Below, piece by piece: positions 1 to 64,000 of a DNA stretch of 64,000 nucleotides; positions within the stretch are counted from its first letter, which is position 1; every line of letters starts with the position of its first letter. The DNA comes from Brasilonema angustatum HA4187-MV1 (lineage in GTDB: Bacteria > Cyanobacteriota > Cyanobacteriia > Cyanobacteriales > Nostocaceae). The position numbers and the translations under genes are program-made. The notes beneath the pieces were generated by a model, which searched no databases, was not told where the DNA came from, and was given only the letters and a program-made list of their open reading frames with translations. The DNA lies in the NCBI GenBank assembly GCA_019359695.1, contig JAHHGV010000018.1, positions 62,001 to 126,000 of the forward strand, in the 5' to 3' direction.

Positions 1-3000
1 GAGATAGCTTCTTGATAGAAAGAACACGTTTAAAGACCTCTACACTTTCTGTAGGTGTAATAAATAATTCAGCTAAAGTTGATTGATGATCTGTATTTTG
101 CTGTTCTTCTTTCTCAACTGGAGAGCCTTCCCAATTTAAGCTAATCCAAGGTACAGTATTCGTGCGATTTTGCTGATAAGTAAAAGCATCCATAAAAAGG
201 TTTGCTGCCGAATAAGCGGCAAATCCTAATCCTCCCAGAATACAGGATACGGAGGATAGTAAAAGGCAAAAATCAACCTCTTTATCATGCAAAACTTTTT
301 GCATGACAAATAATCCATGCACTTTAGACTGAAAAAGTATTTCACAATCCGCCTTACCTATCTCTTGAATAAGTTTATCTGCAACTATCCCTGCCGCATG
401 AATCACACCATTAATTTTGCCAAAGTATTCATATGCCTGAGCTATTGCTGCTTGCATTTGTTCAAAGTTAGCCACATCCGCGCTGATGACTAAAACCTCA
501 GCCCCCAATTCTTCCAGAGTCTTTATTTTTTGAATCTGGCGACTTATTTTGTCCTGTTCACCATGCGTTGCTATCCATTCAGACCAATTCTCTTTGATAG
601 GAAGACCGGAGCGTCCTAACAAGATCAGCTTGGCTTTGAATGCCTTAGCTAAGTATTTGGCGAAAGTAAAGCCAATGTTTCCCAAACCACCAGTGATCAG
701 ATAAACACCTTTGTCCCTAAACTTGGTTTTTTCATCAGTCACTGCATCTAGTTGGACGGGTTCCCATGTTTGAACCCAGCGACGATGTCCACGATACGCA
801 ACTATTAGGTCATCTGTTTTAGTGGTAAATTCTTCTATCAAATAGTCTATTAGCTTCTCGTGTTCAGTTATAGATTTGGGAATCACAACATCAATACTAC
901 GGCAAATTATGTTCGGATATTCTTGTCCAATAACTTTACACGGTCCTAACAAAGTTGCTTTTTCAGGATTTAAACTTTCTTCACCTGTCACCTCATGCAA
1001 ATTGTTTGTTACTGTAATAATTTGCAGAGGATAAGTTATGTTTTGTTTATCTAAGGCTTGAGTTAGGAAAAGCAGGCTGTAAAAGCCTAAATACTGACTA
1101 TTTTCAAAGTCTCGATCTGGTAAGTACGTTTGGTCATATGAAGTGACGTTCCATAAATGGGCGATCGCTTCTGGTATCCTGTCTAATTGGCGCAGTTCTT
1201 GGATCAAGGCTTCATAGTCATCTTGTTGCTGGGGATTGATTGTATATGCATTATCACTTAGTTTTGCAAACTGTTCTCCGGCAACCACTGCGATCGAATT
1301 GTGCTTTTGTTGTTCCAGTCGTGTTACAAGTTCTTTTCCTAACCCACATGCATCAACAAAAACAAGCCAACAAGTCTTTTGAGCTTGTATCTTTTCTTCT
1401 TCAAAAGGTTCAATGAGTTTAGATTGTTTCCATGAAGGAATGTGAAACCAGTCTGCAATATTTGACTCTTTGTGTATTACTTGTGTGGAAACAGGTACAA
1501 AACCTGGTTGTTCGTCAATCCAGTAACGTTGACGCTCGAAAGGATAAGTTGGCAAGGGAATCCGGTGACGCTGCTCGTGAGCATAAAAACCAGACCAGTC
1601 TACTTGAACTCCCAAAAGCCAGAGTTGCCCTAACGTATTGAGCAAGAATGCTATATCCGACTGTTGGTCTTTTGGATGAGGAAGTGAACTCAAAGCCGTA
1701 GGTTTATCTTCTTGATGCGTATAAGCTAAAGCACCCAATGTTCCTCCGGAACCAACCTCTAATAAAATGGCATTTGGCTCTTTTATTAACTCAGCAATAC
1801 CATCTGCAAAGTTTGCTGTTTGCTTTAGATGCTTTGACCAATAGTTCGGATCTGTTGCTTCCGTTGTGGTAATCCAAGTTCCTGACACATTCGAGATAAA
1901 AGGAATCTGAGGTGAGTTAAATTCGATTTTTTCGATTTGCCCAATGTATTGCTCTAGAAGTGGATAGGAGGTTGCCCCCAAGGCTATCTGTTGCAACAGT
2001 TGCCCGCGAACAGCTACTTGTGTTAAGGCATCTTCTAGGGAAAATACACCAGCAAGAGTTGCAGCTACATACTCTCCAGTACTATAACCAATCATAGATT
2101 GAGGACGTATACCCCAAGACAGCCATAGCTGTGCTAAAGCGTACTCAATCACAAACAATGCTAGCTGGGAAATTTGAGTTTGTTCTAGCAAATAAGCAGC
2201 TTTTTCAGCCTGTTCTTGGTTTGGATACAATACTGTGCGTAAATCTAGTTCCTGAGCAGATTTTATAATTTCAGAACAAGAATCAACCCACTGACGGAAT
2301 GTTGGTTCATACTGATATAATTCCAAAGTTTTATTTACACACAGTACTTCCTCCTGAGGAAAGATAAATATAATAGGGCGATCGCCAGGTTCTTGAAAGT
2401 TAGTCAAAACTCGCTGAGGATTTGGAGGGTCTAGTGCCTGCACTGCATCATTTAGATCTTGGCAAACTAATATTCGGCGATGGTTGAAAGCGCGACGACC
2501 TATTTGCAGTACGTGAGCCACATCGGCAAGATTTAATGTCGGGTTGTGCTTGAGGTGAGTTGTTAAATTTACTGTGACATTCTCCAGTGCAGAGCTTGTC
2601 TTCGCAGAAAGTACTAATAACTGCCAAGGGCGAGATTGACATGAGTCTATGTCTTGCCTAATGTCAACTGGTGCTTCTTCTAAAATTACATGTGCATTAG
2701 TACCGCCAATACCAAAAGAACTAACCCCGGCACGGCGAGGACCATTGTCAACCTTCCATTGTGATAGCTCAGTATTTACATAAAAGGGGCTGTTATCGAA
2801 GTCAATTTGAGGTGACGGTTCTTCAAAGTGCAAGCTTGGTGGCAACAAACCATGTTTCAGTGCCAGGACAGTTTTGATAAAGCCAGCAACACCAGCTGCC
2901 GTATTTAAATGACCGACATTAGTTTTTACTGAACCAAGGGCACAAAAGTGTTTTTTCTCAGTATGAAGTGAGAACACTTGTGTTAATGCTGCTACTTCTA

Positions 3001-3988
3001 TTGGATCACCCAAGGGAGTTGCTGTCCCATGAGCCTCAATATATGTAATTGTCTCAGGTTCAACCTCAGCCGTCAGTTGAGCTGCTCTTATAACCTTTGC
3101 TTGACCATCTATACGAGGTGCTGTATAACTAAGTTTAAAAGAACCATCGTTATTAACAGCGGAACCTTTGATCACAGCAGAAATATCGTCTCCATCTGTG
3201 AGAGCATCTTCCAATCGCTTTAACACTACAATACCCACACCATCACCACCGATAGTTCCCTTTGCTTTAGCATCAAAAGTACGGCAGTGCCCATCTGGAG
3301 AAGTAATACCCCCTTCTTGGTAAAGATAGCCTTCTTTTCGATATAAACCTATAGAAACGCCGCCAGCCAAAGCCATATCGCATTCACCACTTAGCAAACT
3401 TTGACAGGCTAAGTGAACAGAGACCAATGATGTTGAGCAGGCAGTTTGAACTGTGTAACTGGGTCCTTCCAAGTTAAGTTTATAGGAAATGCGTGTGGTG
3501 AGAAAATCTCTGTCATTTCCAATGGAAATTTCTAAATCACTAAGCGAACTTGTAATGTTTTGATTTGAATAAAGGTTGAGTAAATATTGGCTAAACCCAG
3601 TACCAGCGTAAATACCAATCGAACCTTTGTAAGACAGAGAGTCATAGCCAGCATTTTCCAGGGCTTCCCAAGCGCATTCTAGAAAAAAACGATGTTGCGG
3701 ATCGGTAATTTCTGCTTCTTTTGCATCAAAACCAAAAAACGAAGCATCAAAAAGTTCTATATCTTTTAATACTCCAGATGCTTTCACATAGTTAGGTTTA
3801 CTCAATACATCTGGATCTATTCCTGAAGCCAGTAACTCCTCATCAGTAAAAAAAGAAATTGTTTCTACTCCTTTCTGGAGATTGTCCCAAAAATCATTAA
3901 GATTTTTAGCTCCAGGAAAACGACCAGCCATGCCAATGACTGCTATTTCTAAACCAGTGTTTTGATTAAAGGGCATAGGATTATCCAT
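1..3988 (-). CDS. Type I polyketide synthase, KS-AT-KR, 3' end outside window
   Basis: Last polyketide extender visible in the assembly line; about 1,329 residues lie in the window and the reading frame is open at base 1. The KS is at about residues 10-430 with active-site motif TACSTSL (Cys near 182). The AT starts near 540 with GYSTGE (Ser near 636; the usual His before Ser is Tyr). The KR has LITGGLGNIG near 1100 and its catalytic Tyr in AAYSAAN near 1258. An ACP is expected further left. ATG at 3988 (protein MDNPMPFNQN) is the first start upstream of the KS. The AT is clearly damaged: compared with the sister gene at 20438-25120 it lacks about 70 residues, including the HAFH motif that carries the catalytic His. 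It should add a malonate unit to the glycine loaded by the preceding NRPS and reduce it, but the AT may be dead or need a trans-acting acyltransferase. Confidence 0.95.
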   Translation of the reverse strand, partial: MDNPMPFNQNTGLEIAVIGMAGRFPGAKNLNDFWDNLQKGVETISFFTDEELLASGIDPDVLSKPNYVKASGVLKDIELFDASFFGFDAKEAEITDPQHRFFLECAWEALENAGYDSLSYKGSIGIYAGTGFSQYLLNLYSNQNITSSLSDLEISIGNDRDFLTTRISYKLNLEGPSYTVQTACSTSLVSVHLACQSLLSGECDMALAGGVSIGLYRKEGYLYQEGGITSPDGHCRTFDAKAKGTIGGDGVGIVVLKRLEDALTDGDDISAVIKGSAVNNDGSFKLSYTAPRIDGQAKVIRAAQLTAEVEPETITYIEAHGTATPLGDPIEVAALTQVFSLHTEKKHFCALGSVKTNVGHLNTAAGVAGFIKTVLALKHGLLPPSLHFEEPSPQIDFDNSPFYVNTELSQWKVDNGPRRAGVSSFGIGGTNAHVILEEAPVDIRQDIDSCQSRPWQLLVLSAKTSSALENVTVNLTTHLKHNPTLNLADVAHVLQIGRRAFNHRRILVCQDLNDAVQALDPPNPQRVLTNFQEPGDRPIIFIFPQEEVLCVNKTLELYQYEPTFRQWVDSCSEIIKSAQELDLRTVLYPNQEQAEKAAYLLEQTQISQLALFVIEYALAQLWLSWGIRPQSMIGYSTGEYVAATLAGVFSLEDALTQVAVRGQLLQQIALGATSYPLLEQYIGQIEKIEFNSPQIPFISNVSGTWITTTEATDPNYWSKHLKQTANFADGIAELIKEPNAILLEVGSGGTLGALAYTHQEDKPTALSSLPHPKDQQSDIAFLLNTLGQLWLLGVQVDWSGFYAHEQRHRIPLPTYPFERQRYWIDEQPGFVPVSTQVIHKESNIADWFHIPSWKQSKLIEPFEEEKIQAQKTCWLVFVDACGLGKELVTRLEQQKHNSIAVVAGEQFAKLSDNAYTINPQQQDDYEALIQELRQLDRIPEAIAHLWNVTSYDQTYLPDRDFENSQYLGFYSLLFLTQALDKQNITYPLQIITVTNNLHEVTGEESLNPEKATLLGPCKVIGQEYPNIICRSIDVVIPKSITEHEKLIDYLIEEFTTKTDDLIVAYRGHRRWVQTWEPVQLDAVTDEKTKFRDKGVYLITGGLGNIGFTFAKYLAKAFKAKLILLGRSGLPIKENWSEWIATHGEQDKISRQIQKIKTLEELGAEVLVISADVANFEQMQAAIAQAYEYFGKINGVIHAAGIVADKLIQEIGKADCEILFQSKVHGLFVMQKVLHDKEVDFCLLLSSVSCILGGLGFAAYSAANLFMDAFTYQQNRTNTVPWISLNWEGSPVEKEEQQNTDHQSTLAELFITPTESVEVFKRVLSIKKLS

Positions 3989-4142
3989 GATTGGTTGTTC
4001 TAACTCCTGATACCAAACTGCGTTCTAAACCGTAACTTTCAAATGGCGATAGTTCTTGATGAAACTAGACAATCAAACTTTTTAAATTACGCTTTTGAAC
4101 GCGAATTAGTATGAGATTAACTAACTTAAGACAGCTTGATTT

Positions 4143-7100
4143 TTACTGTATTTGTTTTCGGCGTTGTTTGAGTCGAGCTTTGCCAGTTTTGAGCTTCTCA
4201 GCTTGTGTCTCAGTTTGATGAGAAAATGTTTCTTGATTATTGGTTTGACTGAAATACTCTGCTAGAGAACTGATAGTTGGATATCTCAAAAACTCGATCA
4301 TTGGAAAATCTGTTTGTAATATTTCCCGCAATTGGCTATAAATTTGAATGATGAGTAATGAATGACCACCCAATTCAAAAAAGTTATCGTATATACCTAC
4401 TTTTTCTAGATTCAAGGCTTTTTGCCAAACAGTGGCGATTGTTTGTTGTAGCTTATTTTGTGGCATCGCATATGCAATTTCAAGGTCTGGGCGAAGACCT
4501 TCTGGTGCGGGTAATGCGCGGCGGTTAACCTTACCATTGGGTGTGAGCGGCAGTGATTCTAAAAGTACAAAGTGACTAGGTAACATATAATTGGGCAGCT
4601 TTTCTTGGAGGAAGCAGCGCAGTTCACTATTGGAGGGGACTTGTTGCTTCTTGGGGACAAAATAAGCAACTAAACGTTTGTCACTTGGTTGGTCTTCACG
4701 GGCAATGACCACTACCTCCTGCACTTGAGGATGTTTGGTCAACACTGCTTCAATTTCTCCCAACTCTATACGGAAGCCGCGAATCTTCACTTGGTTATCA
4801 ATTCGACCAAGATACTCGATGTTGCCATCATCTAAATAGCGAGCTAAATCTCCAGTTTTGTAAAGTCGTGCCTCCTTTTCCTGGCTAAAGGGGTTGGCGA
4901 TAAATTTTTCTTGGGTGAGTTCTGGGCGGTTGAGGTAGCCTCTGGCTAAACCATCACCACCAATGTAGAGTTCTCCAGGTACGCCTATAGGTACTAGTTG
5001 GAGGTGTGAGTCTAAGATGTATATTTGGGTGTTACTTATCGGGCGACCAATGGCAGAAGGAGCAGCTTCGTTTCTTGCTACTGTTTTGTTTGCTCTTACT
5101 TGGTAAATTGCAGACCAGATTGTTGCTTCTGTTGGACCATACAGATTCCACAATTCGCTACCAGTTTCTAGAATTTGATGAGCTAGTTGAGCTGGTAATG
5201 CTTCACCACCGCAAAATACTTTCAAGGGATAATTAGAAGACCAACCACCAGCTAATAGCATTTGCCAAGTAGCTGGTGTGGCTTGTATAGCGGTTGTCTT
5301 CGACTCGAATAATTCAGACAACAGCAAATCCGCATCAGTAGCTATTTCACGGGGAACCACGATAACTTTTGCTCCTACCATTAATGGCAGATAAAGTTCA
5401 AGGGCTGCAATATCAAAGGAAATGGTGGTAACTGCACTGAAAGTATCTTCCTGAGTTAATCCCGGAAAATGACTCATAGAATTTAAGAAGTTGACCACAC
5501 TGTGGTGGCAGATTTGAACTCCCTTTGGTAGTCCAGTAGAACCAGAAGTGTAGATCACATAAGCCAAATTATCCGCACCTACCCCAATATCAAGATTTTC
5601 CTTCTGGTATTGCTCAATTGTCTTCCAATCACTATCCAAACAAACCACCTGTGCAGTAGGTGACGGCAAAGATAACAACAACTGGCTGTGAGTCAGCAAC
5701 ACCTCGACACCCGAATCAGTCAACATATAACTTAACCGTTCTTGGGGAAAGCTGGGGTCAAGAGGTACATAAGCTCCACCCGCCTTGAGAATGCCTAACA
5801 ATCCCACCACCATCTCAATCGAACGTTCGACACAAATCCCTACTAACACTTCTGGCTGTACTCCCAAAGTCTGAAGGTAATGCGCCAGACAGTTCGCTCG
5901 GTCATTCAACTGTCGATAAGTTAATTCCTGCTGTTCAAATACTACTGCGATCGCATCCGGTGTTCTCTTTACCTGTTCCTCGAATAGTTGATGGATACAC
6001 TTATCTTTTGGATATTCCCTCTGGGTATCATTCCACTCCATTAACAACTGCTGACGTTCAGTGGCACTTAACAAGCAAACCTGCTCATATTGCTCTTCGG
6101 GTTGAGTAACCATTGCCTCCAAAATTTTGAGGTAATAACCACTGATATTTTTCACCTGTTCAAAGCTAAACTGGCTTGGGTAAGTGAGACTTAAGGAGAT
6201 TTCACCCGTTATCGGATCAACAGGAAATTGAGCTGCGAATGTAAAATTGTTTTGGTCAAAAGATTGCCCCCCTAACACCTCCAAGTTATCAATGCCAGAT
6301 AAACCTTGGTAAACATGAAAATTAACATAATTGAATATTGTTTCAAATAATGGCTGTCCTAATCCCACTTTCTGTTGTAATTGTGCCAAGGGATATTGTT
6401 GGAAAGGCAATGCCTCTCGCTCATTTGCAAAAGTTTGCTCTACCAATTCAACCCAAGTTCCCCCACTTAATTGCATTCGGAAAGGTATGGTATTAAGAAA
6501 CAAACCCAGAACACGCTCGCTATCTTCTGCAGCTGGTCTTCCATGAGTCACCACCCCAGTGGTAATATCTGCTTGATTGCTCAAAAAGCTCATTACTCTC
6601 AAATGAGCAGCTAGCAGAACACTTTTGAGGGGTACTCCAACCTTTATGGCAAACTGTTTGAGTTGTGCTGATAAAGCTGGCGATATCTCAACCGCCTGGT
6701 TACCGACCTGTTCTACTGAGCTATGCTGTTGACTATCTAGCAGACGAGGTAATTTAGTCGCGGTAAAGTCTGCTAGTTTTTCATGCCAGTACCGTTGGCA
6801 CTCCTGAGACTGTAATGTTTCTTGTTCCAAAGCCACATAATCTCGAAATGTTAGACTTGGAACTGTGGAAAGAGGCGGTATCGTCTCACCTAGTAGGAAG
6901 AAATAGTGTTGAACTAATTCTGTCATTAGAGTTGCGAGACTCCATCCGTCTAAAATGGCATGGTGAAAGCTGAAGCTTAAGTTAAAGGTGTCACAACTGC
7001 GTTGATGGATATGAAAGCGTACCAATGGGGGAGTATCCCAAGAAAATGATCGCTGTTTTTCCTGTTCAATCCAAGTAGTAATGTTGCTCTCTTGTTCATC

Positions 7101-10100
7101 TAATGGTAAACAACTGAGGTCGTCAACAGGTAGTTCAATGCTTACTTGAGAATGAACCAATTGTAGTGGTTGTGAAAATTGAGTCATGGCAATGCTAGTA
7201 CGTAGCACTGGATGACGGGTGACAATCTCTTTTATGGCTGAATGCAGAATTTGGATATTGAGGGGAGCTTTTAGATAATAGCTGAAAACATCGTGGTAGA
7301 TGGCAGTCTCAGGAGCATATTCACTATGGAAAAGCATTCCCAACTGTAGCCTTGTCAATGGGTAGGCATCTTCAATCCCATTTGGTAAAGACTGGCGTTC
7401 TTCTGAGCTAATGAGACTGAAAGGGGCTGTTTTTAATATACTTGCGGATAGGTCTGACTGTTGGAGAACCCCAACGAGGTCGTAGATCGTCTGATGGTTA
7501 AATATCTGTTTTAGAGACAGTTTTAATCCACTCTTGTCGGCTTTAGCTAACACTTGCACGGCACGCAAAGAATCTCCACCAAGCGCAAAGAAATTGTCAT
7601 GAATACTCACTTGTGCAACTCCAAGCACTTCAGACCAAATCTGTGCAAGCAGCTCTTCTTCTAGAGTACGAGGAGCAACAAAGTTAGCATTTGATTCAGA
7701 GTTTTGTGAATCTATTTCCCTGAGCGCTTTTCTATCTACTTTGCCATTAGGAGTTAGGGGTAGAGTGTCAAGGATGACGAACACAGAGGGCAGCATGTAA
7801 GCAGGCATTTCCTGTTGCAGGAAGTCCCGTAATTGGTTAGTGCTGAGGGTTTTCTCATTACTGACTACATAAGCGACCAGACGTTTATTTTCAGAATTAT
7901 CGGCAATAGCAATGACCACGGCTTGTTGAATCTGGGGATGAGTACTTAGAACTGCTTCGATTTCGCCCAGTTCGATGCGGAAGCCGCGAATCTTGACTTG
8001 AGCGTCGAGCCGTCCAAGGAATTCAATGTTGCCATCGGGTAAATAACGCACGAGGTCGCCAGTTTTATACAGTTGTGCTGATTTATCAGCGGAAAAGGGA
8101 TTGGGGATGAATTTTTCTAAAGTTAGTTCGGGACGGTTGAGGTAGCCTCTGGCCAAGCCATCGCCTCCGACGTGTAGTTCTCCAGCCACCCCAATCGGTA
8201 CTGGTTGCATGTGTTGGTCTAGGATGTAGACTTGGGTGTTGGCGATTGGCTTGCCAATAGGAACGGTCTGCTGGATGTCTTGCTCATCAACGAGCGAGTA
8301 GCAACAGCTAAAGGTGGTATTTTCCGTTGGACCATAGCCGTTAATTAGGCGACAGTGGGGATGTTGTTGCCTAAATTGCAATACATGGGCAACGGATAAG
8401 ACATCTCCTCCGGCTAATAGTTGTTGCACTGAGGACAAGGCATCCAAGTATTCTTCTACTATCAGATGAAAAAGTCCTGCTGTCAGCCACAAGAAAGTGA
8501 TTTGGTGTTGATGCAAGATTTGTACTAGGAGCGCTAGGTCGAGAGCTTGGCTGGGAAAGATAACTAATTTACTGCCATGAAGCAAGCTTCCCCACAGTTC
8601 TAAGGTGGAAGCGTCAAAGGTAATGGGAGCCAGTTGGAGGAAAACTTGTTCAGAGTTAAAGTGAGCGTAATTAGTATTTTGTAATAGTCTCACTACACCA
8701 CGATGAGCCGTACAAACCCCCTTGGGAGTTCCAGTAGAACCACTCGTGTAGATGACATAAGCCAAATTATCTGCATTGACACTAGTAGCCAAATTCTCCT
8801 GACTATGCTGCTCGATTACTTCCCAATCAGTGTCCAAACAAACCGTCCAGGCAGTTTGAGATGGAACAGACGACGACAAGCTGTCTTGCGTCAACAATAT
8901 TGCCACCTGGGCATCGTCCAACATGTAACTCAGCCGTTCTATCGGATAACTGGGGTCAAGAGGCACATAAGCTCCACCCGCTTTGAGAATACCTAACAAT
9001 CCCACCACCATCTCCAAGGAACGTTCAACACAGAGACCGACCAGTACTTCTGGTCCCACACCGAGGGTTTGGAGATAATGGGCCAGACAGTTCGCTCGGT
9101 CATTCAACTGTCGATAGGTTAATTCCTGCTGTTCAAATACCACTGCGATCGCATCCGGTGTTTTCTCTACCTGTTCCTCAAATAGTTGATGGATACACTT
9201 ATCTTTGGGATATTCGCTGTGGGTATCATTCCACTCAAATAACAACTGCTGACGCTCAGCGGCACTCAGTAGAGGTAATTCAGCAATTTTCCGATCAGGA
9301 TTTTCGGCGATCGCATCCAACAAGTTGTGGAAATGAGCAGCCATGCGTTCAATGGTTGACTCATCAAACAAGTCAGTGTTGTAGTCCCATAACCCCACTA
9401 GTCCTTGGGCAGTGTTCTCAAATGTTAAAATCAGGTCATACTTTGCTATTTTGTTGTTTATAGGCAATGCACTCAAAGTTAAACCTGGAATCTCCATCTC
9501 TAACATAGGAACATTTTGGAAGACAAACATCACCTGGAACAATGGTGTATGGCTTAAGTCACGTTGGGGTTGCAATGTCTCTACCAATAGTTCAAAAGGC
9601 AAGTCTTGATGAGCATAAGCATCCATTGTTACTTCCCGAACTCGCCCAAGTAATTCGCCAAAGGTGGGATTGCCCGAGACATCAGTACGCATCACTAAAG
9701 TATTGACGAAGAAGCCAATTAATCCTTCAATTCCACTGTGATTGCGATTAGCAATGGGCGAGCCGACCAATATATCCACCTGCCCTGTATAGCGGTAAAG
9801 CAAGGTATCAAATGCTGCTAACAGCGTCATGAACAAACTGACTCCTTCTCGCAAACTAAGTGAGTTGAGCGCTTGAGTTAGTTCACTGGATAGAGTAAAA
9901 GATTGACGTGCTCCTCGGAAGGTTTGCACAGCAGGTCTTGGTCGGTCTGTAGGCAGTTCTAATAAAGCTGGTGCACCCGCAAGTTGTTGTCGCCAGTAAG
10001 CGAGATGGGACTCAAGTATTTCACCTTGCAACCAATGGCGCTGCCATACAGCAAAATCGGCGTACTGGACAGTTAGTTCCGTAAGCGGTGAAGGCTGCTG

Positions 10101-10721
10101 ATTACAAAACGCAGAATAAAGAGTGGCTAACTCTTGGTCAAACACACCCATTGACCAACCATCAGAAACAATGTGATGCATACAATACATCAATATGTGT
10201 TCTGTCTGTTCTAATTTGATCAAACTCACCCGCACTAAAGGTTCCTTTGCTAGGTCAAACGGGCGTTTTGCTTCTGCTGTTGCCAATTGCTGAATGGAGA
10301 TTTCTCGTTCACTTACTGACAGATTTTGCCAGTCTATCATTGTCAGTGAAAAGGAATAAGCTGGGTGAATGATTTGAATTGGTTGTCCATCAAGTGTAAT
10401 GAAATTCGTGCGTAAAATTTCGTGGCGGCGGATGATTTCGCTGCAACTTTGTTTTAAGGCACTCACATTGAGCTGACCAGTCAAGTACAGTCCCCCTAGA
10501 ATATTGTAAGCAGCACTATCTGGTTCTAGCTGCTCCAATAGCCACAACCGTTGTTGAGCGAATGATAGGGGAACTGGCTGATTTCTAGAGACTGGTTGAA
10601 TCGATGGAATTTTATTTGCTTTCTGTGTTAAAGAAATTCCTTTGTGGGCTTGTAGCTTTTTTACAAGAAGTTCCCGCTTTTCTGGAGAGAGATTGTTAAG
10701 ACCTTTATGAATGTCACTCAT
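4143..10721 (-). CDS. Two-module NRPS C-A-PCP-C-A-PCP (branched-chain residue, then Gly)
   Basis: Adds two amino acids. C1 covers about residues 45-480 (HHIVSDG near 181), A1 500-1000 (TSGSTG near 658), PCP1 with GGDSL near 1049, C2 1125-1550 (HHAILDG near 1252), A2 1575-2050 and PCP2 with GGHSL near 2119. Pocket residues read by eye give DALWLGGTFK for A1, which resembles Val/Ile-type codes, and DILQFGLIWK for A2, one change from the standard Gly code DILQLGLIWK. No epimerase or methyltransferase is present, yet PCP1 has the GGDS form usually seen before E or dual domains and C2 opens like D-C-L domains (QLGMLFH). The C-terminus is a Lys/Arg-rich tail (KARLKQRRKQIQ) that probably docks to the PKS at 1-3988, which starts 154 bp downstream. 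Specificities are my reading, not a search. Confidence 0.96.
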   Translation of the reverse strand: MSDIHKGLNNLSPEKRELLVKKLQAHKGISLTQKANKIPSIQPVSRNQPVPLSFAQQRLWLLEQLEPDSAAYNILGGLYLTGQLNVSALKQSCSEIIRRHEILRTNFITLDGQPIQIIHPAYSFSLTMIDWQNLSVSEREISIQQLATAEAKRPFDLAKEPLVRVSLIKLEQTEHILMYCMHHIVSDGWSMGVFDQELATLYSAFCNQQPSPLTELTVQYADFAVWQRHWLQGEILESHLAYWRQQLAGAPALLELPTDRPRPAVQTFRGARQSFTLSSELTQALNSLSLREGVSLFMTLLAAFDTLLYRYTGQVDILVGSPIANRNHSGIEGLIGFFVNTLVMRTDVSGNPTFGELLGRVREVTMDAYAHQDLPFELLVETLQPQRDLSHTPLFQVMFVFQNVPMLEMEIPGLTLSALPINNKIAKYDLILTFENTAQGLVGLWDYNTDLFDESTIERMAAHFHNLLDAIAENPDRKIAELPLLSAAERQQLLFEWNDTHSEYPKDKCIHQLFEEQVEKTPDAIAVVFEQQELTYRQLNDRANCLAHYLQTLGVGPEVLVGLCVERSLEMVVGLLGILKAGGAYVPLDPSYPIERLSYMLDDAQVAILLTQDSLSSSVPSQTAWTVCLDTDWEVIEQHSQENLATSVNADNLAYVIYTSGSTGTPKGVCTAHRGVVRLLQNTNYAHFNSEQVFLQLAPITFDASTLELWGSLLHGSKLVIFPSQALDLALLVQILHQHQITFLWLTAGLFHLIVEEYLDALSSVQQLLAGGDVLSVAHVLQFRQQHPHCRLINGYGPTENTTFSCCYSLVDEQDIQQTVPIGKPIANTQVYILDQHMQPVPIGVAGELHVGGDGLARGYLNRPELTLEKFIPNPFSADKSAQLYKTGDLVRYLPDGNIEFLGRLDAQVKIRGFRIELGEIEAVLSTHPQIQQAVVIAIADNSENKRLVAYVVSNEKTLSTNQLRDFLQQEMPAYMLPSVFVILDTLPLTPNGKVDRKALREIDSQNSESNANFVAPRTLEEELLAQIWSEVLGVAQVSIHDNFFALGGDSLRAVQVLAKADKSGLKLSLKQIFNHQTIYDLVGVLQQSDLSASILKTAPFSLISSEERQSLPNGIEDAYPLTRLQLGMLFHSEYAPETAIYHDVFSYYLKAPLNIQILHSAIKEIVTRHPVLRTSIAMTQFSQPLQLVHSQVSIELPVDDLSCLPLDEQESNITTWIEQEKQRSFSWDTPPLVRFHIHQRSCDTFNLSFSFHHAILDGWSLATLMTELVQHYFFLLGETIPPLSTVPSLTFRDYVALEQETLQSQECQRYWHEKLADFTATKLPRLLDSQQHSSVEQVGNQAVEISPALSAQLKQFAIKVGVPLKSVLLAAHLRVMSFLSNQADITTGVVTHGRPAAEDSERVLGLFLNTIPFRMQLSGGTWVELVEQTFANEREALPFQQYPLAQLQQKVGLGQPLFETIFNYVNFHVYQGLSGIDNLEVLGGQSFDQNNFTFAAQFPVDPITGEISLSLTYPSQFSFEQVKNISGYYLKILEAMVTQPEEQYEQVCLLSATERQQLLMEWNDTQREYPKDKCIHQLFEEQVKRTPDAIAVVFEQQELTYRQLNDRANCLAHYLQTLGVQPEVLVGICVERSIEMVVGLLGILKAGGAYVPLDPSFPQERLSYMLTDSGVEVLLTHSQLLLSLPSPTAQVVCLDSDWKTIEQYQKENLDIGVGADNLAYVIYTSGSTGLPKGVQICHHSVVNFLNSMSHFPGLTQEDTFSAVTTISFDIAALELYLPLMVGAKVIVVPREIATDADLLLSELFESKTTAIQATPATWQMLLAGGWSSNYPLKVFCGGEALPAQLAHQILETGSELWNLYGPTEATIWSAIYQVRANKTVARNEAAPSAIGRPISNTQIYILDSHLQLVPIGVPGELYIGGDGLARGYLNRPELTQEKFIANPFSQEKEARLYKTGDLARYLDDGNIEYLGRIDNQVKIRGFRIELGEIEAVLTKHPQVQEVVVIAREDQPSDKRLVAYFVPKKQQVPSNSELRCFLQEKLPNYMLPSHFVLLESLPLTPNGKVNRRALPAPEGLRPDLEIAYAMPQNKLQQTIATVWQKALNLEKVGIYDNFFELGGHSLLIIQIYSQLREILQTDFPMIEFLRYPTISSLAEYFSQTNNQETFSHQTETQAEKLKTGKARLKQRRKQIQ

Positions 10722-10781
10722 AAAACACTTATTTTTAATTAGCTAATTGAGCCTATAGTTTTGCTCTTGTGGTAAGAGAGT

Positions 10782-12386
10782 CTATTTCAAAAAAAGTTCT
10801 TTTTGTCCAAATAATCTTTCTGCTGTAATTCCTTGGACAGTACACTTTTCGACTAATTTGTTAGACTCAATAATCGGACGAGAGTCTTCAGTATATTGAA
10901 TAGATGTAAGAAAAGTTAACCAAGGCTCTTGTCCCATAGCATACACGTAAACTTCTCTAGGATTTAATTGATTGACTAAATCAATAGCTTTTTCATAATC
11001 AGAGCCATTAAATCTTCTTGATTGATCCATATTTCTTGCTAATGGCTGAGTTAACAATGGACCATATAACCAAGTAAATGGTCCTCCATCACATTCCATT
11101 CCTAAAAATAGCACATCAACATCATTCCCTAAAAAGCTATGTATATATTCATAAACTTTTGGTTGAAGATTATTTGAATCGGCTGCTATAAATATAGTCT
11201 TCCCTTGTAAACTAATCACATAGGCAATCTTGGTTCTAATATTGAGATCTCCATGTTCGCCAAAAAAAGGTAAGCCAATAATCATTCCTCCTTCGATTTC
11301 TATATTTTCCATTTCATCAAGTTCTATAATTTTTTCTTGTTTAAAACCTATGTTCTGCAAAATTAATTTTAAAGATGGATCTGCCAATCCGCCGCCATTA
11401 TTTTTAGGCACAATCACATTCTTAGTTTTATGGCGCAACTGCAATAAGGTTTCAAACATGCAATGATCTTGATGATTGTGAGTAATTAATACATAGTCGA
11501 TACTCTCTGGTAGATCGGCATATGTATAACGGCTGATTCCAGTATCACACTTATAGCTAATTATCGGATCGCACAAAATACTAACACCTTTCGACTCAAT
11601 TAAAAGGCAAGCATGACCGAAGTAACGAATTCTTACCTCGTCACCAATATACTCAGGGTATTTATCCGGCTCCTCTTCCGTAAATAATGATGTAAATAAC
11701 TCATAATCTTTGTCTTTTATATCTAGCTTTTCTTTTATGCTACTTAATGAACAGGGAAAATTTTTCATTTTGAATAACTCATCTATTACATTGGAGCTAA
11801 AAGGTATACTTAAATGTAAGCTGCTATCATCCTCTAACCTGGGAGTACTAAATACAAAATGACGTTGATCTGTGTTGATTAAAAAGAGTGCTATACTCTG
11901 TGCAGATTGGTTGTAATATGGGCTTTTATAAAGTAGCCCTTCAATAAATCGAATTGAAGGATTATTATTTAAGTCATAAACCAATTCGACATAGCCTTTC
12001 AAAACTTCAGGTACTTTTTGATAAATAGGTTCAAGAGAAAAGCCTTTGGCTTCGTTTGTTAACATCTTATCAAGAGTCTTGATAGCTTCTGCAAGTTCTA
12101 AAATATGAGCTTGCTCTTTTATTGTCTTTTCTATCAAATCCTTAATTTCATCAACTCTACTTGTGTCATAGTTAATAAATGGACCTCCCAGCATTGCTGG
12201 ATTTTTAAGAGCAGAAATGTGTACTTGCGGTGTTGATACAAACGACTGCATTATTTTTAAATGCGAATGTGCTATGTACATGGCAGCCGTAACAGGTGAA
12301 ATCAGGTACGGCCAGGCATACCATTGATTAATTAAAGGCTCTACTACTACGTTGTTTTTGAGGTATAATTGCTGCTGATTTTTCAT
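10782..12386 (-). CDS. CmlA-like diiron beta-hydroxylase of PCP-bound amino acid
   Basis: 534 residues: an N-terminal domain with no obvious motif, then a metallo-beta-lactamase fold from about residue 250. The metal motif THNHQDH (HxHxDH) is near 303-308, GEHGD near 376 and AADSNN near 402. The length and the spacing of His/His/Asp/His, Glu and Asp ligands fit CmlA, the chloramphenicol-pathway enzyme that uses a dinuclear iron site in a beta-lactamase fold to beta-hydroxylate an aminoacyl group held on a carrier domain. The Glu where hydrolases have His argues for an oxygenase. The gene sits 61 bp upstream of the NRPS at 4143-10721, so a residue on one of the neighbouring PCPs is the likely substrate. 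A plain UlaG-like hydrolase is the alternative. Confidence 0.8.
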   Translation of the reverse strand: MKNQQQLYLKNNVVVEPLINQWYAWPYLISPVTAAMYIAHSHLKIMQSFVSTPQVHISALKNPAMLGGPFINYDTSRVDEIKDLIEKTIKEQAHILELAEAIKTLDKMLTNEAKGFSLEPIYQKVPEVLKGYVELVYDLNNNPSIRFIEGLLYKSPYYNQSAQSIALFLINTDQRHFVFSTPRLEDDSSLHLSIPFSSNVIDELFKMKNFPCSLSSIKEKLDIKDKDYELFTSLFTEEEPDKYPEYIGDEVRIRYFGHACLLIESKGVSILCDPIISYKCDTGISRYTYADLPESIDYVLITHNHQDHCMFETLLQLRHKTKNVIVPKNNGGGLADPSLKLILQNIGFKQEKIIELDEMENIEIEGGMIIGLPFFGEHGDLNIRTKIAYVISLQGKTIFIAADSNNLQPKVYEYIHSFLGNDVDVLFLGMECDGGPFTWLYGPLLTQPLARNMDQSRRFNGSDYEKAIDLVNQLNPREVYVYAMGQEPWLTFLTSIQYTEDSRPIIESNKLVEKCTVQGITAERLFGQKELFLK

Positions 12387-12494
12387 GATCGTCTTTTTTT
12401 GAAATTAATTGGATTTGAAACTGGCAGATTACGAGTAGGACTAAATCGCTATCCAAAAGTCAAATTCATGTCAAGTTAATTAGCAAATTAGGGG

Positions 12495-12590
12495 TTACTG
12501 GTATTGTGTGAGCAGTTGCTTTACTTCGTCATTTGATAACTCGTCGAATTCGTCGAACAAATGAAATTGAATACTGAAGATGAAGTATCA
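12495..12590 (-). pseudogene. Possible relic of an NRPS C-terminal tail
   Basis: In the 229 bp gap between the dioxygenase and CmlA-like genes one frame reads about 30 codons ending in LSNDEVKQLLTQYQ and a TAA at 12495. An acidic LS-x-(D/E)E-V-xx-LL tail is the usual last segment after the final carrier domain in NRPS proteins; the NRPS at 13473 ends in the comparable ALSPEQVQSMLTEL. No start codon, RBS or carrier motif is present. It may be the stump of a lost NRPS gene, but the stretch is short and could be chance. Confidence 0.3.
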
Positions 12591-12615
12591 TTTGTCATTG
12601 AGCAATTATTTACGA

Positions 12616-13434
12616 TTATACTTGTTGCAATAAAACATCATTTTCTAGAGGTTGCAGTAGCGTATAATCCTGAGATACTAAGAATTCTGGTCTCGGCTTG
12701 CCATAGGGGCGCGGAATATTCTCGATGCTGTTATAGGTAATAAGAAGTAGTCTACGAGGGTAAGGAGAGATATTAGGAACTGAGCTATGAGCTAGATTGC
12801 TGTGGAAGAAGAGAACAGATCCAGCACAACCAACAGGAGCTATTATGCCTCCCCTTTCAACAAGTCGAGTTATAGTTGCATTATCTAGACAGTACTTAAG
12901 ATTAGCACTGACATTTGCTTCCCAACTAATATCTTTGCCTTCAACTGCGGATCTATGCGTATCAAATTGGATAAGTCCTTCTTTATGCGAACCTGAAATC
13001 AAATACAGCGGACCATTAAACTGATTCACTTCATCCAAGAAGATACCGACATTAACTGGTCTAGGTTCTGGCATTCCATCTTCCTCATACCAAAATGCAT
13101 AGTCTTGATGCCAAGGCCAAACATCGCCAGTAAAAGCTGCTTTCATGTTGATCTTGAACTGATAAAGATAGACCGAATTCCCTAAAAGTTGTTGAATAGG
13201 TTCTAACAAAAGTGGATGTTGAATCAAATTCTGGAAAACTTTGCTATGGATATGAACTCCATGAACAGCTCGTACCGTTTGGTTGTCCTTTTCCATGATT
13301 TGTCCAGGGGTCTTTTCTGGTAATCGTGAAAGTTCTTCCTGCAAAGTACTAACTTCTGTTTTAGAAAAATAGTTGGGGAGAAATAACATCCCTTCTTCTT
13401 CGTACTGTTGTATCTGATTTTGAGTAAGTTTCAT
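12616..13434 (-). CDS. PhyH-family Fe(II)/2-oxoglutarate dioxygenase
   Basis: 272 residues, the normal size for phytanoyl-CoA-dioxygenase-type hydroxylases. The HxD iron motif is in WPWHQDYAFW (near residue 109), the second iron His in FFHSNLAHSS (near 213), and the 2-oxoglutarate-binding Arg is probably in SPYPRRLLL. The segment YEEDGMPEPRPV and the LISGSHK loop resemble ectoine hydroxylase and free-amino-acid hydroxylases such as the Leu 5-hydroxylases of griselimycin and Nostoc pathways. It lies 38 bp after the NRPS at 13473-20189, in the same operon, so it probably hydroxylates an amino acid used by the assembly line or a residue on the chain. Whether it acts on a free or carrier-bound substrate cannot be told from sequence. 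Confidence 0.85.
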   Translation of the reverse strand: MKLTQNQIQQYEEEGMLFLPNYFSKTEVSTLQEELSRLPEKTPGQIMEKDNQTVRAVHGVHIHSKVFQNLIQHPLLLEPIQQLLGNSVYLYQFKINMKAAFTGDVWPWHQDYAFWYEEDGMPEPRPVNVGIFLDEVNQFNGPLYLISGSHKEGLIQFDTHRSAVEGKDISWEANVSANLKYCLDNATITRLVERGGIIAPVGCAGSVLFFHSNLAHSSVPNISPYPRRLLLITYNSIENIPRPYGKPRPEFLVSQDYTLLQPLENDVLLQQV

Positions 13435-13472
13435 GGCAATTAGTCTCTTTAGTCACAGTTAGACTCGTAGAT

Positions 13473-16400
13473 TTATTTTCTAAGTTCTGTCAGCATCGAC
13501 TGTACTTGCTCGGGAGAAAGTGCGGCGATTTCCTGCCAAGTACCAGCAATTTCTTCGATTACATTGCGATCGCCTGCTATTTGAGCCATAGTATTTACCA
13601 ATTGAGCTACTGTCTGACTTTGGAATACCTGACGCACCGATAACTCTAGATCGAACCTTTGTTGAATATGGCTGATTAACTGCATTGCTAACAGGGAATG
13701 ACCTCCTAGCTCAAAGAAGTTATCGTGAATGCTTATATGCTCAAGACCAAGAATTTCTTCCCAAATGTGGATCAAGACTTCCTCTGCGGGGGTTTGGGGT
13801 GGGACAAATGCGCGTTCCGAGTTTGATAGAGTTTCATCAGGAGCTGGTAAAGCAGTTCGATTAACCTTGCCATTGGGGGTCAAAGGTAGAGTCTCGAGGA
13901 AAATAAAAGCGGAAGGTAGCATATATTCTGGTAGCTTGAGCTTGAGAAACTCCCGCAACTGCTCGCTCGTTATAGTCTGCTCCCGAACCAAGACAATATA
14001 AGCTATTAAACGTTTTTTCAGTGCTTGTGAGCCATACAGCATCACAGCAACTTGACTGACCTGAGGATGCTTGTTAAGTATTGCCTCAATTTCACCGAGT
14101 TCGATGCGGAAGCCTCTAACTTTGACTTGATCGTCCGCCCGTCCTAAGAACTCGATATTGCCATCAGGTAAATAGCGAGCCCAATCTCCAGTATTATATA
14201 ATCTTGAATTGTTAAACGGGTTAGGAATAAATTTATCACTCGTCAAATCACAACGGCGGAGATAGCCGCGAGCTAAACTGACTCCACCAATAAATAGAAA
14301 CCCTCTTACCCCGACGGGAACTGGCTGGAGATTGTGATCTAGAATGTAGATTTGAGTATTGGCGATTGGCTTACCAATAGGAGGATAAATTAGCCATCTC
14401 TGGGGTGATTCGGTGAAAACGTATGAAGTTACAACATGGGTTTCAGAAGGGCCGTAGTGGTTATGCAGTGTACATTGGTCGAGGCGAGAAAATAGATTGA
14501 TCATCTGTTGGGTAATCTGAAGCTGCTCCCCTGTAGCGATCGCTTCTCTAAGGTTAGCGAACAACTGGGGTTGATCTCCATATGCTTCTGCTAATTGCTG
14601 CCAAAGCGCAACTGGCAAAATTGTCTTTTGGATCGGGTTTTCTGCTAAGAAATGTACTAATTTATCCAAATCCTGAAGATAATTATCAGAAATCAAAAAC
14701 AGCGTACCCCCCGAACACCAAGCAGCAAATATTTCGTGAAAACTGGCATCAAAACTGAGGGAAGCAAACTGGAGGACTCCAACCCCTGTCGCCATTGTTG
14801 CTAAATGCCATTGGATGAGATTGGTTAAGGCGCGATGGGATAGGGCGATCCCTTTAGGCAAACCTGTAGAACCAGAGGTGTAAATGACATAAAGCAAATT
14901 ATCGGGCTGCACTTCAGGTTCTAAATTGGTATCGGGCTCAGCAGCTATTAACTGCCACTGGGTATCTAAACAAATCACCTGTGCAGTATGTGGCGGCAAA
15001 GATTTTAGCAAAGACTGTTGGGTCAACAACACCTCGACACCCGAATCTGCCAACATATAACTCAAGCGTTCAAGGGGATAAGTGGGGTCAATGGGTACAT
15101 AAGCACCACCAGCCTTGAGTATACCCAACAGTCCCACCACCATCTCAATCGAACGTTCCACGCAAATACCCACTAATACTTCTGGTCCCACACCAAGGGT
15201 TTGCAGGTGATGTGCTAGTTGGTTGGCTCTTCGATTTAATTGCTCGTAGGTCAACTGCTGATTCTCAAATACCACGGCCACCGCATCCGGCGTTCTTTCA
15301 ACCTGCTGCTCAAACAATTGATGAATACATTTGTCAGTGGTTCCAAGCGTTGCAGTATCATTCCACTCTACCAATAACTGATGGCGTTCTGCTTGACTGA
15401 GTAAGGGTAATTCATCCACAGTTGCTAGTGGATTTTCCACAATTGCGCTACACAAGTTCTGGAAATGAGCCGCCATGCGTTCGATAGTGCTGCCATCAAA
15501 CAAGTCAGTATTGTACTCCCATGATCCTACCAATCCTGCTTCTGTTTCGGTGATTGACAGTGTTAAATCAAATATAGCAATGGTGCTTTGTTTATTTAAC
15601 TCACGCCAGGTACAACCAGATATTTCTAGTTCACTCTTTGGTGTATTCTGTAATACAAATAGCACTTGGAATAAGGGGGAATAACTCAAGGAACGTTGTG
15701 GTTGCAATGCCTCAACTACCTGTTCAAAAGGTACATCTTGATTTTCATAACCTTTGAGTGTAGTTTCCCGAACTTGTGCCAGTAAGTTCTCAAAACTGGG
15801 ATTACCTTCAAAACAGGTTCTCAACACCAAAGTATTCACAAAAAAGCCAATCAGTGGCTCTAGTTCACTGCGGTTACGATTAGCAATTGGTGAACCAATT
15901 AAAATATCTGTTCCACCACTGTAACGATATAGTAAAGTGGCAAACGCTGCCAGCAGGGTCATAAATAAGGTTGTACCCGACTGCCGTGACAAGGTTTGCA
16001 ACTTCTGGGTTAGTTGAGTATTTAAACTAAAACTTTCAGTTTTACCTTGGTAAGTTTGCACACTTGGACGAGGACGGTCTGTAGGTAATTGTAATAGCGA
16101 TGGAGCACCATGCAATTGAGAAAGCCAGTAATTTAGTTGAGTTTTTAGGACTTCTCCACTTAACCATTGTCTCTGCCAGACTGCAAAGTCAGCATACTGG
16201 ATTGGTAATTCTGGTAAAGGGGATGGAACTCCAGCACAACTCGCTTGATATAAACTAGATAGTTCTTGAATAAATACCCCCATTGACCAACCATCAGAAA
16301 CAATGTGGTGCATATTCCATAACAACACATATTCTCTGGCATCTAACTGTACTAAACTACACCTGATTAGTGGTGCTTTCTCTAAGTCAAAGGGGGTAAT

Positions 16401-19400
16401 TGCTTCTTTGTGTACTTGTTGGTGTAGGACAGTTTCCCGTTCTGTAACTTCTAGTTGCTGTAAGTCCACCACCTTGATGCTTATGGTGGCTTGTGGGTGA
16501 ATTACTTGTATTGGTGTGCCATTCACAATTGTGAAGCTGGTGCGTAGTATCTCGTGACGGCGGACTATTTCTGATGACGCACGTTGTAAGGCATTAATAT
16601 CCAAGTTCCCACTGATACGAATTGCTCCTGGTATGTTGTAGGTAGCAGAAGCTCCTTCTAGTTGGTTAAGGAACCACAGCCGCTCTTGTGCAAAAGATAG
16701 GGGTAATTCTTCGCTGTGTGTTCTTGGTTGAATGAGGGGAAGATTTAATCCCCAATTATTAGTGCGTAACTGGGTTAATGTTTGCTCTAGTTGAGCTACG
16801 GTGGGAGAAGAAAAGACTGCTCGTAATTCTATTTCTACTTCAAAGGCAACTTTGAGTCGGGAAATTAATTGGGTTGCGAGTAGAGAATGTCCTCCCAAGG
16901 AAAAGAAGTTGTCGTTAATGCCTACTGCTGGAATACCTAGAACAGAAGCAAATATATTGGCTATTATTTCTTCTCCTTGTGTACGTGGTGCTACGTATTC
17001 ACTTTCTCGACTAATTTCTGTATCGGCGGCTAGTAGTGCGCGGCGGTCTACTTTGCCGGTGGCCGATAGCGGTAGGGTGTCTAAGCTAACAAAGGCAGAA
17101 GGCACCATGTATTCTGGTAGCTTTTGTTTTAGGAATTCACGTAGTTGATTGGTGCTGAGTGATTCATCGTCACTAACTATATATGCTACTAGACGTTTGT
17201 TATCCGTTAAATCTTCTGTGGCAATAACTACCGCTTGTTGGATTTGGGGATGAGTATTAAGGACTACTTCAATTTCTCCCAGTTCGATGCGAAAGCCGCG
17301 AATCTTTACCTGGTTATCAATGCGACCAATAAAGATAATATTACCATCACTATCGTAACGAGCCAAATCCCCTGTTTTGTAAAGGCGTTCGGATTTGTCA
17401 TCAGAGAAAGGATTTGGGATGAATTTTTCGGCTGTGAGTCCGGGACGCTTGAGATAGCCGCGGGCTAAAGGAGCACCTGCAATACAAAGTTCCCCAGGAA
17501 TGCCAGGAGGCAGGGGTTGGTTTTGTTTGTCTAAAATGTAGATACGTACATTGGCAATTGGCCGTCCTATTAATACATCGCTCGCCAGATCGCTTTTTGC
17601 AGTTGCTTCGTAGACACAACACCCTACAACGGCTTCTGTGGGGCCATATTCGTTAATCAGGCGAGTATCGGGGGCATGAGTCAACCACGGAATTATTTGC
17701 TTAGTGTGTAATGTCTCACCGCCTAAAACAAGGGCGTTGACCCGATTCGACATGGTATCAGGATTAATTTGCTGATTCAGTATTTCCAGATGCGAGGGTG
17801 TGATTTTGACTAGCGAGAGATGATTATTTTGTTTAACAATGTCTGCTAGAAGCTCCAATTCTTGTTCTTCTCTTACCAAGATGGTGGTACGTCCGCAAAT
17901 TAGAGGAAGGTACAAGGAGGTAATCGTTGCATCAAAGCTAAGAGAAGACTGTACAGGCGTACCTTGTCCTTGCGCTACTGCGTAGTAGTCTTTAGCCCAG
18001 TGCAAATAGTTACTTAAACCTCCGTGCAGTAGTTGTACCCCTTTAGGTTGCCCCGTAGAACCACTCGTGTAGATGACATAAGCCAAATTATCTGCACTGA
18101 CACTAGTAGCCAAATTCTCCTGACTATGCTGCTCAATGACTTCCCAATCAGTGTCCAAACAAACTGTCCAGGCAGTATGAGATGGAACAGACGACGACAA
18201 GCTGTCTTGCGTCAACAATATTGCCAGCTCCGCATCGTCCAACATGTAACTCAGGCGTTCTATCGGATAACTGGGGTCAAGGGGTACATAAGCGCCACCA
18301 GTCTTAAGTATCCCCAACAGTCCCACCACCATCTCAATCGAACGTTCCACGCAAATACCCACTAATACTTCTGGTCCCACACCAAGGGTTTGCAGGTGAT
18401 GTGCTAGTTGGTTGGCTCTTCGATTTAATTGCTCGTAGGTCAACTGCTGATTCTCAAATACCACGGCCACCGCATCCGGCGTTCTTTCAACCTGCTGCTC
18501 AAACAATTGATGAATACATTTGTCAGTGGTTCCAAGCGTTGCAGTATCATTCCACTCTACCAATAACTGATGGCGTTCTGCTTGACTGAGTAAGGGTAAT
18601 TCATCCACAGTTGCTAGTGGATTTTCCACAATTGCGCTACACAAGTTCTGGAAATGAGCCGCCATGCGTTCGATAGTGCTGCCATCAAATAAGTCTGTAT
18701 TGTACTCCCATGATCCTACCAATCCTGCTTCTGTTTCGGTGATTGACAGTGTCAAATCAAACCTAGCAATAGTGCTTTCTTGATTTAATTCACACCAGGT
18801 ACAACCAGGTATTTCTAATTCACTCTTTGGTGTATTCTGTAATATAAGTATCACCTGGAACAGGGGAGAATGACTTAAATCTCGTTTCGGTCGCAATGCC
18901 TCAACTACCTGTCCAAAAGGTACATCTTGATGTTCATAAGCTTTGAGTGTAGTTTCCCGAACTTGTGCCAGTAAGTTCTCAAAACTGGGATTATCTTCAA
19001 AACGGGTTCTCAACACCAAATTATTCACAAAACAGCCAATCAGTGACTCTATTTGACTGCGGTTACGATTGGCAATTGATGAGCCGATTAAAATATCTGA
19101 TTGACCACTGTAACGATATAGTAAAGTGGCAAACGCCGCCAGCAGGGTCATAAATAAGGTTGTACCCGACTCCCGAGACAGAGTTTGCAACTTCTGGGTT
19201 ATTTGAGTATTTAAACTAAAACTTTCCGTCCTACCCTGGTAAGTTTGCACACTTGGACGAGGACGGTCTGTAGGTAATTGTAATAGCGATGGAGCACCAT
19301 GCAATTGAGAAAGCCAGTAATTTAGTTGAGTTTTTAGGACTTCTCCACTTAACCATTGTCTCTGCCAGACTGCAAAGTCAGCATACTGGATTGGTAATTC

Positions 19401-20189
19401 TGGTAAAGGGGATGGAACTCCAGCACAACTCGCTTGATATAAACTAGATAGTTCTTGAATAAATACCCCCATTGACCAACCATCAGAAACAATGTGGTGC
19501 ATACAAAGTAGCAACACATAAGACTCTTTCTCTAGTTGCACCAAATTAACTCGCAACAACGGACCATTTACTAGGTCAAAGGGTTGTTGAACTTCTTTAG
19601 ATAACTGTTGTATGAGAGCAGATTGCTCAACTTTTGGCAATGTCTGCAAGTTCACTACTGGTACGGTTATTGTTAGAGTAGGAGCGACCGCCTGGATAGG
19701 ATACCCATCCTGATTGGGAAAAGTAGTGCGTAGAACTTCATGACGTTGTATAATTTCTTGCAAGCTCTGCTCCAAATGAGTAATCTGAAGCAAACCCTTA
19801 ATGCTCACGGCAAAAAACTCGTTATAGGTAGTACTTCCTTCCTCAATTTGGTCTAAGAACCACAATCCTTGCTGATTAAACGACAGAGGAATAGTTCCGT
19901 TCCTTGAAATGGGTCGAATGGGTTCAACAGTGAAAGTTGAGGCGAGACTGGTTTTTTGCAGAAACGCGATAATTTCATCTTTACGTTCAGCTAACTCAGC
20001 ACGTATGTCTGGTGTCAGTGTTCCTTTAGGGGCATTACAGCGCAGGCTAACATCTTGTGCAGCAGATCCATTAACTTCATCAATCCAAAGTTTAATATCT
20101 AACTCATCTAAATACGACAAAAACTTTTCTATGGGTTTCATAATTTTAGTTGTTAAAAATTGCACTCTTTCTGTTAAAACAACATTCAA
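13473..20189 (-). CDS. Two-module NRPS with TubC-type docking domain (Asn-like, then unclear)
   Basis: An N-terminal TubC-type docking domain (FLSYLDELDIKLW) is followed by C1 (HHIVSDG near 233), A1 (TSGSTG near 711), PCP1 (GGHSL near 1100), C2 (near 1295), A2 (near 1771) and PCP2 (near 2163). No epimerase or thioesterase is present. Pocket residues read by eye are DATKVGEVGK for A1, close to Asn codes such as DLTKLGEVGK, and about DAHTITHVVK for A2, which shares the HVVK end with Pro codes but differs elsewhere. The real start is probably the internal ATG at 20141 (MKPIEKFLSY), where the docking domain begins. Upstream, the PKS gene at 20438 is separated by 248 bp of gene relics. The two modules share fully identical DNA blocks at a fixed 3,189 bp offset, pointing to module duplication or gene conversion. 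Confidence 0.95.
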   Translation of the reverse strand: MNVVLTERVQFLTTKIMKPIEKFLSYLDELDIKLWIDEVNGSAAQDVSLRCNAPKGTLTPDIRAELAERKDEIIAFLQKTSLASTFTVEPIRPISRNGTIPLSFNQQGLWFLDQIEEGSTTYNEFFAVSIKGLLQITHLEQSLQEIIQRHEVLRTTFPNQDGYPIQAVAPTLTITVPVVNLQTLPKVEQSALIQQLSKEVQQPFDLVNGPLLRVNLVQLEKESYVLLLCMHHIVSDGWSMGVFIQELSSLYQASCAGVPSPLPELPIQYADFAVWQRQWLSGEVLKTQLNYWLSQLHGAPSLLQLPTDRPRPSVQTYQGRTESFSLNTQITQKLQTLSRESGTTLFMTLLAAFATLLYRYSGQSDILIGSSIANRNRSQIESLIGCFVNNLVLRTRFEDNPSFENLLAQVRETTLKAYEHQDVPFGQVVEALRPKRDLSHSPLFQVILILQNTPKSELEIPGCTWCELNQESTIARFDLTLSITETEAGLVGSWEYNTDLFDGSTIERMAAHFQNLCSAIVENPLATVDELPLLSQAERHQLLVEWNDTATLGTTDKCIHQLFEQQVERTPDAVAVVFENQQLTYEQLNRRANQLAHHLQTLGVGPEVLVGICVERSIEMVVGLLGILKTGGAYVPLDPSYPIERLSYMLDDAELAILLTQDSLSSSVPSHTAWTVCLDTDWEVIEQHSQENLATSVSADNLAYVIYTSGSTGQPKGVQLLHGGLSNYLHWAKDYYAVAQGQGTPVQSSLSFDATITSLYLPLICGRTTILVREEQELELLADIVKQNNHLSLVKITPSHLEILNQQINPDTMSNRVNALVLGGETLHTKQIIPWLTHAPDTRLINEYGPTEAVVGCCVYEATAKSDLASDVLIGRPIANVRIYILDKQNQPLPPGIPGELCIAGAPLARGYLKRPGLTAEKFIPNPFSDDKSERLYKTGDLARYDSDGNIIFIGRIDNQVKIRGFRIELGEIEVVLNTHPQIQQAVVIATEDLTDNKRLVAYIVSDDESLSTNQLREFLKQKLPEYMVPSAFVSLDTLPLSATGKVDRRALLAADTEISRESEYVAPRTQGEEIIANIFASVLGIPAVGINDNFFSLGGHSLLATQLISRLKVAFEVEIELRAVFSSPTVAQLEQTLTQLRTNNWGLNLPLIQPRTHSEELPLSFAQERLWFLNQLEGASATYNIPGAIRISGNLDINALQRASSEIVRRHEILRTSFTIVNGTPIQVIHPQATISIKVVDLQQLEVTERETVLHQQVHKEAITPFDLEKAPLIRCSLVQLDAREYVLLWNMHHIVSDGWSMGVFIQELSSLYQASCAGVPSPLPELPIQYADFAVWQRQWLSGEVLKTQLNYWLSQLHGAPSLLQLPTDRPRPSVQTYQGKTESFSLNTQLTQKLQTLSRQSGTTLFMTLLAAFATLLYRYSGGTDILIGSPIANRNRSELEPLIGFFVNTLVLRTCFEGNPSFENLLAQVRETTLKGYENQDVPFEQVVEALQPQRSLSYSPLFQVLFVLQNTPKSELEISGCTWRELNKQSTIAIFDLTLSITETEAGLVGSWEYNTDLFDGSTIERMAAHFQNLCSAIVENPLATVDELPLLSQAERHQLLVEWNDTATLGTTDKCIHQLFEQQVERTPDAVAVVFENQQLTYEQLNRRANQLAHHLQTLGVGPEVLVGICVERSIEMVVGLLGILKAGGAYVPIDPTYPLERLSYMLADSGVEVLLTQQSLLKSLPPHTAQVICLDTQWQLIAAEPDTNLEPEVQPDNLLYVIYTSGSTGLPKGIALSHRALTNLIQWHLATMATGVGVLQFASLSFDASFHEIFAAWCSGGTLFLISDNYLQDLDKLVHFLAENPIQKTILPVALWQQLAEAYGDQPQLFANLREAIATGEQLQITQQMINLFSRLDQCTLHNHYGPSETHVVTSYVFTESPQRWLIYPPIGKPIANTQIYILDHNLQPVPVGVRGFLFIGGVSLARGYLRRCDLTSDKFIPNPFNNSRLYNTGDWARYLPDGNIEFLGRADDQVKVRGFRIELGEIEAILNKHPQVSQVAVMLYGSQALKKRLIAYIVLVREQTITSEQLREFLKLKLPEYMLPSAFIFLETLPLTPNGKVNRTALPAPDETLSNSERAFVPPQTPAEEVLIHIWEEILGLEHISIHDNFFELGGHSLLAMQLISHIQQRFDLELSVRQVFQSQTVAQLVNTMAQIAGDRNVIEEIAGTWQEIAALSPEQVQSMLTELRK
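15124..15500 (-). repeat. Intragenic repeat, module 2 copy (A-domain start and C-domain end)
   Basis: 377 bp that I find identical to 18313-18689, at an exact offset of 3,189 bp. It codes the end of the C domain, the linker and the first part of the A domain. Beyond 15500 similarity continues with scattered changes to about 15660. Confidence 0.9.
16048..16314 (-). repeat. Intragenic repeat, module 2 copy (C-domain core)
   Basis: 267 bp identical to 19237-19503 at the same 3,189 bp offset. It codes the C domain from the HHIVSDG motif through QYADFAVWQRQWL and the PTDRPRP segment. Flanks on both sides diverge at once, which suggests patchy gene conversion. Confidence 0.9.
18313..18689 (-). repeat. 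Intragenic repeat, module 1 copy (A-domain start and C-domain end)
   Basis: Partner of 15124-15500, identical over 377 bp by direct comparison. The A-domain core that carries the specificity pocket lies outside the identical block and differs between modules. Confidence 0.9.
19237..19503 (-). repeat. Intragenic repeat, module 1 copy (C-domain core)
   Basis: Partner of 16048-16314, identical over 267 bp and in the same reading frame, spanning the HHIVSDG catalytic motif of C1. Confidence 0.9.
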
Positions 20190-20198
20190 ATTCGAAGA

Positions 20199-20345
20199 TT
20201 ATGCCATGCCTACTGCAAAATTTTTACCAAAATACGACAGATTTCCATGTGCAAATGACATATTATCTAACATCAAGATATCTCCTCTTTGTCCCAAAAT
20301 AGCAACCACTGTCTGTTGATATATCTCCCGCGTTCTGATGTCAAT
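20199..20345 (-). pseudogene. C-terminal fragment of a TauD/SyrP-like dioxygenase
   Basis: One frame reads REIYQQTVVAIL, then GQRGDILMLDNMSFAHG, then GKNFAVGMA and a stop at 20199. This is the conserved end of TauD/TfdA-type Fe(II)/2-oxoglutarate oxygenases, including the second iron His in AHG. SyrP-type members beta-hydroxylate carrier-bound Asp in NRPS pathways. Only about 48 codons remain; the HxD motif and all upstream domain are missing and there is no start. It is joined directly to a docking-domain relic, so it looks like the right edge of a deletion. Confidence 0.75.
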
Positions 20346-20441
20346 GTTCCTTTAGCCGCGTTAGAGCGGAACCATTGTCTATGCTCCAAAGCCTGACGTC
20401 TAAGTTGTTAAGATAGGACAAAAACTCTTTGTGCTTTTCAT
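20333..20441 (-). pseudogene. Decayed TubC-type docking domain (start of a lost NRPS gene)
   Basis: The ATG at 20441 overlaps the stop of the upstream PKS (ATGA), as in a coupled gene pair. After a frame slip the text reads KEFLSYLNNLDVRLW and NGSAL, then after another slip NAAKGTLTSE. These line up with FLSYLDELDIKLW, NGSA and NAPKGTLTPD at the start of the functional NRPS at 20141. At least two frameshifts make it non-coding. It is the left edge of what appears to be a deletion fused to the TauD-like tail. Confidence 0.75.
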
Positions 20442-23400
20442 AGCTCTATCTCCTCTCGCTCACCCACAAAATCACTAATTGTTATCTGTCGTTTTTGTGT
20501 TGTTAAAAGAATCTTATCTACTAAAGCAGATATGCCAGCTACTGTAGGTTCTTCAAACAGGTTATTTAAGGAAAGTTCCACTTGAAGGACTTCACGAACC
20601 CGAGAAATAACTTGAGTGGCTAGTAATGAATGTCCCCCTAGTTCAAAAAAGTTATCATAGATACCCACTTTCTCAATACCAAGTAATTGTTGCCAGATTT
20701 CGCCAATAGTTTGCTCAAGTTCATTGTGAGGAGCAACATAAGCATTACTAAGTTCAGGTCGTGAGTGTTTATCTTGGGATCTATTAACTTTTTCTAAGTT
20801 TTCAAAAGAAATTTTTGAAAAGGAATTATTTAGCTTAATCCTAGTCCTTAAATCTTCAGTTGATACTGTAAATCGGGGAGATGAACTATCCAGAATACGC
20901 AGAAAAACCTCAACACCTTCTGAAGGAAGTAATGCATTCTGGAGGTATTCTTCTTCAAGAATATTATAGTTTATTTTGGCAGCATTTTTTACTGCCTCGA
21001 CTGACATTCCAACTTTTTGCCAATCATCCCAATCAATACTAACTGTAAAAGTTCTATTTTGACAAGTGTTGTAATAACAGAAAACATCAAGGAATTCGTT
21101 AGCAGCAACATAGCTAACCTCACCAAATTTTGTTTTATACAGTGCAACACCTATAGATGAACAAAGAACTAAAAAATCTAATTCAACGTGTTCTAATAGC
21201 TTAGCGAGTACCAATGTACCCCTCACTTTTGGTGCTAGAACACTCTCTGTCATTTCTTTTGTTCTTCTTTGAATAACACCTGCATAATCAACAACCGCAG
21301 CAGTATGGATAACACCATTTATTGAACCAAACTGCTGTTGAACCTTGGCGATCGCTGCTTGCATTTGTTCAAAGTTAGCTACATCGGCGCTGATTACTAA
21401 AACCTCCGCTCCAAACTGTTCGAGTTTTTGAATTTTCTGAATTTTACGACTGATATCATTGTCTTGACCGTAATTAGTAAGCCATTCGGCCCACTCATCT
21501 GGTGCCGGAAAAGCTGAACGACCTAACAGAATTAATTTGGCTTTTACAGTCTTCGCCAGATGTTCTGCTAGCACAAATCCAACGCCTCCAAGACCACCTG
21601 TAATCAAATAAACTCCCTGTTCCCTTAACCTGAGATTTGTTTCACTGGGCTTATTCAATTGGACTGGTTCAAAGGTTTGTACCCAACGGTGAAGACCACG
21701 GTAGGCAATAAACAGGTCGGAGGATTTTGCTTGTAGTTCGTTGAGTAGCTGGTCTATAAGCTTGCGTTTGCTTCTAGTTCCTGATTTGGGAAGGACAACA
21801 TCAATGCTGCGACAGCTAATTGAGGAGTATTCTTCCGGAATGATCTTAATTGCTCCCAACATGGTCGCTTTCTCCGGGCACAGTTCCTCTTCTGTAGTTA
21901 CTGGCTGTACATTATTTGAAATAACAGTCAGTTGAATCTCATCCATAACATTGTGTTTCCCAAGTGCCTGCGCTAGAAAGATAAGACTGTGCAGCCCTAA
22001 ATCTTGAGCTTTGTCAACCCCTTCAAGCCTTGATACTGTTTGGCTGTTCTTTGTGACACTCCACAAATGAACAATTGTGTTTGGGAACTGTCTTTGCGCT
22101 AAAATTTCTTTGACTAAAGTACTGTAGTTATCAGGTTGTTGAGGGTTCAGAGTATATGCGCGATCGCTCTGCTGAGTAAACTCTGCTCCAACTTTAACAA
22201 TAATAACATCACAGTCATCCCGTTCCAATCGTTCTACAATTAGGGAACCCAAACCGTAATCATCAACAAACACTAGCCACGATGATTTCCTTTCTACCAA
22301 CTCTTCATTTGCAAGAGACACTGGTGGTATAGATGCTTTCCAAGAAGGTAAGTAAAACCAGTCAGCGACATTTGGTTTTTTGCCCAGTGATACCTGAGAT
22401 TCACGGTTATGATCTAACTGTTTTTGAGGTTCAATCCAATAACGCTGACGCTCAAAGGGATATGTCGGTAAGGGAACGCGAAGATGTTTCTGCTGGCTAT
22501 AAAATCCAGACCAATCCACTTTGACGCCAAAAAGCCAAAGCTTGCCTAATGTAGTAAGCAAAAACTCTACATCTGATTGACGGTCTTGTGGATGACGTAA
22601 CGAAGTTAGCACAACTTGCTTTGCTGTCTTAGCTGAATGCTGTGTAGCTAACGTACTTAACGTTCTTCCAGGGCCAACCTCTAGCAGTATTTGTTCGGGT
22701 TCTTTCAACAACTGTTGCAGTCCTTCGGAAAAGCGTATACAAGAGCGCAAATGCTTTGCCCAATAACTTGGATCTGTTGCCTGTGACGCTGTAATCCAGG
22801 TGCCAGTGACATTGGACAAGTAAGGAATTTGTGGGGGATTGAGAGTTACTTTTTTGACTATGAGGGTAAAGGGTTCCAAAATTGGATCCATCATCTGGGA
22901 ATGGAATGCATGGGAGGTATGCAGCCGTCGGCAGTTTACACCTTTTTCTGCAAGCTGGTTCTGCAATGCCTCCACATCATCCGTGAGACCTGAAACCACA
23001 CAAAGGGATGGTCCATTAACGGCAGCAATTTGTAGAGACTTTGTCTGCAATATCTCTGCATTTAGGAGAGCTTGCACCTCTTTTTCTGGAAGATGAATAG
23101 CAAGCATTGCCCCTGTTGGCAATTGTTGCATGAGTTGCCCTCGTGAAGCTACTAGGGCTAAGGCATCTTCTAAAGATAAGACACCAGCTAGAGTTGCTGC
23201 TACATATTCACCGATACTATGACCAATCATTGCTTTTGGACGCACGCCCCAAGACATCCACAGTTGAGCTAGGGAGTAGGCGATCGCAAACAAAGCTGGC
23301 TGTGCAATAGCTGTCTGTTTAAGTTGTTCTACTGCTTCTTGTGTTAATTCCTCTTGAGGATACAATGCAGATTGCAGGTCAAATCCTAAATGAGGTTTGA

Positions 23401-25120
23401 GGATTTGCGAACATAGATCGATGTGCTCGCGAAATGTCGGTTCAGTTTGGTAGAGTTCGCGCCCCATATTCACATACTGAGAACCCTGCCCTGAAAACAT
23501 AAACACCACAGACCGCTCTTTGAGTTCCTGAAAGCTTGTAAAAACTCGTTGCGGATCAACTAACTCCAATGCGTTTCCAGCTTCATTAAGCTCTTGGCAA
23601 ACTAAAATCCGTCGGTGCTCGAAAGCTTTACGACCAACAGCAAGCGTGTAAGCTACATCAGCAATGTCAAGATCGGGATGCTGTTTTAAGTACGCAGCTA
23701 AGTTTGCAGTCATTTCATCCAGCGCCGAACTGGTTTTAGCAGACAGCGATACTAGTTGCCAAGGTCTGGAATGTAAAGACGCTATATCTTGCGTCTGGTT
23801 AACAGGTGCTTCTTCTAAGACAATATGGGCATTAGTACCCCCAATGCCAAAGGAACTGACCCCAGCACGGCAGGGTGTTCCGTCTGTTGTCCATTCGGAC
23901 AGCGTCTTATTGACGTAAAATGGACTATTGGCAAAATCAATATTGGGTGATGGTTTTTCAAAGTTCAGACTAGGAGGCAGCAACTTGTGTTTCAGGGCTA
24001 AGGTAGTCTTAATTAGACCCGCCACTCCAGCGGCTGCATCAAGATGTCCAATATTTGTTTTTACGGAACCAATAGCACAGAAGCCTTTCTTCTGAGTACT
24101 GGTTTGAAAAGCTTGGGTCAGTGCTGCAATTTCAATCGGATCTCCAAGAGTTGTTCCGGTTCCGTGCGCTTCTATATATGAAATGTCCTCAGCCTCAACT
24201 CCTGCTATTGCTAGAGCCTCTGAAATCACTGCCGCCTGACCGGACTCACTTGGAGCCGTGTAGCCCACTTTCAACGAACCGTCGTTATTAATAGCAGAGC
24301 CTCTGATAACTGCATGAATATAGTCACCATCTGCCAAAGCATCCTCTAACCTCTTCAGCACAACAATGCCGACACCACTGCCATCAACAGTTCCCTGAGC
24401 ATGAGCATCAAAAGCTCGGCAGTGTCCGTCAGGAGAGGCAATACCGCCGTTTTGGTAAAAATAACCTTCTTTTTGTGGAGTATAAATGGAAACACCACCT
24501 GCTAGTGCCATATCACATTGATAATTTAGCAAGCTTTGGCATGCCAAATGAACAGTCACCAACGAAGTAGAACAGGCAGTATTAACGTTAATACTGGGCC
24601 CTGTCAAGTTTAATTTATAAGAAACCCGTGTAGGCACATAATCTTTATCATTGCCAATTGAAACTTGTAAATTGCCTGCTGATTCGATCAGGTCACGGTT
24701 TGACATTAAGTTTGTTGCCAGGTAAATATTCAAACCAGCGCCAGCGTAAACACCAATTCGACCATCGTATGCTTGAGAGTCATAACCAGCATTTTCAAGA
24801 GCTTCCCAAGCACACTCTAAAAAGAGGCGGTGCTGGGGGTCCATCAATTCAGCTTCCTTGGGTGTAAAGCCAAAGAAGAGAGCGTCAAACATTTCAATGT
24901 CTTCCAACACACCTTTGGCTTTAACATAGTTAGGGGAATTGAGTAAAGTCGGGTCTACACCTGAAGCAATGAGTTCTTCATCCGTGAAGAATGTAATTGA
25001 CTCTACACCGTTGACTAAATTTTGCCAAAATTTATCAACGCTGTTAGCTCCTGGAAAACGACCAGTCATGCCAATTATAGCTATAGGTTCTAAAGAATCT
25101 TGAGCTTCCCAATTATACAT
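20438..25120 (-). CDS. Type I polyketide synthase KS-AT-KR-ACP
   Basis: Adds one malonate unit to the residue delivered by the 25113-33314 protein and reduces the beta-keto group. The KS is at about residues 10-430 (TACSTSL, Cys near 182). The AT at 530-870 has GHSIGEY (Ser near 634) and SHAFHS (near 738), a malonyl-type pair. The KR has LITGGLGGVG near 1175, an SS pair and the catalytic Tyr in SYVAANEF near 1337. The ACP has GGHSLLATQ near 1497. No DH, ER or MT is present, so the product should be a beta-hydroxy acid; attached to an aminoacyl chain this gives a statine-like gamma-amino-beta-hydroxy unit. The start overlaps the end of the upstream gene by 8 bp. KR stereotype motifs are ambiguous (VVD rather than LDD). 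Confidence 0.96.
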   Translation of the reverse strand: MYNWEAQDSLEPIAIIGMTGRFPGANSVDKFWQNLVNGVESITFFTDEELIASGVDPTLLNSPNYVKAKGVLEDIEMFDALFFGFTPKEAELMDPQHRLFLECAWEALENAGYDSQAYDGRIGVYAGAGLNIYLATNLMSNRDLIESAGNLQVSIGNDKDYVPTRVSYKLNLTGPSINVNTACSTSLVTVHLACQSLLNYQCDMALAGGVSIYTPQKEGYFYQNGGIASPDGHCRAFDAHAQGTVDGSGVGIVVLKRLEDALADGDYIHAVIRGSAINNDGSLKVGYTAPSESGQAAVISEALAIAGVEAEDISYIEAHGTGTTLGDPIEIAALTQAFQTSTQKKGFCAIGSVKTNIGHLDAAAGVAGLIKTTLALKHKLLPPSLNFEKPSPNIDFANSPFYVNKTLSEWTTDGTPCRAGVSSFGIGGTNAHIVLEEAPVNQTQDIASLHSRPWQLVSLSAKTSSALDEMTANLAAYLKQHPDLDIADVAYTLAVGRKAFEHRRILVCQELNEAGNALELVDPQRVFTSFQELKERSVVFMFSGQGSQYVNMGRELYQTEPTFREHIDLCSQILKPHLGFDLQSALYPQEELTQEAVEQLKQTAIAQPALFAIAYSLAQLWMSWGVRPKAMIGHSIGEYVAATLAGVLSLEDALALVASRGQLMQQLPTGAMLAIHLPEKEVQALLNAEILQTKSLQIAAVNGPSLCVVSGLTDDVEALQNQLAEKGVNCRRLHTSHAFHSQMMDPILEPFTLIVKKVTLNPPQIPYLSNVTGTWITASQATDPSYWAKHLRSCIRFSEGLQQLLKEPEQILLEVGPGRTLSTLATQHSAKTAKQVVLTSLRHPQDRQSDVEFLLTTLGKLWLFGVKVDWSGFYSQQKHLRVPLPTYPFERQRYWIEPQKQLDHNRESQVSLGKKPNVADWFYLPSWKASIPPVSLANEELVERKSSWLVFVDDYGLGSLIVERLERDDCDVIIVKVGAEFTQQSDRAYTLNPQQPDNYSTLVKEILAQRQFPNTIVHLWSVTKNSQTVSRLEGVDKAQDLGLHSLIFLAQALGKHNVMDEIQLTVISNNVQPVTTEEELCPEKATMLGAIKIIPEEYSSISCRSIDVVLPKSGTRSKRKLIDQLLNELQAKSSDLFIAYRGLHRWVQTFEPVQLNKPSETNLRLREQGVYLITGGLGGVGFVLAEHLAKTVKAKLILLGRSAFPAPDEWAEWLTNYGQDNDISRKIQKIQKLEQFGAEVLVISADVANFEQMQAAIAKVQQQFGSINGVIHTAAVVDYAGVIQRRTKEMTESVLAPKVRGTLVLAKLLEHVELDFLVLCSSIGVALYKTKFGEVSYVAANEFLDVFCYYNTCQNRTFTVSIDWDDWQKVGMSVEAVKNAAKINYNILEEEYLQNALLPSEGVEVFLRILDSSSPRFTVSTEDLRTRIKLNNSFSKISFENLEKVNRSQDKHSRPELSNAYVAPHNELEQTIGEIWQQLLGIEKVGIYDNFFELGGHSLLATQVISRVREVLQVELSLNNLFEEPTVAGISALVDKILLTTQKRQITISDFVGEREEIEL

Positions 25121-28100
25121 TTGCTTTCCTCTTCTGCTTCATGAGTTGCTTTTGTCTTTTGATAGCCTCTTTTTGCTTTTTGGCTAACTCATCACTTGGG
25201 GCAAGAGTAGTTTGTTCTACATTATTTTCTTGGCTTAAATATTTAGCCAAATTACTTATAGTTGGATACTTAAACAAGTCAGTGACTGAAATATTGCTAT
25301 TAAAGATTTCTCTAACTTTGTTTCCTACTTGAATTATCAGGAGTGAATGACCACCAATATCAAAAAAGTTGTCGTAGATGCCTACTTGTTTTCGCCCGAG
25401 AACTTCCATCCAAAGTTTAGCTAATATTTCCTCTGTAGGAGTACTAGGTGCAACGAAGCCTTCTAACAAATCACTTGTAGATAAATCTGGTACTGGTAGT
25501 GCTTTGCGGTCTACTTTGCCGTTGGGTGTCAACGGTAAGGTGTCTAAAGTGACAAAGGCAGAAGGCACCATATATTCTGGTAGCTTTGAAAAGAGAAATT
25601 CACGTAGTTGGTTGGTGGTGAGTAATTCATCCTCACTGACTATATATGCTACTAGACGTTTGTTACCCGTCAGATCTTCTGTGGCAATGACTACCGCTTG
25701 TTGGATTTGGGGATGGGTGTTGAGGACGGATTCGATTTCTCCAAGTTCGATGCGAAAGCCGCGAATCTTTACCTGATTATCGACTCGATCAAGGAATTCA
25801 ATGTTACCGTCACTACCGTAACGAGCTAAATCCCCTGTTTTGTAAAGGCGTTCGGATTTGTGATCACACAAGGGATTTGGGATAAATTTTTCGCTAGTTA
25901 GTTCTGGGCGGTTCAGGTAGCCTCTGGCTAACCCATCACCTCCAATGTACAATTCTCCGGGTACGCCTATGGGTACTGCTTGGAGCTGTTTGTCTAGGAT
26001 ATAAACTTGGGTGTTGGCGATGGGGCGACCGATGGGGACTAGCTGACGATTTTCTTGGATCTGACATTGCCAAAAAGTCACATCAATCGCTGCTTCTGTT
26101 GGTCCATAAAGATTGTGAAGTTCACATTCAAGGTGCTCAAAGAAACGTTCAGTAAGTTCAAACGGTAGTGCTTCTCCACTACAAATAACTCGCTTCAAGC
26201 AACTGCAATTTCCACAGTTGGGTTCAAGCAGAAAAACTTGAAGCATGGATGGTACAAAATGTATTGTCGTAATTTGCTGAGTAAAAATGAGGTTGACTAA
26301 ATAAGTACTATCTTTATGTCCTTCTGGTTTAGCGATTACAATCCTCGCTCCAGTTAGTAACGGCCAGAAAAACTCCCACACTGAAACATCAAAGCTGAAA
26401 GGAGTTTTTTGCAAAACGCGATCGCTACTCGTTAATTGATAAGCCTCTTGCATCCACAGTAAACGATTGCAAATTCCCTGGTGGGTATTCATTGCTCCCT
26501 TGGGTAGTCCAGTAGAACCAGAAGTGTAGATGACATAAGCCAAATTATCCGAACATACCCCAACATCAAGGTTCTCCTTTTGATGTTGCTCAGTTTCCAC
26601 CAAATCAGTATCCAAACAAACCACGCGTGCTTGATTTTGTGGCAAATACTCCAGCAATGACCTGTGAGTAAGCAACACCTCAACACTAGAATCCTCTAAC
26701 ATATAACTCAACCGTTCTTGAGGATAACTAGGGTCAAGAGGTACATAAGCACCACCAGCCTTAAGTATCCCCAACAGTCCTACCACCATCTCAATCGAAC
26801 GTTCTACACAAATCCCCACCAATACTTCTGGTCCGACACCGAGGGTTTGCAGGTGATGTGCTAATTGGTTGGCTGTTTGATTTAATTGCTGGTAGGTCAA
26901 CTGCTGATTCTCAAACACCACTGCCACTGCATAGGGTGTTTTCTCTACCTGTTGCTCAAACAACTGGTGAATACACTTGTCCTGGAGATAATCTGCTTGA
27001 GTGTTGTTCCACTCCACAAGTAACTGATGTTGCTCAGATTCACTTAGCAGAGGCAATTCAAAAAGGCGTTGTTCGGGATGAGAGATAATCCCCTCTACCA
27101 AGGTTTGGAAATGCCCTAGTATCCGGCTAATTGTGGCAGCGTCAAATAAGTCTGTGTTGTAATCACAATTCAACACCAGCTCATCTCCCATTTCAATCAC
27201 ATAAAAGCTGATGTCGAATCCAGTAAAAGCGATCGGTGGAGAGAAAATTTCTGTCTCCAGTCCAAACATTTTTGGCACGGCTACAGGTCGGTCTAAATTA
27301 AATATGGTTGCAATCAGAGGAGAGTGGCTTGCGTCTCGACCTAATTTTAGTTGTTTAAGGAACCAAGCGAAAGGATAATCTTGATTTTCGTAAGCTTCTA
27401 ACAAGACACCCTTCATTTTGCCAAGATATTCGGAAAATGCCAAATTTTCAACAATACAACTTCTGATAGGTAGTAGGTGAGAACAGTACCCAACAAGCTT
27501 TTCACTACTTGCAGAAGACCGCCCAGCAGAAGAAATACCTACTACAATATCCTCTTGGTTTGTCAATCGGTGAAGAAAAGCCGTATATGCAGAAAGGAGA
27601 GTCATAAACGGGGTGCAACCCTTTTTGCTGCTGAATTGTTTCACTTCACGATAAAGGCTTGCATTCAGCCGCAGCGTTTGCCTATTACCTCTATAGGTTT
27701 TTATTGGAGGACGAGGATGATCTATTGGCAGGTTTAAAACAGGAGTTGAACTAGCAAATTTTTCCAACCAGTAGGATTCATGGGCTGCCATTTCCTCGGT
27801 TTGACTTTGCTGTTCCTGCCAATCAATGTATTCCCTAAATTGCATCGGTGGCTTAAGTTGACAAACTTCACCTTGACACTCTTGTGAATACAATGCACCT
27901 AATTCTTGCAGGATAACGTTTATTGACCAGCCATCGACGACAATGTGATGAGCTGTCATAACCAATAGATGTAACTGTTCTTCTAATTTAAGAACGTAAC
28001 AACGGAACAAAGGTGCTTGAGTCAGATCAAAAGGTTTTAGGCTTTCTTGTTTAAACCACTCAACGACTTTAGACTCACGCTCACAACTATCAACATTTGA

Positions 28101-31100
28101 GAAGTTAATGCAAGGAATATCAACTTTCAAGGATGGCAATATCTGCTGAAAATCTCCTTGGCTATCGATAGTCGTTCGCAAACCCTCGTGACGCTCTACA
28201 ACTTTCTGTACTGCTTTATGTAGTACTGTTAAATTCAACGAACCCCGTAATTGCAGATTTATAGAGACGTTATAGGCGCTCGATGCTTCTTCTGAAATTT
28301 GCGCTAAAACCCAGAGTTGTTTTTGTGCTTCTGTTAAGGGGACTGTAAGTACAGCATCAGACTTTACTACTTCATCAGAATCAGAGATTGTGGTCAATGA
28401 TGTGAATATTTTCGGATTTACAGGTTCTACGATACCCCCAGAAGGCATTGTAGTCGTTTGTGGCAAAATAGCAGCTTCAGAAGTAGAACTTTTAGCTAAG
28501 AATGAATTTGTCGAATTGCTTTTCGATCCATTCAAGTTGGGTGAACGTTCGGGTAGAAAACCTTCTGCTTGCATTTGGGCTACGCTTTCTTTCACAGCCT
28601 GAATCACATACTGAATATCGGCAGTTGTATGCGCTGTGGACAGAAAACAAGTGCGTCCTTCCCAAACGTAGACACCTTTCTCAATTAAGTGGTAGAAAAA
28701 CAGATCCAAGTTCTTCTTAAAGCTAAAGCGGAACAGTGAGCCAAAATAAACCACTTGAATAGGTACATGCTCTTGTTGAAAGAAGGTATTGAGTGTTTGG
28801 GCTAACTGTGCTGTGCGTTGATTTAATTGCTCTTGAAGACCCGATCCCTGATTTTTAAGATGTTTAAGTACCGCTCTTGCGGTCGCCAAAGCCAGAGAAT
28901 ATTTGTTAAAAGTACCTGCAAAAAATGTCCTTTCTGCTTCAGGATACGAATCGTCACCGTAATTCCACTGACCACCATCGATTGCATTCATCAAGGTAGC
29001 CTTACCAGCTACTGCTGCAAACGGCAGACCACCACCAGAAATTTTACCGTAAGTTGCCAAGTCTGCTTTTACACCAAAGTATTTTTGCGCACCACCCGGA
29101 TGAATGCGAAAGCCAGTAATTATTTCATCAAAAATCAAGACTGTGCCTGCTTTTGCGGTCACTTGCCTCAAGTGCTGTAAAAACTCTTTGGGTTGTAAAT
29201 CGGGTCGCCGACTTTGTACGGGTTCAACCAAAACCGCAGCTAATTCATGAGCATGAGCTTCGATATACTCTAATGCACCAGGATCGCCATAATCGAGTAC
29301 CACAACATCTTCAACCATGTGTGGCGATATACCGGGAGCAAACGGTACAGAAACCTGCTCGTCATCAGATGCTTGTGCTCTAGCTAAAACTCCATCAAAA
29401 TGCCCATGATAAGAACCTGAGAATAGGACAATCTTTGTGCGTCCTGTCGCTGTTCGTGCTAAACGCAGTGATGTCATTACGGCTTCTGTACCTGACTGAC
29501 AAAAGGTGACGCGTTCTGTACCCGTCAGTTCGCACAACAACTCTGCCACTTCCCCCGCTAGACTGGATTGGGGACCTAGTTGTATACCAAGTTTTATCTG
29601 CTCCTGTAAAGCTTCTATGACAAAGGGCGGATTGTGACCAAATAGATGCACGCCAAAGCCCATTGTGATGTCTACATACTCGTTACCATCCACATCCCAA
29701 AACCTAGAACCAACAGAGCGATCGCAAACAATAGGGTAAACCATTTCCTTGATCGAAGGACGGAATCCCGCCGCAGCTCTGCTGTCAGCTAGAACATGGT
29801 GATAAGATTGCTTTGCTTGTTTTGACCCTTGCGTGCGCTTGGTATAGCGTGCAATCAATGCCTCTAAGTGTTGCTGTTGTTTAGAATTTAGCCCTTCCGC
29901 TCCTTCTGCGGTAATTCTTTGCAAACTTAAAGGTTCTTGAGTTCCTGTTCCTTTAACCAAATTGTTTGCTGGACTTGCTGGCTTTGAGGTTTTGATCAAT
30001 CCTACTTGTGACTCATCTGTTGATGAGACAACATGATTGTTTTGTAATAACTGCAATTGTTGAGATATGACTTGAGACGTGAGTTGTAGTTGCTGAGCCA
30101 TAATTCGCTCAAGTCCTGTTTCAACTACTGATGTTTTATTTACTAACCCGTTCTCACGCACAGATGTAGACTTCTCAGCCACAGTTGGAAGCGCAGGTTG
30201 TGGGAGTTGGGGTAATGTACCAATTGCAATTGCAGGTTCTGAAGCTTCTTCCTGGATAGTTTGGTTGGGTTGATTTTGAGCGATAATTTCAGGCTCTGTT
30301 AATTTTTCCTCGATCGCAACTTCGGGTTGATTTTGCTCTATGTAACTTGCAAGACTGTCAATATTTGTTAGCTCTTCAAACATCTGGCGAATAGTCACCT
30401 TAATTCCAAAGGTGTTTTCAATAGTTCTGACAGCTTCAATCAGAACTATTGAATCTGCACCCATTTCCAAAAAAGGTTCATAAACATTAATTTCCGACAA
30501 GTCTGTTTGGAGTAAACCAGCTACAAGAGTACTTAATTGTGATATTATTTTCTCTTTATATATCGTTTTTTGAACAGTATTAAGCTGTGGTTTCACTAGT
30601 TGTGTATCTGAATTTTTCAAATCCATAGAATTGTTGTTTTTCTCTTCGTCCGAGTCGAACCAATAACTTTTACGCTGAAAAGGATAAGTGGGCAAAGAGA
30701 TTTTTTGTCGTTGGTAGTCATGGTCATATCCCACCCAATTGACTTCTACTCCTTGAGTGTCTAATATCCCCAAGCTTTTCAATAAAACCTGCCAGTCATC
30801 TTGCCCATACTGTAATGAAGGTAGCCAAGTACTTTTTACGTTCGGCAAGCATCGCTTACCCATAGCTGATAAACTAGGGCGAGGACCAATTTCGAGAAAT
30901 ACTTTATCACCTTGCTCTGCTATGGTGTTGATTCCTGCCGCAAATTGCACTGGTTCTCTCAGGTGGCGACGCCAATAACTTGCATCTGGAATTTCTCCTG
31001 GCTGGAAAATTTCACCTGTCAGATTAGAAATTAAAGGAATTTGTGGGGCTTGAAAGTTTACTGTTGCTGCCTTAGACTCAAATTCATCAAGAATTGGCTC

Positions 31101-33314
31101 CATCAATGGTGAGTGGAAAGCATGAGAAACTTCCAAAGGCTTTACAGTAATCCCTTGGGACTGAAACTGTTCAACTGCCGACTGCACATATTCTCTTAAA
31201 CCGGAAATGACGATGTTGTTTGGTCCGTTAACAGCTGCAATGGAAACACTAGTGTCCGTCGCTACTTTTGATGACGCTGTTTCATACTGGGTAAGAATGT
31301 TGACTACTTTCTCCTGTTCGGCAAACACCACTGCCATTTCACCATTATCTGGCAAAGACTGCATTAACCGACTGCGTTCTGCAACGAGCATAAGTCCTTC
31401 TTCCAGACTGAACACTCCAGCGACACATGCAGCAACATACTCACCTACACTGTGACCTATGACAGCATCTGGTACAATTCCCCAAGAACGCCACAATTCA
31501 GCAAGGGCATATTCTAGAGCAAACAGGGCTGGCTGGGTATAGGCAGTTTCATCTAACAGATGAGCTGTCTGGGTCGTCCCGTAGAGTATCTCAAGCAGTG
31601 ACTGCTCTAAATAGGGTTTCAGGAGTTGCTCGCATTGCTGCAATATTTTCCTAAAAGTGGGTTGAGTTTCATAGAGCTTGCGTCCCATACCATGAAACTG
31701 AGAGCCTTGCCCAGTGAAGAGAAACACTATCTTAGGGCGATTCACAATCTCCACAGTTCCATTAATAACTCCAGATGCCTGCTTCCCAGTAGTAAAAGCA
31801 GTTAGTTGCTCGATCAACTGTGTAGTAGATTCAGTGACAATTGCCAAGCGGTGGTTGAAATGCGATCGCCCGACATTAGCAGTAAAGCAAATGTCTGCCA
31901 GTGATGCTTTAGGATGAAACCTGACGAAATCTACATAACTCTGTGCCAATTCCTGTAACGCTGTCTCACTTTTTGTCGAAAGTGTCAACAGGTGCATTTT
32001 GCGTTCAAGATCGCTAGGGGAGAAAGTCACAGCAGGCGCTTCTTCAAGAATCACATGGCAATTGGTACCACCAAAGCCAAACGAGCTTACCCCTGCTAAA
32101 CGTTTTTCTGTACCAGCAATCCAAGGTTGGCGTTTAGTTGGAATCGAAAACGGAGTTCCTTCAAAAGAAATATATGGATTCAGTTGCTGCAAGTGCAAGT
32201 GCGGTGTAATCTCTTTATGTTGTAGTGAAAGTACCGCCTTGATCAGTCCAGCAATTCCCGCAGCAGCTTCTAAATGACCAATATTAGTTTTAACTGAACC
32301 AATATAACAAGGCTGCTCTAAGGAACGACCCTCCATTAGCACAGCTTTTAGAGCTCTAATCTCAATGGGATCTCCCAAAGGGGTACCAGTGCCGTGGGTT
32401 TCAACATAACTAATCTGCGCTGGTGTTACTCCAGCACTTTTTAAGGCTTGACGGATTACTCTTTGTTGAGAAAGACCATTAGGAGCTGTAAGTCCATTGG
32501 TAAGACCATCTTGGTTAACTGCTGAACCTTTGATAATTGCCAGAATATTGTCTTGATCTCTTTGAGCTTCCCAAAGACGTTTGAGGACAAGTACACCACA
32601 GCCTTCGCCTCTAACATAACCATCAGCATTAGCGTCAAAAGTTTTACAACGCCCATCTGCTGACATCATACCTGCCTGCGAGAAAACAATATGATTATTT
32701 GGAGATAAAATCAGGTTCACACCTCCAACCAAGCAAAGCTCAGACTCTCCAATCTGCAAACTCTGACAGGCGTAATGTAGTGAAACTAATGAAGAAGAGC
32801 AAGCAGTATCTATTGTCACACTTGGTCCATGCAGATCCAGCAAGTACGACAGACGATTGGCAGCAATACTAAAAGCGTTTCCCGTGCCACTATAAGCATT
32901 TATACTGTCTAAATCCTTGACTTGCAAAACGCCATAGTCATGGCTGCTGATGCCCATGAAAACCCCCGTCTGGCTCTGAGCTAGTTTGTCTGGTGCTAGT
33001 CCAGCATTTTCTAGAGCTTCCCAGGCTACCTCCAAAATTAGCCTTTGCTGGGGATCCATTCGCTCTGCCTCACGGGGGGAAATCCTAAAGAATCTAGGAG
33101 CAAACAGATCTACCTGCTCTAGAAAACTGCCAAAGCGGGTATTCATTTTTCCCGGTGTAACCGGTTTTGGATCGTATAAGGTATCAATATCCCATCGCTC
33201 TGATGGCACCTCAGTAATGGCGTCCACACCGTTTCTTAGTAGATGCCAGAAGGCTTCTGGGTGGTTAGCACCCGGAAAACGACAGCCAATGCCTATAATC
33301 GCTATAGCTTCCAT
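25113..33314 (-). CDS. Hybrid PKS-NRPS: KS-AT-ACP-aminotransferase-C-A-PCP
   Basis: 2,733 residues. KS about 3-430 (DTACSSSL, Cys near 172), AT 530-850 (GHSVGEY near 621, SHAFHS near 731, malonyl-type), ACP 925-995 (GADSIVL, Ser near 955), a linker rich in Gln/Pro, then a PLP aminotransferase of the GSA type at about 1150-1560 with the Lys loop GKISGGGLPF (near 1424). It continues with C (HHIVVDG near 1789), A (TSGSTG near 2266) and PCP (GGHSLLIIQ near 2656). This order is known from mycosubtilin/iturin and cyanobacterial beta-amino fatty acid lipopeptides: the fatty acyl chain is extended by two carbons and the beta-keto group is aminated, then joined to the first amino acid. The A pocket reads DVWHISLID(K), a Ser-type code. 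It ends in a basic tail (KRQKQLMKQKRKANV). Confidence 0.96.
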   Translation of the reverse strand: MEAIAIIGIGCRFPGANHPEAFWHLLRNGVDAITEVPSERWDIDTLYDPKPVTPGKMNTRFGSFLEQVDLFAPRFFRISPREAERMDPQQRLILEVAWEALENAGLAPDKLAQSQTGVFMGISSHDYGVLQVKDLDSINAYSGTGNAFSIAANRLSYLLDLHGPSVTIDTACSSSLVSLHYACQSLQIGESELCLVGGVNLILSPNNHIVFSQAGMMSADGRCKTFDANADGYVRGEGCGVLVLKRLWEAQRDQDNILAIIKGSAVNQDGLTNGLTAPNGLSQQRVIRQALKSAGVTPAQISYVETHGTGTPLGDPIEIRALKAVLMEGRSLEQPCYIGSVKTNIGHLEAAAGIAGLIKAVLSLQHKEITPHLHLQQLNPYISFEGTPFSIPTKRQPWIAGTEKRLAGVSSFGFGGTNCHVILEEAPAVTFSPSDLERKMHLLTLSTKSETALQELAQSYVDFVRFHPKASLADICFTANVGRSHFNHRLAIVTESTTQLIEQLTAFTTGKQASGVINGTVEIVNRPKIVFLFTGQGSQFHGMGRKLYETQPTFRKILQQCEQLLKPYLEQSLLEILYGTTQTAHLLDETAYTQPALFALEYALAELWRSWGIVPDAVIGHSVGEYVAACVAGVFSLEEGLMLVAERSRLMQSLPDNGEMAVVFAEQEKVVNILTQYETASSKVATDTSVSIAAVNGPNNIVISGLREYVQSAVEQFQSQGITVKPLEVSHAFHSPLMEPILDEFESKAATVNFQAPQIPLISNLTGEIFQPGEIPDASYWRRHLREPVQFAAGINTIAEQGDKVFLEIGPRPSLSAMGKRCLPNVKSTWLPSLQYGQDDWQVLLKSLGILDTQGVEVNWVGYDHDYQRQKISLPTYPFQRKSYWFDSDEEKNNNSMDLKNSDTQLVKPQLNTVQKTIYKEKIISQLSTLVAGLLQTDLSEINVYEPFLEMGADSIVLIEAVRTIENTFGIKVTIRQMFEELTNIDSLASYIEQNQPEVAIEEKLTEPEIIAQNQPNQTIQEEASEPAIAIGTLPQLPQPALPTVAEKSTSVRENGLVNKTSVVETGLERIMAQQLQLTSQVISQQLQLLQNNHVVSSTDESQVGLIKTSKPASPANNLVKGTGTQEPLSLQRITAEGAEGLNSKQQQHLEALIARYTKRTQGSKQAKQSYHHVLADSRAAAGFRPSIKEMVYPIVCDRSVGSRFWDVDGNEYVDITMGFGVHLFGHNPPFVIEALQEQIKLGIQLGPQSSLAGEVAELLCELTGTERVTFCQSGTEAVMTSLRLARTATGRTKIVLFSGSYHGHFDGVLARAQASDDEQVSVPFAPGISPHMVEDVVVLDYGDPGALEYIEAHAHELAAVLVEPVQSRRPDLQPKEFLQHLRQVTAKAGTVLIFDEIITGFRIHPGGAQKYFGVKADLATYGKISGGGLPFAAVAGKATLMNAIDGGQWNYGDDSYPEAERTFFAGTFNKYSLALATARAVLKHLKNQGSGLQEQLNQRTAQLAQTLNTFFQQEHVPIQVVYFGSLFRFSFKKNLDLFFYHLIEKGVYVWEGRTCFLSTAHTTADIQYVIQAVKESVAQMQAEGFLPERSPNLNGSKSNSTNSFLAKSSTSEAAILPQTTTMPSGGIVEPVNPKIFTSLTTISDSDEVVKSDAVLTVPLTEAQKQLWVLAQISEEASSAYNVSINLQLRGSLNLTVLHKAVQKVVERHEGLRTTIDSQGDFQQILPSLKVDIPCINFSNVDSCERESKVVEWFKQESLKPFDLTQAPLFRCYVLKLEEQLHLLVMTAHHIVVDGWSINVILQELGALYSQECQGEVCQLKPPMQFREYIDWQEQQSQTEEMAAHESYWLEKFASSTPVLNLPIDHPRPPIKTYRGNRQTLRLNASLYREVKQFSSKKGCTPFMTLLSAYTAFLHRLTNQEDIVVGISSAGRSSASSEKLVGYCSHLLPIRSCIVENLAFSEYLGKMKGVLLEAYENQDYPFAWFLKQLKLGRDASHSPLIATIFNLDRPVAVPKMFGLETEIFSPPIAFTGFDISFYVIEMGDELVLNCDYNTDLFDAATISRILGHFQTLVEGIISHPEQRLFELPLLSESEQHQLLVEWNNTQADYLQDKCIHQLFEQQVEKTPYAVAVVFENQQLTYQQLNQTANQLAHHLQTLGVGPEVLVGICVERSIEMVVGLLGILKAGGAYVPLDPSYPQERLSYMLEDSSVEVLLTHRSLLEYLPQNQARVVCLDTDLVETEQHQKENLDVGVCSDNLAYVIYTSGSTGLPKGAMNTHQGICNRLLWMQEAYQLTSSDRVLQKTPFSFDVSVWEFFWPLLTGARIVIAKPEGHKDSTYLVNLIFTQQITTIHFVPSMLQVFLLEPNCGNCSCLKRVICSGEALPFELTERFFEHLECELHNLYGPTEAAIDVTFWQCQIQENRQLVPIGRPIANTQVYILDKQLQAVPIGVPGELYIGGDGLARGYLNRPELTSEKFIPNPLCDHKSERLYKTGDLARYGSDGNIEFLDRVDNQVKIRGFRIELGEIESVLNTHPQIQQAVVIATEDLTGNKRLVAYIVSEDELLTTNQLREFLFSKLPEYMVPSAFVTLDTLPLTPNGKVDRKALPVPDLSTSDLLEGFVAPSTPTEEILAKLWMEVLGRKQVGIYDNFFDIGGHSLLIIQVGNKVREIFNSNISVTDLFKYPTISNLAKYLSQENNVEQTTLAPSDELAKKQKEAIKRQKQLMKQKRKANV

Positions 33315-33411
33315 TTCAGACCTACGATAATTTACGTACCTGCAACTGCTTCAAGGGCTAAGTATATTTCTACGGACTGCAAAGATGCTATCCCACTGAT
33401 TGGTGATTCTA

Positions 33412-34821
33412 TCACTCAGCTGAAGCAACTAACTTAGAGAACTGTTTGAATGTCTTGATATTATCTCTAATAGCTCTGTCAACCGTTCCTCCTGAAGCCA
33501 TGAGACGCATTTCGCGGTTAATTGGCCATAGATAGTCGAGATTCTCACAAAGTTTACGTATATCTAAATGAAGACGCTGGTGGCATTTAACTGACTGATG
33601 AAAACCTTCGTGTTCTTGACAGAAACATTTCTCAACCCATTGAACGGCTTCTTCGTGAGACAGATTAAATAAAGTGCTCCTAAACACCTTATAAATATAG
33701 AACATTCCCGATAAATCATCTCCAAAAAAGCGATTCTTGATTACTCCCGATATATGGCTAAGGTTAGTCTTTTGAGTGACATAAACTGCCCAATTAATCA
33801 GTAATTTTTCGTAAGCAGTTGGCGCTGGGAAGTTTTTATGTAAATCTCGAGCTAGGAATAAAGATGTCGTTGTATGGAAAGATTCATCTAAAAAGTGGTA
33901 GTGGGAGATAGCAGTTGGTACTGGAACATACTCGCCTTGCTTCTGAAGTTTTTTGAAATACAAATGTATAGTATGTTCTTGATTCTTCAAAAGCATATTA
34001 GCAAGATAACGTAACGTATAGTATTGGCTAGCTAAGAAGGGTGAACTGCCCCAACTAGATGCAAAGAATCGGATGAAATAAGAAGGAAGCATTCCGTATC
34101 CATGGAAAAAACCATTAGTAGTCGTTACAGATAATTTATTTTTGGCTTCTAGTTTTTTCAAATGAGGAGAGACATAATGTTTTCTTTTATCGGAAATTAG
34201 GGTCGATAAAAAGCGTAGACTATGATACTGAAAATTTGCAAATTGACTATTTTTTGCAGGCTTGTTTTCCAGCAAAATATTAGTAAAAGCTTGCTTGCCT
34301 AACAAATTTTTCAAAATTTGGAAATTAACTTTGAAGAAAGCATGAATATGAACACGTTCTTGAACCGCTTCATGTTCAAGCTGTTCAGCAAGAATTTTAT
34401 AATTACCGCCTAAAGCAGAGAAACAATCTGCTGTTATTAGGTTATAGTCAATTGTTTCCATTTCACTATAAGCGGTAAGGCTATAGTTTGACATCCAAAA
34501 TTGATGATTAAGTGCTATTTTTTGAGATGGAGAAGCAACTTCATAAAAGGGTGTTCCGTAAAGAAGTGAAAGTTCAGGAGGATTCCAATAATATTTACTC
34601 TGTTCTTCATATTTGAAATTGTGGTCTAGCTCCTTAATTTTCTCAGTGTAGTCAGAATTCAGGTTATTCTGGTAATTATTTTCAACAATTTTAATACGTT
34701 TGATTTCCTTTTCTACAGTAAATTTGGGATTTGGCATACTTGTGTTTGGATCGCTGTTGACATTTTGCATTGTTTTCACCTTATCAAATACTACATGTTT
34801 GTTTCGGTATTTAGCTAACAA
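33412..34821 (-). CDS. Diiron oxygenase/halogenase candidate (AurF/CylC-type)
   Basis: 469 residues without signal peptide. Three ExxH motifs stand out: EHEAVQERVH (about 150-160), LDESFH (about 307) and EHEGFH (about 395), the pattern expected of a non-heme dimetal-carboxylate enzyme with a helical core. It lies between a fatty acyl-AMP ligase plus free ACP and the first PKS. That is the same context as CylC, the dimetal halogenase that chlorinates an acyl chain on CylB in cylindrocyclophane synthesis. I therefore infer that it oxidises or chlorinates the ACP-bound fatty acyl starter. An AurF-like N-oxygenase or other hydroxylase is possible. The start is one base past the ACP stop; an internal ATG at 34770 is an alternative. 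Confidence 0.65.
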   Translation of the reverse strand: MLAKYRNKHVVFDKVKTMQNVNSDPNTSMPNPKFTVEKEIKRIKIVENNYQNNLNSDYTEKIKELDHNFKYEEQSKYYWNPPELSLLYGTPFYEVASPSQKIALNHQFWMSNYSLTAYSEMETIDYNLITADCFSALGGNYKILAEQLEHEAVQERVHIHAFFKVNFQILKNLLGKQAFTNILLENKPAKNSQFANFQYHSLRFLSTLISDKRKHYVSPHLKKLEAKNKLSVTTTNGFFHGYGMLPSYFIRFFASSWGSSPFLASQYYTLRYLANMLLKNQEHTIHLYFKKLQKQGEYVPVPTAISHYHFLDESFHTTTSLFLARDLHKNFPAPTAYEKLLINWAVYVTQKTNLSHISGVIKNRFFGDDLSGMFYIYKVFRSTLFNLSHEEAVQWVEKCFCQEHEGFHQSVKCHQRLHLDIRKLCENLDYLWPINREMRLMASGGTVDRAIRDNIKTFKQFSKLVASAE

Positions 34822-34822
34822 C

Positions 34823-35158
34823 TTACTGCTTAATAGATAAGCTGTTAGCTAAATACTTTGTTAAAGCTTCAATAGTTGGATAATCGTACAGCAAAGTTGG
34901 TTCAAATTCGCATTCAAGCCATTCCTCTATCTCTCCACTCAATCCAATGGCAGACGCAGAATCCATGTTGTAGCAGTCAAAGGGAAGTGTAACATCAATC
35001 TCATTTGGATTAATTTTTAATACATTTGTTAGGTAGGACACTAACCACGCTTGAATTTCTGCTGTAGTCTTAAGCTTTTCAGGTGAGGCTTCCACGTGAT
35101 AGGCATTATTAGTTTTTAAATCAGAGTTACTCATTTGAAAATTCAAAAATTCAACCAT
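34823..35158 (-). CDS. Free-standing acyl carrier protein for the fatty acyl starter
   Basis: 111 residues with one carrier domain at about 30-105; the phosphopantetheine Ser is in NMDSASAIGL. The helix-II region (EIEEWLECEFEP) is strongly acidic, as in ACPs that partner with fatty acyl-AMP ligases. It lies 92 bp after that ligase gene and one base before the diiron enzyme gene, so it should receive the acyl group from the ligase, present it to the diiron enzyme and pass it to the KS at 25113-33314. ATG at 35134 (MSNSDLK) may be the true start since the first eight residues look non-domain. Confidence 0.9.
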   Translation of the reverse strand: MVEFLNFQMSNSDLKTNNAYHVEASPEKLKTTAEIQAWLVSYLTNVLKINPNEIDVTLPFDCYNMDSASAIGLSGEIEEWLECEFEPTLLYDYPTIEALTKYLANSLSIKQ

Positions 35159-35221
35159 TTTTTCATCTCCGTTGATTTTACTAACAAGTATGTCCTTCGT
35201 TTTGACATTTTTTTAGAAATA

Positions 35222-35255
35222 CTTAATTAGTTTAGCAATTGCTAAACTAATTAAG
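35222..35255. terminator. Perfect 34 bp palindrome between ligase and ACP genes
   Basis: Two perfect 17 nt arms with no loop spacer (CTTAATTAGTTTAGCAA and its complement). It overlaps the ligase stop codon at 35251. The stem is A/T-rich and no clear U-run follows on the minus strand, so it may be a weak terminator, an mRNA 3' end stabiliser or a protein-binding site rather than a full terminator. Confidence 0.5.
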
Positions 35256-37134
35256 ACTTACTTTTCTCACTGCTGACAGTTGATAATTGGTTCAAAGTTA
35301 ATTCGATATCAGACTGCAAATTCATAAATTTGACTTGATGCCGAGGATTTTCACTCCATTCACTGACAACATCCAAATCTCCAACTAGAAATTTAGATCG
35401 ACAGGCTTGACGTTGAATCTTACCACTAGAAGTTTTAGGGATACTTGCAGTCTTAATCAGTACGATGCTATAAATCTGTAGAGAATATTCTGCTGTTATC
35501 GCTTGGCGAATATTTCTCAGCACCTCACTGGTGTCTAATTTTCGTAAATAACTCCGTTCTAACTCTTGAACAACAACCAGGTGTTCAATTCCATTTACCT
35601 CAATCGTAAAAACAGATCCACAACTAGGTCGCAGTGCTGGATGACTCTTCTCTACTGTTAGTTCAATATCCTGAGGATAATAATTTCTTCCTCGGATAAT
35701 TATAACATCTTTAAGTCGCCCTGTAATGAATAATTCACCATCGTGCAAAAATCCTAAATCTCCAGTGCGTAAAAATGGTTCAGATCCAGCATCAGTATCT
35801 TCATCAGTATCTTGTAGTTGCGCGTTAAAAGTTTGTTGGGTCAGATCAGGTCGATTCCAATAGCCATCAGCAACAGAAGAACCATGAACCCAAATTTCTC
35901 CTACTTGGTCAGCATGACACAAGGTTAAGGAATTGGGATCGATGATCGCAAGTTTCTGCTCTAACCAAGTCTGGCCACAGCCAATGATTTTCCGACGATC
36001 TGTATACTCATCGCTAACTTCTATAACCCGATTTTGTTCAAGAGCTGTTCCATCAACACAAAGTACTGTTGGCAAAGCTGTTTTCAAACCTCCAGAAACA
36101 AATAAGGTTGTCTCAGCCATCCCATAGCAAGGGTAAAACGCCTCGTCACGAAAACCACAAGATGCAAAAGTGGTTGTAAATTCTGCCAATGTCTCTGCAC
36201 GGACAGGTTCTGCTCCATTGAAAGCTACTTCCCAGCTGCTCAAATCAAGAGTAGAGAGTTGTTCGGAAGTAATCTTGCGAACGCATAGTTCATAAGCAAA
36301 ATTGGGCCCACCGCTAGTCGTCGCTTTGTAGCGGGAAATTGCTTGCAGCCAGCGCAAAGGCTTCTGTAGAAAAGCTACTGGCGACATGAGAATGCATGGT
36401 ATGCCTAAATATAATGGTTGCAGTACATTTCCAATCAGTCCCATGTCGTGGAATAAGGGCAACCAACCTACAAAAATAGTTTCCTTTGTATGCCCAAAAG
36501 CCTTTTCAATCATTCGCTGATTATGCAATAGATTACCATGACTCACCATTACCCCTTTGGGTGTTCCAGTAGAACCTGAAGTATATTGGAGAAAAGCCAG
36601 GTCACTCTCGAACAAAGTCGGTTCTTGCCAGTTTGACGCCAAGTCGCTGTTGAGGTTATCGGTAGCTATCCATTGCACAGCATCCAATTCTGGATTCTCA
36701 GTCAATTGGTTCTCTACATTAGCTAAAAGAGATTGAGTGGTCAGCGCCACTGACGCTTGGGCATCTGATACAATCGCTTGCAGTCTGGATAGTTTTTGAT
36801 TGCGTCGAGGCGGATAGGCGGGAACGGCGACACACCCAGCGTATAAACAGCCAAAGAAAGCAGTAATAAAATCTAGACCTGGTGGAAACAGCAACAAGAC
36901 TCGCGAACCAGGAACTTTAACTCGGTCTTGAACTCGAACGGCGATCGCTTGCGCTTTTCGCTCCAATTCTTGATAAGTAAGACTTACGCTTTCTGTTTCC
37001 CCGTTTAATAAAAAGGTATAGGCAATTTGTTCAGACTGATGTATTGCTCGGTATTGCAAGATATCTAAAAAGGTAGAAAATTTATCCATTTTCTTCTCAT
37101 CTTTATAAGGTTTCAGCATACAATTCGACTCCAC
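35251..37134 (-). CDS. Fatty acyl-AMP ligase (FAAL), starter activation
   Basis: About 600-627 residues of the ANL superfamily. ATP motif YTSGSTGTPKG is near 187-197, the second motif AFNGAEPVR follows, then YGMAETT and TGDLGFL, and the C-terminal hinge and Lys region IPKTSSGKIQR. It has FAAL hallmarks (PAYPPRR, WLPLFHDMGL) rather than those of NRPS A domains. It adenylates a fatty acid and loads it on the adjacent ACP. It is the first gene of the operon. Several starts are possible: GTG at 37134, ATG at 37119, or ATG at 37089 (MDKFSTFLDI), the last preceded by a purine-rich GAGAAGAA and matching where the domain begins. Confidence 0.93.
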   Translation of the reverse strand: MESNCMLKPYKDEKKMDKFSTFLDILQYRAIHQSEQIAYTFLLNGETESVSLTYQELERKAQAIAVRVQDRVKVPGSRVLLLFPPGLDFITAFFGCLYAGCVAVPAYPPRRNQKLSRLQAIVSDAQASVALTTQSLLANVENQLTENPELDAVQWIATDNLNSDLASNWQEPTLFESDLAFLQYTSGSTGTPKGVMVSHGNLLHNQRMIEKAFGHTKETIFVGWLPLFHDMGLIGNVLQPLYLGIPCILMSPVAFLQKPLRWLQAISRYKATTSGGPNFAYELCVRKITSEQLSTLDLSSWEVAFNGAEPVRAETLAEFTTTFASCGFRDEAFYPCYGMAETTLFVSGGLKTALPTVLCVDGTALEQNRVIEVSDEYTDRRKIIGCGQTWLEQKLAIIDPNSLTLCHADQVGEIWVHGSSVADGYWNRPDLTQQTFNAQLQDTDEDTDAGSEPFLRTGDLGFLHDGELFITGRLKDVIIIRGRNYYPQDIELTVEKSHPALRPSCGSVFTIEVNGIEHLVVVQELERSYLRKLDTSEVLRNIRQAITAEYSLQIYSIVLIKTASIPKTSSGKIQRQACRSKFLVGDLDVVSEWSENPRHQVKFMNLQSDIELTLNQLSTVSSEKSKS

Positions 37135-38222
37135 CGTCTCAATGTCGTTCTTGTCGCATATCGCTGCAAATATTTCAACAAAGCTAATATATCTGGCATG
37201 AGCTTTCTATCGTGATTGAGTTGTAGTTGTGGTAAAGCATTGCTCTACTACAGAAAGCCCTCTTTATTTTGGCGAAGGTATTGGGCAATAGGAATGAGTT
37301 TTGAGCAAATAAATCGTACTTCTAAATATGTTTCAGTACTCCTGTGAATGACTCTCTAGGTTAGGAAGTTGGTCTTTGAGTTGTTGCAGCTTATGCTGCA
37401 ATGTGTGATCAGTGTCGTTGATGTAATGGCTGGTCATATCAAAGTCAGTAGACCGAAAACTTTTCTAAAAGACTTAAGCGCTCTTCATTTGAGCGAGGAA
37501 ACACAATCTACCGAAATCCTTCCATAATCTGCCTTTTGGGCAACAGGCTCGTGGACGCCAAGGGTACCGTACCCGAAGCGTCAAGCCTCCGGCTTATCGC
37601 TTTTACTCGCTGTGATCCATTCCAAAAACGTTGCTTGAAACCCTGATTCTTGCGTTGACTGACAAAACTTTTCGGTCTACTGAAAGTCACTGACGTAGTG
37701 GCTGGTAATTTCAAGGACACGGACGAGGACGTAGAACTGACAATTATTTTTCTCCTTTAAATAATAGGGTCTTGTAGAAGAGTATGTGAGTACAGTTGAA
37801 ATTCAACAATGCCCTCCTATTTATTTAGTGGGTATTTCTATAAATTGTTTATGCAGTGATTGCTCAAAAAAATAAATAATTTTTCAGAAAAATTTCGTAA
37901 CCGTTCAGGGGGTAGAAGTGCGATCGCCTCAATCGGAGTAATCTGTGAGCGGTTTGATTTAAGTGATGCCGAAACTTCGCACCAGTCTGACGAGACAACA
38001 TAAACAGGGGCATCAGTAGCAATGGATGCTGTTGGCGAAATATTTCGTTACATTTCAACTTGTCGGTGGAAGGATAATATGGTTCTTGGCAGCTTTTGGT
38101 GATCTGGGTTGGGGTAAGGCAGAAGGCAGATGGCAGAGGGCAGAAGGAGGAAGAAGGAAGAAGAGATATAATTGAATTACTAACTTCAAACTTCCGACTT
38201 CAAACTTCCGACTTCAAACTTA
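37135..38222. other. Upstream region of the lipopeptide operon, no intact gene
   Basis: About 1.1 kb with no convincing gene. It should hold the operon promoter, but I could not pick -35/-10 elements with confidence. An inverted pair lies at about 37447-37466 (CAGTAGACCGAAAACTTTTC) and 37664-37682. On the minus strand, two short related texts (MTSHYIND and ITSHYVSD) flank these arms and may be relics of a duplicated gene. A dispersed repeat is at 37578-37600. Confidence 0.5.
37578..37600. repeat. Dispersed 23 bp repeat, copy 1
   Basis: GCGTCAAGCCTCCGGCTTAT plus CGC, identical to 51821-51843. Related G/C-rich, HIP1-associated pieces occur at 38299-38325, 40007-40055 and 62440-62575. Such short repeats are common in filamentous cyanobacterial genomes. 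Confidence 0.7.
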
Positions 38223-38989
38223 TGACAACAACAGCCAGTGTTGGCGATAAAGTAGTATGTCAATTCGGCGTTGCTGAATCACGATATGAATTGTGCGTTA
38301 AGCGTAGCTCTGCCGTAGGCAATCGCCATGCCAAAGCCTATGCGCCTCTTGAGGAGTTATTCATTGATGGTGTCCTCAAAAATGACTGGAAGGATTTGAT
38401 TGTTGAGATTGAGAGTGATGGACGAGAGCGGATTAATCGAGTAAATTACGAAATTTCTGTATTGCAAGCACTGCGGGACAGGTTGCGCTCCAAAGAAATC
38501 TGGGTCGTTGGGGCAAAACGCTACTGCAACCCAGAAGAGGATTTACCTCAAGACTTTGACATACACCGGGAAATTTACTATCAAGCAATTGGGCAACCAC
38601 TCGAAGCCGTAAAATTTATTACTACACTCCAACAGGAAATGACTGATGCTCTGACTATGTTGGATAAAGGAATGCCCAAAAATACAAGAGTCAAGATTCA
38701 AGAGAAAAACAACGGTTGAATAAAAGTTTCGCCACTAGAAGCTCAACCCGAACCCATAAATATTTTGCATTTGAAACGTGAAATAGACCAATGCTGGTTT
38801 ATGACAAGTTTGCTAGATATCTTGAAAGAAGCCGATTTGCGAATTGGTTTTACCAATCATTTCAAAAATATTGGTGTCCGTTCTAACTTAGAGCGAGATA
38901 TTCTGCAACGACGGTTGTTGTTGTGTTTATATGGTTTGGGGTCGAATACGGGACTCAAGCGTATCTGTGCAAGTATTGATAATGAATAG
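38223..38989 (+). pseudogene. Tn3-family transposase remnant with in-frame stop
   Basis: Text such as SKEIWVVGAKRYCNPEED and LQRRLLLCLYGLGSNTG matches the C-terminal catalytic part of Tn3-type DDE transposases. The N-terminal two thirds and the last segment are absent. The frame is continuous except for one TGA at 38717-38719 where relatives have Trp (before IKVSPLEAQPEP). A dispersed repeat has been spliced into the 5' part (coding VKRSSAVGNRHAKA). No Tn3 terminal repeats or resolvase are visible, so it is a dead relic beside the lipopeptide operon. Confidence 0.85.
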
Positions 38990-39009
38990 TGCCGTTACCC
39001 TCACCCCAA

Positions 39010-39150
39010 TTTCTGCGCTTTTTACTAGGGCTGCTATTACTGGGGGGTATATGGAACTTAGAGGAGTTTGTACTAGGGCTGTCTTTACTGGGGGGTATCT
39101 CTATCTGTTCGGAGTCTTTACTAGGGCTATTTTCAATATCCCCCAGTAAA
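39010..39150. repeat. Imperfect tandem repeat, about 50 bp period
   Basis: Three copies of a unit containing ACTAGGGCTG-x-TTTACTGGGGGGTAT start near 39024, 39072 and 39120, the third with its G-run inverted to CCCCCAG. Open frames across it on either strand are repetitive, low-complexity peptides that I do not regard as genes. Confidence 0.7.
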
Positions 39151-39253
39151 AATTCAGAGACCCTCCACTTATCATCTGTTCTTTGTTGGGCTTCTTCTTT
39201 ATATATCCCTCTTCTGTCATTTTCCGGAGTAAGCAAGTAGTAAATAAGTTAAA

Positions 39254-40010
39254 TTATCCAGAACCATAACAGGGTTTGAATTGATTCATTGTACTAATTA
39301 ATTGATTGAATTCCAGGAAAAAATTGGAATTTGTAAAAATATTTAACCAGGGGTCAATTAAGCAAAATAGTAATATAGGTTGGACAATGAGACGCAGATT
39401 ATTTAAAGTATTCTTCCATCCACATTCATGATTCCATTGTTGATGATTAGAAAAATCAACAGAACTATTTTCTTGTACCTCCGGTTCTATTTGACTAATA
39501 TTTAAGCCTACAAATGCTGGAGAATTTAAACTAATCATGCTGTAAACACAAAAAAAAATTTCCTACCACCTCTCAATATGTTGGGAATTAGTAAAACGAT
39601 AATCTGTCCAACCTAGTTCCTGTTTACACTGCCGAAAACCATATTCTACCCAGGTTCTTAATCCATATAGGTCGCCTAAAGTTTTCTTCAAATTCCCTTG
39701 AAGATTTGTCATGACGAAAGAAGTAGAATTCTCCGGCATCGTTTCTGGACCGGTAGTTATTTCCTAGTAAGTTATGGCTCTTTTTTTACCATAAATTATT
39801 TCTCTAATGTATCTAGTTTCTGATTTTTGATTGCTAAATGTTCTTTCAAATTTACACCACTTATTCGCCCTGACGCTCTGACCTGCTGGCAGCCAGACTC
39901 CATGATTACTTCTTATTGCTACGACATAATCTAATTTATATTCAGCTAGTTTTCTAATAAATTGACTACTTTCACCCTCCGGGTTCGCAGTCGCAACAAG
40001 CGCGGCTCGC
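39254..40010 (-). pseudogene. IS701-like DDE transposase remnant with two in-frame amber stops
   Basis: One frame runs from about 40010 down to 39254 and reads like an IS701/IS4-group transposase (KLAEYKLDYVVAIRSNHG, LRTWVEYGFRQCKQELGW, C-terminal SGWKNTLNN-like region HECGWKNTLNNLRLI). It is broken by TAG at 39764-39766 and TAG at 39563-39565, both at positions where a Trp is expected (TYW, ERWW). The 5' end is lost in a G/C-rich dispersed repeat. It is inactive. Confidence 0.8.
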
Positions 40011-40028
40011 CGCCCAACGCGCTGCTCA

Positions 40029-40512
40029 CCATATAAATTACGACGAGTGTGGGTAAATATGGGAGAGCAGCCGATCGCCAACGTGTACTGGCGTTATCAA
40101 TGGCTGTGGTTATATGGTTTTGTACATCCGGAATCTGGAGAGACAAATTAATTGGATTTTACCAAAAGTTAACGTTTGTCTTTTTAACCAAGTTTTAGCC
40201 GACTTCGCGCGAGAATTTAAATTAGGTCAAGATAAGCACATCATATTAACTCTTGACAGAGCCGGATGGCATACGAGCAAAGATTTAGAGATACCCGTGG
40301 GTTTGCATTTGGAATATTTACCTGCCTATTCACCCGAATTGCAGGCTGCAGAACGTTTGTGGCCGTTAGTTAATGAACCCATAGCGAATCGTTCTTTCGA
40401 TCAACTTGAGGATGAGCGAGGAAGCTTTATTCCAATGCTGTAAAGTCCTTTTAGAACAGCAGTTTTTAATTCGGGCTATTACTTACTATCATTGGTGGCC
40501 CCAGACTGCCTG
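40029..40512 (+). pseudogene. IS630-family transposase fragment, frameshifted
   Basis: Reads LRRVWVNMGEQPIANVYW and YQWLWLYGFVHPESGETN, then after a slip near 40145 WILPKVNVCLFNQVLADF, LTLDRAGWHTSKDLEIP and YLPAYSPELQAAERLWPL, then after a second slip near 40415 EEALFQCCKVLLEQQF to a stop at 40510. This is the catalytic C-terminal half of an IS630 DDE transposase. At least two frameshifts and the missing N-terminus make it inactive. Confidence 0.85.
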
Positions 40513-40516
40513 TTAA

Positions 40517-41401
40517 TTACTCCGATGCTACCGGATTTAATATAAACTGCTTCTCCATTTGCAGATATTCAGGTACACCAATCAGATTTTGAAATTCCTT
40601 GAACTCAACCAACTCCTGAAAATCCGCCGTAGTTCCCTGTTCTTTCAATTGACGCAAGCAAGCAGTCATAACTTTTGTCGCTGCAAGCAAAGCAGAAACT
40701 GGGAAAAACACAATCTTAAAACCTAACTCCTGCAACTGTGACGCCGAGAGTTGGGGAGTTTTGCCACCTTCGACAATATTGGCGACTAAAGGAACATCTG
40801 GAAACGCAGAGGCAATTTTTTGTAATTCTTCGACAGATTGAGGCGCTTCAATAAATAAGATATCTGCTCCAGCATCAATATAAGCTTTACCACGATTCAT
40901 TGCTTCTTCCAAACCCAATGCAGCACGAGCATCAGTGCGAGCAATAATAATTAAACCACTCTCACCACGCGCATGTACAGCCGCCCGAATTTTACCAACA
41001 TGTTCAGCCATCGAAATGACTCGTTTTCCCTCAAAGTGACCACATTTTTTTGGCCATTCTTGGTCTTCTAGTAAAATACCCGCAATTCCTTGCTGCACCG
41101 CGTCCTTTACAGTTCGGATCACGTTTAATACGTTGCCATAGCCAGTGTCCATATCAGCAATTAAAGGTATACTCACTGATTGAGCAATTCGTCCTGTGCT
41201 GGCAAGTATTTCCGTCGCAGTCATCAAACCATAGTCTGGTACACCAAGTGTAGAGGCGGCGATACCAAAGCCACTAGTCGCGATTAATTCAAAACCCAAT
41301 TGTTCAGCCAGTTTTGCTCCCAAGCAATCGTAAACGCCAGGAATGATGATAATTTCCGGACGCTGTAGTAATTGTCGCAGCTTTTGACTAGAAGGTTGCA
41401 T
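40517..41401 (-). CDS. Isocitrate lyase / PEP mutase family enzyme
   Basis: 294 residues from ATG at 41401 (MQPSSQKLRQLL). The frame can be extended to 41533, but that part is translated heptamer repeat (Pro-Cys-Leu-rich) and not a real N-terminus. TIM-barrel enzyme with the metal motif DMDTGYGN and the catalytic loop EDQEWPKKCGHF (KKCGH), then ARTDARA and FIEAPQS. The family includes 2-methylisocitrate lyase, carboxyphosphonoenolpyruvate phosphonomutase and oxaloacetate decarboxylase-like enzymes; the KKCGH Cys favours a C-C lyase. No phosphonate or methylcitrate genes are nearby, so the substrate is open. Confidence 0.9.
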   Translation of the reverse strand: MQPSSQKLRQLLQRPEIIIIPGVYDCLGAKLAEQLGFELIATSGFGIAASTLGVPDYGLMTATEILASTGRIAQSVSIPLIADMDTGYGNVLNVIRTVKDAVQQGIAGILLEDQEWPKKCGHFEGKRVISMAEHVGKIRAAVHARGESGLIIIARTDARAALGLEEAMNRGKAYIDAGADILFIEAPQSVEELQKIASAFPDVPLVANIVEGGKTPQLSASQLQELGFKIVFFPVSALLAATKVMTACLRQLKEQGTTADFQELVEFKEFQNLIGVPEYLQMEKQFILNPVASE

Positions 41402-41403
41402 GA

Positions 41404-41561
41404 ATAAATCAGTGAACAGGGAACAGGGAACAGGGAACAGGGAGCACAGGGGGCAGGGAACAGGGAGCAGGGGGCAGGGGGCAGGGAGCAGTAAATAGTA
41501 AACAGGGAACAGGGAACAGTAAACAGTGAACAATTGATAACTGATAACTGATAACTGTTAA
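41404..41561. repeat. Heptamer (CAGGGAA/CAGGGGG) and TGATAAC tandem repeats
   Basis: Short tandemly repeated units of the STRR kind known from heterocystous cyanobacteria, followed by four near-copies of AACTGAT at 41529-41558. They lie directly against the start of the ICL-family gene. The rest of the gap to 41797 is A/T-rich and should contain the arsR promoter; I see no sure operator. Confidence 0.85.
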
Positions 41562-41797
41562 AGTTTTGTCTTGTTTAGATTAGTATAACAGGTGCATGGC
41601 ATGAACAATTCAAAATGGACTGCGTCCTTGCACTCTACAAAAACAAAAATTAAAAAATCAAATCAATACCTGTGGAAATCACGGTATTAGCACGACTTAT
41701 AGGTATAAAGCTTTGCATTTTTGCCAGAGTTAATACTTGCAACTTCAATTTTCTATTCCACAATAGAGAGTGAACACTTTCACCTTCATTTTTATTA

Positions 41798-42127
41798 ATG
41801 CAATCCTCCTCCACAACCACTCCTGATTTAATTGTTCTCGGTTTCCATGCTCTTTCCGATCCACTGAGAATTAGTGTTATCGAACTACTGCAAAATAAAG
41901 AGCTTTGTGTATGTGACTTGTGCGATGCTTTAGAAGTCAGCCAGTCAAAGCTATCTTTTCACTTAAAAACTCTTCGGGAAGCTGGTTTAGTTCGCTCTCG
42001 TCAAGAAGGACGCTGGATTTACTACAGCCTCAATATACCTCAATTTGCTGCTTTAGAGCAGTATTTGTCAGAGTTTCGCCGCCTGTACCAAATTCTGCCT
42101 GCTCGTTTGTGTCAAGAGTCATCCTAA
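41798..42127 (+). CDS. arsR: ArsR-family arsenic-responsive repressor
   Basis: 109 residues, winged helix. The metalloid-binding motif ELCVCDLC is at about 32-39 and the recognition helix is in SQSKLSFHLKTLREAGLV. It represses its own operon and releases DNA when arsenite or antimonite binds the Cys pair. It is followed by acr3 and arsC on the same strand, which supports the assignment. The start ATG at 41798 follows an A/T-rich stretch without a clear RBS. Confidence 0.93.
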   Translation: MQSSSTTTPDLIVLGFHALSDPLRISVIELLQNKELCVCDLCDALEVSQSKLSFHLKTLREAGLVRSRQEGRWIYYSLNIPQFAALEQYLSEFRRLYQILPARLCQESS

Positions 42128-42241
42128 CGCATCAACTTTTTTTGATTAATTTGTGTAACAGAATCTACTTTAAAGATTGGCATATCAATTTTTTTTGAAA
42201 TGATAGAGATATAGTCTTAATACTCTACGGGAATCAGGTCA

Positions 42242-43309
42242 ATGAAGAAGAAAAATCTTCTTAAGCAACTTTCGTTTCTTGACCGCTTCCTAACCCTTTG
42301 GATTTTTTTAGCAATGGTTATTGGGGTCTTTTTGGGTTACTTTTTTCCCGCAATAGATACCTTTATTAACCAATTCCAGGTAGGAACTACTAATATACCC
42401 ATTGCCATCGGCTTAATTCTGATGATGTATCCGCCTCTTGCCAAGGTGCGATATGAAGAGTTGGGTGATGTCTTTCGTAATGGCAAAATTCTCGGTTTAT
42501 CGCTCGTTCAGAATTGGGTTATCGGACCAATTTTGATGTTTGCTCTAGCGATTATCTTCTTACATAATTATCCAGAATACATGGCGGGATTAATTCTCAT
42601 TGGATTAGCCCGTTGTATTGCAATGGTCGTTGTCTGGAGTGATTTAGCTAGAGGAGATACTGAATACACAACAGGACTTGTGGCGTTCAACAGTATATTT
42701 CAAGTCCTGTTTTACAGTCCTTACGCTTGGTTTTTTATGAGTGTTTTGCCTCCTTTATTTGGCTTGAAGGGGAGTGTCGTCAACATTAGTATTGGAGAAA
42801 TTGCCCAGAGTGTCTTTATTTATTTAGGAATTCCTTTCATCGCTGGATTCGTGACTCGCGTTCTTTTGGTGAGAGCAAAAGGAAAAAGATGGTATCACAC
42901 TGAGTTTGTTCCCAAAATTAGCCCCATCACACTTATCGCTTTACTATTTACCATCGTGGTTATGTTTAGCTTGAAGAGCAATCTCATTGTTCAGATTCCA
43001 TTTGATGTTGTCCGAATCGCAATTCCAATGCTGATTTACTTCATACTTATGTTTTTTGTCAGCTTCTACATGGCTTGGAAAATCAGAGCTGATTATGCAA
43101 AAGCAGCAAGTGTGGCGTTTACGGCTGCGGGTAATAATTTTGAGTTGGCGATCGCCGTTGCTGTCGCTGTATTTGGAATCAACTCAGGTGCTGCTTTTAC
43201 TGCAGTCATTGGTCCATTGGTAGAAGTTCCTGTGCTGATTGGTTTGGTGAATGTCGCACTCTGGTTTCAAAGACGATTCTTCACGTCTTCTGAACCAAGA
43301 ACTTTGTAA
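42242..43309 (+). CDS. acr3: Arsenite efflux transporter Acr3
   Basis: 355 residues with about ten hydrophobic segments and the Acr3 signatures [16 protein letters not shown] (conserved Cys in TM4) and [18 protein letters not shown] (conserved Glu in TM9). It exports arsenite across the inner membrane using the proton gradient. It is 114 bp after arsR and 43 bp before arsC, consistent with one operon. Confidence 0.95.
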
Positions 43310-43352
43310 TTTTTCAGAAAATTTTTGAATATCTAATAGAGAGGAAACGCGC

Positions 43353-43754
43353 GTGAAACGAGTCATGTTTGTTTGCAAGAAAAATTCTCGTCGTTCCCAA
43401 ATAGCAGAGGGATTTGCTCGCACATTGGGAGACGGTAAAATTGCTGTTAACAGTTCTGGATTGGAATCAAGTTCAGTAGATCCAAAAACTGTCCAAGTGA
43501 TGTCAGAAATTGGAATTGATATTAGTCATCAGACTTCCAAACCTTTAGATAATTTCAAAGCAGAAAATTATGATGCTGTGATTTCTCTTTGTGGTTGTGG
43601 AGTCAATTTACCTGAAGAATGGGTGATAAGAAATGTGTTTGAAGATTGGCAACTAGATGATCCAGAAGGGCAAGGTATAGAAACCTTTCGCCGTGTTCGA
43701 GATGAAGTTAAAGAACGAGTCGTGAAGTTGATTGAATTGTTAAGTCAAACTTAA
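43353..43754 (+). CDS. arsC: Arsenate reductase, low-MW phosphatase type
   Basis: 133 residues starting at GTG 43353 (protein MKRVMFVCKK), preceded by AGAGAGGA. The P-loop is CKKNSRRSQ with nucleophile Cys8, and the resolving pair is in SLCGCGVNLP. This layout matches the cyanobacterial glutathione/glutaredoxin-linked ArsC on a phosphatase fold. It reduces arsenate to arsenite for export by Acr3. The P-loop has Arg where many relatives have Ala or Cys after NS; this is a mild deviation. Confidence 0.93.
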   Translation: MKRVMFVCKKNSRRSQIAEGFARTLGDGKIAVNSSGLESSSVDPKTVQVMSEIGIDISHQTSKPLDNFKAENYDAVISLCGCGVNLPEEWVIRNVFEDWQLDDPEGQGIETFRRVRDEVKERVVKLIELLSQT

Positions 43755-43762
43755 AGTGTTTG

Positions 43763-44737
43763 CTATTCGGACTCACACTTTTGTACTAACTCATCTAGCT
43801 CAGCTTGCATCATCGCACGAACCTGCTCGTAACAAGCATCTACGTAGGTGCGATCGCGAGACGCCACACGACCATAGCGCTCAAATACAATTGGTGCACA
43901 GACATGAGTATGAATCTGCATGGGTAACGGAAAATTTGGTAATGGTCCAATCCCCACGCCCCAAGGTAGCCCAAGGTAAATAGGGAATACACCGGTGTTT
44001 CCATCAAGTAACCAAGGAAAGCCCCATTCATGGAATTGTTTCATCTGCTGGTAGAAATCAGCTAGCACAATCAAAGTTGAGTGTGCACCATGAGAAATAA
44101 TAGGCACAATTGGCACCTCCTCGCGCAAAGCCAGCTTGATGAATGCCTTATTGTTTGCCAGATGAATTCGGTTTCGCCAAGTGTAAGGACGAAACAAATC
44201 CTGAGCACCTCCTGGGTAAACCAGTAGTGCTGCATCTTTTCGTAGAGCCGCACTCGCCATTTTGGGATGTGCTATGAGAGCTCCCACCGGAGCACCTGGC
44301 ACAGCAAAGATAGGAGTATCCCAGGCTGACGGATGCATCAAGGCGTAGGCTAATCGCTCATAGCCAAAAGTGCGGAACCAGTCATACATGAACATTGAGG
44401 TATCTGGTGAACCCAACCCGCCATTATGAGAACCGACAATCAACACTTTTCCAACCGATGGCATATGATGCCACCCAGAGGTTTGAACCCGAAAATAGTA
44501 GCGGTAAAACCATTCCCATATCGGCATCCAAGCTTTTATAATCTCAGGGTTTCGCTCTGATAAAGACCAACCATCGAACCTACGACCAGAGGCTTTTGAG
44601 TCAGTACCCGAGTTGTTTGTGAAAATACTTAACTGCTCTAATAATTCAGAAAACGGGTTAGAGATTTTGTCGTCGTAGTCCTGGTTACGCATAAAAATAT
44701 TGTTGAATACCTTTTCCTTATAGCGTTTCCCAAGCAA
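43763..44737 (-). CDS. Lysophospholipid/diacylglycerol acyltransferase-like protein
   Basis: 324 residues. Instead of the classical HxxxxD it has SHNGGLGSPD (near 96), followed by LVYPGGAQDLFRPYTW and PIVPIISHGAHSTL, as in the MGAT/DGAT-like branch of the PlsC superfamily. It probably transfers a fatty acyl group to a lipid acceptor at the membrane. It converges on arsC with an 8 bp gap. ATG at 44692 (MRNQDYD) is an alternative start. Confidence 0.85.
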   Translation of the reverse strand: MLGKRYKEKVFNNIFMRNQDYDDKISNPFSELLEQLSIFTNNSGTDSKASGRRFDGWSLSERNPEIIKAWMPIWEWFYRYYFRVQTSGWHHMPSVGKVLIVGSHNGGLGSPDTSMFMYDWFRTFGYERLAYALMHPSAWDTPIFAVPGAPVGALIAHPKMASAALRKDAALLVYPGGAQDLFRPYTWRNRIHLANNKAFIKLALREEVPIVPIISHGAHSTLIVLADFYQQMKQFHEWGFPWLLDGNTGVFPIYLGLPWGVGIGPLPNFPLPMQIHTHVCAPIVFERYGRVASRDRTYVDACYEQVRAMMQAELDELVQKCESE

Positions 44738-45399
44738 TTGAGGTACGTCTAAATCTTTTTCTCAGAGTTAATACCTTAGGATTTACGCAACGAGATGCTT
44801 CGTTATGGGAGGGTGTAAGGGTATAGGGGGTAAGGGTTTGAACACCTACACCCTTACCCCCCCTATACCTCTATACCCCTTGCCCAAACCCTTGATTTTT
44901 CGTTTTCATGCGTAAGTCCTATACCTTTAAAAACGTACCTGACCAAGTTGGTAACCGGTATAATGCCTTTCCCCTATACCCCCATGCCCCTACACCCCTA
45001 CACCCTTTTTCAAGCTAAATCGCTACAATAAAAGCAATATATGCTGAGTAACCGTATACTTTTTTAAATAGAAAATTGAATTTTTAAGATAACTTTATAC
45101 AAAATTTTCAGGATAGAACAGATAAATTAACCTACTTTATTGGTAATTCAGACGATTTTCTACCAGTATAAGTACATAGACTACTGTCTTTTTTGGATAA
45201 AGATGCTTTGGAGATAATTGTAAGTTAGTGAACATTAAGGTAGGTTTAAAAAATACTAGACTACCAAAGATTGCTTACCAGCTACGACTTTATTCCTATC
45301 TTCTAGCTGGAGTAAAAAGCAAACTTTCAATAGTGGGTGCGAAATTTGGAATTTGAAAAATTACAGTCACATATCGCACATTAACGCAGGAAATCTTTC
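44738..45399. other. Repeat-rich intergenic region
   Basis: The first 260 bp hold G-rich and C-rich heptad-like runs (GGGTGTAAGGGTATAGGGGG and complements at 44811-44880 and 44970-45010) that can pair as hairpins. The rest is A/T-rich and probably carries the promoter of the downstream modA-like gene. I see no gene. Confidence 0.6.
44781..44820. repeat. 39-40 bp inverted repeat, left copy
   Basis: ATTTACGCAACGAGATGCTT onwards; its reverse complement occurs at 49250-49289 with one mismatch. The pair encloses the modA-like, nitrilase-like and aldehyde dehydrogenase genes. Confidence 0.75.
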
Positions 45400-46302
45400 A
45401 TGAAGAAAAGGTACAAATTAGCGCTGGCTAGCGCTAGCATTGCTTTGGGTTTCGGTGGCGTCCAAGCTAAACCAGCACAAGCTGCTACAGTTGGTGGGAT
45501 TGACATCTACGCTGCTGCCAGCTTGAACGGCAGCCTACAGGATGTTGAAGCACTTTACCAGCAAAGCAATCCAGGCGTCACCTTTAACAATACTTTTGGG
45601 GCTTCTGGTACTCTCGTTAATCAAATCCTAAACAACACAGATAATAGAAATATAGATGTCTTCTTCCCAGTATCCGAAGCACCCTTAGATACTCTGCAAT
45701 CTAACGGTAAACTCGTAGCGGGAACCAGACAAGATGTAGTAGGCAACACCTTGGCTGTAATCGAGCCTACAAATGGAACCACACCTATATCAAGCCCTCA
45801 AGACATATTAAATTTCACCCGTAACGTGGCTATTGGTGATCCTGCGGTTGTTCCAGCCGGACAGTTTGCCCAGCAATTCTTTAGGAATTCAGGGATATAT
45901 GATCGAATCCAACCCAAACTTGTCTTCGGCACGGATGTGCGTGACGTACTAAATAAAGTGTCAAGCTTGACTAATGATACTATAGATGCGGGTGTTGTTT
46001 ACAAAACAGACGCTCTAACACAACCTAATCTAGTCAAAGTTGTATACACTCCGCCTACCAACCTTTACCCTCCGATCATTTATGGCTCAGCTGTACTCAC
46101 GCAAAGTCAAAACCTAAATGCAGCTACAGATTTTAACCGCTTTCTGGGCAGCCCTCAAGCATTCAACGTGTTTCAGTCATATGGATTCAGTAAGCCCGTT
46201 CCCGAACCTCTGACTATTGGTGGCACAATAGCAGCAGGTATATTCGGTGCTGCGATGAAGCGAAAAGCAGCTAAAGCTAAAACTAAAGCAGCAGTGAATT
46301 AA
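45400..46302 (+). CDS. ModA-like substrate-binding protein with PEP-CTERM anchor
   Basis: 300 residues. A signal peptide (MKKRYKLALASASIALGFGG, cleaved near AQAA) leads to a periplasmic-binding fold like molybdate-binding ModA (IYAAASLNGSL, FGASGTLVNQI, IGDPAVVPAGQFAQ, DAGVVYKTDA). The C-terminus is VPEPLTIGGTIAAGIFG followed by basic residues, a PEP-CTERM sorting signal. The protein would thus be exported and processed or anchored by an exosortase instead of serving a free ABC transporter. No modB/modC genes are adjacent. Length without the tail fits ModA. Anion specificity is not established. Confidence 0.85.
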   Translation: MKKRYKLALASASIALGFGGVQAKPAQAATVGGIDIYAAASLNGSLQDVEALYQQSNPGVTFNNTFGASGTLVNQILNNTDNRNIDVFFPVSEAPLDTLQSNGKLVAGTRQDVVGNTLAVIEPTNGTTPISSPQDILNFTRNVAIGDPAVVPAGQFAQQFFRNSGIYDRIQPKLVFGTDVRDVLNKVSSLTNDTIDAGVVYKTDALTQPNLVKVVYTPPTNLYPPIIYGSAVLTQSQNLNAATDFNRFLGSPQAFNVFQSYGFSKPVPEPLTIGGTIAAGIFGAAMKRKAAKAKTKAAVN

Positions 46303-46358
46303 AGGTTTTTGGCAGTACCCAGCAATCAAAATTGAACTCACAACTGTAAGTAGGAATT

Positions 46359-46384
46359 AACCCAGGCGTAACCTGGGTTTTTTT
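46359..46384 (+). terminator. Rho-independent terminator after modA-like gene
   Basis: AACCCAGG and CCTGGGTT form a strong stem around CGTAA, followed by seven T. It lies 57 bp after the stop codon on the plus strand. Confidence 0.9.
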
Positions 46385-46510
46385 GCACTTTTGTCTGATG
46401 ATTAAGGGGGGATGAATGCACTTTCTCAGCCGTGAAGCTCAGATACTGTAAAAGCGATCGCCCATCGCAATAAAACATAAAATAGTGAAAATCTAGACAA
46501 AGTCGAGATT

Positions 46511-47554
46511 ATGACAGTCAATCCAGAAACCATCGACTCATTTCGAGCCTTAGCACTCCAAGTAACGTGCCACGCAGTCAACCAAGCAACTGATCGTCAG
46601 GAAGCACGTTCTTTGATGCAAAATACTATCAAGCGTTTAGGACAACAAATTGCTGCCAGTATTGCATTCATCGGCTTTGACTGTCGTTTAATTGTTTTAC
46701 CGGAATACTTCCTCACGGGCTTTCCAATGGGAGAGTCGCTGGCTGTCTGGGGGGAAAAAGCAAGTCTTGAAATGGCGGGTGCTGAATATGAGGCACTCAG
46801 TAAAATTGCACAAAAACATAGTATTTTTCTTGCGGGTAACGCCTACGAACTTGACCCCAACTTTCCAGGACTGTACTTTCAAACTTGCTTTGTTATTGAC
46901 CCATCAGGGTCAGTTGTCTTGCGGTATCGGCGGCTGAATTCTATGTTTGCTCCGACACCGCATGATGTCTGGGATAAATATCTTGACTGTTATGGACTTG
47001 AAGGTGTGTTTCCGGTTGCCAAAACTGCTATTGGGAATTTAGCGGCGATCGCATCAGAAGAAATTTTATATCCGGAAGTGACGCGCTGTCTGGGAATGCG
47101 TGGAGCAGAGATTTTTCTGCACTCAACCTCAGAAGTTTATGGTAAAGAACGCGCTCCCAAAGAAGCGGCAAAAATCTGCCGCGCGGCAGAAAATATGGCA
47201 TACGTAGTCTCATCAAATACTGCGGGTATCACTAATATCCCCATCCCTGTTGCTTCTGCCGATGGTGGCTCTAAAATCATTGACTATCGAGGGTTGGTTT
47301 TAGCCGAGACAGGCCAAGGGGAGAGTATAGCAGCTTTTGCTGAGATAGACTTGGCTGCTTTACGCCGCTACCGCCGCCGCCCAGGGTTAAATAATTTACT
47401 TTCACGACAACGGTTTGAACTCTACGCAGAAAGTTATCGTGACTCGCACTTTTACCCAGCTAACACTATGCTGGAAAAAGAAGTAGACCGCAAACACTTC
47501 ATCAAAACACAGCAAGAAACGATAGAGCGCCTAGCTAAACTGGGGGTAATTTGA
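46511..47554 (+). CDS. Nitrilase-superfamily protein with altered catalytic residues
   Basis: 347 residues with the overall layout of carbon-nitrogen hydrolases. The catalytic Glu is present in LPEYFLTGFP. The Lys position reads RYRRLN (Arg in place of Lys), and the Cys position reads IASEEILYPE, where Ser aligns with the nucleophilic Cys of (I)CYDxxxPE. So two of three triad residues differ and it may not be an amidase of the normal kind. The aldehyde dehydrogenase gene follows after 3 bp, so they are surely co-transcribed. It may be a regulatory homologue, or a hydrolase with Ser chemistry; this is inference. Confidence 0.8.
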   Translation: MTVNPETIDSFRALALQVTCHAVNQATDRQEARSLMQNTIKRLGQQIAASIAFIGFDCRLIVLPEYFLTGFPMGESLAVWGEKASLEMAGAEYEALSKIAQKHSIFLAGNAYELDPNFPGLYFQTCFVIDPSGSVVLRYRRLNSMFAPTPHDVWDKYLDCYGLEGVFPVAKTAIGNLAAIASEEILYPEVTRCLGMRGAEIFLHSTSEVYGKERAPKEAAKICRAAENMAYVVSSNTAGITNIPIPVASADGGSKIIDYRGLVLAETGQGESIAAFAEIDLAALRRYRRRPGLNNLLSRQRFELYAESYRDSHFYPANTMLEKEVDRKHFIKTQQETIERLAKLGVI

Positions 47555-47557
47555 GTC

Positions 47558-48985
47558 ATGTCCAAACCAATAGAAGTTCGCAACCCCTGGACTGGAAAAT
47601 TTGATTATGTGATTATACCACTACCGCCAAAGCTAATAGTACAGCAATGCAACCGCTTGCGCAGAGCACAAAGAAGTTGGTTGCAGCTTGGTTTAGAAGG
47701 GAGAATCTCAGTTCTGCAACAGTGGAAGAGTGCGATTATATCTGGACGCGATAAACTGCTCGAAGCGTTGGTCAATGACACCGGAAGATTATCAATATCG
47801 CAATTAGAAATTGACTCATTTCTCTCTAGCATTGATAGATGGTGTACATTAGCACCACAACTATTGCAAGAATCTGTTAAAGATACAGCAATTTCTTTTA
47901 TCGAACTGCAACAAACAGCGGTTCCTTACCCTCTAGTTGGAGTCATTAGCCCGTGGAACCTTCCTCTGCTGCTTTCCACAATAGATACAATTCCAGCATT
48001 ACTCGCTGGTTGTGCTGTAATCATCAAACCCAGTGAAATTGCTCCCCGCTTTTGCGGACCACTGTTGGCATCAATTAATGCAGTGCCAATATTACGTGAG
48101 ATATTAACTTTTATAGAGGGAGCAGGCGAAACCGGAGCTGCACTGATCGAGTATGTGGATTTGGTATGCTTTACTGGGAGTGTGGCAACAGGTCGAAAAG
48201 TCGCAGAAGCAGCAGCCAAACGCTTTATTCCTGCTTTTTTGGAATTAGGAGGAAAAGACCCGGCGATCGTTTTGTCGTCTGCTAATTTAGACTTAGCAAC
48301 ATCAGCAATTTTGTGGGGTTCCGTCGTTAGCACCGGACAATCGTGTCTTTCTATTGAGCGAATCTATGTTGCGGAATCTATTTTTGAAAAGTTTGTTGAA
48401 CAACTGGTAGCCAAAGCCCAACGTCTTGAGTTAGGTTATCCTAGGCTGGAAAATGGAGAAATTGGTCCTATTATTGCAGAAAAACAAGCAGCAATTATCA
48501 GCGACCATCTGCTAGACGCCGTGGAACAAGGAGCAGTTGTTCACTGTGGCGGTGAAGTTGAGAATTATGGAGGAGGTTGGTGGTGTCGTCCTACAGTTCT
48601 CACTTCTGTCAACCATTCTATGAAGGTGATGACCGAAGAAACATTTGGTCCTATTATGCCAGTGATGCCTTTTTCCACAACTGAAGAAGCAGTGAACTTG
48701 GCAAATGATTCGATTTATGGATTAAGTGCAGCCGTTTTTGCCTCCTCAGAAACAGAAGCTTTGAAAGTCGCACGTCAGATAGATGCGGGTGCTATTAGTA
48801 TTAATGATGCTGGTCTGACTGCTCTTATGCATGAGGGAGAAAAAAATGCTTTTAAATTTTCTGGCATGGGTGGATCACGCATGGGACCTGCAGCGCTGAC
48901 ACGTTTTATGCGAAAAAAAGCTTTTTTGGTGAAAACAAAGAACATCAGCGACCCTTGGTGGTTTGATGACATGTCGGGTGGTTGA
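47558..48985 (+). CDS. NAD(P)-dependent aldehyde dehydrogenase
   Basis: 475 residues, normal for the family. The oxyanion Asn is in SPWNLPL, the general-base Glu in FLELGGKDPA and the nucleophile Cys in STGQSCLSIER; the cofactor loop is CFTGSVATG. It oxidises an aldehyde to an acid. It follows the nitrilase-like gene by 3 bp. The C-terminus (WWFDDMSGG) is unusually aromatic. Substrate unknown. Confidence 0.93.
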   Translation: MSKPIEVRNPWTGKFDYVIIPLPPKLIVQQCNRLRRAQRSWLQLGLEGRISVLQQWKSAIISGRDKLLEALVNDTGRLSISQLEIDSFLSSIDRWCTLAPQLLQESVKDTAISFIELQQTAVPYPLVGVISPWNLPLLLSTIDTIPALLAGCAVIIKPSEIAPRFCGPLLASINAVPILREILTFIEGAGETGAALIEYVDLVCFTGSVATGRKVAEAAAKRFIPAFLELGGKDPAIVLSSANLDLATSAILWGSVVSTGQSCLSIERIYVAESIFEKFVEQLVAKAQRLELGYPRLENGEIGPIIAEKQAAIISDHLLDAVEQGAVVHCGGEVENYGGGWWCRPTVLTSVNHSMKVMTEETFGPIMPVMPFSTTEEAVNLANDSIYGLSAAVFASSETEALKVARQIDAGAISINDAGLTALMHEGEKNAFKFSGMGGSRMGPAALTRFMRKKAFLVKTKNISDPWWFDDMSGG

Positions 48986-49065
48986 CCAACAAAGGGTGTA
49001 GGGGTATGGGGGTGTAAGGGTGTAGGGGAGCCACTGCCCTACACCCTTACCCCCTTACACCCTCC

Positions 49066-49249
49066 CAGGGCTGTTTCATTCCCTCAAAGGCTCATCATGT
49101 CAAGGGTTAATCTTAGCCATCGCTCCTTATTTCCTGGAGAAAAATTGAATTTTCTGGGTTCCAATGTAGGTTTTCTATAACTTATGTCCCAAAAATTATC
49201 GCGCTACATATTGACAAATCCTTGCTCCTTAACGAATGAAACAGCCCTG
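49066..49249. mobile_element. MITE-like element, 184 bp, with perfect 15 bp terminal repeats
   Basis: Ends CAGGGCTGTTTCATT (49066-49080) and its exact complement (49235-49249) bound a non-coding, A/T-rich core. TTACACCCTCC directly repeats on both sides (49055-49065 and 49251-49261), which fits a target-site duplication, though the target itself is repetitive. No transposase is encoded, so it would move in trans. It lies in the gap 48986-49306, whose left part is G/C-rich heptad repeat. Confidence 0.75.
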
Positions 49250-49289
49250 CTTACACCCTCCCATAACGAAGCCTCTCGTTGCGTAAATT
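49250..49289. repeat. 39-40 bp inverted repeat, right copy
   Basis: Reverse complement of 44781-44820 with one mismatch (CTTACACCCTCCCATAACGA onwards). It abuts the MITE-like element, which appears to have inserted into its outer flank. Confidence 0.75.
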
Positions 49290-49306
49290 CTGTGAGGTAA
49301 GCTCTT

Positions 49307-51745
49307 CTACACACTCACAAACTGACTTGCAGTTAGCGTCATCGTATTAACTCCCGTTAGGGTTGCTAAGATACTATTATCCGATAGAATATTGTTGCCA
49401 GAGAACGTCAAATTCTTAAAGGTTAGACCCCCTGTTAAACCAATTTTGTCACCAGCACTGCGGTTGAAATCAGTAATTATATCGACACCACTGTTCTTCT
49501 GCAAGACGAAAGTATCCGCACCAGCATCACCAGTTAAGATATCATCCCCATTACCACCTCTGAGGAAGTCATTACCGTTGCCACCGACAAGTAGGTCATC
49601 TCCGTTACCTCCGAGTAAAGTGTCATTGCCATTACCTCCGAGTAAAGTGTCATCGCCATTACCACCGTCGAGTTGATCATTGCCATTACCTCCGAGTAAA
49701 GTGTCATTGCCATTACCACCGTCGAGTTGGTCATCTCCTGCCAAGGCATTGATAGTATCGTTGCCGTTCAAACCGAAAATGACATCATTACCAGCAGTAC
49801 CAGTGAGGTTGTCATTGCCATTACCACCGTTGATGTTTTGGCCAACAGCAACTGTGACGGTTCCAGTGTCAGTGCCACCATTGCCATCGCTGAGGGTATA
49901 ATCAAAAGTGGCGTTGCCACTGAAGTTGTTGTTGGGAGTAAAAATAACTTCGTCATCACTCGTATAATCAGGAGTGCCATTGTCATTTAAGCTCACAGTA
50001 CCGTTAGTCGCATTGCCGACAGCAGTAATGATTAAAAGGTTGCCATCTGGGTCTGTGTCGTTAGCAAGCAGGGTGGTTACAGAAAGAGTCACAGCAGTAT
50101 TTTGGCGAGTGGTGGCGCTGTCGTCAACGGCAACTGGAGATTGGTTATTGATGATGCTACTCAATAATACTGAAACGTTATTGGAGTTAAGGTTCGCCGT
50201 TGCCAAGTCGAGTTTGCCGTCAGAGTCGAAGTCAGCTGTGGTCACGGATATCGGACCTGAGTTTGGCCCAACCCTAAAGTTAATGGCAGTGCCAAAGCCG
50301 CCACTACCGTTGTTCAACAATACTGAAACGTTGCTGGAAGAAACGTTTGCTGTTGCCAAGTCGAGTTTACCGTCACCATTGAAGTCCCCTGTGATCACGG
50401 ATTGGGGAACTAACCCCACCGCAAAGTTGGTGGCAGTGCCAAAGCCGCCACTACCGTTATTCAACAGCACTGAAACGTTATTGGAAGAAATGTTTGCTGT
50501 TGCCAAGTCGAGTTTGCCGTCACCATTGAAGTCGCCTGTGGTCACGGAATAAGGATTTGACCCTGCTTGATAGTAGGTAGCAGTGCCAAACCCACCATCA
50601 CCGTTGTTCAACAGCACTGAAACGTTGTCGCTGTCGCTATAGCTCGCCACAGCCAAGTCGAGTTTACCGTCAGAGTTGAAATCCCCTGTGGTCACGGATT
50701 GGGGACTTGACGTCACCGCAAAGTTGCTGGCGGTGCCAAAGCCACCACTACCGTTGTTCAACAGCACTGAAACGTTGTTGGAGCTATTGTTCGCTACAGC
50801 CAAGTCGAGTAGCCCGTCAGAGTTGAAATCCCCTGTGGTCACGGATATCGGACCTAACCCCGCTTGATAGTTGGTAGCAGTGCCAAAACCGCCACTACCG
50901 TTGTTCAACAGCACTGAAACTGTGCCTGCACCGGAGCCAATGATCGGCACAGCCAAATCGGGTAGCTCGTCACCATTGAAGTCGCCCGTGGTCACAGATC
51001 TCGGACGTAACCCTACCGCAAAGTTGGTAGCAGTACCAAAACCGCCACTACCGTTGTTCAACAGCACTGAAACGTTGTCGGAGCCATAGTTCGCCACAGC
51101 CAAGTCGGGTAGCCCGTCACCATTGAAGTCCTCTGTGGTTATGGAAAAGGGATTTGACCCCACTCCATAGTAAATAGGAGTGCTAAAAGTGACAGCAAAT
51201 ACCCCAGAGTAGCTCTGCATCAGTTCGGGTGTAAACGCATTCGTTGCGTCACACTCTCCGATGTGTTGTTGTAATTGCCAACTCCCACCCAATGCTGTAT
51301 TTCCGACTCGCTTAGAAGAGGCAGCGATACTTGTTCTTGTCAATTCGTATAGTTGAGCAACAAATTGTGCACCCACATCCCCGGAGGCGACGTTACACCC
51401 GTAGAGTTGGATGCAACCAGATCCCCAAGTTTTCAGTTGTGAGCGATAAGAGTCGATGGTGTCCAAGCTTAGCTGGCTATTACCCAGATATAAGTATCCC
51501 GGCGCACCGTGAGAAACGATGTGAATGCTAGAGATATCGCTGCGTCCAACCAGTGCTGTAGTTATTTGTGCAATTCCATCACTGTGATTTTCTAGGACAA
51601 TCACTTCAGCTTCTGCTACTGCACCGAGTATTAGACTTTGAAAGTCGTCTACGTTGGCATCAATGAAGACGACAGGATGACGATTTGCGGTACGGGCGAG
51701 TACCATAAATATTGGTTCCTTTTTTGTTGCAAAAGAATTCAGCAA
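49307..51745 (-). CDS. DUF4347 / FG-GAP / cadherin-like / RTX surface protein
   Basis: 812 residues. DUF4347 at about 25-180 ([24 protein letters not shown]), then seven FG-GAP/VCBS-type repeats at about 185-520 (each with [16 protein letters not shown] and [13 protein letters not shown]), a cadherin-like/tandem domain at about 525-625 ([10 protein letters not shown]), then RTX nonapeptide repeats GGNGNDTLL to about 745 and a typical RTX C-terminal cap. No classical signal peptide: such proteins are usually secreted by type I systems through the C-terminus and bind calcium. It is probably an adhesin or extracellular matrix protein. The repeats are nearly identical at DNA level, so copy number may vary. 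Confidence 0.9.
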
Positions 51746-52075
51746 ATCCTGATTCTGGAGCGTCTGCGCTCATGGGGTCTAACACGTAGAAGCCCGCACT
51801 GCGCAGGTGCGATACGCAAAGCGTCAAGCCTCCGGCTTATCGCCACCTCAAGGGAAGACACCGTCGATGCGTATCGCAAAATATTACACTTCTTGTAAAA
51901 GTGAGATTTTACGAGGTTCTGTTAAAAGTTCCCTGTCAAGACTTCCTGACTTTTGCAACAAGTTTATTGGATTTTTGAAGCATGAGTGCTTCACTATCAA
52001 ATATTAATGTGCAAAATATTGACCACTGTAGGATGTGGGATGCAATAAGTTTTTCCAATTATTGTGAAGAGAATA
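51746..52075. other. Intergenic region with dispersed repeat
   Basis: Contains the second copy of a 23 bp dispersed repeat (51821-51843), part of a longer repeat (51785-51870) with TCGATGCGTATCGCAAA. The remainder is A/T-rich without a gene; it should carry the promoter of the DUF4347 gene. Confidence 0.6.
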
Positions 52076-52876
52076 TTAAGCCCCTAAAGCTTTATCCCAC
52101 TCTAACTGATGAGCCAAACCATACTTGGTAAAATCTTCTATTTTAGCTTTATCACTTTTACCAAAAACACCTAAACTGTAAGGATTATCTTGCATACGTT
52201 GTGTGACTTGCTCTTGTTCAAATCGTATCAATTCTTCTCTCGGCTTATCTATTTTTAAAAAGTCTACAACTAAGACAGTTCTGTCATAATTGGTGTAATT
52301 ATGTGGGCAGTGTGGATAACTGTGATCTAAAACCATGAATTCTCCTTCATGCCAATAAAGCTGCTCATGGCATATTTTCATAGCTATATCCCCTGGTGGT
52401 ACGATTAATCCTAGATAGCCACGATTCATATGAGGGTTATCGTTCACATGCAGCTTGATATCCAAGCCTGGATGGAATGTACCAAAATAGACATTTCTGA
52501 TGATGTTATCATCGATTAAGTTGATTTTTTTTATTACCTGAGCCACATTTGGGAAATATTTCTCTCTTAGTGCAAGTGCTTTTTCCGATGCGTCATTTTG
52601 GCTATAATTAGGATATTCTATTTGATGAATTTGAATATATTCTTCAATGAAGATACCTTGAAATAAAATACCAAAAGCACTGTATTTTGAATTTCCTTTT
52701 GTTTTTATCGTTTTACTTTTAGGACCCAAAACATCATAAGTGAATTGTAACTCCTCATTCGATGCGTGTTTACTAAAGTGTGTAAACTCATCTCTAATAA
52801 CTTGCCAGTTATCTTGAAAGGTTTTGAGAAAATTAAATTGCTTTGGGTCTAGATGATACTCATTAAAACTTTCCAT
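52076..52876 (-). CDS. Aspartyl/asparaginyl beta-hydroxylase-fold protein
   Basis: 266 residues. The region FHPGLDIKLHVNDNPHMNRGYLGL, in two parts, carries the first iron His and an Arg, and HEGEFMVLDHSYPHCPHNYTN with DRTVLVVDF carries the second iron His and the co-substrate Arg. This fits the Asp/Asn hydroxylase (PF05118-type) Fe(II)/2-oxoglutarate oxygenases. As in other small bacterial members it lacks the TPR part of the animal enzyme. Substrate unknown. It could tailor a free or carrier-bound amino acid, but it lies 15 kb from the NRPS genes and on its own transcript, so no link is shown. Confidence 0.8.
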   Translation of the reverse strand: MESFNEYHLDPKQFNFLKTFQDNWQVIRDEFTHFSKHASNEELQFTYDVLGPKSKTIKTKGNSKYSAFGILFQGIFIEEYIQIHQIEYPNYSQNDASEKALALREKYFPNVAQVIKKINLIDDNIIRNVYFGTFHPGLDIKLHVNDNPHMNRGYLGLIVPPGDIAMKICHEQLYWHEGEFMVLDHSYPHCPHNYTNYDRTVLVVDFLKIDKPREELIRFEQEQVTQRMQDNPYSLGVFGKSDKAKIEDFTKYGLAHQLEWDKALGA

Positions 52877-53052
52877 TATCTTTTCTCCTAAAGATGATTG
52901 AATAAAAAAGTTACATGGTGATGGGATTTTGTCTGCGTCCCAGTACGATGTTGAAATTTATGATTTCAAGACTAAACTTATACAACGGTTTAATGGAATA
53001 ATATCATCTGTGTTGATGTTCTTAAACTTTTGGGTTCTGTACTCATTTTAAC

Positions 53053-54534
53053 GTGAGGTCAACTGTGTCTGAAGCTCCGGTATTAGATAAAATTATCAAA
53101 AATCTACGGGTAGTTCGTCCCCATCAGGATGCTGTCGAACGACTTGATTTAGGAATTAAGGATGGAAAATTTGCTACTATTGCTCCTAATATTAACCCAG
53201 ACCAAGGCAAAGAGGTCTTGGATGGCAAAAACTTGCTAGGCTTTCCTGGAGTCGTAGATGCCCATATGCACATCGGTATCTATCAACCCCTCGACAAAGA
53301 TGCTGTGACTGAAACCAAAGCAGCCGCGATGGGGGGAGTCACAACTAGTCTCAATTACATCCGTACAGGACAGTATTATCTCAACAAAGGCGGTTCCTAC
53401 CGGGATTTTTTTCCAGAAGTACTGGCGTTATCCGCAGATCATTTTTTTGTTGATTATGGCTATCACGTCGCACCTATAGCTAGCCAGCATATCGACGAAA
53501 TACCTTTACTGTTTGAAGAACATGGTGTATCTTCGTTTAAAATATTCATGTTTTATGGCGGCTATGGGTTGCATGGTTTGTCAGACCAGCAAAACCTCTT
53601 CCTGATGATTAATAAAGAGGAACGCTATGACTTCGCCCATTTTGAATTTATCATGCGCCGTCTAACTCGCTTGATGGAAGCACATCCAGAAGCGCGAGAT
53701 ACTATCAGCTTGAGTTTGCACTGCGAAGTTGCTGAAATTCTCAACGCCTATACCAAAATAGTTGAAAATGACTCCAACCTTAGCGGACTAAACGCCTACA
53801 GTGCAGCACGTCCCCCTCATTCTGAAGGTTTAGCAATTTGCATTGCTTCCTATTTGGCACATGAGACGAACTGTGCAAATATCAATTTATTGCACCTGAG
53901 TTCACGTAAGGCAATGGAAGCAGCTTTGACTATGCAAACTGCTTTTCCCCATATCAATTTTCGGCGAGAAGTGACCGTCGGACATTTGCTATTAGATGTT
54001 GATACCCCCACCGCTACTTGGGCAAAAGTAAACCCCCCTATTCGTCCCCGTGCCGATGTGGAATACTTATGGCAAGCAGTACTCAACCATCAGGTAGATT
54101 GGATAGTGAGTGATCATGCTTGCTGTTCTGCTGAACAAAAAAGAAGTGCTAAAGACCCAAATAATATTTGGTTGGCAAAGTCTGGTTTTGGTGGTACAGA
54201 ATATTTACTTTCTGGTGTATTAAGTGAAGGTAGTAAGCGGGGAATGTCGTACAACCACATGGCTAAGTTGCTATCATGGAATCCGTCGCGACGCTTTGGT
54301 TTGTTACAAAAAGGGGATATCGCCATTGGCTACGATGCTGATTTAGTACTGGTAGATCCAAATGAAACCTTTGTGGTACGTGCTGCTGAATCAGAGTCAC
54401 AACAAGGTTACACACCCTTTGAAGGGGTGGAGTTAACGGGACGGGTGAAAAGTACGTTTTTACGTGGAAATCTTATTTACAATAATGGACAGGTTGTAGG
54501 TTCACCGACTGGACGTTATTTAAAAAGATGTTAG
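53053..54534 (+). CDS. Dihydropyrimidinase/hydantoinase-type cyclic amidohydrolase
   Basis: 493 residues with GTG start at 53053 (a second GTG at 53065 is possible). The metal ligands of the family all appear: DAHMHIG, a carbamylated-Lys site in SSFKIFMFYGG, LHCE, LHLSS and VSDHACC. It should hydrolyse a cyclic amide such as dihydropyrimidine, hydantoin or allantoin-like rings using two metals. The nitrilase-like gene at 46511 is another C-N hydrolase relative on the same strand; together they hint at a nitrogen-compound pathway, but the substrate is not known. Confidence 0.9.
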   Translation: MRSTVSEAPVLDKIIKNLRVVRPHQDAVERLDLGIKDGKFATIAPNINPDQGKEVLDGKNLLGFPGVVDAHMHIGIYQPLDKDAVTETKAAAMGGVTTSLNYIRTGQYYLNKGGSYRDFFPEVLALSADHFFVDYGYHVAPIASQHIDEIPLLFEEHGVSSFKIFMFYGGYGLHGLSDQQNLFLMINKEERYDFAHFEFIMRRLTRLMEAHPEARDTISLSLHCEVAEILNAYTKIVENDSNLSGLNAYSAARPPHSEGLAICIASYLAHETNCANINLLHLSSRKAMEAALTMQTAFPHINFRREVTVGHLLLDVDTPTATWAKVNPPIRPRADVEYLWQAVLNHQVDWIVSDHACCSAEQKRSAKDPNNIWLAKSGFGGTEYLLSGVLSEGSKRGMSYNHMAKLLSWNPSRRFGLLQKGDIAIGYDADLVLVDPNETFVVRAAESESQQGYTPFEGVELTGRVKSTFLRGNLIYNNGQVVGSPTGRYLKRC

Positions 54535-54607
54535 AGCAATCTCCAGTTAAATCTTGTTGCTTACAATCTTTAGTAATTAGTATCTGCGAAGACAAAGGAG
54601 TTCTGCT

Positions 54608-55054
54608 ATGTCTGCCATTCGAGAAGAAATGCCTGTACTTACTCGCCACGAAGGAGATTGGGTAGGTACGTATACAGTGGTTGATACAGAAGGAAAAATC
54701 GTTGATAAATATGAATCTCACTTAACCTGTCAATTTCCAGAAGACGGTTCCCACTCCTACTACCAAATCAATCGCTATAAGTGGTCTGATGGGAAACACG
54801 AAGAGTATGAGTTTCCTGGAACTTACCGAGACAAAACGCTGTGGTTTGACACAGACCGTATTGACGGAAAAGCCTGGGAAATCGATGATGCAACGGTTAT
54901 TTTGTGGTTCTCTTATAAGACCGTACCGGATATGTTCTTGTATGAAATGATTGTGATTAGTCCTTGCAATAATCATCGCGCCCGCACTTGGCACTGGTTT
55001 AAGAACAATCAACTCTTCAAGCGAACCCTGATCCAAGAAGAACGGCTACGATAA
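54608..55054 (+). CDS. DUF3598-type lipocalin-like protein
   Basis: 148 residues, Trp/Tyr-rich beta-barrel style (HEGDWVGTYTVVD near the N-terminus, TWHWFKNNQLFKRTLI near the end). It resembles the cyanobacterial DUF3598 family, some of which relate to bilin-binding lipocalins and aromatic-chain forming enzymes. An AGGAG-like RBS (GACAAAGGAG) precedes ATG 54608. It is 73 bp after the amidohydrolase gene and probably in the same transcript. Function unknown. Confidence 0.75.
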   Translation: MSAIREEMPVLTRHEGDWVGTYTVVDTEGKIVDKYESHLTCQFPEDGSHSYYQINRYKWSDGKHEEYEFPGTYRDKTLWFDTDRIDGKAWEIDDATVILWFSYKTVPDMFLYEMIVISPCNNHRARTWHWFKNNQLFKRTLIQEERLR

Positions 55055-55145
55055 AACGTTGAGCGATCGCACAGAATTTGTAAAATGGATCTCCAATGCG
55101 TAGGGTGCGTTAAGCAGTGTAACGCACCATTGTTATATGATCCAT

Positions 55146-56489
55146 TCAGTGGCGAGTGTATGGAAGCTCAAAGTGAGTTTTGAGTTTCTGAGCAGCAACT
55201 GCTATACCAACTGCCAGAAGAGAAGCTGAAATTTCCACAACTTGCATCCACCCGTCGGCACATATTGCTAAAGCTGCAAAGGCGATCGCCACACCCACAC
55301 TAATTTGTTTGACTCGATTTGTCGTCTGATATGCACTAGAGCAAGAACTACACACTTGTGTATGTTGCGAGAACCTGTCTAGTGGCGGTGGGTTTAAACA
55401 ATTCCCATCACTGCTGACATTTTTTGAGGTGGAGTAGCCCTGATAGTAGGGTAAAGATGATCCAAATTTATCCAACCACTTGTAGTACTCTACGACAAAT
55501 GTGTCACAAGTTTTCAGGGGCAAAAACACTTGTTTCAAGCTTTGTCCCAACCGCTCAATTTGTGTCTTTTGCCCAATAATAAGTGGCAAATCTTCTTCCA
55601 ATACTCTGTTGCGAAGCATATGATCTAGCCACCGGGGCGTCAGCTTGAATTTCCACGTCTTAAAGTTATTATAATTTCTGACCAAAATCCGGCATCGACC
55701 CTTACCCAAAGGTATCGAATAAAAAGCGACTCCCCCAGCCACACCTCGCTGCGGAACACTAAATTTGTAAATCACGAAGTTGGGAGCAATGAAATCTAGT
55801 TGTGACCAAGGTAGATTGGGTTTGCTCATTCCTCGCAACCTTCCTCGAATTCCTCTACTAGAATTTTCCAGCACTTCCATTTCCGATGGCTTGGCATTTT
55901 CTCGCTGACCTAAAGTGCCATCATGGCTAATGTGAACATGAGCTGGATCCATGATGTTCTCAATAAAATAGAATTGGTCATAAGGCAGGTCACGCATAAC
56001 GTCTGTGGTGACAAACTCTGGCTTGTCCAACTCCTCTATTGTTGGGATCTTCTCATCAGCAGCTGCTTCACCAACTCCTGCCCACATCCAAACCATACCT
56101 TGGCGTTCCACAACCTTGAAAGATTGCACGCAAGCATTTGCAGGAATTTTGGCATCTGTAGCTAACTGGGGAATATGCAGACATTGACCATCACTACCAA
56201 ATTGCCACCCGTGGTACAAGCACTCGATTTTTCCGTCAGTTATCTGTCCATCCGAGAGTTTGGCAGCACGATGAGGACAGCGATCTACCAGACAGACAAG
56301 CTTTTCATCCAAGTCTCTAAATAAAACGAACGGTTCGTCATATAAGGAAAAGCTATAGGGACGGTTTTTGGGTAAATCTTGCACAAAGCAAACAGGATAC
56401 CAGCATTCCCTCCAGTTGAACTCTTGATTTTGCTCTGTTTGGAGCGCCGTTTGTCTTGCTTGTTCTTCTATCTTGGAATCTACTATCAT
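55146..56489 (-). CDS. Rieske oxygenase of the pheophorbide a oxygenase (PaO/Tic55) type
   Basis: 447 residues. The Rieske cluster motif is CPHRAAKL with CLYHGW (near 71-95), the mononuclear iron site ENIMDPAHVHISH (near 175-190), and a C-terminal CSSCS (CxxC) precedes two hydrophobic helices (about 395-440), all as in PaO, PTC52 and Tic55 proteins. It should be a membrane-bound, ferredoxin-driven monooxygenase, perhaps acting on a tetrapyrrole. It is transcribed against its neighbours. The 320 bp to the next gene (56490-56809) is A/T-rich and holds the two divergent promoters, with no gene that I can see. Confidence 0.92.
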   Translation of the reverse strand: MIVDSKIEEQARQTALQTEQNQEFNWRECWYPVCFVQDLPKNRPYSFSLYDEPFVLFRDLDEKLVCLVDRCPHRAAKLSDGQITDGKIECLYHGWQFGSDGQCLHIPQLATDAKIPANACVQSFKVVERQGMVWMWAGVGEAAADEKIPTIEELDKPEFVTTDVMRDLPYDQFYFIENIMDPAHVHISHDGTLGQRENAKPSEMEVLENSSRGIRGRLRGMSKPNLPWSQLDFIAPNFVIYKFSVPQRGVAGGVAFYSIPLGKGRCRILVRNYNNFKTWKFKLTPRWLDHMLRNRVLEEDLPLIIGQKTQIERLGQSLKQVFLPLKTCDTFVVEYYKWLDKFGSSLPYYQGYSTSKNVSSDGNCLNPPPLDRFSQHTQVCSSCSSAYQTTNRVKQISVGVAIAFAALAICADGWMQVVEISASLLAVGIAVAAQKLKTHFELPYTRH

Positions 56490-56809
56490 GGATGAATCCT
56501 GATTCGGCTACTTATATACTCTGTATTATTTATCTAATTTACATATAGCAAAAGTTAGGTTTTCTTGGTTGACTTACCTGATTTATTGAGAGTCACAGAA
56601 GAACCGAAGAATTTTGCTTCTATCTGTGTGAGACTTATGAAAACTTGAGATTCGGGATGATGAAAAATGGCACAATAAAATTGAATTGTTTCATATGTTG
56701 AAATTTTATGAGTCATTGGTAAATGCTTATCGGTACTTGATAAGATTTTGAACTATTACCCATTTTATTTCTCCAGTCCCAGATTAACTAGAGTTAGCAA
56801 GGCAAAGGC

Positions 56810-58198
56810 ATGGCAAAAAGTGACAAAATAAATTTCTCAACTCCCAGTGGTTTTCCAGAATTTCTTCCTGGCGAAAAGCGCTTGGAATCGTATTTGCTAG
56901 ACGCCATCCGGAGAGTTTTTGAAAGCTACGGATTTACACCTATAGAAACTCCCGCAGTGGAACGCTTGGAAGTTTTGCAAGCGAAGGGGAATCAAGGCGA
57001 CAATATTATCTATGGTCTTAATCCCATTTTGCCACCAAATCGGCAAGCAGAGAAGGATAAGGCAGGTGAAACAGGTTCGGAAGCAAGAGCTTTAAAATTT
57101 GATCAAACAGTTCCTTTAGCAGCGTATATTGCTCGTCACTTGAATGAATTAAGCTTTCCTTTTGCTCGCTACCAAATGGATGTGGTATTTCGTGGGGAAA
57201 GAGCAAAAGATGGTCGATTTCGTCAGTTTCGTCAGTGCGATATTGATGTTGTCGGTCGTCGTGAACTGAGTTTGCTCTATGATGCTCAGATGCCTGCTAT
57301 TATTACTGAGATATTTGATGCAATTAATATTGGTGATTTTCTGATTCGCATCAATAATCGTAAAATTCTCACTGGTTTCTTTAAGTCCGTAGGAATTCCA
57401 GAAGACAAAATTAAATCTTGTATTGGAATTATTGATACTTTGGATAAAGTCGGTGAGAACAAGGTAAAGCAGGAGTTAGTAAAAGAGGGAGTGTTAGCAG
57501 ATACAACTCAAAAAATCATCGACTTTATTCATATTAATGGCACTGTAGATGAAGTTCTAGATAAACTCAAGTACCTGGCTCAATCAACACCAGAAGCTGA
57601 GGAATTTAGTCTGGGAGTGACAGAGTTAGAAACAGTTATTTCTGGAGTTCGCAATCTTGGAGTTCCAGAAAATCGTTTCTGTATTGACTTATCCATTGCT
57701 CGCGGTCTGAATTATTATACCGGTACAGTGTACGAAACAACCCTCATAGGACATGAAGCTTTGGGCAGCATTTGTTCTGGTGGTCGCTATGAAGAATTAG
57801 TGGGGATGTTTTTGGATGAGAAAATGCCAGGAGTCGGCATTTCTATTGGCTTAACTCGCTTAATTAGTCGGTTGATCAAAGCTGGTATTCTCAGTACCTT
57901 CGCGGCTACTCCAGCGCAAGTTATGGTAGTGAATATGCAAAATGATTTGATGCCTGTTTATTTAAATGTGTCGCAAAAACTGCGTCAAGCTAAAATTAAT
58001 GTTGTCACGAATTTTGAACAGCGACCATTAGGCAAGCAATTTCAGTTAGCTGAAAAACAAGGAATTCCATTTTGTGTGATAATTGGTACTGAAGAAGCAG
58101 CAGCGCAAAAGGCGTCTCTCAAAGATTTGAGAACACGTGAGCAGGTGGAAGTCGCGCTGGAAGATTTGGCTCAGGAAATTAAAAGAAGACTGGCGTAA
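56810..58198 (+). CDS. hisS: Histidyl-tRNA synthetase-like class II enzyme
   Basis: 462 residues: class II catalytic core with VVFRGERAKDGRFRQFRQ (motif 2), IARGLNYYTGTVYE (HisA-like) and GSICSGGRYEELVGMF (motif 3 region), then an anticodon-binding domain (VMVVNMQ onward). RGLNYYT has Asn where most bacterial HisRS have Asp, and the insert around ILPPNRQAEKDKAGETG is unlike common HisRS. It charges tRNA-His, or is a second copy with another role. No HisG is adjacent, so HisZ is less likely, and it keeps the anticodon domain that HisZ lacks. Confidence 0.87.
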   Translation: MAKSDKINFSTPSGFPEFLPGEKRLESYLLDAIRRVFESYGFTPIETPAVERLEVLQAKGNQGDNIIYGLNPILPPNRQAEKDKAGETGSEARALKFDQTVPLAAYIARHLNELSFPFARYQMDVVFRGERAKDGRFRQFRQCDIDVVGRRELSLLYDAQMPAIITEIFDAINIGDFLIRINNRKILTGFFKSVGIPEDKIKSCIGIIDTLDKVGENKVKQELVKEGVLADTTQKIIDFIHINGTVDEVLDKLKYLAQSTPEAEEFSLGVTELETVISGVRNLGVPENRFCIDLSIARGLNYYTGTVYETTLIGHEALGSICSGGRYEELVGMFLDEKMPGVGISIGLTRLISRLIKAGILSTFAATPAQVMVVNMQNDLMPVYLNVSQKLRQAKINVVTNFEQRPLGKQFQLAEKQGIPFCVIIGTEEAAAQKASLKDLRTREQVEVALEDLAQEIKRRLA

Positions 58199-58200
58199 TT

Positions 58201-58334
58201 CCTCGTATTCCTCGTTCCCAGGTTCTACCTGGGAATGCCTACAGGGAGGCTCTGCCTCCTAAAATATACTACTAAATATACTAGAGGCAGAGCCTCTGAC
58301 AAGGCGTTACCAGGCTGAACCTGGTAACGAGATG
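58201..58334. repeat. Palindromic interspersed repeat (MITE-like)
   Basis: Begins CCTCGTTCCCAGG and ends CCAGGCTGAACCTGGTAACGAG with internal arms GGAGGCTCTGCCTCC and AGAGGCAGAGCCTCT. Short versions of this element occur widely in cyanobacteria. A truncated copy is at 59313-59344. Confidence 0.7.
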
Positions 58335-58360
58335 AATTCCTAAATTTATCAGGGGGGGAT

Positions 58361-59185
58361 ATGAATAAACCAATCAAGCGAGCTTTTTTAGACACCGAAG
58401 ACGGGCAGATTCTTTACCGCATAGGTGGTGAAGGAAGTCCTCTGCTTTTACTACATCAAAAACCAATGAGTAGTAACGAATATCGAGAGTTAATGCCTAT
58501 TTTGGCAAAAAATCGATGTGTCATTGCTATGGACTTTCTGGGTTATGGTGATTCAGATAAACCCCCCAAAATGTATTCAATTGAGGACTACGCTAAAACT
58601 GTCATCTTGCTTTTAGACGAATTAGGCATAAAAAGCACAAGCATCTTGGGACACCTAACAGGTGCTTTTGTAGCAGGAGAGGTTGCAGTAGAATATCCGG
58701 AACGAGTCGAAAAACTTGTCTTATCTGATCCCATTGTCTTAGGTGAAGAAGGAAAAGCAGCCCTATTACAGCAATTTTCAGAAGGTTTTCAAATAAAAAC
58801 TGACGGTTCCCACCTGATGGAAAGATGGGCAGTCCGTGCAAAGTATGTAGAATCTGATGAATTAAATCATATGTTAGTTTTAGATGATTTAAAAGGCTTT
58901 GGCTATCCTTTATATGCCGTTTGGGCTGTAGCAAACTACTGTTTAAAGACGCAAGAAAGATTTCAAAAAATAAAATGTCCCTCCCTAATTCTATGGGGAA
59001 CTGAAGGTATAAAAAAGTTGGAACGGTTGGGTTTAGTAAATGCAGACAATCACCATTTGATTTTAACAGCAATTCCTCATGGAAAAGTGGTTGATATTGA
59101 AGGCGGAACTACATACATGATGCTCCAGAGATTTGAAGAAATATCGAAGATAGTCATCGATTTTTTAGAAGACAAAAGTTTTTAA
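58361..59185 (+). CDS. Alpha/beta-hydrolase-fold protein, copy A, no usual nucleophile
   Basis: 274 residues, full-length fold: LLLLHQKP (oxyanion loop), MDFLGYGDSDKPP, an elbow GHLTGAFVAGEVA and PHGKV near the end with the catalytic His position. The G-x-Nu-x-G elbow has Leu where the Ser, Cys or Asp nucleophile belongs. Its neighbour at 59389 is a close paralogue with His at that position. A G-rich RBS (CAGGGGGGGA) precedes ATG 58361. It may bind or isomerise rather than hydrolyse. Some hydrolase-fold families with GxHTG elbows are known, but Leu is more extreme. Confidence 0.85.
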   Translation: MNKPIKRAFLDTEDGQILYRIGGEGSPLLLLHQKPMSSNEYRELMPILAKNRCVIAMDFLGYGDSDKPPKMYSIEDYAKTVILLLDELGIKSTSILGHLTGAFVAGEVAVEYPERVEKLVLSDPIVLGEEGKAALLQQFSEGFQIKTDGSHLMERWAVRAKYVESDELNHMLVLDDLKGFGYPLYAVWAVANYCLKTQERFQKIKCPSLILWGTEGIKKLERLGLVNADNHHLILTAIPHGKVVDIEGGTTYMMLQRFEEISKIVIDFLEDKSF

Positions 59186-59209
59186 AACTATAGAATTGTC
59201 AAAAACATT

Positions 59210-59347
59210 ATGGCAAGAAAGCACATGGAGTTTATTCAATCAGGGGATGTCGAGCAGATATCTTGGGTTGTGAATGATCTTTTGGAAGGCGCTCATACTC
59301 GGATTCTGAGCTTCCTCGTTCCCAGGCTGAGCCTGATAACGAGATAA
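59210..59347 (+). pseudogene. Truncated small ORF ending in a repeat (cupin-like start)
   Basis: 45 codons; the first 30 (including MEFIQSGDVEQISWVVNDLL and EGAHTRIL) look like the start of a small cupin-type protein, and the last 15 are read from the truncated palindromic repeat at 59313-59344. The gene seems to have been cut by insertion of that repeat. Family assignment is weak. Confidence 0.35.
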
Positions 59348-59388
59348 AAAGGAGTTTGATATTAGTTTTAAGTTATCAGGAGGGTCAC

Positions 59389-60216
59389 ATGAACAAATCT
59401 ATCAAGCGAGCATTTTTAGATACTGAAGATGGTCAAATTCACTACAAAATTTGTGGTGAGGGAGAAGCACTTTTACTACTACATATGAACCCCCGCAGTA
59501 GTGATGAATATCGCGAATTAATGCCCATCCTTGCACAAAAGTACCGCGTCATAGCAATGGATTTGATGGGCTTTGGTGATTCTGACAAACCCCCTAGATT
59601 GTACTCTGTTGCTGACTACGCCAAAACTGTCATTGCTCTCTTGGATGAGTTGAGTATTGAAAAAGTAAACCTTCTGGGAAACCATACGGGAGCGTTTGTT
59701 TCCGGAGAAGTAACAGCAGCTTACCCAGAACGTGTTAACAAACTGATATTGGGCAATGTTGCTGGTTTTGGTGAAGCTGGAAAAACTGATTTAATGCAGA
59801 GATTTGATGAAGGTTTCGTCATTAAAGAAGATGGCTCTCACTTGATGGAAAGATGGTTAGCTCGTTCTAGATATGTAGGTTCTGCGGAGTTAAATCATCG
59901 TTGGGTTTTGGATGATTTAAAATGCTTTGGCTATCCTTTATATGCAGTTTGGGCTGTGGGTAATTACTGCATGGAAGCGGCAGAAAGGTTCAGTTTCATC
60001 AAATGTCCAACACTCATTTTATGGGGTATTCATGATGTAGAAGAATTTGAAAGATTGGGTTTAGCGCTAGCAAAAGATCGATTTTTTCTCTCTCAAGCGA
60101 TTCCCCACGCTAAGGTTGCAGAGTTTCCTGACGGCACAATTTGTATGATGAACCAGATACCTGAGGAAATCTCACATGTTGTGCTTGAATTTTTGGATGA
60201 GACAAGCGTTTCATAA
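59389..60216 (+). CDS. Alpha/beta-hydrolase-fold protein, copy B, His at nucleophile site
   Basis: 275 residues from ATG 59389 (MNKSIKRAFLDTED); a strong AGGAGG lies 5 bp upstream, so the earlier in-frame ATG at 59356 is not used. Paralogue of the gene at 58361, with closely similar N-termini. The elbow is GNHTGAFVSGEV, giving His at the nucleophile position, as in a known GxHTG subgroup of hydrolase-fold proteins. LLLLHMNPRS and MDLMGFGDSDKPP are conserved. Function unknown; the MDR gene follows after 34 bp and the SnoaL-like gene after that, suggesting an operon. Confidence 0.88.
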   Translation: MNKSIKRAFLDTEDGQIHYKICGEGEALLLLHMNPRSSDEYRELMPILAQKYRVIAMDLMGFGDSDKPPRLYSVADYAKTVIALLDELSIEKVNLLGNHTGAFVSGEVTAAYPERVNKLILGNVAGFGEAGKTDLMQRFDEGFVIKEDGSHLMERWLARSRYVGSAELNHRWVLDDLKCFGYPLYAVWAVGNYCMEAAERFSFIKCPTLILWGIHDVEEFERLGLALAKDRFFLSQAIPHAKVAEFPDGTICMMNQIPEEISHVVLEFLDETSVS

Positions 60217-60250
60217 ATGATACAAAAGGTGAAACTCTCAAGCAAAAAAC

Positions 60251-61258
60251 ATGAGTTCAAAAACCTACAAAAAACTAGTTGCAAAACAGTTTGCCCAAGA
60301 TTTCAAATCAGCTATTGAAATCGTAGAACTCCCCATCCCCGAACCTGCACCAGATGAAATTGTCATTCGCAACAAATTCGCTGGAATCAACGCTGGGTTT
60401 GACACTTTACTTTGCCGAGGCGACGTGAGTTACATTAACTTAACTCCTGCCTTTGATTTAGGAGTGGAAGCGGTGGGAGAAGTCGTCGCAGTAGGAAATC
60501 ATGTCAAAGATTTCCAAGTTGGTGATGCGATAGTCACTACCGTGCGTGGCGGAGGGTATCGCGAGTACCAAGCGATAAATGCCAACTTAGCAATCAAGGT
60601 GCGCCAAGCAACGCCAGAGATACTAACCTTGATGCCTACTGGTGTATCAGCAATGGTAGCCTTAGAACAAGTGGGAGAGATGAAAAGCCAAGAAGTTGTG
60701 TTGGTGACAGCGGCGGCGGGTGGTACCGGACACATTGCGGTACAATTGGCGAAGTTAGCGGGTAATCATGTGATTGGTACTTGCGGAACTGATGCAAAGG
60801 TAGAGTTATTGGAGGAGTTGGGATGCGATCGCATCATCAACTACCGCACACAAAATCTTAATCAAGTCCTTAAGCAAGAATATCCCAATGGCGTTAACCT
60901 AGTTTTTGAATGTGTGGGTAAACAAGTCTTTGATACTTGTGTGGATAATTTGGCAGTTCGCGGACGTTTAGTTGTGGTTGGTTTCGTTTCCGAATATGCG
61001 AATAATTTAGAACAAGTGACACAAGCGCGAATTTATCACAAGTTGTTTTGGAAAGCGGCTTCGGTGCGGGGGTTTCTCATGCCTTTGTATAAAGAATATA
61101 TGACAGAGGCACGCGATCGCCTCTTCAATCTGTTCTACACAAACAAGCTAAAAGTTGCTGTTGACTCAACTCCATTTCACGGCATAGAATCCATTACTGC
61201 TGCTGTCGAATACCTCCTTAGTGGTCAAAATTGTGGCAAAGTCGTCGTTAGATTTTAG
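60251..61258 (+). CDS. MDR-family quinone oxidoreductase-like enzyme
   Basis: 335 residues, medium-chain dehydrogenase/reductase fold with AAAGGTGHIAVQLAKLAG as the NADPH-binding glycine motif and GVEAVGEVVAVG in the N-terminal catalytic domain. No structural zinc Cys cluster is seen, as in quinone oxidoreductases and enoyl reductases. It probably reduces an enone or quinone. It is in the same strand run as two hydrolase-fold genes and a SnoaL-like gene. Confidence 0.9.
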   Translation: MSSKTYKKLVAKQFAQDFKSAIEIVELPIPEPAPDEIVIRNKFAGINAGFDTLLCRGDVSYINLTPAFDLGVEAVGEVVAVGNHVKDFQVGDAIVTTVRGGGYREYQAINANLAIKVRQATPEILTLMPTGVSAMVALEQVGEMKSQEVVLVTAAAGGTGHIAVQLAKLAGNHVIGTCGTDAKVELLEELGCDRIINYRTQNLNQVLKQEYPNGVNLVFECVGKQVFDTCVDNLAVRGRLVVVGFVSEYANNLEQVTQARIYHKLFWKAASVRGFLMPLYKEYMTEARDRLFNLFYTNKLKVAVDSTPFHGIESITAAVEYLLSGQNCGKVVVRF

Positions 61259-61296
61259 AAAATAATCATATATTTAGCAGTACACAGGAAGTCACA

Positions 61297-61695
61297 ATGA
61301 CACAACAGTCAGAAAACACTTTAAAAGTTGCTCATCAAGCATTTGAAAATTTACAGCATGGTTTGGCAACAGGCGAGTGGAACCAGTTGTTGGATATGCT
61401 TACAGAAGACTTTAACTTCTGGTTTCCAGTGGGAAAATTTCACGGGTTGAATGTAGGCAAACAAAGAGCTAAAGAGTTTTTTGAATACGTTTCCCAAGCT
61501 TATAGTTCAGGACTGACAGTGACTTCCTTAGACCATGTTACTAGTAATGAGACAACGGTTGTTTTTGAGTTCCGCGATGAGGGACCGTTCATGGGAGAAC
61601 TTTACAAAAATCGGATAGCAGTTTCCTTTGATGTGCGGGGAGACAAAATTTGTGGCTATAGAGAATATTTTGGCAGTGATGGCAAATCGAATTAG
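61297..61695 (+). CDS. SnoaL-like / NTF2-fold protein
   Basis: 132 residues with the small alpha+beta barrel pattern (WNQLLDMLTEDFNFWFPVG, VGKQRAKEFFEYVSQ, TTVVFEFRDEG, CGYREYFGSDG). The family includes polyketide cyclases, ketosteroid isomerases and many binding proteins. It is 38 bp after the MDR gene, which suggests joint expression. No catalytic Asp/His pair can be assigned with certainty. Confidence 0.85.
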   Translation: MTQQSENTLKVAHQAFENLQHGLATGEWNQLLDMLTEDFNFWFPVGKFHGLNVGKQRAKEFFEYVSQAYSSGLTVTSLDHVTSNETTVVFEFRDEGPFMGELYKNRIAVSFDVRGDKICGYREYFGSDGKSN

Positions 61696-61716
61696 GTCAG
61701 ACTACGTTAATTTTCG

Positions 61717-62181
61717 TTAATTTTTCTCAGCATTTTTTTGATTCAATTCTCTGCACTTTGCTTCTGCAGCTTGATAAGCCTCTAAGTAATCCTTAGCACC
61801 CAACATAATATTTCCGTAATACTCGTAAGGTGGATCACCATAGATTGGCAATGGATCATCTTCTGGATAATCTTCTTTAGATTCTTCTATGATTGCTTTT
61901 AGTTCTTTTACGGTTAGCCGTTGTGCTGTAAAGTACCAAAGTTCTTGAGGATTTTTATTCAGGTACGCTAATGTTGGATCAACAATACAATCTTCCAGTT
62001 CTATCCAACCGTGTTCAGTCGGTTTGTGTGGTTTGCCAGCAAAAGCTAAAAAGCCTTGTACGTATAATGCTCCCTCAGTCCGTAATGCTGCTTTGTAAGC
62101 ATTATCAAATGGAGCTTTAGGTTTGCTTTTTACGCGTTGGGCAATATCGAGAGAAAGTGCTTCATTCAATGGTTTATTCAT
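61717..62181 (-). CDS. Hypothetical protein
   Basis: 154 residues, soluble, acidic C-terminal half. I do not recognise a family. The segment LYVQGFLAF, then HGWIELEDCIVDPTLAYL, resembles a small cyanobacterial/phage protein type that pairs GxxxHGWxE and DPT with a transglutaminase-like look, but a Cys/His/Asp triad cannot be traced. It converges on the SnoaL-like gene with a 21 bp gap. Coding is supported by length, composition and a clean N-terminus. Confidence 0.65.
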   Translation of the reverse strand: MNKPLNEALSLDIAQRVKSKPKAPFDNAYKAALRTEGALYVQGFLAFAGKPHKPTEHGWIELEDCIVDPTLAYLNKNPQELWYFTAQRLTVKELKAIIEESKEDYPEDDPLPIYGDPPYEYYGNIMLGAKDYLEAYQAAEAKCRELNQKNAEKN

Positions 62182-62814
62182 CGACAGCGAGCATTAAGCA
62201 GCGACTCTAACATACTATCACTTGTAAATCCCTTGACCAAATGAATCATAGCGATTTTTAATTGGGTGCAATACAGTAGAGAGCTTACACGTAATATCTC
62301 TACACACCTTTGTGTGTTTGAACATTGAACAAATGAGAATTATTTAAAATCTGTTCAACTCTCAGAAAAGCTTAATTGATATCGGCTCATATAACAGTTC
62401 TATTGGATTTCTAAATATTAACCGCCCTTGGCGACACGCGAGTGCGTTCTTTGAGTGCGACGAGTGCGTGTCCGCAGGATATAGACGCCTCCTCCGGCTA
62501 GGACGCCAAGAAACACCAGAGATAAAAGAGTTTCACGTTAGCGTAGCGTGCCGTAGGCATACGCGAGTGCGGGCAAGTTAGGACAAATCAATTAGGATTG
62601 CTATAGCGAACTGCTTTGTTATCATTGTGATCAATTAGCTAATATAGCAGTCCTAAATGAAATTGTAAATTGTCTCATGAGGGCTCTTAACAGGGAACAG
62701 GGAACGCGTAACAGGGATTGTTTATAAATGATTTAGGATTGCTATATTAGCAGTAGCATATATTTTCTTGAACACTTATAAACTTTACATAGTTTTTATT
62801 ATTGGTAAAATCAG
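62182..62814. other. Repeat-rich intergenic region
   Basis: No gene. Dispersed G/C-rich repeats lie at 62440-62575 (with GCGTAGCGTGCCGTAGGCAT), a short CAGGGAA repeat at 62691-62715, and TAGGATTGCTATA occurs at 62593 and 62735 as a direct repeat. The last 70 bp are A/T-rich and probably contain the promoter of the GrpE-like gene. Confidence 0.6.
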
Positions 62815-63456
62815 ATGAGCTTCAGTCATAATAACAATAAAGATTTTCAAGAATTAGAGAAAGGTTTACAGAAATTACTCAATGAAAATTTACAGATTTT
62901 TTTAGATAGTATGTTGAAAAATAATATAGAGAAATATATTAAAGAATCTTTAGATGAATATGTATCAGAGCAAAGAAAAATACAACGTGCCTCTTACACA
63001 AATACTAACGCAATTCTAGATAATACTGCTACCATTAAAAATTTAGATGAAAAACTTGAACAAACGATGGCAGAACTGGACGAGTTGAAAAAATCTGTGG
63101 AAAACATGCTTATGGAGCAGCGTCAGAAGAATGGGGAACTGCAACGAAAAATTAATAATTGGGAACAGTCAGCAATAGAGTTTCTTAGGCTATTAGAAAG
63201 GGCAGTTGATTACGAGAAAGATGAGAATAGAGTGATAATAAATAGAATATTAGATTGTTATAATGAGAGTTTTCTAAATTTAGGAATAGAGCGTATTATT
63301 CCACAACAAAAAGAATCGCTTTTGGAAAGATTTCATGAGGCAATCGATGAAGAAGAATCAGATATAGTACCAGGTAATATCGTTAGATGTATAAGTTGGG
63401 GTTACAGAATTGGTGAGAAAGTTCTTGAGAAAGCAAAGGTTATTGTAGCAAAATAA
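62815..63456 (+). CDS. GrpE-like nucleotide exchange factor, divergent
   Basis: 213 residues: a long coiled coil at about 60-115 (KNLDEKLEQTMAELDELKK, NGELQRKINNWEQ) and a C-terminal part with LGIERIIPQQKE, RFHEAIDEE and SWGYRIGEKVLEKAKVIVAK, matching the GrpE head that opens the Hsp70 ATPase. The N-terminus is unlike housekeeping GrpE. An Hsp70 gene starts 197 bp downstream, so the two are likely partners in an accessory chaperone pair. Codon composition is more A/T-rich than nearby genes. Confidence 0.75.
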   Translation: MSFSHNNNKDFQELEKGLQKLLNENLQIFLDSMLKNNIEKYIKESLDEYVSEQRKIQRASYTNTNAILDNTATIKNLDEKLEQTMAELDELKKSVENMLMEQRQKNGELQRKINNWEQSAIEFLRLLERAVDYEKDENRVIINRILDCYNESFLNLGIERIIPQQKESLLERFHEAIDEEESDIVPGNIVRCISWGYRIGEKVLEKAKVIVAK

Positions 63457-63652
63457 CTAGTACCCTAACAGTAAAATTAAAAAACTCAAAATATGTTCTC
63501 CGGAGCGGTTTTGCGTGAGCATCTGTAACTTTTGTGCAGAAATTACAAAAAGATGAAAATAGCATAAGCAAATTTCCTAGATATTGACTATATGCACTGA
63601 TTTTAGTATAACAGCTTAGGAATTTTACAGTGAGAAAGGAATCCGTTAGGCA

Positions 63653-64000
63653 ATGACAAAAAATTATGCTATAGGAATTGATTTAGGAACATCAACATCT
63701 GAAATTTGTGTCTACAGAAATAATGAGTCATTTCCAATTCCTGATCCTGTTACAAAAATGACGATTATTCCCTCAATTGTTGCTATAAATAAAAAGGGCG
63801 AACTGTTAGTAGGAGAAAATGCCAGAAGTTGGCTTGATGTCTCAAATAGGGGAGTTCGTGAAGTCAAGCGGAAGATGGGAACTGGAGAAACTATCAAACT
63901 GCTGGGTAAAGACTATCGACCTGAAGAAATTTCTGCTTTAATTCTTCGTCAACTGAAGGAAAATGCGGAAGTTGCACTAGGAATAGAAATTCGAGAAGTA
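63653..64000 (+). CDS. Hsp70/DnaK-type chaperone, 3' end outside window
   Basis: The first 116 codons are visible. AIGIDLGTSTSEICVY is the phosphate-1 motif of the Hsp70/actin fold, followed by KMTIIPSIVAI and VGENARSW. The motif reads GTSTSE rather than the DnaK GTTNS, suggesting a specialised Hsp70. The companion GrpE-like gene lies upstream. Start ATG 63653; AGAAAGGA lies about 15 bp upstream. An exact function cannot be given without the rest. Confidence 0.88.
   Translation, partial: MTKNYAIGIDLGTSTSEICVYRNNESFPIPDPVTKMTIIPSIVAINKKGELLVGENARSWLDVSNRGVREVKRKMGTGETIKLLGKDYRPEEISALILRQLKENAEVALGIEIREV

Follow-up and report, generated by a model that had tools for sequence, protein, structure and literature searches.

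A lipopeptide assembly line in Brasilonema angustatum HA4187-MV1 is predicted to end with a hydroxymalonyl unit, which would be delivered in trans to a terminal PKS module whose own AT is dead; we give this reading a probability of roughly two in three. The window analysed, a stretch of 64,000 nucleotides, holds ten genes of the cluster (positions 1-37134, all on the minus strand), and a Pfam profile search confirmed the gene order and main domains given in the first-pass annotation. The window cuts the cluster, however, severing the tenth gene at its edge. On the contig (C79) a further 9.9 kb of the cluster lies to the left, which brings its full length to 47 kb, and checking this neighbourhood, as had been proposed, added the terminal ACP-TE and seven genes of the same run: MFS transporter (C79:59454-60800), HBDH (C79:58057-58911), a small ACP of 85 aa (C79:57758-58015), ACAD (C79:56556-57710), FkbH (C79:55452-56522), an AT-ACP protein (C79:53409-55349) and a discrete AT (C79:52060-53391), again on the minus strand. 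This arrangement is not due to chance, since the 16 proteins compared with counterparts in Brasilonema CT11 are 89.7-99.3% identical and their order is kept. The cluster is present in two of seven Brasilonema genomes, and parts of it occur in Rhizonema. HT-58-2 was ruled out as a bearer of the whole cluster, as its CmlA and AT-ACP cassette are 1.4 Mb apart. A literature search covering main texts retrieved neither a published description of the cluster nor a pathway with the same gene order, in agreement with the earlier impression.

Biosynthesis would start with a fatty acyl-AMP ligase (FAAL, 35251..37134; Pfam AMP-binding 2.6e-68 plus a DIP2-like AMP domain) that puts a fatty acid onto the starter ACP (34823..35158; PP-binding 7.9e-13). 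The next gene (33412..34821) had been regarded as a diiron enzyme modifying the fatty acyl chain; the gene is real, but its likeness to CylC, and with it halogenation, had been missed. Its Pfam AurF match (25.5 bits) is below the cut-off of 29.6 bits, and the CylC likeness was judged on the stretches QKIALN and EHEGF, which are encoded by published cylC primers that we translated for the comparison. The resemblance of this dimetal-carboxylate enzyme to CylC halogenases points to halogenation of the fatty tail; as a probable fatty-acyl halogenase, it probably chlorinates the ACP-bound fatty acid. CylC-containing type I PKS clusters, whose products we take to be of the chlorosphaerolactylate, columbamide, microginin and puwainaphycin types, have a downstream assembly line unlike that of the Brasilonema cluster. 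The order FAAL-ACP-CylC-like-PKS is the same as the one described in a part of PMC8406957. The first PKS-NRPS protein, KS-AT-ACP-AMT-C-A(Ser)-PCP (25113..33314; Pfam), would form the beta-amino acid and join Ser. FAAL, a free ACP and KS-AT-ACP-AMT-C, the mark of FAAL/AMT beta-amino lipopeptide synthetases, are found here and in CT11, which supports the beta-amino fatty acid starter proposed before. According to a section of PMC4219810, the puwainaphycin synthetase (puwA-H) likewise starts with FAAL, a free ACP, a PKS module with aminotransferase and an NRPS module. The same section names two family marks, a PuwB-like PKS that methylates and reduces and, next to the AMT, a monooxygenase domain; Pfam scans of the cluster detected neither at 1e-5. 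What the Brasilonema cluster adds in comparison is a CylC-like enzyme, the PhyH and CmlA proteins, the extender cassette and two more PKS modules.

In the middle part, a KS-AT-KR-ACP protein with an intact malonyl-type AT (20438..25120; Pfam; GHSIGEY, NCR, HAFH) would extend the chain by malonyl and reduce it. It is followed by a TubC_N dock-C-A-PCP-C-A-PCP protein (13473..20189; Pfam; codes DATKVGEVG and DAHIITHVV), a PhyH-type hydroxylase (12616..13434; Pfam PhyH 2.4e-30), a CmlA-type diiron beta-hydroxylase (10782..12386; CmlA_N 5.4e-101; PDB 8a90 1.1e-139, CmlA 4jo0 2.1e-118) and a C-A-PCP-C-A-PCP protein (4143..10721; Pfam; codes DALWLGGTF and DILQFGLIW). The five A-domain codes are identical between this strain and CT11, and we take them to mean Ser (DVWHISLID, in the first PKS-NRPS protein), Asn-like, Pro-like, Val and Gly. 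The first-pass calls of Asn-like, Val and Gly residues thereby gain support, as does Ser with a reduced ketide derived from it; the residue that had been left unclear reads as Pro-like, with some uncertainty. Hence the growing chain would next receive an Asn-like residue, a Pro-like or hydroxylated one, Val and Gly. A PDB search placed the PhyH-type hydroxylase near the leucine hydroxylase 5nch (2.9e-66) and ectoine hydroxylases (7e01, 4.6e-71); the CmlA-type enzyme would, by analogy, presumably act on a PCP-bound amino acid.

The terminal PKS is represented in the window by its KS-dead AT-KR part (1..3988), while the whole gene (C79:60775-65988, with ACP-TE beyond the left window edge) encodes a KS-AT-KR-ACP-TE protein of 1737 aa. 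KS and KR had thus been recognized correctly, whereas the supposed AT is a remnant (residues 541-735; 1784..2368). Here the Pfam AT profile, 319 positions long, is covered only from 16 to 124. Alignments with four intact ATs and with the CT11 and Rhizonema counterparts revealed that the first active-site motif is lost and that about 70 residues including the catalytic His are absent. When mapped by alignment, the missing stretch corresponds approximately to residues 229-300 of ZmaA-AT, a region made up of the small subdomain (226-292) and the lid, which carries H297. An identical deletion occurs in Brasilonema CT11 and Rhizonema NSF051, i.e. in three genomes of two genera, which rules out a sequencing error; in NSF051 the nucleophile Ser is also changed to Gly. 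Judged by its sequence, the AT is catalytically dead, so the module would be unable to load itself. The KS, KR, ACP and TE motifs are intact, and these domains are under purifying selection (dN/dS 0.14-0.34 versus CT11 and Rhizonema). For the dead segment dN/dS is raised versus Rhizonema (0.52, KS 0.15) and not raised versus CT11 (0.18). All these dN/dS values come from three sequences for one gene and two for each of three others. In the AT tree the remnant is located outside the GYS group, among GHS-type rows (fork support 91/92). Therefore, the ancestral module probably took malonyl, and we reject a decayed GYS-type AT as a likely origin, though not with certainty.

Hydroxymalonyl-ACP is made by FkbH, ACAD and HBDH together with a small ACP, and this hydroxy-/methoxymalonyl-ACP cassette is complete here. 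FkbH reaches 276 bits with TIGR01686 (cut-off 147 bits), and there is one FkbH match in the genome at E<=1e-60. The small ACP exceeds the PP-binding cut-off, and in 23 of 26 loci it is flanked by HBDH and ACAD; in L068 and L073 another ORF was picked across a long gap, and in L082 HBDH is cut off. The methoxymalonyl cassette of FK520 has the same extender enzyme set, and soraphen SorC presumably has the AT-ACP-MT layout that we saw in HT-58-2; compared with these systems, Brasilonema lacks the methyltransferase. In Rhizonema and HT-58-2 this domain is fused to the AT-ACP, and because it is absent from the AT-ACP here, hydroxymalonyl rather than methoxymalonyl is expected. The O-methyltransferase that marks methoxymalonyl cassettes was likewise not found in L009, L011 or the window, where the HT-58-2 domain gave no match at 1e-3. 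A methyltransferase remnant between AT-ACP and AT was ruled out, as only chance matches were obtained (best E 0.81).

Among PDB entries, both free ATs match ZmaA-AT (GYSFG) best; this enzyme is hydroxymalonyl-ACP-specific according to a part of PMC4207774, where a hydrophobic triplet at the carrier-recognition site is tied to ACP-borne units. The AT-ACP belongs to the GYS-motif clade, one tree group of 26 rows (support 100/99), although its site (ACR) is not fully hydrophobic. GYS-type ATs occur in 19/19 cassette loci (L062-L080); the locus survey covered 26 loci, all 19 of one set and 7 of the 33 of another. At the genome level the motif was found in 17/18 genomes with FkbH compared with 8/273 others (Fisher p 1.4e-20, kinship not corrected for), using a DNA pattern that also requires Val-Ala after the motif, allows a few other residues at the place of Ser and misses our own genome (GYSISEY). 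These figures suggest that the clade is tied to the FkbH cassette. The discrete AT, matched at 1e-185 in at least one of 291 genomes with up to five candidates scored in each, lies among malonyl-type ATs in the tree and has a GHS motif. It combines MCL with HAPH, whereas in almost all GHS ATs at these loci the triplet begins with a polar or charged residue, followed by Cys and Arg, and goes with HAFH; the discrete AT was found in four genomes, and its site is hydrophobic in each (MCL, MCL, ICL, VCL). Exceptions to these signs are two GHS-type ATs, that of the cluster's first PKS (TVK) and that of L089 (VSR), and a single GYS AT from HT-58-2 (ASC). All three dead-AT genomes hold both free ATs, and the motifs are intact in two Brasilonema, Rhizonema and HT-58-2. 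The last has a pair of AT-ACP-methyltransferase and AT, with no AT-dead module within the 40 kb read; its nearest PKS carries a GHSVGEY AT.

The second reduced ketide of the first-pass annotation probably comes from something other than a common malonyl unit, given the dead AT and the complete cassette with two free ATs beyond the window. As module and discrete AT reside in one cluster, both components for trans-complementation are present. We propose that the AT-ACP and/or the discrete AT carry hydroxymalonyl from the cassette to the terminal ACP, so that the terminal module would add this unit to Gly and reduce it. The predicted final residue, 4-amino-2,3-dihydroxybutanoyl, contains one oxygen more than the malonyl product (15.995 Da, computed by hand), and the TE would free the chain, probably via ring closure on the beta-amino group. 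Counting against hydroxymalonyl in trans are the ACR site, the position of the dead AT outside the GYS group, its unraised dN/dS versus CT11, the eight GYS genomes without an FkbH match and the HT-58-2 AT pair without an AT-dead module.

A variant compatible with the proposed trans supply, and a reasonable minority option, is that one free AT alone serves the terminal module, the other being left over from rearrangement. The AT-ACP indeed resembles the corresponding part of a KS-AT-ACP module in cassette clusters such as L064, but both free ATs have kept intact motifs in the four genomes. Somewhat more tentatively, the two could form a relay, in which the GYS AT takes hydroxymalonyl off the small ACP and places it on the carrier fused to itself, a maturation platform, and the MCL-type AT passes it on to the terminal module. 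In Rhizonema and HT-58-2 this carrier is accompanied by a methyltransferase, and losing it would have shifted the Brasilonema product from the methoxy to the hydroxy form. It is unlikely that the cassette serves something else and the module is supplied with malonyl in trans, be it by the intact AT of the neighbouring PKS, the discrete AT or a housekeeping malonyl transferase, so that the chain would end in plain 4-amino-3-hydroxybutanoyl. The GHS motif of the discrete AT and the grouping of the dead AT would fit such a supply, but MCL with HAPH sets the discrete AT apart from almost every other GHS AT at these loci. Moreover, both Brasilonema genomes have the cassette within this very gene run, where no other client is obvious, as the cluster's two remaining in-line ATs are of the GHS type. 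That the cluster is decaying and the truly broken AT, with its raised dN/dS versus Rhizonema, blocks the last step so that no full product forms is improbable, given the same deletion in two genera, the otherwise intact active sites checked under purifying selection and both free ATs in all three genomes.

Oxazolomycin and zwittermicin A differ in product class from the Brasilonema lipopeptide. As far as it is described in parts of PMC4207774 and PMC6164871, the zwittermicin A synthetase is also a PKS-NRPS hybrid with cassette-made hydroxymalonyl-ACP and a GYS AT for it. There, however, this AT resides inside ZmaA and the discrete ZmaF carries ACP-borne aminomalonyl, whereas here the GYS AT is part of a separate AT-ACP and the AT of the module is dead. 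The discrete OzmC of oxazolomycin is methoxymalonyl-ACP-specific (a passage in PMC6164871) and is likened to the free ATs by description. The chemistry of the cluster is predicted from its genes. If the prediction is true, one module of a natural assembly line that otherwise loads in line has lost its loader and is served instead by free loaders, which bring a rare extender unit; such complementation is an aim of PKS engineers, as stated in a part of PMC6164871. The combination of GYS at the active site and Ala or Val opening the carrier site flags cyanobacterial ATs tied to hydroxy- or methoxymalonyl cassettes and would alter product predictions for orphan clusters, and Brasilonema CT11 is a cultured strain in which the product could be sought.

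All ten genes predicted in the first-pass annotation, from the FAAL to the terminal PKS, were confirmed by gene listing and Pfam analysis in the order claimed, on the minus strand at positions 1-37134 of the window. The extent of the cluster had to be revised, since the window (C79:62001-126000, part of a 98-contig, 8.5-Mb genome) cuts the assembly line, which continues on the contig to C79:52060 and measures about 47 kb in total. When uncut, the tenth gene codes for a 1737-aa protein with the architecture KS-AT-KR-ACP-TE. To its left lie, in this order, genes for an MFS transporter, HBDH, ACAD, FkbH, an AT-ACP protein and a discrete AT; a short-ORF listing revealed an 85-aa ACP between HBDH and ACAD. 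The window also harbors a PEP mutase/isocitrate lyase family gene adjoining the cluster (40517-41533), a gene for an 812-aa protein with DUF4347, FG-GAP, cadherin-like and RTX-type calcium-binding repeats (49307-51745), and, close together at 52076-58198, genes for an Asp/Asn beta-hydroxylase family protein, an amidohydrolase and a Rieske/PaO oxygenase, a group adjoined by a HisRS-like gene (56810-58198).

The cluster is real, looks complete and is common to more than one genome, with only a part of it visible in the window. In Brasilonema sp. CT11, the order of the 16 proteins compared is kept (89.7-99.3% identity), the small ACP is likewise present, and all five A-domain codes are identical. 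The accessible part of the CT11 paper reports 36 predicted clusters, of which six are NRPS-PKS hybrids that may include the present one, and contains no account of this cluster that we could find (PMC7503407). The full-length AT-ACP protein occurs in two of the seven genomes of the genus, namely our strain and CT11; three others match its AT part only (59-61%; 50% for a second match), within long PKS proteins. In Rhizonema sp. NSF051, a MAG with short contigs, we traced the terminal PKS (84% identity), the first PKS (89%, residues 1-1505), ACAD (92%), FkbH (80%), AT-ACP (75%) and the discrete AT (82-83%). Its first PKS gene (L165, C268, 333-9411) has a cut AMT fused straight to a KS-AT(GYS)-KR-ACP module at the contig end, which may be an assembly chimera or a real deletion.

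The AT of the terminal PKS is dead. Here the Pfam AT profile is matched at positions 16-124 of 319 only; the other two PKS proteins cover 1-318 and 1-317 of it. An alignment with the four intact cluster ATs revealed that the first active-site motif is lost, that the serine motif reads GYSTGEY, and that about 70 residues, including the catalytic His, are missing. By residue count along the ZmaA-AT alignment and the subdomain limits in the accessible text of PMC4207774, this stretch would correspond to about ZmaA 229-300, a span that takes in the small subdomain as well as the lid, where His297 lies. The same deletion is found in CT11 and Rhizonema; in the latter the serine motif is GYGTGEY, and therefore the nucleophile is lost as well. 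The remaining motifs of the protein (KS Cys and His residues, KR, ACP Ser, TE GHSFGG) are intact. Between our strain and Rhizonema, the dead AT has a dN/dS of 0.52 versus 0.15-0.27 in KS, KR, ACP and TE, which fits a segment freed from catalysis; in the comparison with CT11 its value (0.18) does not exceed those of the other segments. Since dS relative to Rhizonema is 0.71 in KS and 0.45 in KR and just 0.10-0.13 in the segment that begins at the linker and includes the post-AT region, this segment was probably exchanged recently between the two lineages. It covers residues 440-800 of the terminal PKS (L010 775-5988 versus L123).

Phylogenetic analysis of 52 AT domains recovered all 26 intact GYS rows as a single group (100/99), with the four AT-ACP rows as a subgroup inside it (100/100). 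A separate group (100/100) among the GHS rows comprises the four discrete ATs, and the three dead ATs are also placed with GHS rows (91/92). Among PDB entries, both free ATs match ZmaA-AT best (2e-97 and 4e-100). According to the accessible text of PMC4207774, this enzyme takes hydroxymalonyl-ACP, has the active site GYSFG, and carries hydrophobic MCM residues at a site linked to ACP-borne units. The corresponding residues are MCL in our discrete AT, VCL in that of HT-58-2, ICL in that of Rhizonema, and ACR in our AT-ACP.

FkbH matches of 64-75% (E<=1e-60) occur in 17 of the 290 other genomes of the order that were examined. We read 19 loci of about 20 kb around these genes, and each of them contains HBDH, ACAD and FkbH as well as an AT whose active site reads GYS instead of GHS (recognised by pattern in 18 loci and by eye in L076, as GYSLGEC). 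At the carrier site, the GYS ATs have Ala or Val first and, with one exception, Arg third; in most GHS ATs of the same loci the first residue is polar or charged and is followed by Cys and Arg. A DNA pattern search detected the GYS motif in 25 of 291 genomes, i.e. 17 of the 18 FkbH genomes and 8 of the 273 others (Fisher p 1.4e-20, each genome counted as independent); the FkbH genome missed is our own, with the variant GYSISEY. For the eight genomes with the motif and no FkbH match at 1e-60 (G181, G256, G245, G273, G220, G162, G244, G267), another unit, a split cassette or an incomplete assembly are candidate explanations. A GHS AT adjoins the cassette in L088, a 10-kb contig, and in one HT-58-2 cluster, the last module of which has a GYS AT. 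In L089 (8573-14448), from a Gemmatimonadota MAG, a KS-AT-KR-ACP protein is encoded beside an FkbH reading frame in an NRPS cluster.

HT-58-2 lacks the cluster itself. Its extender cassette, which includes both AT-ACP and AT, is ordered HBDH-ACP-ACAD-FkbH-[AT-ACP-FkbM methyltransferase]-AT (L145/L146, C1:3823918-3863917, 16401-24055). No partner module with a dead AT was found in the 40 kb read, and the cassette may serve a distant cluster. Neither FkbH nor methoxymalonyl is mentioned in the accessible main text of the HT-58-2 paper (PMC8073705). The AT-ACP protein of HT-58-2 extends into an FkbM-type methyltransferase domain, and a similar domain starts in Rhizonema before the contig ends. 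In both Brasilonema genomes the protein ends after the ACP, and the methyltransferase domain had no match in the window, in the loci L009 and L011, or between AT-ACP and AT of CT11. Therefore, a hydroxymalonyl unit would be expected in the Brasilonema cluster and methoxymalonyl in the relatives.

Regarding tailoring, the diiron enzyme, with homologues in 42 of 291 genomes including our own (1e-40), contains both stretches encoded by the published cylC primers, and the cluster matches the FAAL-ACP-CylC-PKS order of clusters expected to yield halogenated fatty acids (accessible part of PMC8406957). The nearest relatives of the CmlA-type enzyme are the diiron monooxygenase 8a90 and CmlA. Because the PhyH enzyme is related to a leucine hydroxylase and to ectoine hydroxylases, its substrate may be a free amino acid. 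The code of the third A domain looks Pro-like, a reading that is uncertain.

In a library with few subscription journals, we found no description of the cluster or its arrangement in literature on cyanobacterial hydroxymalonyl/FkbH lipopeptides, puwainaphycin-type clusters, Brasilonema lipopeptides, inactive ATs with discrete ATs, and cyanobacterial dihydroxy gamma-amino acids. The parts are of known kinds; what is new, as far as these searches show, is the variant in which a module with a dead in-line AT stands next to a hydroxymalonyl cassette and to AT-ACP and AT as free proteins. Domain order, dead AT, intact remainder, complete cassette and group membership are read directly from the sequence. 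As in other members of these enzyme families, FkbH would charge the small ACP with a glyceryl unit, which is then oxidised to hydroxymalonyl by HBDH and ACAD. AT-ACP and the discrete AT would carry this unit to the terminal ACP, the terminal KR would reduce the added unit, and the TE would close a ring. The predicted product would start with a (probably chlorinated) beta-amino fatty acyl and a Ser-derived 4-amino-3,5-dihydroxypentanoyl unit, followed by an Asn-like residue, a Pro-like or hydroxylated residue, Val and a 4-amino-2,3-dihydroxybutanoyl unit.
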